NCBI GenBank assembly: GCA_947568835.1
Contig: OX387609.1
Location: 8,199,660-8,263,659 of the forward strand
From: Protonemura montana
Lineage: Eukaryota; Arthropoda; Insecta; Plecoptera; Nemouridae
DNA: 64,000 nucleotides
Reading direction: 5' to 3'
The translations under genes and the position numbers were made by a program. Positions 1 through 64,000 of the stretch are shown one piece after another. The notes under the pieces are model-generated. The model did not search any database, was not told where the DNA came from, and saw only the letters and a program-made list of their open reading frames with translations. Every line of letters starts with the position of its first letter. The stretch's first letter is position 1.

Positions 1-105
1 GACACCAAAATTAACAAACATCCAATTGCAACGATGACGTCGCGAAATCGCCCTGGCCTAGCGTCGACCTCGACCAGCAGTAATTAGCAAGTAATTAATC
101 GCGTA

Positions 106-343
106 TTATTCCGCGACAGGAAATAATCTCCGAGTGCTCGAAAAGGAACTGGGCTTCGCTAAGATGCAATTGTCTTCAGCCGTGATTGACAGCTTGGGCA
201 GGGCGCAAGAATTCTGAGTCGCAACTCTACACAGGGGCCGCCGGAGGGCTGTACAACAGCACGCGTTACTTTGGCTTGAACAGAGGCAGGGGTCTTCTGA
301 TGAAGAAGTTTCATCGCCCAGCTGAATTTCAAAAACACTTCTG
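106..343 (-). other. GC-rich segment with several open frames; possible terminal exon
   Basis: A stretch at about 180-340 stands out from the AT-rich surroundings. On the minus strand, after acceptor-like ATTCAG at 322-327, one frame runs open from 321 to a stop at 106-108 and is Cys-rich (DPCLCSSQSNACCCTALRR). A second minus frame and one plus frame (with GGLYNSTRYFGLNRGRG) are also open here. None matches a family I recognise with confidence, and none looks like a serpin C-terminus. Real coding is possible but the strand is undecided. Confidence 0.25.
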
Positions 344-608
344 AATTACAAGGAGAGATAATAACACAGCACGATCTTATTAAAATGGCAAATAATACAG
401 CAAAAATTTTCTCAATCTCGTATTAGATTATCTGTGTCACAGCTGTCAAAGCTGTAGGTTTAGTTAAAAAATGGCCAACTTTAAGCACCTGGGGATAGTT
501 CACATGATGTTCACACGACAGTGATGATTGTAAGAAAACACAGATATTACAAGTATAGTCGTTTTCGCTGGCAACTTATAAAACAAAAACTAAAGTCAAA
601 TATACGAC

Positions 609-1022
609 ATTCAACGTTTGGTAGCCGTGGAGATGCTGAGATCGCATGACAGAGCTTCTCAATTCTGCTATCTTATGTTACCATGGGTATATCATGGCCT
701 TTCAATCGTAGATTCAACGTTTGGTAGTCATGGAGATACTGAGATCGCCTGACAGAGCTTCTCAATTCTGCTATCTTACGTTACCACGGGTATTCCATGG
801 CCTAGCATAGGAGGTTCAATGGTAGATTCAACGTTTGGTAGCCATGTAGATGCTGAGATCGCCTGACAGAGCTTCTCAATTCTGCTATCTTATGTTACCA
901 CGGGTATATCATGGCCTAGCATAGGAGGTTCAATGGTAGATTCAACGTTTGGTAGCCATGTAGATGATGAGATCACCTGACAGAGATTCTGAATTCTGTC
1001 ATCATATGTTACCACGGGTATA
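609..1022 (+). repeat. Minisatellite, four units of about 103-114 bases
   Basis: Units start at 609, 712, 826 and 940, each with ATTCAACGTTTGGTAG. They share AGATCGCCTGACAGAGCTTC and TTCTGCTATCTTATGTTACC. The first lacks an 11-base segment (AGCATAGGAGG) near its end; the fourth is cut off after about 83 bases and is the most diverged. Confidence 0.95.
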
Positions 1023-1203
1023 CTAACAATATAACCCATTTGATATGCGTTGTGAATACAAACACCATTGCTTTTGGGATGTCAAAACTTCTGATCATAT
1101 TCCTAAACGGCCATCGTCTGCAAAAACTTTAAATAATTCAAATCTAGAATTAGTTTCCACACTTTTCTCACCCCTGCAGCGATTGATCTAAGCAAGCATC
1201 CAA

Positions 1204-1518
1204 TTAAATTGTCACCTCGGCAGCGTCCAAGATGCCTTTGCTGTCGAAGGCCTGTTGTTTAATGCAACTGCAGACGCAATGGCGCGTAAATGCACTCAAG
1301 GATGCATCGCGAGGATTTGATATTAAAATGCAGCCACGACGCGCGCTTGGCGTTTCGAGGACAACCATCGCGGTCTTCGCGTGCTCGCGGCACGTTTCAT
1401 TCTTAATTGTTGTAAACAAGCTAATTGTGGAACTTCTTGAAAAATAAGACTTTATTATTCGTGGATTTGATGATGTTTTGTTTCCTGTGTAGAGGATTTG
1501 TCCGTTATGACAAAACAT
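1204..1518 (-). other. Open frame of unknown status downstream of serpin exon 7
   Basis: A 104-codon minus frame lies where the next serpin exon would be expected. It shows none of the serpin C-terminal block (F-x-x-x-[HR]-PF-x-F-x-I and the final G-x-v-x-x-P). Part of it (GILDAAEVTI) ends close to a GTGACA that could be a donor. It may be noise, and I do not include it in the gene model. Confidence 0.15.
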
Positions 1519-1552
1519 AAATGATTCTCTTCTAACTCTTCGAAGTTTGAAA

Positions 1553-1643
1553 GTTACAACGCGAACAACAGGATTCTTTCACAAATCCACGCTGTCAATA
1601 AGCATTTGGTGAATGAAGTATGTGTTTCCTCCTACCTCTCTGG
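1553..1643 (-). repeat. 5S-SINE fragment (body only)
   Basis: ACAACGCGAACAACAGGATT and the following bases, through ACCTCTCTGGCC, match the middle of the 5S-derived SINE seen whole at 43138-43572. Both ends are missing. Confidence 0.8.
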
Positions 1644-1818
1644 CCATGCCGTTGGTTGAAGAGTCGATTAGCCCAGTGGTCATGAGCACAAAGGTTTTTG
1701 TAGATAATGTTTTCTATGAACTGTTTAACTTTAAACACATTTTGTTGGTGCCCAGCAACAATGGGCCCTCAAACGCTTCCCTTCTCAGAGTGAAATGTAG
1801 AGTAGTGCGTAGACTCAC

Positions 1819-1960
1819 GTGTTTGAATGTCCACGATCTCGACGTAGTTCCTGATGACCACGGTGATGGACTGCTCGATGTTGCGAACGAAAAGTTCGGG
1901 ATCTCCGGACATTCCCGAAAGGTTGGATCGACGGGGATCGAACACGTCCCAGATGCCCAT
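1819..1960 (-). CDS. Serpin exon 7: pre-loop segment and unusual hinge
   Basis: Acceptor CATTCCAG|ATG and donor AAACAC|GTGAGT bound 142 bases. The start MGIWDVFDPRRSNLSGM matches serpin 'lGm-x-x-x-F-x-x-x-a-dlSGi'. ELFVRNIEQSITVVIRNYVE follows, where inhibitors have a strand running into E-E-G-T-E-A-A-A. Here the hinge positions read roughly RNYVEIVDIQT. The exon leaves in phase 1, so at least one more exon is required downstream. Confidence 0.87.
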
Positions 1961-4900
1961 CTGGAATGGCACCGAAAAAATAAGCCAGCTTGGTTAAACA
2001 CAGTTAGCTAAATTTGATAATCTATGTAACTCTCATTCTAATTACACAGTCCATCTGCAAAATAGGTTTGCGTAGCCCATTGCTGCGGCCATTCAGAAGT
2101 TTGACAGCAATTCAGAATTCCAAAATACTGCCTCCTGTGAGAATTGAACTCACGACCCCTGGTTTACTAGACCAGTGCTCTAGCCACTGAGCTAAGAAGG
2201 CTACATGATTGTGTGACTGTTGTTTAATATGTCGTATCTATTTTTGTTTCAGCGACCCAAACTCGCCAGGTAAAAGGAATGTTTCGACCATTCAACGTTT
2301 AGGCCGAAAACAAAGCAATAACAAAACCTACAAAGGTAACCCTCGGGCACAAGCAGTGTGTACTTTCATTGCGCGAGTTATTCTCGGTGCAAACAAACAG
2401 TCGAAGTGATTTTTGGTTAAATGGAGGAATCAAGAGTTGCCGTGGGTATACACATACATTTTAACACTCCGTTTTTAATAGTTTGTTGACTTATCAGATC
2501 CTGGAGATGGTAAGCCGTGTTCTGCCGAAATTTAGGGATAGCATGGCTCTTTTTAGGGCCGAAAAACTCTTGAAATCAGTGCGTTACAGTGAACCACCAT
2601 CAAACAAATTGATTTTGATTTTGCTATTTTCTCACGTTCCACATTTGATATGGTATTGGAATAGAATTGGAAATTACCGTTTGATATAAAATCACTTTTA
2701 CCCCTGAAAAGAAAACCATTTTAAAAATGCTTCTAGTCCTAAATTAGTTGTAGAATGTTCAAACAAAAATGTAAAACTTGAAATGCACAGAATAAAATGA
2801 ACTGAAAGTTCACTACAAGCGTCTTATTAATAATTTTTAAACGCTGACTCAAGTATTTCTTTCTCAATTTGGCAAACATGATCGATAGAATTGATAAAAA
2901 TAACAAAATAATTTTACCAAGCCACCAAACTTATTGCTACAATAGCTAAATAACTGCAGATCGTTAAATAAGCTTTGCAATAAAATACATATCCTCATGC
3001 CACACTTGCCGTCCCGGGGCAATTTAGCTTGGCTTTAAGGTTGAGAGAACTCACCTGTTGCAGGGTGGATGTGAGGATGACAAATCCCTCGACCATGAAA
3101 CTAGGTATCACGGCATGCACCCTAGTCGGCGTCAACGCACGGAACACCTCCCTCAAAGGACACGAGCCAAGGTCGTGGATCAGCTGACGAAGTCCTCGTC
3201 GTTCGACTGGCAAGATCAGCAGCAGCTTGTAACGCTCGTCCTGGTTGGTGAAGTCAAGGCAAGAGGTAAGAAGTCAACGAGTAAACGGTCGACCATCTCG
3301 AGTAGGAAAAACCTGGAAAACCCTGTTTTAAGTCCTGGAAAACTACGAAATAAATCCAAAGTGAGGTTAAGGGGTCTTAGAAAAATGATCTGAAAAGGGA
3401 AGGAAACAATGTCCTTGCTTTCTGCTACCCGAAGTGAGCAGTACGAATAGGATATTTTAAGGTAAAAAGACAAACGGTAGAAAAAATAAGAAAACCAACT
3501 GGTAAAGTCGAGACAGAGGGTCGCAAGGGCCAATGGGCCCAGAGAAGGGTTGTCGCTCGCCCTATTCCATGGCTTGAGACTTAATATAAATTAACAAAGC
3601 ACTAGCTATTTGCAACATTAAGACCAAAGAATCAAACGACTATAAATTAAAAAATGTTTTAAAAAACTTTCTTATTGTAAATGCATTTTATTTAATTGAC
3701 CAATTTTTATCTGTTGACACGAATGTTCCATGTGATCTCATAATCTGTGTATAAATTGACATGTCTCATACCTTATGGTCAATCGTGACAATAAAGAAAT
3801 TATTATTATTATTATTAAAATATTATTATTTTTAGTAATTATTATAAGTGGCTTTTTTATGGTCAGTTTGAACTGGAGTCAGTCAGCTGTTTTTCCCGTC
3901 TACAATTGAAATTCGCTTTCTACGGTTGATTTTTATCTGTTGTGGCTTTATCAAGGAAGTCAGTCAGCGCGAATTCAAATAGGGTGCCTATCCATGCTTT
4001 TGTTCGGAGTTTGGGTGTACTTTCAATGTATTAACGAATGTCTAATGGTAGTTAGATTTTGCTTACAAACAATCAAAGCGGAAAGATCTTTAAGGTTCGA
4101 GTGTTCGTAGATCGAGAAGTGCTTTCTAGCACAACTGTTCAGTCTTAAATTATGTAAGTTGCATTATAAAACTGGTTCAAAGTAAGAAATGCAAAAGTAG
4201 TGTAATTACTAATCAATTTTCGATAACTAATAAGTATTTCAACTTTCTAGCTCATTCTCAAATTCAGGATGGGAATATTAATTTCTTAAGATTCGAATTA
4301 CAGTTATCACAAGTTGGAAAGTGTCAGGAATATTCATTTCATCTTGCGAGCAAAATGCTTCCGAATGTCTAATTCAAAGGAGACACTATTTGCAAGTTTT
4401 ATAAACTGATTTTACCACAAGTCTCACGTAAACTCCATTCTGTTTGAAGAAAATTGGACTACAAGGAAAGAACTCCCTTTTCTATTGGACAAAAACCACC
4501 ATCAGGGCTAACCAAGACCTAAATTTTGCGGTGCTATCACGGTTTTGCATAACACGACCGAAAGTATTCCTTAACCCCGACCTAGAGTGGCAATTTTCAA
4601 CGATGCTAGAGTTTGTTGAGTTTTCTGAGTTTGTTTGGTGCTATGGTTGTGCTAATTAGCATGGTGCTACTGACAGTGATACCAGGGTTACGAATCACCG
4701 CTCTAGGTCGAGGTGACTGGTGGTGCTAGTTAACACGGTGCTACTGACAGTAATACCAGGGTTACGAATCACCACTCTAGGTTAGGGTTACTGCTTGGTG
4801 CTAGTTAGCACGGTGCTACTGACAGTAATACCAGGGCTACGAATCAAATCAAATGCTATGGTGGTGCTACTGTAGCACGGTGCTACATATCAGGGTTACA

Positions 4901-7900
4901 AATCACCGATCTTGATAAATCATCTAAAATCAAATAACTTGGCACTTACATCCAATGGGAACTCTAGCGCATGTGCGTGCAGACGCGGCACGAACGCGTA
5001 CGGGAATACGGCGGTGTACTTCATGACGGGCACCGACTCCTCGAGGACGCCGTCGATCAAGAACGGCGCTCGCGGCGCTCGCAAGTTTAGCACGTCCACG
5101 TTGCGAGCCACCGAGCTGCCGTACATTCCGTTCTGGAGTTGCAGGCTCATGTCTGGATACTCCAGGCCAGAGTCGTCTGGAGGTATGGGGATAAAAGGGC
5201 GCTTTTTTGAAACTTTTACTAGTGATTCAATACAGAGTTACCGTACCAGGCATTTGCGATTTGACGGACATGTTAGTCCGGAACCTTACTGTGTCATGTC
5301 TTAAACCCTACTCATCGATTGGACTGAGTAAATGGGTTAAAACTTGGGTGCTGTTTGGGTGAGGAAACAGCATCCAAATTTAACCCATTTATTCAGGCTT
5401 GAAGATTGATGAGATCGGACGCTGAAACCACATGTTTGCTTACCTTCTATTCATTCTGATATGTGAACGTAATATCTCACCTCTCAAAGCTCTTCTTCTT
5501 CTTCTTCTAGTTCTCGGTCCTCTTGAGCCGGAACCGTCTTTGTTTGTAGTCGCTTCTGTTTTCATCGAAAGTATTGGAATCTTTTCTTTGGTAACATCTT
5601 TTTCTGTCGTCGTCTTGCCTTCAGTAGTCGTCAATCCTTCCTCATCGACAACAGTTGTATAGTCTGTCGTAGTGGACTCTACCTCTTCTGTAGTGTACAC
5701 TGTGGTTTCATCTGTTGATGTTGATGTCTCCTCCAACGTGCTGGTTTGGTCTTCTGGCTCTGTTGCAGTCGTCTCTTTGTCAGTCTCTTCTGTTGTCTCG
5801 GTAACTTTCTCTGGTAACACGTTGGCGTCGACGAACTCTTCCGTGGAGTCCTCGGTTTCTTCCGGCGAAGGAGAAGGTAAAAGTGAAGATGAAGGTGAAG
5901 GTGACTCGCTAGGCTCCTGCGAAGGAGAATCTGTGGTGGTCTCAGCTGCTGGGTTTGTCGTTGTCTGCTCTTCAGTAACAGTAGATACCTGGTTTTCAGA
6001 CATGGAGTCCACCGGCATTTCCACGTCTGGTATTATTTCTATTTCGTCTGTTGGCATCTCGGTTGTGACTGGATCTGTTAAGGTACTGGGTTCGATTGGT
6101 CTGTTTGTGGTTTCCATCACTTCTTCCGTGACGTCTTTGATATCTTGAGTAGTTTCATTAGTTTCTTCAGTTTCTTTGGCTACAGTTTCTTTTAAGTCTT
6201 GTGTGGTTGTTTCAAATTTAGTCGTTGTTTCATCCACTGTTTGGGTTGTGTCTTTAATCTCCTGGACAGTTTCTGTGGCTGCCATCACAGTCTCCTTGAT
6301 CCCCTCCGCCGTTTCTGTCGACGTTGACTCGTCGCCGTCACCCTCTGACGTCACTATTGTCGAGTCTGTGACCTTTACCTCTGGATTTTCCGTCGCTTCT
6401 ACGTTAGTAGTAGCTTCCTGCCCACCTTCAGTGGTACCTTCCGTGTCAACAGGCAACGCCGTCGTCGTTTCTTTCTCAGTCGCCGTCCCTTCGTTCACTT
6501 CGGTCGTAGTCAGCAAATCGCCATTCGTCGTCGTCTTCATCCCGACGTCTACTGAAGTCGACATGATCTCAACTTCTTCAACAGTTGTCACTATCGTGGT
6601 AGCTTCTTGCTCGGCTGAAGACGAGGTTTCGTTGGTGATGACCAACAGGAGGCCATCGGGAGTGGTCACCAAGGGACCACTGGTTTTATCTTCAGGTCGC
6701 CGGGTTGTCGACCCCTGAGGTCTGCTGACGTCATAACCATAGAATCGGAGGACCCTTTGGTATTCGGGAAGAAGAGAAGTGTGGTTCTTGCTCAGGGTGA
6801 TGCCGCTCAAGTAGCCTTCGTGGCTGAAGTAAGTCTGGAAGGTATAAAGTTACTTAGTTTTGTTCCAAAAAAACTGAATATCCAAACCAAAATGACCCAA
6901 AGTTGTGCAGTAATTTTTGCAATACATGGTAATTGCAGCCGTCAATATTTTTACTTAATTATCTTTGACGTAACTTTATTTCTTTGCTGTCATCAAAATT
7001 TCCTCCTTGATGACTGATAACATAAAATCATAAGTATGATAAATACTGAAGTAAAGGGCAAAGGCACTAGATGATATGTTGATAATGAAAACCAACCGTG
7101 GTAAATGCTGATTTGAAACTGTCATATGAGAGATCTGTTCCTTTACCACTGTGATACGTTCAAACTGCCGTAATATCGATACATTTTGACTTTTCGCCAG
7201 ACAGTTTCACACAATTCCCACTAGGAGCGCGTACCCTGAGATGCCTGTGAATGTCCCGGAAACCAATCCGCGTGACGTCACGCTCCCACGGGAAGTGCAG
7301 CGTGTCGTGGATCTGGCGCGCAGACTCACCGCGCGCCCCTTCGTAGAGCAGCACGAGCACCGAGGCGACGCCGTACGGCGAGAACGCGAAGTTGCTGCGC
7401 GTGCCCACGTGGTCCTAGGCAAACATGAGGTAAAAGAAATTTGAAAAGAGCAGAGAATGGCTGCAAGAGTGGTGAGAAAAATTCAGAGAACAAGATTGAA
7501 ATAAAACAAGAAAGGAGGAGTAGAAAGTTTTAGAAAGGCCAACAAAAATGGTAAAATAATTATATTGGGAAACACTACAAAACAGACGAAAAGAAAGGAC
7601 ATTTTTTGTCAAGTGTTGCGAGGAAATAAGGGTTTGAAATCATTTATTATGATGTATGATTATTGTACAAGAAATAAACAAATATGATCACCGAAGTAAA
7701 TAATCAAGATAGGTATTGGTGAAGGGACCAAACGAGATATAGGAAAATTTGCTTTTTTAAGAAACATTAAATTTGAAAGTATAATTATGTAGGGATAACA
7801 AACTATAATTGACCAATTAAATAAATACTTAGTGATAACTGGCCCTTTCTTTCCATTCTTCCTTCTTAGCCACCTACTTACATAAAACCCACAGTGAGTT

Positions 7901-10582
7901 ATCTCGTTATCTATCTTTCCCCTGTTACACTTACTTAAATTCGTTAATAATGACAGCAATGTCAATAGATTAGTAAACTTGGATCTCTAGAAGGTTGCTA
8001 AACGCTCTCCTTGTGGAGCTCACCTGCAGCACGGCGACGCCGAGGTCGTTGGTGATGTCAACCATGGCGTCGATCGGTCGTTGATAGACGAACACCGGGC
8101 CGAACAGCGGGGAGGCGACGACGCATGCCCAATCCGCCAACGCGGCGAAGACTGCGTCGAGACAGGAGGGTGAGTTAATGGCAGATATGGGAAGAGGTCT
8201 TCGAGTATTTCGAGGTTGGCAGGATATTGGGTGTGGCATTGGGACATGGTGTGCGGTTTTAAAAACTCGAAAAAGTAATTGTGTAATGGCATTGGGTGGT
8301 TACAGCGAACATTTTAGAGAACATGATCACTTCTTCCCTTACGGATAGTCCGTTTGGAATATTTCGTATTTTGTAAACGATGTGTAATTTTGGAAATTTC
8401 AGACGAACTTAAAAGTGGTATACAGTTTGGAAGTGGCAAGAGTTTATAGGTTAAGTCAGAGGGCCAGCGTTAATGTTACACTTTCTGCTGAGAAAACGAG
8501 TCGGCAACACGTGGTCACGGTAGGTGCCACCCGATAACGCTTGCGGCCGTCCTTTTTAATAAACTCCATACAATTAAATAATTCCGAATCAAAATATCGA
8601 CACAAATGTACACATCAATCGCTGTGGTTAGCATTTATTCAGATTAATTGAGCGTAAATCGGTCTCAAATGCGAGTAAACTGCGAGAAATAACGAAATCA
8701 AGTTTCTTAACGTCTCAAACGACGGTGACTCCACCTAGTAGTATCCTCCATTTACACCATTAAAGAAATCATTTGATCGCATAGACGAGAAATGTTATGT
8801 CCGATGGTTCTGATAAAGAGATTGCAGACTTTGGTGTGTAGGTTTGTGCGTTTATTTAGTGGCAGGAAGCAATGTTGCCCGGAGTGAAAAAACATTTTTT
8901 TACTTAAAAATACAACAAAATAAAATGTTTTACAGCCTTTTGTGGTAAAAGATGCCAGTAATTGATTTTATCCTGAAATTACAATATATCCTGGAGAACC
9001 CAAACTTATGTATTTTACAGTGTCAACAAATTTGTAACAATGTAACTAAAAGAATGTAGTTTTAGACAATGTTTGTCTCATATTTCTAATTGTGCGACAA
9101 TATTAATAATCAATGTGCATGAAACAGATTAAAAAAATTCAATCTTAAATGCAGGTTACAAAGATGAATTCCATTTAAATGGATCCGGATATGGATTCTG
9201 CCCGAAGATGCGAAAATATTTGTAAAAAGTGTCAACATCTCTTTCAACCACGCGGTTCATTACAAGCATGTGTGTGTGTAGTTACAGTTACACTAATATT
9301 AGACTCGGGGCAGATCGTTTTTTGTTTGTTTTTTAATAACTGTAATTGTGCGAGTGTCCCAAGGGTAAACAACGTCTGACATTACATCACTGGCAGTCTT
9401 TTATTTCTTGAAACGATCTTAGATGCGCCGGGCGATCGCAGAGTGCTTTTTGTTTTTACCGTATTTTTACTGCCCATTTGATATGGAAACCTGGCGTGCA
9501 ATTATTTAAAATTGGAACCGTTGGATGTCTAAAATTAGCTGTCGATGACCTAAAGATAAATTGTGTCCAATCGAGTACACGAGAACTGTATCCATGAAGA
9601 AACGTGCGCTAAGTTTTCAGAGGAGATTTCAATGCACGGGCAGCAACGAGCAAGGTTTAAACTTTTCAACCCAAAGTTTTACATTCGCGATCATTATACC
9701 ACAGTGACATGTTTTTTTTATTAGGATAGAAATCGATATTTATCAGTAAGCGTAGTAATTATTCGGATAAATAGATTTTAATTACAAACAAAATGTCATG
9801 TACTTGCGGAAAAAGGTTCTCGAGAAAGTGTGAAGTTAGAAGAAGGAGTGGAACGTGTAAATGCTTGCCACGAGGAGCTATCGAGAAACGCAAGAAGCTT
9901 GAGAGAACACATTGCACAAGCGATGAATAAAAAGACTTTGACAAAATAAATACTAATGGGGTTAAAACTACCCTTAGTGGTTCTCGGCCTGGTGCATGAT
10001 GGCATGATAAAATGGTAACATTCCGTCGCCAAAGCAGATAAAATTTTGCACTTAAGCAACTTCCGTACCGTTTCAGATAGAATAATAGCAACTAAATTGC
10101 TAGAGTAATAAGTTTTGGTCTAACAAAGAATTTTTTTTTAAATTTTGCACTAAATAGCCGGAATAAACCCTAAAAATGCACATTTTGAATCAAGTCCAGA
10201 AAAGTACATAAAGGTCGCATTTGAAAAATCGTCATTTTAATCCAAAAGTAATGTTTATTCTTATAATATGTTTGAAAATGATCTTTTTATTCCAATATTC
10301 CATGAGTATTCCAGTAATCCACTATTTCAGTCTTTGTATTCGAGGCTCATATTGATATGCAGGTTGAAAAATAGAGACCTGCTCTTCGATTTTTTCGCAA
10401 AAGTAAATTATTTCGCGGGGAATTAAAAAAATATATAAGAAACAAATAAAAGTTGAATTTTAAAGAATTAACCAATCTGTAGTTTTCATACCAATGACCC
10501 GCACACATCAAGGACAAGAAAATTAAACATCGAAACACTCACCAAGCACTGAAGCTAAAGACACTTTTCTTCTACAATGCAT
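1819..10582 (-). CDS. Secreted serpin-like protein with large Thr/Glu/Ser-rich insert; 3' end missing
   Basis: Seven minus-strand exons (10543-10582, 8024-8151, 7235-7414, 5481-6834, 4950-5176, 3055-3240, 1819-1960) join in one frame through GT-AG introns and give at least 752 residues. Order: signal peptide (1 to about 27), serpin helices A-D with the NFAFSPYG block (63-70), an insert of about 410 residues (155-567), then the central sheets and the s6A block (YKLLLILPVERRGL), and FDPRRSNLSG before the reactive loop. Serpins are about 370-420 residues, so the insert nearly doubles the length. The helix F/strand 3A segment (usually an Asn-x-Trp-Val block) is not seen; the insert stands in its place. 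The loop hinge lacks the EEGTEA-like consensus of inhibitors. The exon(s) for the loop end and C-terminus were not found and may lie before base 1. Secretion and lack of inhibitory activity are inferred. A relation to the long, acidic insect serpins (Drosophila Spn100A type) is possible but untested. Confidence 0.85.
2130..2201 (-). tRNA. tRNA-Thr(AGT), inside the serpin intron between exons 6 and 7
   Basis: The minus strand folds as a complete cloverleaf. The acceptor stem GCCTTCT/AGGAGGC pairs over all seven positions (one G-U). The D arm holds TAGCTCAGTGGCTAGAGCA (A box), the anticodon stem CTGGT/ACCAG encloses loop CTAGTAA with anticodon AGT, and the T arm is GTGAG-TTCAATT-CTCAC (B box). 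Discriminator A is at 2129. A TTTT run follows within about 8 bases (2122-2125), a usual Pol III stop. No intron. The intact stems and terminator argue for a working gene rather than a SINE head. Confidence 0.93.
3055..3240 (-). CDS. Serpin exon 6: strand s2B/s6A region
   Basis: 62 codons between acceptor CAACCAG|GAC and donor CAACAG|GTGAGT. It reads DERYKLLLILPVERRGLRQL, the serpin 'ML-I-LP' strand and following helix, then VHAVIPSFMVEGFVILTSTL, which matches the v-x-l-x-lPkFkie-x-x-x-x-L block. Both borders are phase 0. Confidence 0.9.
3700..3845 (+). repeat. LINE-like 3' tail with (ATT)n
   Basis: GTGACAATAAAGAAATTATT followed by ATT repeats resembles the end of a non-LTR retrotransposon 3' UTR. 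No coding part is present. Confidence 0.5.
4640..4908 (+). repeat. Tandem repeat, about 75-base period, 3-4 units
   Basis: GGTGCTACTGACAGT(G/A)ATACC recurs at 4663, 4738 and 4812, each followed by AGGG(T/C)TACGAATCA, with a decayed fourth unit near 4880. A related, diverged stretch lies at 25610-25720. Confidence 0.9.
4950..5176 (-). CDS. Serpin exon 5: sheet C/B segment
   Basis: It is entered through CCTCCAG|AC, completing the split Asp codon left by exon 4, and left at TTGGAT|GTAAGT in phase 0. It reads DDSGLEYPDMSLQLQNGMYG and later VPVMKYTAVFPYAFVPRLHA and HALEFPLD. The last two blocks resemble the serpin v-x-M-M-x-x-x-g-x-F-x-Y ... l-x-x-x-x-LPY region. Confidence 0.85.
5311..5413 (-). 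other. 103-nt intronic hairpin (pre-miRNA-like or small MITE)
   Basis: In the 304-base serpin intron 5177-5480, two arms of about 33 bases are inverted copies. CTGAGTAAATGGGTTAAAAC (from 5323) pairs with the block that ends TTTAACCCATTTATTCAG near 5396, and GGTGCTGTTT pairs with AAACAGCATC across an 8-base loop (GGGTGAGG). The ends CTCATCGATT and ATTGATGAG extend the stem outward with a few mismatches. The size and single small loop fit a miRNA precursor. A short inverted-repeat transposon is the alternative. Confidence 0.6.
5481..6834 (-). CDS. Serpin exon 4: strand 2A region plus Thr/Glu/Ser-rich insert
   Basis: This 1,354-base exon starts with ordinary serpin sequence (LLPEYQRVLRFYGYDV) and then carries about 400 residues dominated by Thr, Glu, Ser, Val and Asp. 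There are many TT, ETT and TEE runs, a Pro/Ser stretch (SPSPSSSLLPSPSPEETE) and degenerate helical-looking repeats (KETVAKETEETNETTQDIKD). It ends with GPRTRRRRRRALR, a polybasic stretch that contains R-x-R-R furin-type sites. The exon enters in phase 0 and leaves in phase 1. The opposite strand is also open (5672-6148 and 6176-6718) because of the biased codons; those frames are shadows. Such a sequence is expected to be disordered and, in a secreted protein, a candidate for O-glycosylation. Confidence 0.87.
7235..7414 (-). CDS. Serpin exon 3: helix B to helix D
   Basis: Exactly 60 codons between acceptor TGCCTAG|GAC and donor CTCAGG|GTACGC. It contains NFAFSPYGVASVLVLLYEGA, which matches the conserved serpin block N-x-x-FSP-x-S-x-x-x-x-L-x-x-x-x-x-GA, followed by ARQIHDTLHFP. 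This is the clearest serpin signature in the gene. Confidence 0.92.
8024..8151 (-). CDS. Serpin exon 2: rest of signal peptide and helix A
   Basis: Acceptor GACGCAG|TC and donor CTGCAG|GTGAGC bound 128 bases. The exon completes the hydrophobic signal core (VFAALADWACVVAS) and ends with DITNDLGVAVLQ, the start of serpin helix A. It enters in phase 1 and leaves in phase 0, matching both neighbours. Confidence 0.8.
8152..10542 (-). other. Serpin intron 1
   Basis: The 2.4-kb first intron holds one family-B repeat (8450-8785). The rest is AT-rich sequence with no supported gene or RNA. Confidence 0.65.
8450..8785 (+). repeat. Family B interspersed repeat, copy 1
   Basis: The longest copy of a family of about 350 bases also found at 13090-13345, 31205-31500, 34005-34215 and 56948-57300. 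Shared words are GTCAGAGGGCCAGC, CTTTCTGCTGAG, CGATAACGCTTGCGGCCGTC, TTAATTGAGCGTAAA, CTGCGAGAAATAACGAAATC and ACGACGGTGACTCCA. It carries no ORF and no A/B-box head that I can recognise. Confidence 0.88.
10543..10582 (-). CDS. Serpin exon 1: start codon and signal-peptide n-region
   Basis: ATG at 10582-10580 opens MHCRRKVSLASVL and runs into a strong donor (CTTG|GTGAGT). The split codon G|TC joins exon 2 to give MHCRRKVSLASVLVFAALAD, a basic n-region followed by a hydrophobic core, which is what a signal peptide looks like. The phase match with exon 2 and the signal produced by the join support this start. The frame stays open upstream to about 10756, so a longer N-terminus is possible but would bury the signal. 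Confidence 0.72.
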
Positions 10583-11164
10583 TGCAGACTCTTCAACCGA
10601 ACCACGGATGGCGATCCACTTTGCCGCGAATGTCGATTGGTACTGAGTGCCTACCGGCGAGATGCCCTCGCGGTTGCTATGACTACGCCGTCGCACTGCG
10701 GAGGAAGCAGAAGACCACCGGTCGGCGGAGCGTAACGGGCTTGTGGCAGTGATTAGCATAAGCTAAGACAAAGTTGTATTAACGAGGCGCTTGAAGAGAG
10801 GGAGGAAATGCAGTGTGGGACAGGTATTGTGTGGATGGGGTTTAGCGAGGTTTCTCAATTCGGGGTTGAAGTTAAAATGTCTACCACATCAATCATTACG
10901 CGAAAAGAAATAATTTGTTTCCGAAAACTAGACTTTTAAAAGATATAAATTAAAGTATAGTAAGAGTTAAACGAGTTACAAGTAGGGGAACATGTTGATG
11001 CTTTAGTCATAATTTAGCATTCAATTTCTGTGAGAGAACACACTTTGTTAGACATGGATCTTGAAAAGTGCGGTTTGTACTAAAGACGACTCCAGGAATG
11101 CTGTGAAATCTGATTTAAAATTGCAAATGAGCGAAGCATTTTATTATTAAGAATACTAATAACT

Positions 11165-11225
11165 AATAATTGGTTAGAGCAACATTCGCGACTAGTGGTG
11201 ATCGGGGTTCAAGTCCCCAGTTTTT
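11165..11225 (+). repeat. tRNA-derived remnant
   Basis: TTGGTTAGAGCAACATTCGC (A-box-like) is followed by CGGGGTTCAAGTCCCCAG, a perfect T arm with B box. The acceptor stem does not pair and the anticodon arm is broken, so this is a SINE head or tRNA pseudogene, not a tRNA gene. Confidence 0.6.
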
Positions 11226-12056
11226 GAGAGGTTGTTAGTGACTTTATTAATACAAAACGTCTCCAGGAAAGTGATTCTCAGTGTAAAAAAAAATATAAGT
11301 ACATTTAGGAGCAAAATTGTTACCTTAAGAAAATACTGGGAATTAGATTGGGATAGGGAAAATAGATTAAGAAGGTTAGGGTTGGGGGAAAGGAAGGGAA
11401 AAATATGGACCTAATGATTGAAACATCGTATTGCTGTAGAGTTTTTGTCGGTGGTTGCCTGTAACAATGCGCCATAATCGTGTCACAACCGTGATCAGCA
11501 CGTGCTAGAACAAGAGGTAAGACGTCCAAGACGTTGGCACGCGTGTTTGACGAAGCATGTGGACAGGAAACGGACGACGGACGAGCGACGGGTTCGTTAA
11601 ACTTTTTGAGTGGACCTCGCGGCAGAACTCGGCGATTTGTCGGACTGATTCTTAAGTCCGAGCGTCTTCTAAGTCTTTGTTGTTCTTATAGTGAAGGCCA
11701 CCACGATGCTGTCACCGCAGCACAGCATGGTTTATGACCACCGCACATGCACGCTCGAGAAAGCAGAGCGGGTAATCGTTGTACTCTTGTTACTAATTTT
11801 GGTTTAAGTGGTATGATTGATACAGCTTAGAATTGATTTCCGAAAATTATCGGGAATAGGGAATGCAATGTCCAGTATTCTCACTCAAATTTGGAAGAAA
11901 TTCAAATGCAAAAATCTCCTTGGATCCTTTTGCCTCAAAATCTTGATTTTCTTTGTTACTGAGATTCTCAATACGGAATATGATTGACTCTCGAATAAGA
12001 TACTCGATCAAAAACTCAGATGTATTGAGTTTTCAATTTTGCAAGTGGCAATTGAG

Positions 12057-12250
12057 AGGGTCTTTGTTTGATTCATGTCCATCTTGTTAGGTATCAACAT
12101 TTCAACCAGTCTCGACTTGACTATCTAAGCTGTGTTGCCAATTCACGTACCTACCCTCACCACGTCCTATCAAGTAAATACCAAAAATATAATCGCAATG
12201 CAATACATTTGCCAACGCAGCCCATTCATTCAATGCTGACAGCTCACATG
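12057..12250 (+). repeat. Family C interspersed repeat, copy 1
   Basis: GGGTCTTTGTTTGATTCATG, then TCCATCTTGTTAGGTATCAA and CTATCTAAGCTGTGTTGCCA, recur with changes at 61331-61445. The later part (GCAATGCAATACATTTG, AGCCCATTCATTCAATG) recurs in part at 35868-36000. Confidence 0.8.
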
Positions 12251-13089
12251 TTTCCTTGACATGACTTTAACAAATGCCTGAGCAAAGATCCATTTTTAAA
12301 CATCAATGCACCAGAGTTTTTCGCGTACACATTTCAAGATTGATGCAAAACGATTCGCATTTGTACGTAAATGACGAAAGAAACTAGCGTTAGCTAGGTA
12401 CTTGTAAAGATTTGATGTATTACAAGTGAAACGGTAAGTATTTGATCCAGATTTGTAGTTAAATAATTACAATTTTGAAGTGTGGGAAATGACAATGAAT
12501 ATTGGTAAGACTTTTAAGGCTTGCAATGAGACAAGTAACAGATCAAAATAGTGAGTCATCAAAATACCAAAAAATAACCAAGTATCCTCCTCTGCATAGC
12601 TAAAAAAAATAAAAACTCAAAATTCTGCATAAATTTCGATGCGCGCGATCGCCTTTCAGTATTCGCGCAATTGTTTCCCGACTATTTTTTTTTTCTCGAA
12701 ACGTCAAATCAAATCACTTTAGTCTAATTACTAGCGGCACGGGCAAGGACACGCGCGCAGGCGCCGTAACGCCGCGAGAATAATCGCAGGGTCAAGGCGC
12801 CTGAGTTTTAGGTTACAGACCACCGCAGACTGCCCCGAGGACCGAGGACTGCTATCTCTTGAATAACTGCGCTTGGTTGGTCAGGAAAAAAATACGCACC
12901 AAGCAGCGGCCAGTCGAGTTCAAATACCAGAGATGTTTGTCCGCACGTGAGTTTATTTGCTTAATGACCACGAGTATGGGAGATCCATGCGCTGAGATTG
13001 GACGCCACACAGGTTGAAAGGTAGATTTAAGGTAGAGCGTGGTAGAGCTCTAGATCTTAGAGAGCTGGATGTAAGGGTACTGGCATTGG

Positions 13090-13345
13090 GTTTATAGTTA
13101 GTCAGAGTGCTAGTGCTTACGAGCCGGCAACACGTGGTTATTTTTCTGGCCATCCGATGGCGCTTGCTGCTGTCTGTTGAGGTTAGGTTGAGGTTAGCTT
13201 CAATAAAAGTGGCCAGTCTTAAATGCGAGTAATCTGCGAGAAATAATTAAATTGAATTTCTCAATTCCTGAAATGACGGTGATTTTATCTCCTGGCGACC
13301 ACCATTTTTATCGGTACTGTAGATATTGGTTGGTAATTTTCGCGA
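13090..13345 (+). repeat. Family B interspersed repeat, copy 2
   Basis: GCCGGCAACACGTGGTTA, CCATCCGATGGCGCTTGC, AAATGCGAGTAATCTGCGAG and ATGACGGTGATTTTATC match copy 1, with internal deletions. Confidence 0.8.
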
Positions 13346-13818
13346 AAACAGTTAATCTAAATTTAATTTTTCAATTTCAATTTTAGAGCTGTGTCTCTGA
13401 CTTACTATACACCCAATGGTACGAGTTAAAAAGATATATAATAACGATATATATAGATTTTATATATATTTATATAATGGCGAGGTATTAAAGAGTTAAT
13501 AACATAAGAAAAGCGCACAGAAGTAAATGTTTGTGGGATCTAATCACAGGGACCCATGGTCGATCAAACCTCTTGTGGTTCTCTAAATCTTGCAATTGTT
13601 TATAGCGCCAACAAATGATGTTATAATTAGGCATCAGCTTCCGCAGCGCATTCTATCAAAGAGGCTGTGCATTCCTGACAATTCATAACACAAGTAATTT
13701 CAGTTTTCCTTGATTTAGTTTGCTTTGCTGATAGAGAAAAAACGAGAAGTTATTAATTTGTACCGTTGGGAGAATAGAAAAAAGTCACGAACACGTTTCA
13801 TTTCACGGTTAGATAGTT

Positions 13819-14255
13819 ATTATTTATTTGTGGTGTTTAACGACGCACTGTTTTGACATCTGGCCATGCGGCACTGATCTAATGGCGTCGGTGATTGAGT
13901 GGATGATGATGAGGATGATGAACCTAACCTAGCGTAGAAGGGAGGAGGGAAAACCCGGTGCCGGCACGTACCCTACTCCTGTCAAAGAGCACCAAGGGGA
14001 CCACCGGCTTCACGTCCCTTCCGAAGAACGGTTCAACGCGAACAACAGGATTTCTCCACAAATCCATGCTGTCGAGAGGTTGATAAGCAAGGCGAATGAA
14101 GTTGCTGTACTAACTTTCATCCCTCTAGCCTCTCTCCCGAACAGAACTGGTCATGTGTATGATGGTCACCTATCCAATACCTGACTCAGCGCAGTGTTGC
14201 TTAACTTCGGTGATCTTACAAGAACCGGTGTGTCGAACACGCCAAACCGTTCGGT
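13819..14255 (-). repeat. 5S-derived SINE, full-length copy
   Basis: Read on the minus strand it begins with a 5S-rRNA-like head (ATCACCGAAGTTAAGCAACA in the cleaner copies; GTAAGATCACCGAAGTTAAG here), runs through a conserved body (CCTTCGGAAGGGACGTTAAG-like, AACCTAACCTAG on the plus strand), and ends in AAACACCACAAATAAATAAT. Length about 437 bases. Confidence 0.9.
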
Positions 14256-14562
14256 GGCTGGAAAGTTTTCTTACAAAAAATCAGAAATGGATGATCGGTA
14301 TGTCCCGTCGGAAAAGCAAAAAAAAAAAAATTATTTTCCTTTAGGATTAGATCGTCTGCCGTAACCATGTAAGTCTCATATGATAAGACTTGATAATTCC
14401 AGCGATGTAATTTATAAAATTCCTTATTTATTAATCTGAAATGTTTGTAGCGATATCTCAAACAACAGATTGCGTTAGCACTCGGGTCTGTTCGATAAAC
14501 CCAGGCTAAAGACAAGGACTCAAAATCATCGACTGCAACAGGCTCCAAGGAGATCGCGTTTT

Positions 14563-14700
14563 TCAGGGGCTCTGGTTGTAGCCGGTGTTGACGGGCTCGG
14601 TATAAGTAACGTGAAACCCGTTGGGAGCTTTGAGATCAGCATCCTGAGCCGTGGATCAACCTCCTGAGTCTCAGTGTCCTCAGAGTCGCCGTGACCACTC
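14563..14700 (-). pseudogene. Possible broken exon, unknown protein
   Basis: On the minus strand, after acceptor-like TTGTTCAG, one frame reads SGHGDSEDTETQEVDPRL. The other frame, shifted by one base, reads DADLKAPNGFHVTYTEPVNT and stops at 14563-14565. Together they look like one acidic then Pro/Gly-rich C-terminus interrupted by a frameshift. I do not recognise the protein, and chance is a real alternative. Confidence 0.25.
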
Positions 14701-15719
14701 CTGAACAATTGCAGACTGTCGGACCGCTACTATTCTATGGTCGGACTGTCACAGATCAAAAAAGTTGATGCCAAATGTTGTTGGGGTCACTTGAGGCCCA
14801 TAATACGTCCACAAATGAATTCCGAAGTGAGAGTTTTCTTGTAACAAGTGTATGGTATCCAAATTACAATGTTTTTTGGGAACACAACTAACAAGCTCCC
14901 GTTTCCTGCGGAATTTATCCTGTAAAAGTCTCTGCAGTTTTGTCATGTAAACTGAAATGACACAAGTTATTTTGTCTTTGAGTTCACCTAAGTCGACAAG
15001 CTTACGCCACATTCGAGAATGCCCTCCCTCCCCCTCTGTAACTTGTTGATCCCACCTGATGTGACACGTCAGGTCTGTAGATATTTCATTCACCACCCTA
15101 GCAGGGTCAATTGCAATTCAAATTGGTTCTGCATTTTGGAAATTTCTAAAACATCAATTAGCATTGTTAGTTTGTAAGCCGAGAAGATAAGTTGCAAGTT
15201 AGCCGATAGGTTGCTCTGTTCGGCAGGTTTTTGCTATTTATGGACACTAGGGCATGTTCCTTCAAATCGGAATGTTATAACTCTGGGTGGGTGCACCTGA
15301 TCGACAGCCAGGTAGTCGGCATTGCTGATGCACTGTGGCTGAGACCGGATTCCTCCAAGGACGCAAGAAGTCTGGTGCGTGCCGGAACTTGTTGAGGGAC
15401 CTACATTTTGACTTCAGTATTGAGAGGGTGCATTGGAGAGCCGTTTGACCAGCACGAGAGCAATATTTTCAGCCTCTGTGGCAAGGCAGTCTAAGGGACA
15501 GAGTGAATGCAGGGGCAAGCGATCCGTTCAATGGACGGGGCAAGTTTTCACATGCTTATCTTAGATTCTTCTCCGCCTGCATTTTGACTCAAGCATGTGT
15601 CCTTTATTCCATTAGTCATCTTTTCCGCGGGTGGAAGAAGATTAAGTGAAATCCATACCGAATCAGAAATATATGAAGTAGTATGCCCGATCACCGTAGT
15701 TCATGCTTATTGTTCTTCC

Positions 15720-15960
15720 GTTTCGTGTAAGGTAGTGTGGCCTGGTGGTTCTTGTGCTTGCTTCATGCCACGAAGATACCGCGTACCGTTGGAATACGAT
15801 AGCCAACATCCACCAGTGGTAGCTAGAGTCAGCAGACCTATAAATCTCAAAAATTCAAAAATTACATATATCCGCTTGGTCGTGCGGTTCAAGGCATCGA
15901 ATTCATCGCTCACAAGATCATAGGATTGATGAAATACTGGGTTTACAATCACGTATTTGC
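15720..15960 (+). repeat. Double-headed tRNA-like SINE, plus-strand copy
   Basis: Shares with the minus-strand copy at 16545-16830 the order: degenerate tRNA-like head, linker (CCGTTGGAATACGA, AACATCCACCAGTGGTAGCT, AGAGTCAG, CTCAAAAAT), then a second A-box-like head GGTCGTGCGGTTCAAGGCA. The two copies face each other. Confidence 0.72.
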
Positions 15961-16149
15961 CACGAAGCAGATTCACACTTTTGCCATTTTTTTCGGCGTG
16001 TGGTTTAGACGGTAGCAAAGTTGCCGCATTGCAATAAGATAGGTACTTCAGCCGCTCGACCACGAGAGCAAATAGGGAAGATTTTATGTAAACCGAAGCT
16101 GTTACTTCGGTCGAGAATTGTATCGTTAGGAGTTTAGTTAGTTTATTTA

Positions 16150-16245
16150 CATCAGTTATGTCCCGTAGAGCGTAGCACTGTGGTAAGCGCTGTGCTTCGT
16201 GTCGGGGAGGTAAAGCGTTCGATTACCGGCGCAGCTGCTTTTTGT
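16150..16245 (+). repeat. tRNA-derived SINE head
   Basis: CACTGTGGTAAGCGCTGTGC (A-box-like) and GCGTTCGATTACCGGCGC (B box) lie about 40 bases apart, then a CTTTTTG run. No full cloverleaf forms. Confidence 0.55.
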
Positions 16246-16544
16246 TCTCTTACCATCGAACTAAATATCACTTGACCAAATATGAAAAATTATTACAAGT
16301 CCAGAGTGTAGTACCAATTTCTACCAACAGGTGGCTCTGATGCTAGTTTTGTACTTAACTCTAGTTCCCATGTTCCTATATACTTGGTGCTAGACTTAGG
16401 AGCTGCACACGGGGTATAGGTGGGGTTTGGGGACGTGGGAACGACCCGCAAAATTGGCGGGTGCGACTGGCGCGAAGCGCCAGGAGCGCCCGGCAATTTT
16501 GCTACTGTCTAAAACATACGCCCAAAAGAAAATTGCGAGAGTGC

Positions 16545-16830
16545 AAGCCTCCGCCGTGAAACAGACGTGATTCGAACCCAGTACATCACCAATATTTTGA
16601 CTAGATGATCGATGGATTCGGTGCCTTAAACCGCACGACCACGATAACATATATGTTTTTCTGCATTTTTGAGGTATATGAGTATCCTGACTCCAGCTAC
16701 TACTGGTAGATGTTGAAGGTCGTATTTCAACGGTAAAAAATGTTCCTCCGTCGAGTGGATTCGATCCAGGCAGCGGGTGCAATTGACGTTACCGAAGAAG
16801 CGACCATACCATTGTGCCACACAGGTGGTT
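16545..16830 (-). repeat. Double-headed tRNA-like SINE, minus-strand copy
   Basis: On the minus strand head 1 is TGTGTGGCACAATGGTATGG ... GGATCGAATCCAC. The linker follows (ACCGTTGAAATACGACC, TACCAGTAGTAGCTGGAGTC). Head 2 is GTGGTCGTGCGGTTTAAGGC ... ACTGGGTTCGAATCACG. Each head has A- and B-box-like blocks at tRNA spacing. Confidence 0.75.
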
Positions 16831-17564
16831 ACGCATGGTGTAGTAAGATGAACCTATTTGAATTTCATGTTTAAAAACCCGGCCCACTATAGCGCGACAT
16901 GACACAGACTGCACTTATTGCTTAATTTGGTTTAGAAAAGCGTTCCTGTTCAGGGAATTTATCTTCCTAAATTAATACCATAGACGATCATTCATCGTCC
17001 TCGCAAGCAAGAGCTAGACCCGGCTGCCACAAATAGTAGTGCAGAAGCCCTCGGCGACACGATTATATGGGCTTTTACCATTTGCCATGATCGATCTCGA
17101 ATATGCAAGCATTAGAGCCAGACCAGTAGAACTCCAGTCGAAACCCGGTGCTCGGCGGCAGGGCCCCCATTCACTTATATTTGTAAGGTTTCACCGAACA
17201 CGCAGACGTGTTAAGACGCACCGTGAACCCCAGCTCAATCTGGTGGATATCAAATGTACCACGGTATTTTCCGAGTTCGATATTTTCGATTACTCAAAGC
17301 TCCCAGATCTTTCATCTAGCAGAACAACTGCCCTCCAGTGGCTGCGCCGGGATTGAAAACCGTTGTCCCGAAATTGGTCTACTCATTAGAATCCTGACCT
17401 TAACCAACATGACCACGTGTAGTTGAAAAAGACCACCACCGCTGCCGCCGCCGCAGGCCGCTGCCGTCGCCGCCGCCAGATGCTCGTCATCACACTGGCT
17501 CGGTTTGTAATTGTACAATTGTAGATAATAATTAAGTGAAGTCGCCGATTTAAGATCAACAAAA

Positions 17565-17640
17565 TATAGACTGGCTGGGATTCGAACTCGGTACGGTCGG
17601 ATGTTCTTGATGGATAAGCGACCTATGCAACCTGCCATCG
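17565..17640 (-). repeat. tRNA-derived SINE head
   Basis: On the minus strand GATGGCAGGTTGCATAGGTC (A-box-like) and CCGAGTTCGAATCCCAGCC (B box) are spaced as in a tRNA. The acceptor stem does not pair. Confidence 0.6.
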
Positions 17641-17844
17641 AGTTAATTTGAAATGTGAAGGGAAATAACAAATACTTGAATAGCAAAGAAGTGCCCCATC
17701 GTAAACTAGATGTTCAAGTAATGAGCTGGAAATCTGGCATTAAAAAAAATTGCTGGATTTAGCTAAAAGTTTTCTCTACAATGAAAACTTCTGCCAGTCA
17801 TTTTAAGCACACGGGAATTGTTTACATTTTGTGAAAATTAAAAA

Positions 17845-18190
17845 AGAACCCCCCTTCATTTTTGAGCAAATAAATAAAACCCAATTTTTGTAAATGTTAG
17901 CCTTTTTTTCCGGTGTTGGGCCAAACATTAACACGATAGCTTGTCACGCACTATGTCTTCTTTAAACAATTCAAGGAGGGACCCCCTCCCCCCTCACTCC
18001 TTCATTTTCGAGCAAATAAATGAAAACCAAATTCTTGTAAATGTTCACCACGAATGTTCTATCACGAACCAAACGAACCAATAGCTTGTCACATACTCTA
18101 TCTTCTGTGAAAAATTCAAGGAGGCACTCCTCCTTTATTTCTTGCAAATAAATCAAGGCAAACGTTTTTGTGGTTGTAAGCTTTTTTTTA
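17845..18190 (+). repeat. Tandem repeat, about 135-150-base unit, nearly three units
   Basis: CTTCATTTTTGAGCAAATAA, CTTCATTTTCGAGCAAATAA and TTTATTTCTTGCAAATAAAT start the three units. Shared inner words are ATAGCTTGTCAC and AATTCAAGGAGG(G/C)A. The third unit is truncated. Confidence 0.85.
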
Positions 18191-18209
18191 AAGCTAATCT
18201 GTCTTGTCC

Positions 18210-18210
<1 letters not shown>

Positions 18211-18253
<43 letters not shown>
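18211..18253 (+). repeat. (ATA)n microsatellite
   Basis: About 14 uninterrupted ATA units. It directly follows the tandem repeat at 17845-18190. Confidence 0.97.
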
Positions 18254-18256
<3 letters not shown>

Positions 18257-20139
18257 GAATGTTTATTAACAGTATACATTTAAATAAAATGTTGTTTCGT
18301 CATGTACAATTAAAAGTAAATTACAATCTAGATCAATTTTCTATGGAATTCGTCAATATGGTAAAACTCTTTATCCACTGAAATAATTAAGGGGTTCCGT
18401 TGTACGTGTAGGTGTTAAAAAGTGAGGAATAAAATGATAGGAATTCTAAATTTAATGTAAAGCAATTGCGTGTTAATGGAGGCTTATTATCGGAGGCGAG
18501 TTTTGTAGGGTCTTTTGTGGATGCGATATGTTGACTACCTGCCTGTACGTTACCCCATTACGTTTTTTTTTCAATATTTGCAGTGAAAATTCTAGTGAAT
18601 AATTTTGACCCCCAAGGGGTGTCAATAGGAGTGAAATTTTAAGGAGAGTTGAACGCAACCCCCTGTTTTTCTCTCAGGTCAAAACTAAGTGAGTTATTTG
18701 TGTTTTTAGCATAAAAATCGTTGTAGCGAGTTAACTATGAAGTGCATGGAAAATCTATACAGCTCATCGTGTTCAGGAGTGCAAACTAACCATTCAGTCA
18801 CAGTAAGGACGAATCATCAAAAATCCAGAAATATACAACCTAATGCGGGTGTTGCTTTAGCCTGGTGTTCCTCTGGACACATACTTTTGTAGATGAGTGC
18901 ATTTTATACAAATTATGGATTTCCAATGAGTAGGACCACCAGGCTGTGAATACTCACAGTTATTTACAGTTATTTACAGTTTTACTCCTACAAGCGTCTG
19001 CATTTTAATTAAGATTTTATCCTAATGAAAGTAGACTATTTCTTACTGCTACTTCGTCAGGATATTGTTTTCACGTCCGGTAACGAAGAAGTGGTAAAAT
19101 ATTCCACTATTCTTTCTTCAGCCGCACGTCGTGCTTAAGAAAGGTATTATGTCAAAAATGTTTGGAAAATATCAGTTGTTTTTATCTATTCGGTATCTCG
19201 AACAATGCGTTTTCGCTGTCAGCTGATAGAAGCCTCAGCCACCATTGCTCTTATCACAAATAAAACCGGTCAGCCAATGGGAGTCGAGAGTCAGCAGGTC
19301 GATGCCGAGAGGAGGGATCGACTGATGTCAGAGGAGGGATCGATCGAGCACATGGTGGGAAGGCGGGATCAATCGAGCACATGGCGTGTGACGTCACGAT
19401 GAACATGAACAGGCGATACTCTTCCGTCGGCTGGGCGCCTGGTACTAGAAGGCAATTTTACTTCACATTTTAGATAATTTTAGACGAACCAAACTGGGTC
19501 CGCCTGACGGGTAGGCAATCATGTGGTGTTTATGTGTATCACGGGTTGTCTACGAGCAGATTTATTTGTTTTCGTTTGACTTCGTTTAAAATAAATGTGA
19601 ATTTGCTTCAGTTTCATGCTCTGTTATATGATATACTTATAATCATTAGTGTAATTTTTAATTTTTAACCATGTTTACTACCTCTCATCTCTTCCTCAGT
19701 ACACACAATCAACAAACAACTGACAAATAGACTCCTTTACCTTGAGAGGGTGATCCAAATCTGATCGCACGTCCTTCCAGTGTAGGCACAGGGTAATTAA
19801 TTGAAATGAGTCCAAGTTTCCAGACCAGATAATACCTATTCCGGTGTATATATTCCGTTGTTTGAAGTTCTAAGAAAGAAAGCACTCCCCCAAGAAAGTA
19901 GCGGTTTCGTTCTCCCGGGTGAACGGCGTCCACTTAATCCATATATCATTCACCACTTCCTCAACGAGGACAATTCATTGGGTAGCCAATAAAAATAATT
20001 TTTTTAACTTAAAGTTTTGATAATTTTAGTCGGATAATTAGCCGGTAATTTTTGTGATAAAATATTTGTAATTTTTAGGCAAAATAATTAAATTTTTTTT
20101 TGACATTTTTTTTATATATTAAGACAATGCTTTGACGAG

Positions 20140-20314
20140 CACGATTTTACTATTGTATTGTATTATTTTATTTTATTTTTATTGTATTAATTATTATCGG
20201 TATAGCCAGTGTTTTATAAAATAATCTCTCAAAATGTCTGTACGCCAGCATTATTTAATGCAATGGTCTTTTTAATGACAATAAAATATATCTATCTATC
20301 TATCTATCTATCTA
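20140..20314 (+). repeat. LINE-like 3' tail with (TATC)n
   Basis: TTTTTAATGACAATAAAATA followed by six TATC units resembles the 3' end of a non-LTR element. No coding part remains. Confidence 0.5.
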
Positions 20315-22362
20315 ATTATGAGATCAACGATTAAAAATCTGTTTACGGCAAGGAATATAATACTTTGAGGTAAGTTTTCCACAAAAGCTTGAAATGCAGA
20401 ACAAGGATTTCGGCAGAATTCTAGCTAATCACATATTAAGTGCTGTATTGCGTATCAGACCCAAAGAAAACGAGAAAAATGCAAAACGACTTTAAAATGC
20501 TGTCTCAACAATTTAGATTAGTTTGGAATTTGGAAAAAATAACCTTGGTGTTATCACACTTCGCAGGTAGAACCTCTTTTATCTCGTTCGCCATTCTCTG
20601 TGAAAAGAAAGTTAACGAAGGAAAGATGTCAATGTATTTTTAGAAATAAGTTAGGGGGTGGGGGGTGGGGTTGTGCACCTAATCAGTCAGTAGGTGGTCA
20701 CTGAACCTTTGCCCTCGAGTTTGACTTCTCAACGCAGCTAGACCGTCCCTAGCTAGCAGTGCTTGGCGCAGAATTTCGAAATTCGCAGCGGTGTTGATAA
20801 GGAACACATGTGACATAGGTCAACAGATAGGTCAAATCTACCACGGACCAAGATAAGAAAGCTAAGTTAAAGTACTATTCAATACTTCCAACTATTCCGA
20901 CTTCATTTTTTCGACCTTAGAGTGGAAATTCGAGTGACGACATTTTACCCGAAAGAGTTAATTGTTGAGTTAAAATTTTAGGAGATGTCAAATGTATTTT
21001 TCTATTATTTTCTTAGATCAAAACTGATAGCGTTATTAAAGTTTTGAATTTAAAACTCGTTTTGGTCACTTTAAAAATTGTCAAATGGTCGTTTAAATGG
21101 TTTTTTTATGTTTAAATATTTAAGTGTTTGACGTTTAAATGATTGTTTTTTCTGGTTGTTTTGAAATAATCTACAGTCCAAATTATAAGCGAATCTTAAA
21201 AACTCCACTAATATGTTTTTACAAAAATATGTTTATAAAATAAAGAATTTCAATGTTATTAAATACAAACATGTATTTGTATTTGGAATTATTTGGAATA
21301 AAACATCGAATGACGAAATTTGACCCGCTATGGAGTGTTAATTGGGGTAGAAAATCATGTTGAGGCTAATGCCTTATTTTTTGTTTGAAGGTCAACACTG
21401 AGGGAAGTAATATAAGTAAAAAAGTAAAAAACTATTTGAAGATGAGATATTAAGTGGATGCAAAATCTGAATAGTCCAGTGCGTTAAGTCAGTCAGTCAG
21501 GCTGAGAAAATCGAGAAAAATGAAAGGGTCCCTCTAAATATTCAAAGCACAAAAGTTCCAGGGTCACTTACCATTGCGCACCTTTGTACGCGCAATGCAA
21601 ATGGGCCCAGCATTTTCTTCCAGAAACTTACCTGCATTCCCGAGGGGCGACAAGCCCGCCGTCCTCATGTGCAGCATGGGTGGCATTGCTGTCCCTGCAG
21701 GCGTTTACATGGACAGAGCCAGCACCAGATCTAGTTACCTGATGGGTAGGCTACCAGCGCATTACTAACGAATGATGGGTTGCCTACAAAAATACTTGCA
21801 GGAGTTAAGATAGAAAGACTGGGAGCAGTCTGAAGACAATAATACCTTTTATGAGGATGGTTACCTAAATAGTATTCTACCAGGGCAAAAGAAGTCTTAT
21901 TTATTGGATACCAGCAACCTCTTCCTCCCCATCCCCGGAATAAACAACATTCGAATCTTTGACTTGACATAAAATATTTTTCTGTGAGGAACGGTACCTA
22001 CATTTGATGTTGCATACCCAGACACCTGCTTGCATTCTTAAAGCTAAATTTGTCCTTTCCTTCCCTCATCCCCAAACCCAGTGGCTCAAGATCTTTTTTT
22101 CTATTATCAATTCACTAACTGTAAGAGAAATTACACCGGGTGTGTTTCGTTTCAAATGGGTAGGGAGTGGCTTAAATCACAGAAGTGAATTATTTTTGCG
22201 TTCTGCTCACGGCTTAATAAGTGCACTGCATTCCCTTTTCTTCTGAAAAAAAACCTAATTCTCAAGATGAACGATTCCAAATTGTCGTGCCAAATTGTAG
22301 TTTCTAGACGTCAAACACAGTAAACAACAAATAAGTTGTAATCTTAAGTTGCACACACGTTA

Positions 22363-22368
22363 TTTATT
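22363..22368 (-). promoter_or_regulatory. PSMD1 polyadenylation signal AATAAA
   Basis: Plus-strand TTTATT reads AATAAA on the gene strand, about 140 bases after the stop codon, so the transcript probably ends near 22340. Confidence 0.65.
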
Positions 22369-22510
22369 GATTAATACAACACAAATTGGTTAGTTTCAAG
22401 TATAGATGCCAGAGTGGCTACATCAAAAACGGCTCTAGATACTGTTTGCAGCAGGGATCCCTAGCCCCGGCATTGAAGCTAAATATTTTGTTGTCACTTA
22501 TTGTTGACAT

Positions 22511-33966
<11,456 letters not shown>

Positions 33967-34004
33967 TCACATAAAGTCAAGAGTCACAGCGCTAATACTA
34001 AACG

Positions 34005-34215
34005 TGGTACAGCTTCCAACAAGTGGTAACGGTGGTGACCACCCGATGGCGCTAGCGAGCAGTCTTTTCAACAAAACTCTAAAATTTAGTTACGTGTAGT
34101 TCAATAGTTGAAATCAGCCTACGATTAATTGAGCGTAAACCAGTCGCAAATGCGAGTTATCTGAGAGAAATAAAATTTGACCTCGTTTATAAGCGAACAT
34201 CTTTTGTCGATCGGC
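34005..34215 (+). repeat. Family B interspersed repeat, copy 4 (truncated)
   Basis: CCACCCGATGGCGCTAGC, TTAATTGAGCGTAAACCAGT and AAATGCGAGTTATCTGAGAG match copy 1. The 3' third is missing. Confidence 0.8.
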
Positions 34216-35470
34216 AAATTTTCATATCAAAGGTCGAGGCGTTCAAAGGTGCACTGTTTTATAACGTCGCAGTTGAATAATAAACCTAACCTAGCCTAGA
34301 AGGGAGACGGTGAGGCCGATACGAATAAGGTGCCTTTACGATGACTCGAATCCATGCTGTCGAGATGTTGATAAGCAAGTGGAGTGAAGTTGTTGACCTA
34401 AACAGAGCTGATCGCGTGTATGGTGGTCACTCATCTAATACCTGGATCGCACGAGGACTTGTGATTACAACTCGCCAATCCGTGCCGGGCAATATGTGCT
34501 TTGCTCGGTCATCAAAGTCAAAGCATTGAACGTTTCGTACCAAAGACCCGGTGGTTACTCTGCTAGAATGTGACGGGCAGCTTTGATCTCTCTCTTCTCT
34601 CATCAGACTTTCCTATGATAACCTTCCAATCGCATTTTTAATGGTACACATTAATGTTTCTACTTAATTTATTTTTTAAATAATAAATTCAATTAATTTA
34701 TCAAAAACATGTTATTTTTTTTGCAGTTTTTTGCAATAATCTTTTACCAGAATACTCTAGGATATAATAATAATGTAACATATACTAGAATTTAAGACCC
34801 GTAAATTTACAATTTAATTGTCAGTAGCAAATAAACAAATAACAAGACAACGGGGCATAGGGGAACATGTTTCTGTAATTTAATCCATGGAAAGGACCTT
34901 GCCTGAGCAAAAATGAAACTGGTTAAAGATTTTTTGTTAATTAACTGAAGAATCAATTAGTTAACTTTGTAAGGTAAACTGACCTATGTTAATAAAATAA
35001 AACCGACCTAGTTAAAGTTCCAATTGTTTACTCATGATCTAGAGCTTTTTGTGTAGCTAAAGAAGTTCGAAAGACAAAATAAATGCATGTTAGTTTATTT
35101 TGCCAGTGATTTTAAGAAAACTAACGTTCAATTCTGATTGGGAGCGACTACTGGACGTTTCTTGTGAATGGAGAAGACGTAACAGTGATTGGATGCTAAA
35201 AGCAGGTCAGTCCATCAGAGGTTCTATGTGATGACCTTGGAAGTTTTCGAGAAAATATATAAGAAACCAATTGACCTCCTATGGGACTACTAGAGGAGGT
35301 TAGATGATCCATATGAAATATATCTGTACGCTGTATTGTCCATGTGCAAGGAATGAAATAGAAACGCATGGTGATTTATTATTCTCTCCCTCCGTTTCGC
35401 TGTTAACTTCTTTTTGGGCCGTTGCGTTTTCCGCCCCTGGCCAGAACGTGAGTCGATCGTTTCGATCACA

Positions 35471-35496
35471 CCCTCCCCCCTCCCCCCCCCCCCCCC
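35471..35496 (+). repeat. Poly-C/pyrimidine run
   Basis: CCCTCCCCCCT followed by 15 C; low complexity. Confidence 0.95.
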
Positions 35497-35867
35497 AACA
35501 CCACTGGGTCCAAATCAATGGGTCACCCACGAACTTTTGTCTATCGTCGCTAATAAATCACTAACCAAGTTTAAAAAGAAACTGATCCGTCCTTCAAAAA
35601 ATCTTCTCTGGTCGACAAAACGAAAAAACTCGGAGACACGCACATTTTCGAGGCGGCGTGTCTTTCAGAAAGTGAGACCAAGCAGACATTTTCAGGCGCG
35701 CGACGGAAAAAATGTGTGATCCTTGCGAGTGCGATGACCGGAAATATGGGATTACCTGCTTTTAGTCGATCGGGCAACGCTAGTGATGAACGCTACTACT
35801 GAGTATCGAACGTTTCAAAAACTCACGTGCATTGGTTTTCCAAGCTTCTTATTGGTTATCAGGAGGA

Positions 35868-36000
35868 TATTTCGTGTTTGCCTTGTTAGGTGTCAAAATT
35901 CCGACTTGTCTTACTTGATAATCTAAGTTGTTTTGCCAATCCACATACCAGAAATAGAAATGTCATGCAATGAAGCCCAATCAATGAAGAATTTTGACAG
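35868..36000 (+). repeat. Family C interspersed repeat, copy 2 (diverged)
   Basis: CCTTGTTAGGTGTCAAAATT, GATAATCTAAGTTGTTTTGC and CAATGAAGCCCAATCAATGA correspond to copy 1 at 12057-12250. Confidence 0.65.
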
Positions 36001-38809
36001 TAATTTTAATTAGTTGCCGTAAGTGGGATTGGCTGTGACCAGAACTATAAACTATGACACATAGGCACACAGATTTTCACAGCGTTTTAAACTCGAAGTC
36101 CAAACAAACGGAACACATGTCAAGCCACTAAAATAACACATTGTTAAATGAGTTTTCCAACTTTCCCCGTAATACCGTAGAGAAGTTACAAAATTCTGAG
36201 ACCCAGGTATAATTCGCAAGTGAAATTCAGGATTTTTCACTGTAACCAGACTAAAATCAACTAAACGCTAATTTTCCGACGAATTTCCCTTAAAACTCGG
36301 GTGAAATGACAGTTGCGACCGATGGCTAATTAAGACGATATGATGTGACGCAGCCTGGCGGGAAATTCGTAGACTTTTGACACGAGCTATCCCACATCGT
36401 AAACACTCGACTATTAATAAGAGAAAAAAGGTTAACATCCGGATTTCCTAACATCTCGCGAAACGAACCGGACGGGAACGACATCTGGACTGTTTTATAG
36501 GTGGGATTATTTTTAATAAACCAAATAGACTTTGGCCATCAAGTTCGTCTCTTGTTAAAACAGATGGTTTAGAGAGTTGGTGGTCACAGTGGTGCGGTTC
36601 GGTGGTCTGGGCATTCGATTCCATTCAAAATCTATCGAACTTAATCTGATGAGCCGTTAAAAGAAGACGGCAATATTTTTTTTTTATGGAATCAATAACG
36701 AGCTCGTAAGATGTAAAAAAAAAAAAAATTTGACGAGTGACATCAAAAGTCTATATTAGATTTGGGCGGAAAGTGATAAAACTCCATTGATGAAATGGAT
36801 AGACCGTGTTGGTTTTCAGTGAATAGTTCCTTGTTTTGATTAAGGACTAATGATGTTTAGCTTCTAGCGATTCATCTGTCAATAGAGGACAATCGATGAT
36901 CACGTTGTCACAGGATTGGCTTACACAATCGCGTGAGATCGCTTTCCTACTTACAGTAGGACTTATTGCTAAACAATTTCTTTGAGTGGCTTCATCGGAT
37001 GGAGACAATAAATCACGTGAGGAAGATTAAAAAAAAAGACACAATCGCGCTTCTGAGGAGATACAAAAAGCATCAGCTTGTAGCTAGTTTTTCATGGATA
37101 ACTACACTCCGTGTGTGTCACTGTGTCTGTGTGTGTGGCTATGTGTGTGAGCTAAGACAATTGGTGGAACACAGGTACAGTCGGTACGATAGAAAATTCA
37201 ATCTGTTGAATTCTAAAACTTTTCCGACCAGAGGCAAAGCGTCCTCAAGTCATCGCTTGGCGTACACGATGTAGATATATTTTCTCGACTTGGTAATGCA
37301 TTTTCCGATGATAAAATGTTTTAACTTGACAACTTCACTTTGAAATATCTTACTTTAACCCACCAAGTCAAAACAAAACGTCTCAAGAACTTTAATACTA
37401 TTTTTACACGATTTTAATTTGAAATAATTAACCAGCACTTGGCGTGAACGTGGCAAAAAATATGGAAATTCACGTGGAGAAAAATCGGCTAACACAAACC
37501 GCAAATTTCCCGCGCTGTTCTCGAATCACCTATCCCAACTTTTAGAGCCATGTTCCTGAATGCTTGGCTGAATCCCGGACTAGCTGGGCCCTGCGTCCTG
37601 TATAGATGTCACAGACGAACTCAACGCAAGCCAGTATTGGCAGTGCCTAAGACTTGCCTGGTTGTGGGCATCATACCACATGGCTGAGCTTGAAGCGTAC
37701 CAAGAACCCACGCATTTTTCAACGTCCCTACCTAACGTGAACCCCTTTGCACGCTGTTTAGAAAGTTCAGGGAACTTTGGCCCATGGCGCGATGACTACA
37801 AGCTGGATTCGTTAACGTCGCGATTAAATCGGGTCTAGACTTTAACGGGCCGATTAGCGTCTCGTTAATCAAGCGATAAGCGACTCACGCGGAAGTTAAT
37901 CTGAGCACTAACATCATGACGCATAATGAAGATTGGATTTTAAATCGTTGGGAGGCGGTGGAGGTGTGGATAACAGGTAGGAATTTTGGCAAACCGTTTG
38001 GTTCATCAGGTTGCCGATAGGAACGGTGGTATGCACCCATTAATGATATGATGCTGATCATCGTAAACATCATGTCAAGTCTTTCATGAATAGAAAACAC
38101 GCATACAAAATGTTACGATTTAACAGAAAAAGAATCACCTCGTCCTACAATTAAAGTTTGGAAGATATTTACACAAAATACAAATATCTACGAAAACACA
38201 TGTCAAATGTCGGCCATTTGCTTAATAAATCTTGGTTCTGGAGCAAAACGTCATACAAATTGGGATACATTGTAAATAAAAAAATGGATCCAGATTGCAA
38301 GATCCGTTAAGCAGAAACTTGTTAACGCTGAGATGAGGTGGACAACGCTGACAATCTATGGGGCACGAAAGTTCCTTCTCACTCAAATTTTGAGCAAATT
38401 CTTAAATTAGAAGAACCAAATGTTGATATGTGTTCGTTGTTCATATTGTGAATCCAAAGGTAACATCAGTTAAAGAGAGAGACAAAAAGCAAAGAGCAAG
38501 CACTCAAATTCAGGCAAAGCGATCCAAAGGGGTTTCTGTGTTGATTTTTTGAGAGAAAACGTGTGAATTTTCTCCAAATTTACATGAAAAGCTTCGAACA
38601 TTTATGCCCTCCCCTAAAATGAAATTGAAGCCCCTCTCTTATCAGACAGAATAAAGATTTAGTACAGCGGTCCAGATCCAGAGACCTCTTCGAAGACTCC
38701 AGAACAACCTGCTGAGCAACAGAACCTCAACCTCGCCCTCACTGTTGTCAAACCTCTCAATTCCCAGGTATAGCTAAACACCGATTGGTTCCACCTGCCT
38801 AACGTAGCG

Positions 38810-38960
38810 ATCATTCCGAAGGTAACGCGCACGCGTGCGGCACTGCCGTGCACAGATGCATCGCGTCGACGACGCCGGCCTAGTCAGTCTAACCGACGTC
38901 GTCTTCGCGTACTCACAGGCGCCGCGACGCCTGGCGCGAGCGACGCCGCGAACTTCGCGA
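38810..38960. promoter_or_regulatory. CpG-rich segment, possible promoter or 5' UTR
   Basis: Unusually dense in CG for this window (ACGCGCACGCGTGCGGC, CGTCGACGACGCCGGCC, CGCCGCGACGCCTGGCGCG). On the minus strand it holds a donor-like GCCT|GTGAGTACG. It lies about 1.4 kb before the 5-HT2 start codon, so it could be that gene's promoter, or the promoter of a minus-strand transcript. No TATA box recognised. Confidence 0.35.
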
Positions 38961-40303
38961 CGACCGAAAACCGTTATTTCAATTTTTCAAAACACGTGCG
39001 CGTGAAAAAGAACGTAAAAAAAAAATCAGTTGGCCTCACGAAATTCATTGACGAATCGTCGCAATGTCCTTTGCATGTCTGAGCGAAATGGCAAGGAGTG
39101 TAAAGTGTTTGTCTCTCCGTCTCCCATTCGCTCTTCGTCGCAAATAAATGAAAGTAGAAAACCGTGTTACGTAATTACCATGGAGATTGTGACCGATCGG
39201 TTTAACGGTAACGACATCTGTTTAACGACGTGATTTTAGCGTGTTTAACGTGTGCTCTGGCTAGCTAGCTCACACAAACGTAGGTGTCTGACGAGCACCA
39301 TCTAGGGACTGACTAATCCGACCATGTCATCTGCAAAAAAACCCCTGAGATAGATGTTGGTTGAGGATTTGAATAAGCGGCTATTGTGATCGACGTAATC
39401 ATCGCGATCGAAATGAATTATTCAGAAAATAAAATTGGTTGACACAAAAGGTCTCGTTGATAGAGATGTCGAGACGTAATTATTTCTATCGGTATGAAAG
39501 CGAGTCGTCTTCGAGTACGCCAGAATGAGACACGGACGAGGCAAAGACATCTGTGTTGCGAAACGAGACGGGAATTAGTGATTCTGGATTCATAATATCA
39601 CCGGCTAGTACCGCTTTTGGAATTTCCCTACAACCCTTAGCATCGCGATCCACCGGACTAGCGACTTTGACGACCCCGAATTAGCATGGCAAAGGGATCG
39701 TCACATGGTAAAAGGGCCCAACTACCTGGAGGGCATTTATATGCAGACGGTGGCTCGTTGGAATTGGTAGGACCAGTGCTTTCGAAGGCGACTTGAATAA
39801 GTATTCACAGGAAGAACGAAGAAATAGTTGAAGAAGAAGAAGCGTTGATACAGCTGGTGAATAGGGTTGGGAGACGCGTGCGGCGTTGTTAGAGTCGTGG
39901 GTGCGGGAAACGAACCAGGGACCGTTGAAAACATGTTTAATTCGATGTTCACTAAGGTTTCTAGTCAAAGCCAATTACGAAGACCTCGTGCAAAATTTGT
40001 ATTTTTGAATCACTAATTGGGTCAGCTATAGAAAAAAATAAAATAGTACGGAACTAAGTTTATCAAAAACAGATGTAAAAAATCGTTGTCGAAAAGTGAA
40101 TCGAACAAACGCAAAGGAAAGTTGATTTTCAGGTCTGCATGTCCGGTACACAATTGATGATTGCCTACGCACAAAATGTGTAGGCAACGTACAATTATAA
40201 TCGCATCACATAGCTAACTAATGAGCTAGCTGAATACAACAAAAAGAAGTACCGACAAAAAAACCGACACTTAAATGCAATGAGATTCGTTTTTGCGTGA
40301 GCC

Positions 40304-40898
40304 ATGGAAGTCGGGCTCCACAGGAACCACACGTGGCTTCACTGTAGGATCATCGACGACACGTGTCTTCGTCACGGCGACAACGACACCGACCTGCAAT
40401 GCGTCGACACGGAAAACCAAGACGTCTTCGCGTGCAGTCTAGCGAAATGTAGCTCGTGTTTGGAAAACTATGTCGTGAATTTCACTTCGGAGCTGATGAA
40501 TATCAGCGCGTCTTGGATCTCTGTCCCGCGGGCCGTCAACGGCAGCGGTCTCTTGGAGATGTTGGTCGAATGTTTAACGAACAGTTCGACGTCTAACGAA
40601 ACGTTTCCGTTTGAAAATCAAGGCGCGTTGGCCGGCGATTTGTTGCAATGCACGATCAAGGATGTGATACGGACTCAAGATAGTTGGGGTAACGATCGAG
40701 TTGGTTATGACTGGAGTTTTCTGTTCGTCGTTGCGTTCATTTTCGCCGGTGGGTTGGGCAACATACTCGTGTGTCTGGCTGTGTGTTTGGACAGAAGATT
40801 GCAGAATGTCACCAACTATTTCTTGCTCTCGCTGGCGATCGCTGACCTTTTGGTTAGCCTATTTGTGATGCCGCTAGGGGCGATTCCGGGATTTTTGG
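40304..40898 (+). CDS. 5-HT2: 5-HT2-type serotonin receptor, first coding exon (partial gene)
   Basis: ATG in a good context (GCCATGG) with an in-frame TGA six bases before it fixes the start. 198 codons run to donor TTGG|GTAAGT in phase 1. Residues 1-136 are an extracellular N-terminus with several N-glycosylation motifs (for example NFT at 59, NIS at 66, NGS at 79) and ten Cys. TM1 spans about 137-161 with N153 in [18 protein letters not shown]2 spans about 172-193, [20 protein letters not shown], with D181, the conserved sodium-site Asp of class A receptors. The TM1-loop-TM2 stretch reads like insect 5-HT2 receptors, which couple to Gq in neurons (known for the family). The rest (TM3 with the amine-binding Asp, DRY, TM4-7) must lie beyond the window. 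5-HT2A versus 5-HT2B is not decided. Confidence 0.92.
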
Positions 40899-43137
40899 GT
40901 AAGTAGGGGCATAAAAGGTGACGTGGGTGATCCCGGATGGTGACGCGCATGTTCAAGGTCATGCCATTGACACAGTCCGGGACGCTGTCGTACAGTCTAA
41001 TGGAAATCAATAGAAATTACTTCTGTGCAACAAAACATCTGGAGTTTTTGACGTCCAACTTTACAAAACCAAAAAAAAAAAGTTTTGAGAGACTCAAACA
41101 AGTCGGAGAAGTTTATTAAAGATTTGTTTCTGTTCAGTGACAACGAGTCTTCTTAAGATAAAAGCGTAAGTTTACGCCGGCGTAAAAATACTTAATTTCC
41201 CCGCAAGCGTATCTCAGGCAGACTCCAGATCTATAAATCACGTTGCTATAAAGAGTCGTGATAAATTGACTATTTTACACACAGTTTTGTGGTTCATAAG
41301 CAAAAATGGCACCTGCTACAGTCACATCTGGGACCATTTGACGTTCATCATAATCGAACAATAAAGAAAAGTGGATACATGGTAAAAATGCAAAGACCTT
41401 TGTCCTGCCCACTTATTCCTACCCACTTATTCCTTCACGTGTCTTCCCCACCTTGGTTTGACATTTCAGGATGAACGAGCTATTGTCCAGGAGCAGAAAT
41501 GAAACGTAGCGGTTCACTAATTAGTCTAGTTCCAAGAACGAACGTAACGGACAATAAATTTTGCAAGCGATTTTCTCCCCTCTTGGTTTTTAGAAACTGG
41601 GACAAATAAGAAAATAGAATAATTGACTTACGAGCACAAAAGCGAGTCTCATCTGAATCGGCAAGATTCCGATTTCAAAACTTTGCACGAGTCGATTGAG
41701 CGATCACATAAGTTTGCTAGTAGCGTTGATCATCAGATTCAGACTTAAAAAATACAAATAAAACGGTAGGAGAACACGCGAATAATGCACCCGACTGCGA
41801 CAAGGTTAGAGCGTCGATGTTAGACAACACCTATACGAAACAAAACAGAATAAGTGAACACGATGCTCAAAGTACAACCTTGCTTGACTTGGGGTAATTA
41901 TATAAAACAACTGCACACCTCACGAAGAATACACACTCTACCAGTAAAGTGTTGCTTATTTTAATCTTATATCGTGCATGTTTACAAGCGATGTCTTCTA
42001 AAGACCTTTGCCAAGCATGTTTGGTGATTCGTGATTGCTGCAAATAAGAAACTTGGCTAAATGTAATGGTGCCATCGAAGAAGTTCAGTTAAGGAACAAT
42101 TCCAGAGTTCTCAGGCGAGTGTTTAGTTTGTACGACAATAAAATACGGGGTTTCTCTGGAAGGCGATCGAAAAGATGGCTGACTTTTGCATGGTCAACTA
42201 ATTTCAAGAAAAACATTTACGGAAGGTTGGGATATCAATGGAGGCTGAGAAAATTGAGTAAGTCTTGAAATCTTGGCGTACTTTCATCGGGTAGGAGTAT
42301 CTTGACTGTCATCTTAAAGTTTAGTTGTTATCAATAAATGCACTTGAGAGTTGGTCGAATGGAATTAACTTTGGCAATTAATTCGATTTAAAAATAAAAT
42401 ATTTTTTGGGAACTTTTACGCATTTAGAAAAGGTACACAAAAGGATAAGGATAGATGTTGTGCTAAATGTTACACAGTTTAACATAAAATAAAAAATTTT
42501 GAAAAAATTTTGCACAAAATAAACTTGAAAAACAAAAGTGTTAGTTTTTATAACATAGGTAAACATAACAGCTAATATTTATACAGAAATACTCGTACAA
42601 ACAGCCCACTTCCCCAGCAACGTCAAAACCTCCACGTCTCCGCGAGCAGTTTCACAGCTTTTTCCTAGCTATACCGGAGTACCTCCAAAAAGTGGCTTGC
42701 ATCGCACTGACGCCGTCTCCAAATCGCCGTGAGAACCACCGGTCAGTAACAAGGGGCGACAGGTTTCACGGTTAGGCCACCCCAGCAACATGTACCACAT
42801 AGAGATCATTCACCGCCGGCAACGGTCGGTTCCAGAACGGGAGGTTGGAGTACGTTCATTACAAAATGTCACTCGCGACCAGTGCCACTACGGTTGTAGA
42901 ATAGCAGCATGCATTTTTCGGCAAATCATCTCAACTTCAAAATTATAAAAGACGCACGTATTTGATTTAAAAACTACCTAGAACAGAGAAAGTGCCCTCA
43001 GCAAACCAATTTTTTGCACGATGACAGCTGATCTAATCTGATTAAGGAGATTTACATAAGTTTAGATCAATTAATTGTCACGTAGGGGCGTCAAAACAAA
43101 GTTTCTTGCAAGTGATTCGAAGGAGAAATCTCTGTTT

Positions 43138-43572
43138 TTTTATTATGGTGTTTAACGAAGCACTGTTTTGACATCTGGCCCTGCGGCACTGGTCTAATGG
43201 CGTCGGTAAATGAGTGAATGACGATGAGGGTGATGATGAACCTAACCTAGCCTAGAAGGGAGGAGGGGAAATCTGGTGCGGCACGTAGTCTACTCCTGTC
43301 GAAGAGCACCAAGGGGAACACCGGCTTAACGTCCCTTCCGAAGGACGGTACAACTTGAACAGCAGGATACCTCCAGAAATTAGTTCTGTTGAGAGGTTGA
43401 TAAGCAAGACGAATGAAGCTGCTGTACAAACTTTTATCCCTCCAACCTCTCTCCCGAACAGAACTGGTCATGTGTATAATGGTCACCCATCCACTACCTG
43501 ACTCAGCGCAGTGTTGCTTAACTTCGGTGATCTCATGAGAACCGGTGTTTCCAACACGCCAAACCGTTCGGC
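43138..43572 (-). repeat. 5S-derived SINE, full-length copy (best for the head)
   Basis: The minus strand opens GGTTTGGCGTGTTGGAAACA, then CCGGTTCTCATGAGATCACC, GAAGTTAAGCAACACTGCGC and GTGGATGGGTGACCATTATA. Insect 5S rRNA has CGGTTCTCGTCCGATCACCG, AAATTAAGCAGCGTCGG and a TAGATGGGGGACC box at the same spacing. The tail is AAACACCATAATAAAAA. Confidence 0.93.
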
Positions 43573-45980
43573 CGGCTTTTTCATGAAACTGATGCATATC
43601 ATTGGTCTAGCACTTATTAGGCCAATGGTTGGACAGGAAGGGCATTCCTGGGAGTTTTGGTAGTCAATGTTTTTTCCATACAAATTATGGAACTTTTGTT
43701 AACATAGATCTGCTCCGAGGAGTCCGGAGTCGCTCGTAATTAGTCAACAGACCGCTATTTTTGAACTGGATACTGTTAAGCTGCCATAAGAAAAAATGTT
43801 ATCTAAATTTTAAAACCGTCCCTATGCGCGTCGTCAGAAAATTCAAGCAGACAAACGATGTTCATGAGTTTAAAACCCCTCAAGCGCTTAAAATTGTTTT
43901 TCAGCACAGTCATGCTTAGAACTAAACAGAGAATTGGCCGTATTCGTAGGGCAAGTTTTACAATGCCTTATTAAATAGATAACTGCCAGTTAAAGACTCA
44001 TCTCTACGGTAAAACCTAGTCTTCTTGAATGGAAATTGTAAGACTGGCCCTTCGACCAATTAGACGGATTTGAATTCACATTCAAACAGCCACTACGGCA
44101 AGAGATTACAAAATACTTCCCTCTGTAATGAATGAAGTAACTTAACGACAATATCGGATTCGCAAGGCACATTATGATTTTCTCAGGAGTAAATAGCTAC
44201 AGTAGCGACAAGTTTCAGACAACGCACTCTATGAGTCCCATGGTCGGTGTCGAATACAATCTTCTGCCAAGAAGACAGACGACTCGAGTCAAAAATATCT
44301 CCGCGTTCAAAGACGCGTGGACGACGTCGCCGTATAGAGCGGTCCGAGTGACCATGAAATTTGACAACACCATCTTTCACACGTGTTAAAGCGGCTAGAT
44401 TATTTATATGGGTCGACCAATTAAAGTAACTATATATATATTTTTGTTTAAAGGGTTTCCGATGCTAAATGACTGTCGCTTTTTAAAAGTGTCTGAGCAC
44501 TAATTAAAAATTATCTGTTTAATAGAAAAGGGTTATTTGTACTTTGAACTTGGCCCTAACAAATTTTTAAGAAATGTTAAAGACGAGCTTTATGCAAAGT
44601 TGCATTACCTGAATAGAATTTGTTTGAAAAGTCGGAGATAGCAAGCATCATTATTTTAGTTTGTGTATAACGAAAGAAACGAGAAAAAAATAACAGCACA
44701 TCTGCAATCAAAATAGAAGTAAACATAACGTAATGTTTTGAAATTACTTTATGCTTATGTAAGATTTTTCCCTGAAGAAAATTGTGTCTTATGGCAAACC
44801 AATCAAATCCGTTGTCGACTTCAACGAAGCGGGGAAATCATTGACTTGTTTCCTTGCATATTTCGGATTTTTCTTGAAATAGGGGAATCCATCGTCATTA
44901 AAATTCGAGACTCACTATTTGGGAGGAAAACGCTCGGAGAAATATTTTTGTGCAAAACGAACTTGTCGTCGATTCGCTGTAAGATCTAGACGAAGTTGAC
45001 AAGTCTAGAGATAAACAAGACATATCATTACCCAGGCCTATTAAAAACAAAATTCTAACAGCGACACAGGAAGCACGGCTAGTCGGAAAGTAGACGAATG
45101 TGAGGGCAATGAAACGAAATGTCCGCCACCGCCATCGTTATTTATACAGAGGTAATGATTTATCCACGCGTTTATGCGTTGATCGAGTTAGGCTACATGC
45201 ATGCTAAGGACTACCACAGTTGAAATGGCCGACCTCACTGAATTTTTGCAACATAACCTTAAAGCTGTTGTGGGTTTTTGTCGCTAGAAGGATATACGGC
45301 CGGCCATTTTAGATAGCGGTTCTTAGTTCGAATATACTTAAGTTTTTAAGGGTGAAGATAGAGAGTGTATGACCGTCAGAGAGTGGTCAAGTGCAAGGTT
45401 GCAAGGAACCATGTTTGATTTCGGAAAAATCCAGCTTCACTGACTAAAGCTTTTGAATGTTTTTGATACCGAATTTTTTATCGGCATCATAGTCAACGGC
45501 ATTGTACGTAACTCTATAAATCAGAAAACAAATTTAGCACACATTGAACTGACATTTTACGAGAAAGTTGTATCTCAAACGAGGAAAAACGGTTATACAT
45601 AATATTTTGGCGCGTTCAGAACTTCAAAATCTCAAACAAAGTTTAAACTAAAATTATATTTCCCCATTTTAATTGCACTGGCAACGAACATTTCTGCAGA
45701 AAGCGAATCCTTGGCGACCAGCTTTTTGCTGAGAAAACGATATCTTAAGCGAATGAATCCTAATTAGTGCCTGATTATATCAAAGTTGCAATAAAGCGCT
45801 GTAACAGTCTTCCTTCACCAACTCCACGGCGCCGTCCTATCAATGAGCCCGATCACCAGGACGATCTGGAAGTACCAAGACATCGCCAAATCCCCATCAC
45901 GCTCGCCTGTGTAGACAAACAATCGACATAGAAAAACAATCATTTAGCGTCCTCTACTCGGAGACGTTGACTTAAATCAC

Positions 45981-46061
45981 CTGACCAGCCTCTTGAGCTG
46001 CCTCAAGGTGCTCAATCGAAGGCGACGTCACGGAAGCGACGACGTCAGGTAATAGCCACAT
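45981..46061 (-). other. Possible short minus-strand coding exon
   Basis: ATG at 46061-46059 opens 27 codons (MWLLPDVVASVTSPSIEHLE then AAQEAGQ) directly followed by CAG|GTGATT. About 75 bases further (45906) an acceptor CTACACAG precedes another short open stretch, but its phase does not fit a long reading frame. Weak. Confidence 0.12.
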
Positions 46062-47725
46062 TGTAGTGGAGACACACAAAGCGATTACCAGCCCTGTCAA
46101 GAATTTTTACAATTGGGGACTGATTGGGCACACATGATTGAGAGGTTAATTACTGTTGATAATAATAACACTCTGCTCGTAGCAAGCATTCGCTATTTAA
46201 ATCAGATTTCACAACACGATTTGATCTTCATTTCCTTGAGGGAAGGTTTCATAGCGAGTAACGTTTGCGATGCGTACTTCATGTGTTGATTTGTTTGCTT
46301 ATCTCAAGCACCAAATGCGGGTAAAAAGAGGACTTTGAACCCCCGTTAAGTGAAAATGGCCTCACTAATTTTACTACATACAGTTGAAAAGGACCACTAA
46401 TTAATCTACGCGTAAATACGTGTTATTTCTTTAATTACATTTTTTTAAAATGAAAATCAACAGTATTGAAGTAGGTACAGTTATGCCAATAAAATAAAAT
46501 TTGATTGAGTGAGTAATTTATCAATTTTTTTATTTCCCAGGAACGGTTCTTATGGGGAGAAATTGAAAGGGCGGTCTCTCGAAACCCAATTAATCCCGCG
46601 CTAAAACCGTGCTTCGTTAGGCAGGCCACCAAACTGCAAAATAGTTAAGCCACATTCAGTCTGTGAATAGTGCTTGATTTAGACCCCAAAGGATGTCGAA
46701 CCCTTGTCTGTCTACAGAACAACAGCGAAACAATTGCCACAATTTCACACCAATTTACCACGAAGACAATTGAGTTTCTTCCGGATATCTTTTACAAAGC
46801 CGCTATTTGAAAGAATCGTAAAGATGGTTCGATCTAGCCAGCACAAACAAAATCCCGCCTTGAATGACATAGTATCACCGCGGGTTTGACGTTTATTCCA
46901 GAAACACAGGATTACCGCGCTAGACCGTATCAAACCACTTAAAGTGTCTTCCCTAAGGCTTGATCCGGCCCTGGCGACTTACCCCCGCCATCCCTAACCA
47001 ACCCCGAAACCGAAGAAAACAACAATTTCCTAGCGGCTGCAAACAGAATTAAAGCCGCGTGACGCAGAAAATAAATTAATTGCGATTTCACTCTAATTAG
47101 ATAATGATTAGCGATAGAGGTGTACTGTACATTTGTGTTTGTACGACGGTTTGGTTTATTGGACTGAGTATATCAACTAGGTTTGCTTATATAGACTTGA
47201 CGTTGTTGTACTATATGCTGACAAAGCACCAGTGATTTAGAATTGGGGTGGAAAAGAATGGAAGACTTTGAGAGTAATTAATTCTGATTAATTTGTTTCT
47301 ACCCCCACAACTCACAGCCAGTTAGTTAATTTCAAATAAATAACATTTTCATAGATGAACGTACCGGAAAATGGGCTTAAATATATTATACTTTTAAAAG
47401 AGTATTTAATACTTACATGATAAAAATATGTAAGGAAAAGTTAAGAAATCGTTTAAAAGAATGATCGCATTAAAGTCAAAGACAAGAGTTTAGATTTAGG
47501 AGACAAGTTTTTATTTGTGTTTAAAGAGGACCGTTTACCCAGACGGTTGGGAAGAAAAACTGTTAAAAAACTTTAACTGAGAACGAAGTTCCGTGAAATG
47601 TTGCCAGGCTGCATCGCGATAAGCAAATACTTAGGTGGCTTGACTGATGCTCATTTCTCAGTGAAACACAATACAACAGAGCTTACCGGGAAACATTCAT
47701 ATTTTATATGTATATAAGACACATT

Positions 47726-47729
<4 letters not shown>

Positions 47730-47764
<35 letters not shown>
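47730..47764 (+). repeat. Poly-A run of 35
   Basis: 35 uninterrupted A after ACATTTTCT. It could mark the end of a retroposed sequence, but no AATAAA and no parent gene are seen before it. Confidence 0.97.
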
Positions 47765-47765
<1 letters not shown>

Positions 47766-48944
47766 AACTGTCACCGAACGTGGATTTTATTAGAGTGAAA
47801 ATCCTGGCGCGAGGATATCAATCTTGTGCATCACGTCTCGGAAGACGTTCACCGAGCACAAGATTCAGAGAATTTACTTTATCTTTCAACTCTGAAATGA
47901 TCTGGCACGTGTGAGCATTGACTGCTAAAGGGAAGTCAGGAGGCGACCGGCAGCGTGAAATAGAGCCGAGTTCTTATCCCTTTTTTTCGAGGATTTTCTG
48001 TGTGGCCTTGTATAGTCTCGACGTCCGCTCCGGCTTAAGAAGGTGACAAGATGAAAGGTATAAAGTTAGGACGTATCGCAGGTGCATGCGCAACGGTAGG
48101 CCAGGGAAATTCACGACTTTAACGGGAGGGAAAAAAAAAGGAAAATCTCTGAGAGTTCTGTGAAAGCGTCGTAAAAATTACATTGCGGATATTGGGGCTT
48201 GAACTTGAACGTTTTATAGCTGATTTTTGTAGATTTTTACGTTTAAATTGAGTTTTAATGAATGATCGAAGAAATAACCGATGCAAAAAATGAGAATATA
48301 GCTTATAATAAGGTTAAGATTAACTGCCCTATCACTTTTTATCAAAAATTTCCAAAAAAACTATAATTTCATAAAAAAATCCTCGACGCTACCCAGTTTA
48401 TTATTGAATGTGTTAATATCAACGTCAATATTCTGCACACTCGATTAGCAAACTCGATTACAAATCAATCAGCTAAATGCGGTCGAATACATGACCAACG
48501 CGAACAATGAACAATTCGTTTCTGTTAATATTTGAAGATGAACGAGCAGCACATAAAACATCTTATGCATAATAGAGGATGCTGCCAACGTTCGTCAGAA
48601 ACGCGTGAAATATCGACAAAAGGGAGTATTAACCTGAACGGCAATGGCCTAACCCATGGTCTAACATTGTCCTAAGTAGACTGGTCAGTAGCCAACAAGG
48701 ACAACATAAAAAGCAAGAGGACCACCGTAAAATGCCCCGAGCAAACCGGAGATTGACAAATCCTGGCCCAAAACAAGATTGAAACTACCTAACAAATATT
48801 TTCAATTCGCTTCGTCGATAAAATCTGACAGAGAAAAACGAAGCATTGGCCATGTAAATCGTAATTTTTTTTCGAAGGGGTCATGGACTTATGTGGTCCA
48901 ATATTTTAGGAAGCCAGGCGAGACGGAGATAGGGAACGCAGATC

Positions 48945-49030
48945 AATCTTGTTGGCCAAGCTTCCTGGCCAGAGGTGTGTTTAAAGGGGGACCTCAATTG
49001 CGGGTTCGAGCCCCCGGGCTCATGTGAACA
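48945..49030 (+). repeat. tRNA-derived remnant
   Basis: GTTGGCCAAGCTTCCTGGCC (weak A box) is followed by GCGGGTTCGAGCCCCCGGGC with a perfect B box. No acceptor stem. Confidence 0.45.
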
Positions 49031-49198
49031 CACTTTTATGGCGTGGTTTTTTTCTTCTTTAAATTGGCGACAGCTAAATTTGTTGTTGGATGATTTATTG
49101 TTTTTCTATGCCGTAGGTTAAGGTATAAAAAAGGTTTCATAATAGTAAGAACTGGTACGTTACAGAAACGTTCACCTAATGATAAAAAGTTTAATAGA

Positions 49199-49441
49199 TT
49201 ATTCTTGTGTTTAACGACGCACTGCCTCGACTACGGGGTCTTAAAGCGTCGGTTAATGAAAGGGGGATGATAATGACGTGACTGGATGATAGCGGTGTTG
49301 TCTGCTACAGTGGAGTGCACCAAGAGGATATCGAAGATGACAGGGACACCATCCGAAGGTGGTAGAAACACCTGAGACACATGATTAACTCACCATACTA
49401 ATCCAGGCTGTCGTGAGGTTGGTGACAAGATGAGTGATACC
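49199..49441 (-). repeat. 5S-SINE, head-less diverged copy
   Basis: TGTTTAACGACGCACTGCC, AGTGGAGTGCACCAAGAGGA, CCATCCGAAGGTGGTA and CCAGGCTGTCGTGAGGTTGG follow the SINE body in order. The 5S head is absent. Confidence 0.78.
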
Positions 49442-51381
49442 TTCGACAATTTATCCTTTCATTGTATGCTCTCAATGTATGTTCATTACGGCGAAACTTT
49501 ATTTCAAGTACCTACTTTATGATGTTTTGAGAAGGTAAGTCGGTTCCTTTGTTGAAGTCTTGTTGTAGTTTTGTTGTTATTTGATGACGAATGAAGAGAA
49601 ATGAAGCATGCGAATTGTTACTCGTTTCGCAAGACTTTTATTGGGCTTGGAATCGAGTCTGATTGTCTTTTGAATACGCAGGGTTTTGAGTAAATATCTG
49701 GCCGGAAAATGTGAGCAAATCTGGCCAAAATGAAAATCTATTAAGGTTTTGAAAGGAAATCTCATTTTCCATGAGGTGCTAGCAAAAAATGTGCTACGTC
49801 AGAGTAAAAAAAAATCACAAAAATTTCCATACCGGGCGAGGGCCGAAAAGCCATAGAGGTATACCCCTGCCCCCCTCAGCATAGCACTAGTCCAAAGACT
49901 GGACACGGTATTTTGAAAGGCCTCTGCCAGTGAACCCTTTGCTAATCAAATTCTATTTTTAAAAGTATATCGGGAGTGAGTGACTACATTTTCAGTTAGA
50001 GATGAAATAGAAATTTTCTGTAAGTGTGTTTCTAGATTACGATCGAGTTTTTTTTTAGATTGGATTTGTTACCAGCTGAACGGGTCTATGCGCAAGCGGT
50101 GAGCACGGAATTGATTCACGTAAAATCTAAGAAATGTGCACTTATTTTTTGGTTCAAAATATTACTGTTTGTAAACGAATAAGTTTTCGCGGAGGAATAT
50201 AAAAATGCACGCGGTCTTAGTGGAAGATAAAACAGATTTTCAACTACCTTTAAAACGCCATAAAAGCGAGGTCGTACCGCCGCATTTATCACCCCGTTAT
50301 CAATCTGAAAACTGTATAATTTTCTAATTTCAATAAATACGTGAAAACGTTCATCTAGATGGCTTTAACACTCGTCATATCGAGTTACTCCAAACATTTC
50401 TCATCCATGAATCGTGACATTTATGACTCGGCTTTTACTGTCGCATCGCGCCCATTGTGATTTTCGGCACCCAACGACCGGGGTTCGGATTCAGAGACGG
50501 TGCACATAATAGGTAGCGGCATACACACGCGAGATATCTACTGAACATTCATCTTGGCGTACTAGAAATATATCATTGGAAGCTGGAGAAAGGTCATGAT
50601 GCCCAACGTTTTCTCGGATATAGCAGATCTGTAAGAAAAACCGATTTTCGATCCCCTAGGCTTTTGGCTTCGTTTTAGTACATTTTCCCAGGTGATTTGG
50701 GTTTTCTTTCGAATGGGAGTATTTGGTTACAATACGGAGAAATCTGAAGTTTCAATTTTCACATTATCAGCACCTAGAACGAAAATGAAAATAAAAGTAA
50801 TTTCGGTCCTTGCTAACGGGCCCATATATTTTATAGTATAAGACGTAAAAAAAAAAGACTTCTGCATCTTATTTTTGCCAAGAAAAAAGTAATATAAATT
50901 ACGAATCCGTATGCCAATAATGAAAATCTTTCCAATAACAAAATTTCCATATTGTAGTCGATAAATTTCCGGCGAAGCAAACACAGCCTGAATGTAAGCC
51001 AATGATTTATAGAATCCCCAACTACGACAGGCTTTATTATTGACATGTTTTTTATCACAAACTTTATCTTGGCTGCCCGCAGAGCTGAAATGTCTTGCGA
51101 TGATTGCTATCCCTCGAGTACCTCAGTAGCAGAAATAAGGTAGACATAGGCGTGGTCAGAATTAAGACGTTATGATGAAGCCATTAGTGTAACTAGGTAA
51201 AGAATCTTACCTCAAATGCAAGGAGTAAATGCTACGAAAATAGATGGAAAATTACAAGTACCTACACTGTGAATCTAAATAAGATAAGAATACTAAGAAA
51301 CTAAGATAGAAACTAGATAGAATAAGATAGAAACTATACAATATTATCTACACTTAATCGATTTGTTTGCAAACCATCAAA

Positions 51382-51605
51382 CGCGTTGGCGTGTTTGAAA
51401 CATCGAAGTTAAGCAACACAGCACTGGGTCAAGAATTAGATGGGTGACTATCATACACATGACCAGTTCTGTTCGGGAGAGAGGTTGGAGGGATGAAAGT
51501 TAGTACAACTTCATTCGCCTTGCTTATCAACCTCTCGACAGCATGTATTTGTGGAGGAATCCTATTGTTCGCGTTGTACCGTCCTTCGGAAGGGATGTAA
51601 AGCCA
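51382..51605 (+). repeat. 5S-SINE, plus-strand copy, 3' truncated
   Basis: The only copy in this orientation. GCGTTGGCGTGTTTGAAACA, CGAAGTTAAGCAACACAGCA, AGATGGGTGACTATCATACA, then GTTCGGGAGAGAGGTTGGAG and CCGTCCTTCGGAAGGGATGT. The C-box-like AGATGGGTGACT is well kept. The body ends at about 224 bases. Confidence 0.9.
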
Positions 51606-52767
51606 ACAAATACATTTTTAAAAATCAATGTTCAATATTCAACGTAACAACATAACAGCAGAAAGAATATAAATAGCATAATAGTTCAAGAAGTACACTA
51701 GGAACAAGAAAAATATGTCTAAAATATCAAATTGCAACCAAATCAATTTCTCTCAAAGTAACCACCGATTTCTCCAGAACATATCACGACAAGCCCGTGT
51801 CACCCTTTCCAACCAACCACTTCGTGCCTACCCACCTTCGCTCATGTCAAGCTTTTGATACCCGGAGCCCGCGCCTCGGGGGGCATGAAAACACCGCACC
51901 CCCCGTCGATATATGTCACCATGGCTGGCGTGACATGCCACCCCGAGCTTCAATAACAGGCTTACCGATTACCATCTTGGAGTTCTCGATGTGTACACAC
52001 CTAGGAACTAGCAGCTTGGCGTGCCTTATGGCGGGATCCCGTGTGTACGTTCACGTGTTCGTACCGTGATTTCGTATCTGTGGATGGTGTTGAACGAGCA
52101 CGGTGAATGTGTTCAACTCGTTTTGATACGATCGTGTGGATTAGGAATTAGTGATCGGTGTGGAATGGATTTTATGGGATTATTCAGAGACTATTGCTGT
52201 TTATCATCTGGATTAAATGAACGCGAGTAGTAGTACATTGGTTTTTTGATAATTTCTGTTGAAGTTTAATTTTGACCATTTCTGTGGAAAATGCTGAGCA
52301 GTTTCGCAAGTTGTTCAACAAAACGTTGTGGGAAACATTACGATTAAATAGGGGTGCAAATCTAAAATAAATTATTCTGTTATGGGACTTTATTTTGCTA
52401 GCAAAATATAGAAAATTACTTTAGAAGTATGTTTACTTCAGAAAAAATCGCTAAAATACTGGCGCGCCACATAAAAGAAAATGTTCCACACACACATTTC
52501 TTTTCCAAAAGTCGCAATGTCATGCGCTTTTTACTCAGGAAACGATTTCCTCCCAGTGATAATAAAGAAAGACATTATGAACTTTTAAAGCTGTCCTTGA
52601 CAACCTCCCAAGCAGAGCATCACAGAAAGCATTGCATTATTGCCCTTACCTTTAAGTAGGTATGCACCCAAACCCTACGCTACCTTTTAGGTTAGGTTTG
52701 TGCTGAATTCAAACCTGTCGACCATACCGCAGGGTTAAAGTTCTTTGCAATGTGAATTAAGTTTCTG

Positions 52768-52907
52768 AACTAACGTTCATCCGAACGTTACTACCGAACA
52801 GAACTGGTCATGTAAGTCACCCATCCAATACCCGAACCAGCGCGGTATTACTTAGCTTCGGTGATCACACGAGAACCGGTGTTTCCAACACGCCAAACCT
52901 TCATCTG
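52768..52907 (-). repeat. 5S-SINE, head-only copy
   Basis: Holds CCGAACAGAACTGGTCATG, CACCCATCCAATACCCGAAC and TTACTTAGCTTCGGTGATCA, the complement of the 5S-like head; here GAAGCTAAGTAA keeps the C seen in many animal 5S genes. Confidence 0.85.
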
Positions 52908-53565
52908 TCATCACTCCATTGGTCATCCAACTATTCTCCATTCAAACACATAACAAATCTAATTACTTATCCACGTTAAATTTGTTTACAAAAATATCGT
53001 GCGATTTGCGCAAGCCATGGATCTTCACCATTAAACACTTCTTCACCATTAAACAAACAGAGTTCGCCGTCGCAGAGCGTTGAACGGATGCAAAGTACTG
53101 CTAATTGCTGAGTACACGTTTCAAATAGTTGAAATACAGTCGTGACCCCCCCGCCCCCAAACAGGACACGTAGGACTAGTCACGTGACGTGAGCCAGACT
53201 CAGAGGCAATTAGACTCGAGATGAATTACACCCGTGGAGGCGTCGGCCGGCTACTAACTCTCCCCGACGTTCGGCTAGCTACGCTTCATTTGGTCCCGAG
53301 GAGGCAAGAGATAGAGCAAGCAATGCTGGTGCAGTTCGTTATACCTGTAGAGTTCAGCGCATAGGGGCACAAGCCACCACTAATATTTAGAAGACTTGAA
53401 AATAATCGAAAAACAAGAAACACGTATTTAAGTCAGTCTAGAGTCTTTAAGAACATGGTTTTAAGTCCTGGGGATTCTAATTCTGCGTGCAAAGCCCGGT
53501 ACTTCTCAAGGTTATACAGGTTATAGACGATGGTTGTTGCGCTGGTAGCAGTCGAACAGTTTTAG

Positions 53566-53835
53566 TTGTGTTTAACGACGCATATTTTGACTGTGAAACT
53601 GTTGACTTGGTAAATGCTAGCTCATCTTGATGAGGGTGATGATGAAAAAGTGTATGGGAAGGTGACGGTGTGTAGTGGGAATATGTTCCCCTTCTGAAGG
53701 ACAGTGGGGATGTGTCAATCAGGATTCCTCGAGCAATCCAATGCTGACAAATGACAACAAACTTTTCAGGTGTTTGATGGTCACCCATCTAAACCACGAA
53801 TCAACACAATGTTGCTTAACTTGGACGGGTTGCAA
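53566..53835 (-). repeat. 5S-SINE, diverged copy with internal deletions
   Basis: GTTGTGTTTAACGACGCA, TTGATGAGGGTGATGATGA, CCTTCTGAAGGACAG and TGATGGTCACCCATCTAAAC, then AATGTTGCTTAACTTGG, appear in the SINE order. Confidence 0.78.
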
Positions 53836-56459
53836 AATGTTAGCTAGACGGAAATGGAAAGAGTTTCTGGCGTTGTTTACAATGACAACCTTGGGAGTTG
53901 ATACGAGATGAATAAATGAGTTCTGCTTAAGGTTGCTTGTCGACAAACGTACAATAGGAAACATGGCTCGCACGGGAACAAACTTTGAGCAGGGATACAA
54001 TGGTAATGCTGGCAGGGAATTTGGATACACTAAGCTATCGCATGCAGTGAAATGCATTCGTTTATGAGGGTTTGACATACAATTCAAATATTATACTGTT
54101 CGAAAATAGACAAACGTTATTTGATAACTGTCAAAATCATAACTTCTACAAACTAGGTACCACAAAATGTGAGTTGGGGCAAGACCAGTCATTTTCCCCA
54201 GCTGAGAAATGAAATTCTGAAATACATATTTCACCGTCACTATCACCGGAAACTCATCGCCAATGTTCGCCATTATTAACTTCCCATTCGCAATCGACAA
54301 AAAAGCAGTACGATACCCATTCAACCTACACATTGATCGATAGTTCGATGGCAAATGCGAAATTCTTCACCACCTTTCCACATTCTCAGTGTGCTCGACC
54401 GGCACAAAAAGCATGGACGAAGTTGAATGGCATTGTCCAGCTGTTTAGAGAACGTTGGCTTTATGCAAAGTTTCAACTTCCGTACAATCTCGCCCCTTTG
54501 CATGATGTTCTCGCCCATCAAAAACACCTTCGAGCGGGCGATTGTTCGTTATTTGCATTTCAAAAATGTCCTGGAGGCCGTCGAGTGTTCACGGTCGCCT
54601 TAATGGCGAGCGACACTATGGGAACCATAGCTAAAAAAGCGATGCCAGTGTTGATCAATGCATGAGCGTAATGCAGGGTTAAGAATCCTTGGTCGACCCT
54701 ATTTTCTCGCTAGATAATAGCGAAGACTGGGACTTCCAATTGATCCACTGGTGCAGGGCTAATACCAGCTAAAACTGTTCGAAAATTCTCTTCAAGGACA
54801 AAAGTCTGACAAAGGAAATATATTCAGGAGGGTAGTGCTGAACAAAATGGTGTTCTGACCCCTCCGACCTTGGGGAGGGGTGGTCAGGGGGAATAAATGA
54901 AATGTACAAACATTTTGTGGCAATATTGAATTCCTGTACTATTTATAACATTTGAATACTTATTTTTGTCACGTTTTCGGGATGTGATTTGCGTCTACAG
55001 GTCTCATCAAAAAATGTTGTGAATTTGATTTAATTTGTTAAATTCCATGAAACACTCGAAAGATAGCGTGAAATTAGAGCATGCCATAACCATAGACAAT
55101 GCATCCAAGATTATGTCAAATGAATGAAATTGGCTGAACGTAAAAATTTTGAATTCCCAAGCGGAGAATCGCAAATTATTACCACGAACGCTTATTGCGG
55201 TGTTTCATTCATGCATTCCTTAATTCCTAGTTTCATCAGCGAGAATTTTACTGCTTTCTAGGCTTTTTAAAAGATCTCTTCCAGTCGTCGGAATTACTTC
55301 AAAAATCCTTCGCACTCTGGCCAGTCTCGCTGCCGCATCAGAAGACTTCTAATTATTGTGTCTAATTGAAGAAATCAGTGTAATTAAGTTGATGGAGCAA
55401 AGGTCGTGCGCACGCATGCTCGGCGAGGGTTAACAATTTGAGAGAATGTAAATATGGTGCGAAGAAAGTGTTGTGTAGGCGGCGGTAATTTCATTATATA
55501 CAAAAAAAAACTCAGAAGATTGTTCGGAATTTGCGTTAGAAGTGAATTGTGTTAAAATTTGACGTGAAATTGCTGGGAAAAAAAAACAAAAAGAGTTCTG
55601 ATTTGTTAGTTGTTTGTAATGAAAACTGAAAAAAAAAGTGTTTAGATATTTAAAAAAAACTTTTGCATACTTTGACGTCTTGGAATTGTTATTTGTTATA
55701 CTGAAGCCATAAAGTTTTATTATTAGTTTAAATATACTGAAATTTCAGCGGATAATTTACTTTGATCGCTTCTTACCACATGCTTGAAACGGCAGCGATA
55801 TTTCCAGCAAGCTTTGTCTCTGATTTAAAAAAACACGGCCCTGCGGGTGCGAAAAACATCATTGTCTTTTGTCTTTTAACCCCACTCACAGAAAACAAAG
55901 AATTATCGCTTCAATTTTGCACGGGAGCAAGGATTTATCGGAAGATCTTGCCAAAAATCCGTTGAAAACGCGATTTATTCTTTGGCATAAAGGGATATGT
56001 GACACCCCAAGGTTCCCAAAGGGAGTCACAGATACCCGAACTGTCGGGGGGTAAATTGCAATAGTCATTGTTGGTACAACTGAGCAAACTTGAATGTGCA
56101 TGATAAAACTGACAGTATATACGCACAGTGCGTCCGTCCGAACGAATTTATTAACGAACGCACAACGAGTTTAATTGGATTTACTGCATCAAGTTTTTTG
56201 CATTGATTTTTAAGTCAGCCGACTAGAAAGAGATTAAATTTAAAACTATATACATAACGAGTAAACTTGTGGAAAGAAGGATTTTGTTTGGGTGATATTT
56301 TAATCCTGGGAAAGCTGAATAGTCATTTAACGAGCGGGTTTGGCGTTTTTTCTATGAAATATTTCAAGAGATATATTGTGTTTTAAATTTGTTCGTGGCC
56401 AATAAAACTGGGTCGGTATCTTTCAAAATCCACGTTATTCTATCCTCCGATTGATTTAT

Positions 56460-56895
56460 TTTATTTGTGGTGTTTAACGACGCACTGTTTTGACATCTGG
56501 CAATGCGGCACTGGTCTAATGGCGTCGGTGAATGAGTGAACGATGATGAGGATGATGATGAACCTAACCTAGCCTCGAAGGGAGGAGGGGAAACCCGGTG
56601 CCGGCACTAGGAATATTCTTATCGAAGGTTACCAAGAGGACCACCGGCTTAACGTCCCTTCCGAAGGACGGTACATCTCGAACAACAGGATTCCTCCACA
56701 AATCCATGCTGTCGAGAGGTTGATAAGCAAGGCGAGTGAAGTTGCTGTACTAACTTTCATCCCTCCAACCTCTCTTCTGAACAGAACTGGTCATGTGTAT
56801 TTATGGTCACCCATCCAATTACTGACTCAGCGCAGTGTTGCTCAACTTCGGTAATCTCACGAAAACCGGTGTTTCCAACACGTCAAACTGTTCGG
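56460..56895 (-). repeat. 5S-derived SINE, full-length copy
   Basis: Starts TTTATTTGTGGTGTTTAACG and ends at ACACGTCAAACTGTTCGG. Head complement GTGTTGCTCAACTTCGGTAA. Length about 436 bases, nearly the same as the copies at 13819 and 43138. Confidence 0.92.
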
Positions 56896-56947
56896 TTCTC
56901 AATCCTCTGAGGACAGTTACCAGCTTGGACATTGAGTTTATATGTAT

Positions 56948-57300
56948 AGTCAGAGGGCCAGCTTTAATGTTACGCTTTCTGCTGAGCAAACGAGGCCGGC
57001 AACATGAGGCAACGGTTGGTGCTACCCGATGGCGCTTGCGGCCGTGCTTTTGAAAACATCTCTACAAATAAATAAAAACGAATCATAGTATCGATACATG
57101 TACATCAATAGTTGAGGTTAGCATTAAAATATATTGATTGAGCGTAAACATGCGATTAATCTGCGAGAAATAACGAAATACAATTTCTTAAAATCCGAAA
57201 CGACGGTGACTCCATCAAGAAGCATCCACCATTTTTGTTGGTAAAGTAGTCATTTGGTGACAATTAATCGCGAAAACAGATTAACATTAGCGCTATGGTA
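56948..57300 (+). repeat. Family B interspersed repeat, copy 5
   Basis: Nearly complete: GTCAGAGGGCCAGC, CTTTCTGCTGAG, CCCGATGGCGCTTGCGGCCG, TTGATTGAGCGTAAACATGC, CTGCGAGAAATAACGAAATA and AACGACGGTGACTCCATC. It starts 53 bases after the 5S-SINE ending at 56895. Confidence 0.88.
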
Positions 57301-57689
57301 GTACGGTCTAGGCGACTTCGATAGAAGTTGATGGAACACCCTTTTCAAGTAAAAAAGCTCGATCTAGCGGAAAAAATCATACCCTAACAACTTTGTTACC
57401 GAAATACAGAAATACCGAAATAATGATGAACACAATTTCTGAACGAAATCATGCATGGAAATGAAACGGCAGAAGGAAAGACTCGATAGAGATCGTTCTC
57501 TGTCAGGAAACGCAGAACAACTTCATGTACACCGACCACGTGACATGAAACGTCAAGCAGCCACGCTTGTAATTGGTCGAGTTTTTCGTCGGGAAAGTCA
57601 GGAAGAAAAGTTTGGCGCGAGTTTCCACTGTTTTCTTTCGCGTGTGCGTGTGTTTTGCGATTGTCTCTCTCGTTCCTGCCCTTGCCAAC

Positions 57690-57755
57690 AGTCTCTGGTA
57701 TGTACTACGTCGCCACGAGGGTTTGGGGGTTCGATTCCGGGGACGCCAATTTAAG
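57690..57755 (+). repeat. tRNA-derived remnant
   Basis: GGGGGTTCGATTCCGGGGAC is a perfect B-box T arm. The sequence before it (TCTCTGGTATGTACTACG) keeps only a hint of an A box. No cloverleaf. Confidence 0.45.
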
Positions 57756-60248
57756 AAAGAGTTAGTTCGGAATACGAAATCGTATTAATCGGGGTGGCTA
57801 TCGATTGCCTAGCCCCACTCTCCCATTTTCCTGGATCGAGACGTGCACACTGGTGCTCGGAAAATTCAGTGGTTGGCTCAGTAACAAAATAAGTAAAGAA
57901 AATCGTAAAGTGGAAAAGATTTTCCACGGAAAACCCACACCGTTTAACAACATTTATGTTATTAATAAAGAAACTTCGTCCGACGCGCTCGTGCACCGGA
58001 GAAATGGATATAAAGATGGAGAGCGAAGGAAAAAAGAAAGTCTTAGAGCGTCAAGAACTTCTTAAAGCTCCTCTTAAAGTTTTCTGAGACAGCTATTGGA
58101 GAACGTAACATGCGCAAAGAAAAGACTGTGTTTTATAATTCACTGCCTATGCGATGGAATGTGCGCGGTAGGGAGAACGGCGAATCTGTTTTAAATAACA
58201 ACCGATCGGCCCACGTGCGCCACCGAAAAGCTCAAGTTTGTTTTGGGGAACAAGGTGGGGCTTCGGCCGCCCCCAGGGCGGTGATAAAGTGTTTCGGTTT
58301 GTGAGAAAAAAAGAGCGGCGCCTCCACCGTCCCGACGGCAGCCTGCTATTTGTTATGCGAGGGTGAAAAGGTGAAAACTTTGCAGACAAATTTAGAGGGA
58401 AAAACGAGACAAAACATGAGTCACTAGGGAATAAGGAGCCTCGGTCGACGCTCGTTTCATCGCTTGCAAAGTTGATTCGATTTCAGGGCTCGGCATGTAT
58501 TTTAGTGGTTTGTTTAATTAACGCGTGTGCCGTGAGCTTTGATTTAATTTAATTTCCAATAAGCTGTGTAAGAGATGTTTAAACTGTTGGCAATTGGAAC
58601 TTTGAGATAAATTGATTATTGTACAGAAAAACGTCCTCACAAGATTTACGCCTTTTTGGACTTGTTGCGCTTTTCAATTGCTACAACAGCATTCTATGGA
58701 CCAACTTAGGCATGAAATACCCGATGAAATTGTCTGGTCAAGCCAGGTTTAGTAACCTTGGTTACGGTGTCTAGGGAAGAGTGACGGAGAGTTCCAAAGC
58801 GGCAAAGAAAGTTTTACGAAAACTGTTCATTTTCTTACAATGCGATGGAAATCGCAATAATTCCACTGAATAGACACTCGAATGCTTGGTCCATGAATTG
58901 AACAAGCATCACACCAATTTCTTGGTCTTTGGAATAAAATTAAAAAAAAAAAAAAAAACGAAAATAACCATGCAATTGAGGCGCCTTATAAGACGCTGAA
59001 CGAGTGCAGCGTTTCCGGTGCATTTGTTCCAAAGGTCAGCACCTTTTTGTTGTCCCACCTCCCCCCCCCCCCTCATTGACAGGAGACTGAAAAATAGCCT
59101 CCAGCCGATTTTCCTCCCATTTTCGCAGCCCCACCTCCACACCTCCACACACATTGACACCATGATCCGCTTCGTACAGATCCATTTATCTTGAACCTTC
59201 TTTATTTACAACCTAAACGTACATGCAGGGTGCACCCGTCGTCTAGTCGCTGGCTGAAACGTATACCATTCAAGGGTAATGCTTTTTACATGGAGAGATG
59301 CGTCTATTTATTCTACGTTTGGAGCGATATTTGCAGTGCTATTCAAAATTCAAACAATTCAAAATAGATAATTCAAAACGAAAATATATCTTCATTACAG
59401 AACTTTTAATATTTTTGTTAAATTTTGTCTTGCATCTGACGTTATCTATTTTTGTAGGTAAACGAGCTAAATTGTCGAAATATTTTCAAGAAGTTCTTTA
59501 AACGGGATAAAAGTGCTTAAAATCTACGTTAATACAAAGAAATGTAATATCATTTTAGTGAAATACTTTACAGTAGGTACATACACTGTTAGAACTCATA
59601 GTTGAAATGGGGAACTTATCGACGAGGTTTGAACGGTCAAATGTGCAAGACGACTTGGTCGGACATTTGAAACTATGATTTTGAGAGAGAAAACACTGAA
59701 CCTATTTAAGATTAACAAAAACCACCAGAGAAACTCGACACAATGGAAGAGGCACACACCAGAGTAATTTTATTATTTTATACGACAGTGGTAGCACCAT
59801 AGCAATAAGATCAACTCGAAAACTCGTTCACATTTCTTTTATTCTACAAAAATAATGCCTCTTCACATTATTATTATTATTTTTATGATCGATACCAGCT
59901 CTTAACTCGAGTCTAGGCTCGTAAAAGCGAACGCACGGTCGCCGAATTTTCTCTCAATTTCCTTAGAGCCAGACATGTCTTCCTTGAAGACACAAAGTTA
60001 TTTGTTTATAACACGGGCAACGCATCTAGTGCGAGCGAGAGGCCAGAGTATCACACGCATCAATACAACAGACAGGCACGCACTATTTTCTAAAAGTAGA
60101 TTAGGTCGGATACGATTTTGGCAAGAAAAACTTTTTTTTGTTGTTGTTGTAGATCTATAAATGGAAGATGATTTTAAGATGACCGCAGGGAGTGCGATGT
60201 GCATTGATTTTATTGCAAATGTTGTATTTATGTATTCATAAAGCAAAA

Positions 60249-60269
60249 TTTTTTTTTTTTTTTTTTTTT
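60249..60269 (+). repeat. Poly-T run of about 21
   Basis: Simple homopolymer, possibly the poly-A tail of a minus-strand retroposed fragment that I cannot identify. Confidence 0.95.
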
Positions 60270-61330
60270 AAATAACATTTACACTCTTGTATAGCATAGA
60301 ACTCTGGTTTGATAAATAATACAATCTCAAAAAGTTAAGTTTTAATTAATTTGATTTTGAAATGTTTGTTCCTAGCCTTATATTCAGTTCATAAACATTT
60401 TAGAACAGAGAGAAACCAGATAGATAGCCACATTGACTACAGTTTCATAAAAGTATGTAATTTTCTGAACCTTAATTCACGAAACACCGGGCTAATTTAG
60501 TTATACCACACGGATGACAGCCAATGTAATTCAATGTACACTGAATCGTGGTATGGCTGCGAAACAAATTAACCTCGTTTACTGGTAGTGAATGAGCATG
60601 TTGTACTGCTAGCCAGACAAACCAATATGCAAAAAAACTCAAGCTGTAGGACCAACAAAAAACGTCAAAACAAATAGAAAGAACCAGGAAAGTAATAAAG
60701 AATTTGAGAAAATTGAACAGAACTAGTTAGTATTGCAGTGCAATAAGCAATGTGATAATGTACACATTTTGGAAGTGATGTTTAACGTACAGGGACATAT
60801 TGGTAAACCAGACATCTATCTTCAGTAGTTTACATTCTGGCCGTTTTGTATCTCAGCGCTTTATTTTTCTAAAAATCAATCCCAACACGAAGGAGCATGC
60901 AAATTTAAAAATAATTCCCAAGCATGCCCCAGCTGAGGACACAGTGAAACAATTGTTTGCATCGATTTGTTGGCAGGAACTGTTTGACAGTAACCCCAAG
61001 ACAGAAAGCAAAGCTCTAACAAGCAGTCTTACGATGTTGTTAAATCCCATTTTTCCTGATTCTTATATATTTTGATATTCCACATTACTTTATTGGCAAC
61101 TTATAGTCATTTTTTCTGTCACAAAGTAGACATCTCGGTACATTTTTTTACCATCTTTGTCTGTTTTCTGTATATTTGTCCCTGATTCCGTTCTTAAAAA
61201 TGTATCATGATATTTTTGTTATATTTAGAATTAGCTCATTCTGGTGAAAGCATTGTTTGGGGGACACAATTCCAATAGCATCTTCCAAAAAAAACTATGG
61301 TGCATTAGGTATTAAAGCTGTCACGAGACC

Positions 61331-61445
61331 ATCAGGAGGGTCTTTGTTCGATTTATGTCCATCTTGTCAGGTGTCAACATTTAAACCTGTTTCGACTCGA
61401 CCATCTAAGCTGAGTTGCCAACTCACGTACAATTCAACCCTACCC
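61331..61445 (+). repeat. Family C interspersed repeat, copy 3
   Basis: GGGTCTTTGTTCGATTTATG, TCCATCTTGTCAGGTGTCAA and CCATCTAAGCTGAGTTGCCA match copy 1 with roughly one change in eight bases. It sits inside a 120-codon open frame (61257-61619), which is therefore unlikely to be a gene. Confidence 0.82.
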
Positions 61446-64000
61446 GTCAGGAAAATTAGTGAACATTGCAAAAACATTCTAATCAATCAATTCTCACAAC
61501 AAACATGTTTCAGAGGTAAGTATTTACTTCTAGAAAATCGCGAACACATTGTTGTAAATCAATCTACTTGTGTTTTTGGGATACATTATGTGCTGCAAGC
61601 GACAGTTTCCCATATTTAATCAGTTACATGCAAGCTGTCCCTCGAATTCGGGACACAGTCCTACGACCTGCCCCTGCCTTGTGTGCAGTTGCCGTTGCAA
61701 AATAGTACAGAAGATGTTCCACGTAACAAACGCTTGCAGGAAGCGGAACCAACTCACACGTGGATGAAATGTAAAAATATTCTTTACTACGCGATCTGTC
61801 ATCGGCACATCGTAGTAAAGATTCTACGCGAAATAGATTCGATCGAGTCGGCCCGTATCGTGCATGCCAGCGTCAGAAGAGAAGATGTTTGAAATAACTT
61901 AATCCGGTAGAAAAATTTGAGTTGCGATTCTCGATCGAACGAGATTCACAGCGAGCGTTGGACGATTGTCTCTTCGAAAGAGGACTAAATAGTGCTATGT
62001 TACGCTCCCGAAAGTGGCTGGGATACCAACTTGAAAGTTATACAAATATTTATAGGTTATGTTAGATTCGCTGAAATAATGGATGAGCAAGTGAGGACTT
62101 ATGGGTAAATTTGATTAATTAATTAGCAAATATTTCTGATTGTAACTCTAAAAATAAAGAAGTAAAAACCTTTTTAAGGGGCATTCAATTAATCAAACTA
62201 AAAAGAAAACAACATACTGTTGAACTGAATGACCTTAATGATAATATAACTACAACCAGAAGCTAAAAAAGAAATCAATATCAAGTTTAAAGCGGCGGAT
62301 TGAGCAATAATCTAGCCACCTTATTGACACCAATAAATCACAGATAGCCATCAAGTATATTGCACAATATTATTTACATAATAATAAATCGACGCCGATC
62401 ATGGCGGCGACTCCGATGGTACGGTTTAATGTTACGATTTCTCCCCTGGGAGGCGAGAGCGAACAGCCAGCACGCGCTCGCAACGTCGAGACGGTGTCAT
62501 AGCGGGATTCACCCTTAGGGGATGGATACAACCACCCCACGTTGCCATTAAGACATTTCTAAAGGACTGCAATTACATCCTTTATACTACGGATTGTTCA
62601 TAAGATATTTAAAGACATCTCATAGGTAGGTTACATGAAATATTGGGAGAACATAATAGTCAACCGTAAATGTTAAAAAAAATGTTTCGACTCATATAGT
62701 TGCTCGAGTATTTGGAGAAACATTTTTATTCCCCTTTAAGCCGTATGAAGTCTTGAACGCAATTACTTGTGCGATTATTTTGGCGAATTACTGGTATAAA
62801 ACGGGTAATGAACTTGATGAATGTAGGATATTTGAAATCTGCAAAATAGGTCACTTGCTTAATACCCCCTTTTTGATTGCTTAATAAGAGCTGGGATATC
62901 AGTTCAGCGTTCCAAAGCGTTCCACTTAAAGCCACTGGAACTACTGAGTTATATTGTACTACCATAGCGCTAATGTTAAACTGTCTTTACGAAAAATTCC
63001 AGCCAAATGACCACTTTACCGTGAAAAAAAATGGATGATGCTGCTAGGTGGAGTAACATTAGTTACAAAAGTTTCTTTAAATAAAGCGCACACTTCTTAA
63101 AAATGATGAAAAGCAAGGTGTAATTTTGTAACCTTTGTTGTCGAAAATGCGTTGATATTACTTTGTCACGGTAGCTTCATTTGCAAAGGGATATGTAAGA
63201 ATTATACTTTTACCATGTCTGAAAAAAGGAGACCTATTATTTTTTTGAAAAAATTAACCAAATGAAGAACCAGGGGTTAGGTTTTTATCGGGGATCAAAT
63301 TTGTATCGTGAATTTGCACCGTCCACAAAAACACCATGGATCAAGGCACCTTTACAAACGACTAACAACCCCGAATTTCACAAAATTTTCGGGCAAACAC
63401 AGCGCGACAACTACATTTGTTTCGTTAGTGTTTAACGTGCCGTTACTCAATAAACACGTGACAAGGTTGCCAAACAAACCCCCCTCCTCCCCATAAAAAA
63501 ACGCAACATTGTCGACGTTTTTTCGCGCGTCCCGTACGCCTTGTTAGCACTGCTCAGGAGATGCACTGCTCACACTCTAGATGGCTTTTGATTGAGCGCA
63601 TAGTAAACTCAGATGTTATTGGATTTCCGAAACAAACCTTGCCAGCCGGGAATAAGATTCATCTTGTCACGTCACTTACGACGTCCTCGGCGACCGGGAA
63701 ATCGAGGAAAAACAGCTTTTCCGGGATGGGGAACAAGTGCTTGCTGACCAGTCATGTGCATTAAGACGGTTTCAAGTATACAGAGAACCACGTTCGGGGA
63801 AAAAAAATGTATATATAGAAATAATCTTAGAGGAGGTTTGCTGTATGAACCTTTGATATTTTTTTTGTTGGTTTCTGCGCTAAATTTTTTTTTCCTTATC
63901 TTCGGACAAAGCGAATTTAAGACCTTTAGGAATTTGCTGCAACGTTAAGTAAAGATAGCGAATTATTGAATGCGTGCGGGTAAAAGTAGAATGTCAGAAT

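Follow-up and report, generated by a model that had tools for sequence, protein, structure and literature searches.

SINEs with a head derived from 5S rRNA (SINE3 type) are represented in insects by HaSE3 of Helicoverpa armigera, PxSE4 and PxSE5 of Plutella xylostella and SINE3-1_TC of Tribolium, the last named only (PMC3272025, PMC8010984). As described in the portions of these reports used here, such families join a 5S-derived head with A box, IE and C box to an unrelated body; HaSE3 and PxSE5 have a LINE-like 3' end, and target duplications were reported for HaSE3-type copies (PMC3272025, PMC8010984). The SINE studied here is like them by description. The partner reported for HaSE3 is of RTE type (PMC3272025, PMC8010984); that of the present SINE is likely to be I-like. 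For PxSE4 and PxSE5 the likeness of the head to Bombyx 5S is put at about 63%, and the present head is identical to the host 5S gene in 91 of 106 aligned columns, gaps and ends left out of the global alignment; the two figures are not directly comparable. Tandem head units, which we found in the present SINE, are not mentioned in the same portions of PMC3272025 and PMC8010984.

A 5S promoter has likewise been reused by the mobile elements Cassandra and Ajax, but there it lies in LTRs, according to the part of PMC10886601 consulted. No LTRs were seen in the 5S-headed element. Variable numbers of tandem units are known from other mobile elements, the mouse L1 promoter monomers, which have promoter activity, and the VNTR of SVA; mouse L1 and SVA are polymerase II elements, whereas the present SINE has a 5S-type polymerase III promoter. 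Squamate SINE-derived satellites, as far as covered by the part of PMC10702118 used here, consist of a tandem part of a SINE bounded by its remainder and prefer subtelomeric positions. They arose from Squam SINEs and not from a 5S SINE, while the unit described below spans the whole 5S-type promoter region and, unlike in the squamate satellites, one copy implies that a multi-head RNA was retroposed. Promoters of the 5S type have been thought weak in retroposed copies, being dependent on upstream signals (Kapitonov and Jurka, cited in PMC3272025, a source seen in part). The present 5S SINE, which has thousands of copies, includes near-identical young members and carries multiplied promoter units, is a natural test of how such an element escapes this limit.

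The stretch of DNA analysed, hereafter the window, is 64 kb long and belongs to a genome of 258 Mb. Its repeats are copies of a recently active 5S-rRNA-headed SINE of the SINE3 type. The unit has 432 nt: the head is 5S-like over its full length, the body measures about 310 nt, and the tail is made of short repeats.

Copies and fragments of the 5S-headed SINE in the window, with positions counted from its first base.
Feature	Position	Strand	Evidence
Near-full-length copy	13819..14255, head 14135-14255	-	Rfam 5S 48.6 bits, model 1-120; 21 differences in 429 aligned bases against the genome consensus
Older near-full-length copy, 15% diverged	33266..33684, head 33581-33684	-	Rfam 38.7 bits; 62 differences in 413 bases
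Near-full-length copy	43137..43572, head 43452-43572	-	Rfam 63.7 bits, top 5S score among the five SINE heads; 30 differences in 431 bases
Near-full-length copy	56456..56896, head 56775-56896	-	Rfam 5S match; imperfect terminal repeats TCAGAGGAT and TCGGAGGAT
Partial copy, consensus 44-250, head shortened, 3' part missing	51401..51604	+	91% identity over 207 bases
Head with only the beginning of the body, consensus 8-169	52747..52904, Rfam head 52793-52904	-	Rfam 41.9 bits; 81% identity
Badly decayed head fragment, consensus 49-116	53756..53822	-	76% identity
Badly decayed copy, three short matches	34277..34444	-	Consensus matches
Possible old relative, body and tail by eye, no recognisable 5S head	49195..49480	-	26-nt tail match, E 0.002
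42-nt SINE fragment	1555-1596		Consensus match

Five heads in the window, all on the minus strand, scored above the Rfam gathering score for 5S, and because every match spans model positions 1-120, the heads are full-length 5S-like and extend beyond the promoter blocks alone. The sequence-only reading had assigned the 5S promoter region to six heads; the sixth (51382-51480, plus strand) remained under the gathering threshold, although its copy does match the consensus. The four near-full-length copies cover, in the order of the table and with the simple tail excluded, 429, 408, 429 and 433 nt by alignment and are 5–15% diverged. A clear target-site duplication was absent in these four, the best terminal repeats being 8–9 nt with one mismatch. 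The count of at least nine copies given by the same reading holds when decayed pieces are included: besides the four near-full-length copies there are two that are partial, at 51.4 and 52.8 kb, and three, at 34.3, 49.2 and 53.7 kb, that have badly decayed. The 49.2-kb piece, counted on its tail match and likeness by eye, has just one further weak match elsewhere in the genome.

With up to 3 mismatches allowed, matches in the genome numbered 7,670 for the head, 9,119 for the body and 8,364 for the tail, and the reversed patterns gave none. Twenty of the best matches, chosen by similarity to a full-length query and including one of the window's own copies, were cut out; all start at the same base, so that the common 5' end at the 5S head, set beforehand as a refutation test, was found. 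Exact terminal repeats of 10–14 nt flank 16 of these 20, while mismatched pairs gave a mean of 4.8 and a maximum of 10 nt. A second sample, the first 20 exact tail matches on one contig, 13 of them in its first 2 Mb, was anchored at the tail; here 12 of 20 copies start within consensus bases 1–5, and terminal repeats of at least 9 nt were present in 11 of 19 copies against 0 of 342 mismatched pairs. The unit is thus dispersed, present in high copy number, alike in its 5' end and flanked by target-site duplications, and the proposal of a defined mobile unit is borne out. The family, with its thousands of matches, is recent: of the 20 best matches cut out, 12 differ from their consensus by no more than 1%.

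The consensus head aligned to the host 5S gene with a score of 67, the best of 1,000 shuffles reaching 17; its likeness to 5S, on which the earlier proposal had also staked itself, is therefore far above that of shuffled sequence. The head contains the region of A box, IE and C box, at positions which we take to be those of the 5S promoter. The predicted 5S fold is largely kept. In helices II and III 17 of 17 predicted pairs are retained, only two pairs being changed and both in a compensatory manner, and in helix I 8 pairs are kept despite changes in both strands. This may reflect selection on the RNA, for instance for binding of a 5S-binding protein. We consider it quite possible, if not our favoured view, that the fold simply comes down from a 5S gene, ancestral or variant: the comparison covers a single lineage, the pair-by-pair analysis took in helices I, II and III, and 2.2–4.5% of randomly mutated 5S sequences had energies as low as that of the SINE head. 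The compensatory pairs of helices II and III and the doubly altered helix I speak against inheritance alone. The element makes a case for asking whether a SINE RNA must retain the fold of its parent RNA.

RNA polymerase III would transcribe the SINE from the 5S-type internal promoter of the head (A box, intermediate element and C box). The reverse transcriptase of an I-like LINE probably recognises the 3' end (CGTTAAACACCACAAA and short repeats), and copies the RNA into new sites, producing target-site duplications of about 10–14 nt. This is supported, not proven, by one LINE 3' end (L090), to which the last 22 nt of the SINE aligned with 19 of 20 bases identical and one 2-nt gap; one of 2,000 shuffles was as good, for a short match with a piece chosen by eye. 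Its score was 28, compared with 15–21 for six other 3' regions over the whole locus and 15 and 17 for two over a chosen piece. The tails differ, being AAT or AAAT in the SINE and AAAC-like in L090. Judged by eye, the C-terminal peptide of L090 is like its counterparts in L088 and L089, two LINEs that hold an RNase H domain; the 80-aa piece of L090 matched no Pfam family. Among the other nine LINE 3' regions read no convincing match to the SINE end was found: the first seven (L083–L089) gave blastn matches at chance level and were rejected, L088 and L089 sharing only a short CGTTAA motif at a level that 316 and 110 of 2,000 shuffles equalled, L091 runs into a SINE and was unscored, and L092 had none.

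In many copies the bases from about 49 to 139 are repeated in tandem. This 91-nt unit spans the 5S promoter region, and 25,579 unit junctions were counted in the genome. Such a multiplied promoter segment is rarely described for elements of this kind and is a new finding here. No head arrays occur in the window, from which neither they nor their bias towards contig ends could be seen. In the tail-anchored sample the number of heads ranges from 2 to 14 or more in 11 of 20 copies, every one of which lies within the first 2 Mb of the contig; the share of 11 of 13 there, against 0 of 7 at 2.6 to 5.9 Mb, is not a genome-wide one. Homogeneous arrays are found close to the ends of contigs: of 67 loci, 65 are within 20% of an end (loci from 100 of 176 matches listed, the length of one contig being a minimum). 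As in a SINE-derived satellite, the tandem part is bounded by SINE termini and, among the array loci listed, the preference is subtelomeric; the element thereby illustrates how a SINE can give rise to satellite-like arrays close to contig ends.

A jump between two sites that contain AGTTA, one near base 49 and the other near base 140, may have produced the first duplication; arrays could also have grown by local exchange, mostly near contig ends. Retroposition of an RNA already carrying more than one head is strongly implied by one copy, L065, which starts at consensus base 101, continues with seven complete units and is flanked by an exact 14-nt terminal repeat; the mid-unit start together with the duplication implies that a multi-headed RNA moved. 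Alternatively, the units would be purely a satellite grown in place within single-head insertions, with no movement of multi-headed RNA. For about 57 of 139 units the nearest neighbour lies in the same element (9.3 expected), higher-order periods are visible by eye in L061, L041 and L065, and the clustering near contig ends parallels reptile SINE-derived satellites in the part of PMC10702118 used. We nevertheless regard growth in place as the sole origin as rather unlikely, because a single-head copy truncated at base 101 could not regenerate bases 49–100, a single case to which is added the identical junction in L010, L017 and L037, arrays known ahead of the search by junction pattern. Counting against our main reading, exact terminal repeats of at least 9 nt occurred in only 4 of 10 testable multi-head copies.

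Spread of the arrays mainly as passengers of a larger repeated element is improbable. L061 and L062, which hold inverted pairs of array-bearing SINEs, do align with each other at 95% along 5.4 kb, a stretch that takes in non-SINE sequence as well, but in the tail-anchored sample the 5' flanks of ten of the eleven multi-head copies, compared over 30 nt, differ from one another. Scattered 5S pseudogenes, which would likewise match 5S over the full length of the heads, were rejected, as already in the sequence-only reading, with next to no doubt, since thousands of genome matches have a body and tail in common, with a common 5' end and target duplications.

We hold it highly probable that the whole, a 5S SINE with tandem heads, polymerase III transcription, an I-like LINE partner and a retroposed multi-head RNA, is correctly read, and place it no higher because the movement of such an RNA is read from one copy. 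More speculatively, and with considerable doubt, a polymerase III SINE whose variable number of 91-nt promoter units is itself retroposed might be the counterpart of the L1 promoter monomers. Any unit could then start transcription, so that 5'-truncated copies would still be transcribable, and the full first head might act as a folded 5S-like domain recruiting a 5S-binding protein and bringing the RNA to ribosomes making the LINE protein.

Two further proposals failed. L061 and L062, which at first resembled a foldback transposon whose terminal inverted repeats would be SINE arrays, were rejected as such, the shared sequence running past the arrays, and transcripts initiated inside arrays, whose 5' ends would fall near consensus base 92, were not supported, only L065 (base 101) among the tail-anchored copies being near. 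The 5' starts at bases 46–49 in L041, L058, L077 and the left array of L062 coincide with a unit boundary, which is suggestive of a truncation hotspot at most.

The 5S-headed repeats of the window belong to a real SINE family of SINE3 type, an already known kind, as the sequence-only reading had proposed. Five full-length 5S-like stretches, all on the minus strand, were found by Rfam where that reading had placed heads; its sixth head was present, yet lay on the plus strand and was shortened. Repeat finding and BLAST revealed that four of the five heads lead into a common body of approx. 310 nt, followed by a short, A-rich tail, and when partial and decayed copies were included the total came to about nine, in line with the at least nine copies claimed.

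The genome comprises 258 Mb in 34 contigs, and the window lies within C12. With the window copy 13819-14255 as query, 6,482 first-look candidates were obtained, 40 of these were scored and 20 loci, picked by similarity to the full-length query, were cut out (L001-L020, L001 being the window's own copy). They all began at the identical base (ACCGAACGGTTTGGC...), with (AAT)n or a like tail at the other end. Of the 20, 16 were bordered by exact terminal repeats 10-14 nt long, the target-site duplications looked for; mismatched pairs averaged 4.8 and never exceeded 10. From the majority consensus (432 nt, tail excluded) one copy differed at 0 bases, 17 at 1-8, L010 at 16 and L001 at 21; the four window copies were 5-15% divergent. 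Genome-wide matches with at most 3 mismatches numbered 3,849+3,821 = 7,670 for the head start, 4,601+4,518 = 9,119 for the body and 4,261+4,103 = 8,364 for the tail, and 0 for the same patterns read backwards. The head-start number is not a copy count, as part of these matches stem from a different tandem repeat with a period of 92 nt (see table).

Because these loci had been selected by full-length similarity, copies were additionally sampled by the tail alone (the first 20 exact tail matches on contig C1, L063-L082). Twelve of the 20 started within consensus bases 1-5, again a shared 5' end at the 5S head. Eleven were multi-headed (2 to 14 or more); the other nine had at most one head. Among multi-head copies, omitting L071, whose sequence extends past its locus, 4 of 10 had exact terminal repeats of at least 9 nt, as did 7 of 9 other copies and 0 of 342 mismatched pairs; L063 and L075 had 11-nt repeats with one mismatch. 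In one copy, L065, base 101 is the first base present; seven complete units, the body and the tail follow, and its termini form an exact repeat of 14 nt. Most simply read, this single copy came from an RNA that was already multi-headed before insertion, and the promoter-unit arrays seem to be at least partly retroposed.

The repeated unit runs from about base 49 to base 139 of the SINE and contains the 5S promoter region. A flank scan of the first loci showed such units arranged head to tail, one every 91 nt, within the SINE copies L010, L017 and L037. The unit junction GGATGAAAGTTAAGCAACACTGCGCTG, at both of whose joined sites AGTTA is found, matched 12,823+12,756 = 25,579 times in the genome with at most 2 mismatches; the reversed pattern matched 0 times. 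Units total approx. 2.3 Mb, with an average of 2.8 junctions per body match. In 18 array-bearing stretches about 57 of 139 units had their nearest neighbour in their own element, compared with 9.3 by chance. Such likeness above chance indicates that array growth in place also occurs, contrary to a model of pure retroposition.

Arrays were concentrated towards contig ends. Within 2 Mb of the start of C1, 11 of 13 tail-anchored copies were multi-headed, compared with 0 of 7 at 2.6-5.9 Mb (Fisher p = 0.0005). Among the exact matches listed for 0-2, 2-19 and 19-29.1 Mb of C1, array loci numbered 17, 1 and 14, tails 13, 32 and 29, and the body pattern 4, 27 and 18, so that only arrays were nearly absent from the middle. 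An exact two-unit pattern had 176 genome matches; the 100 listed represent 67 loci on C1-C5, C11 and C12. Of these, 65 lay in the terminal 20% at either end of a contig, 56 of them in the terminal 10%; the size used for C3 is a lower bound. Recombination, weaker selection or a preference during insertion might underlie this bias.

The head proved closer to 5S rRNA than shuffled sequence: aligned with one host 5S gene (end gaps free) it scored 67, whereas none of 1,000 shuffles exceeded 17, with 91 of 106 aligned columns identical, gaps and ends omitted. Host 5S genes reached scores of up to 117.5 bits. Predicted folds of head and host 5S had a similar layout and energy (-43.3 vs -42.9 kcal/mol), with helices IV and V differing in detail; pairs were counted for helices I-III. 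In helices II and III all 17 predicted pairs were retained, and in the only two that were altered both bases had been exchanged (C-G to G-C, A-U to G-C). Eight pairs persisted in helix I despite changes in both strands. In simulations at least 8 of 9 pairs survived six random changes per helix I strand in 0.3% of trials, and 2, 3 or 4 changes in 9.5%, 2.8% and 1.0%; the applicable figure varies with the assumption of a one-base shift. 5S sequences mutated at random attained the head's fold energy in 2.2-4.5% of cases (five levels, 1,000 trials per level). In this one lineage the modelled folds favour selection for the 5S fold, while the changes could also have been inherited from an older 5S gene.

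5S SINEs are known in fish, mammals and insects, including HaSE3, PxSE4 and PxSE5 (PMC3272025, PMC8010984, PMC10886601). Tandem satellites built from SINE parts are described in reptiles by authors who also cite SINE multimers in other animals (PMC10702118). In the titles and abstract openings searched, a scope outside which most subscription papers and Repbase fall, no 5S SINE with multiplied promoter units was found described. Promoter-unit arrays, their siting close to contig ends and the preservation of the 5S fold make this SINE3-type family worth following.

No source was found for the SINE body. For the 3' end, ten of the 3' regions adjoining reverse transcriptase matches were read (L083-L092). 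The end of L090, GTGCCGTTAAACCCCACAAA, agreed with the SINE end, GTGCGTCGTTAAACACCACAAA, in 19 of 20 aligned bases once a gap of 2 nt was allowed, and when the selected 140-nt L090 piece was shuffled 2,000 times, 1 shuffle equalled this match. L090 had a local score of 28; the pieces taken from L088 and L089 scored 15 and 17, and the complete loci L083-L087 and L092 between 15 and 21. By eye, the peptide preceding the L090 end was similar to the C-termini of L088 and L089, in both of which an RNase H domain is present; an 80-aa piece from L090 matched no Pfam family. Given the 3'-end match and the C-terminal likeness to these RNase H-bearing elements, an I-like LINE is the likely helper of the SINE. 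L088, L089 and 114 genome matches have in common a conserved 3' end of GCGCCGTTAAGCCCCAATATTCATTC type that carries ATTC repeats, RNase H having been checked in L088 and L089.

Coordinates of further features in the window and the host genome (G000)
Feature	Location	Observation
Second tandem type	G000:C1:1225163-1225466; L069:1-146	very start of SINE head, period ~90-92 nt
Inverted pairs of array-bearing SINEs	L061 (G000:C1:20982800-20990200); L062 (G000:C1:23319400-23325700)	~2.7 kb apart, within larger repeat (95% identity over 5.4 kb); inner part has no reading frame above 82 aa
5S genes with histone genes	L038 (G000:C11:1-10000)	5S genes interspersed with one gene each for H2B, H2A, H4, H3, H1, labelled from translations; H4 peptide under core-histone Pfam cut-off
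5S match spacing	first ~105 kb of C11	suggests ~9.5-kb unit with three 5S genes, repeated along this stretch; one unit read
Best-scoring reverse transcriptase matches	G000:C11:1-930000; C16:27.3-29.6 Mb	many clustered in these two terminal regions
Another dispersed repeat family	window 8618-8774, 13223-13328, 31317-31473, 57150-57255	66-81% identity to reference copy
Tandem array	window 29623-29922	units CTAGGCTAGG-like
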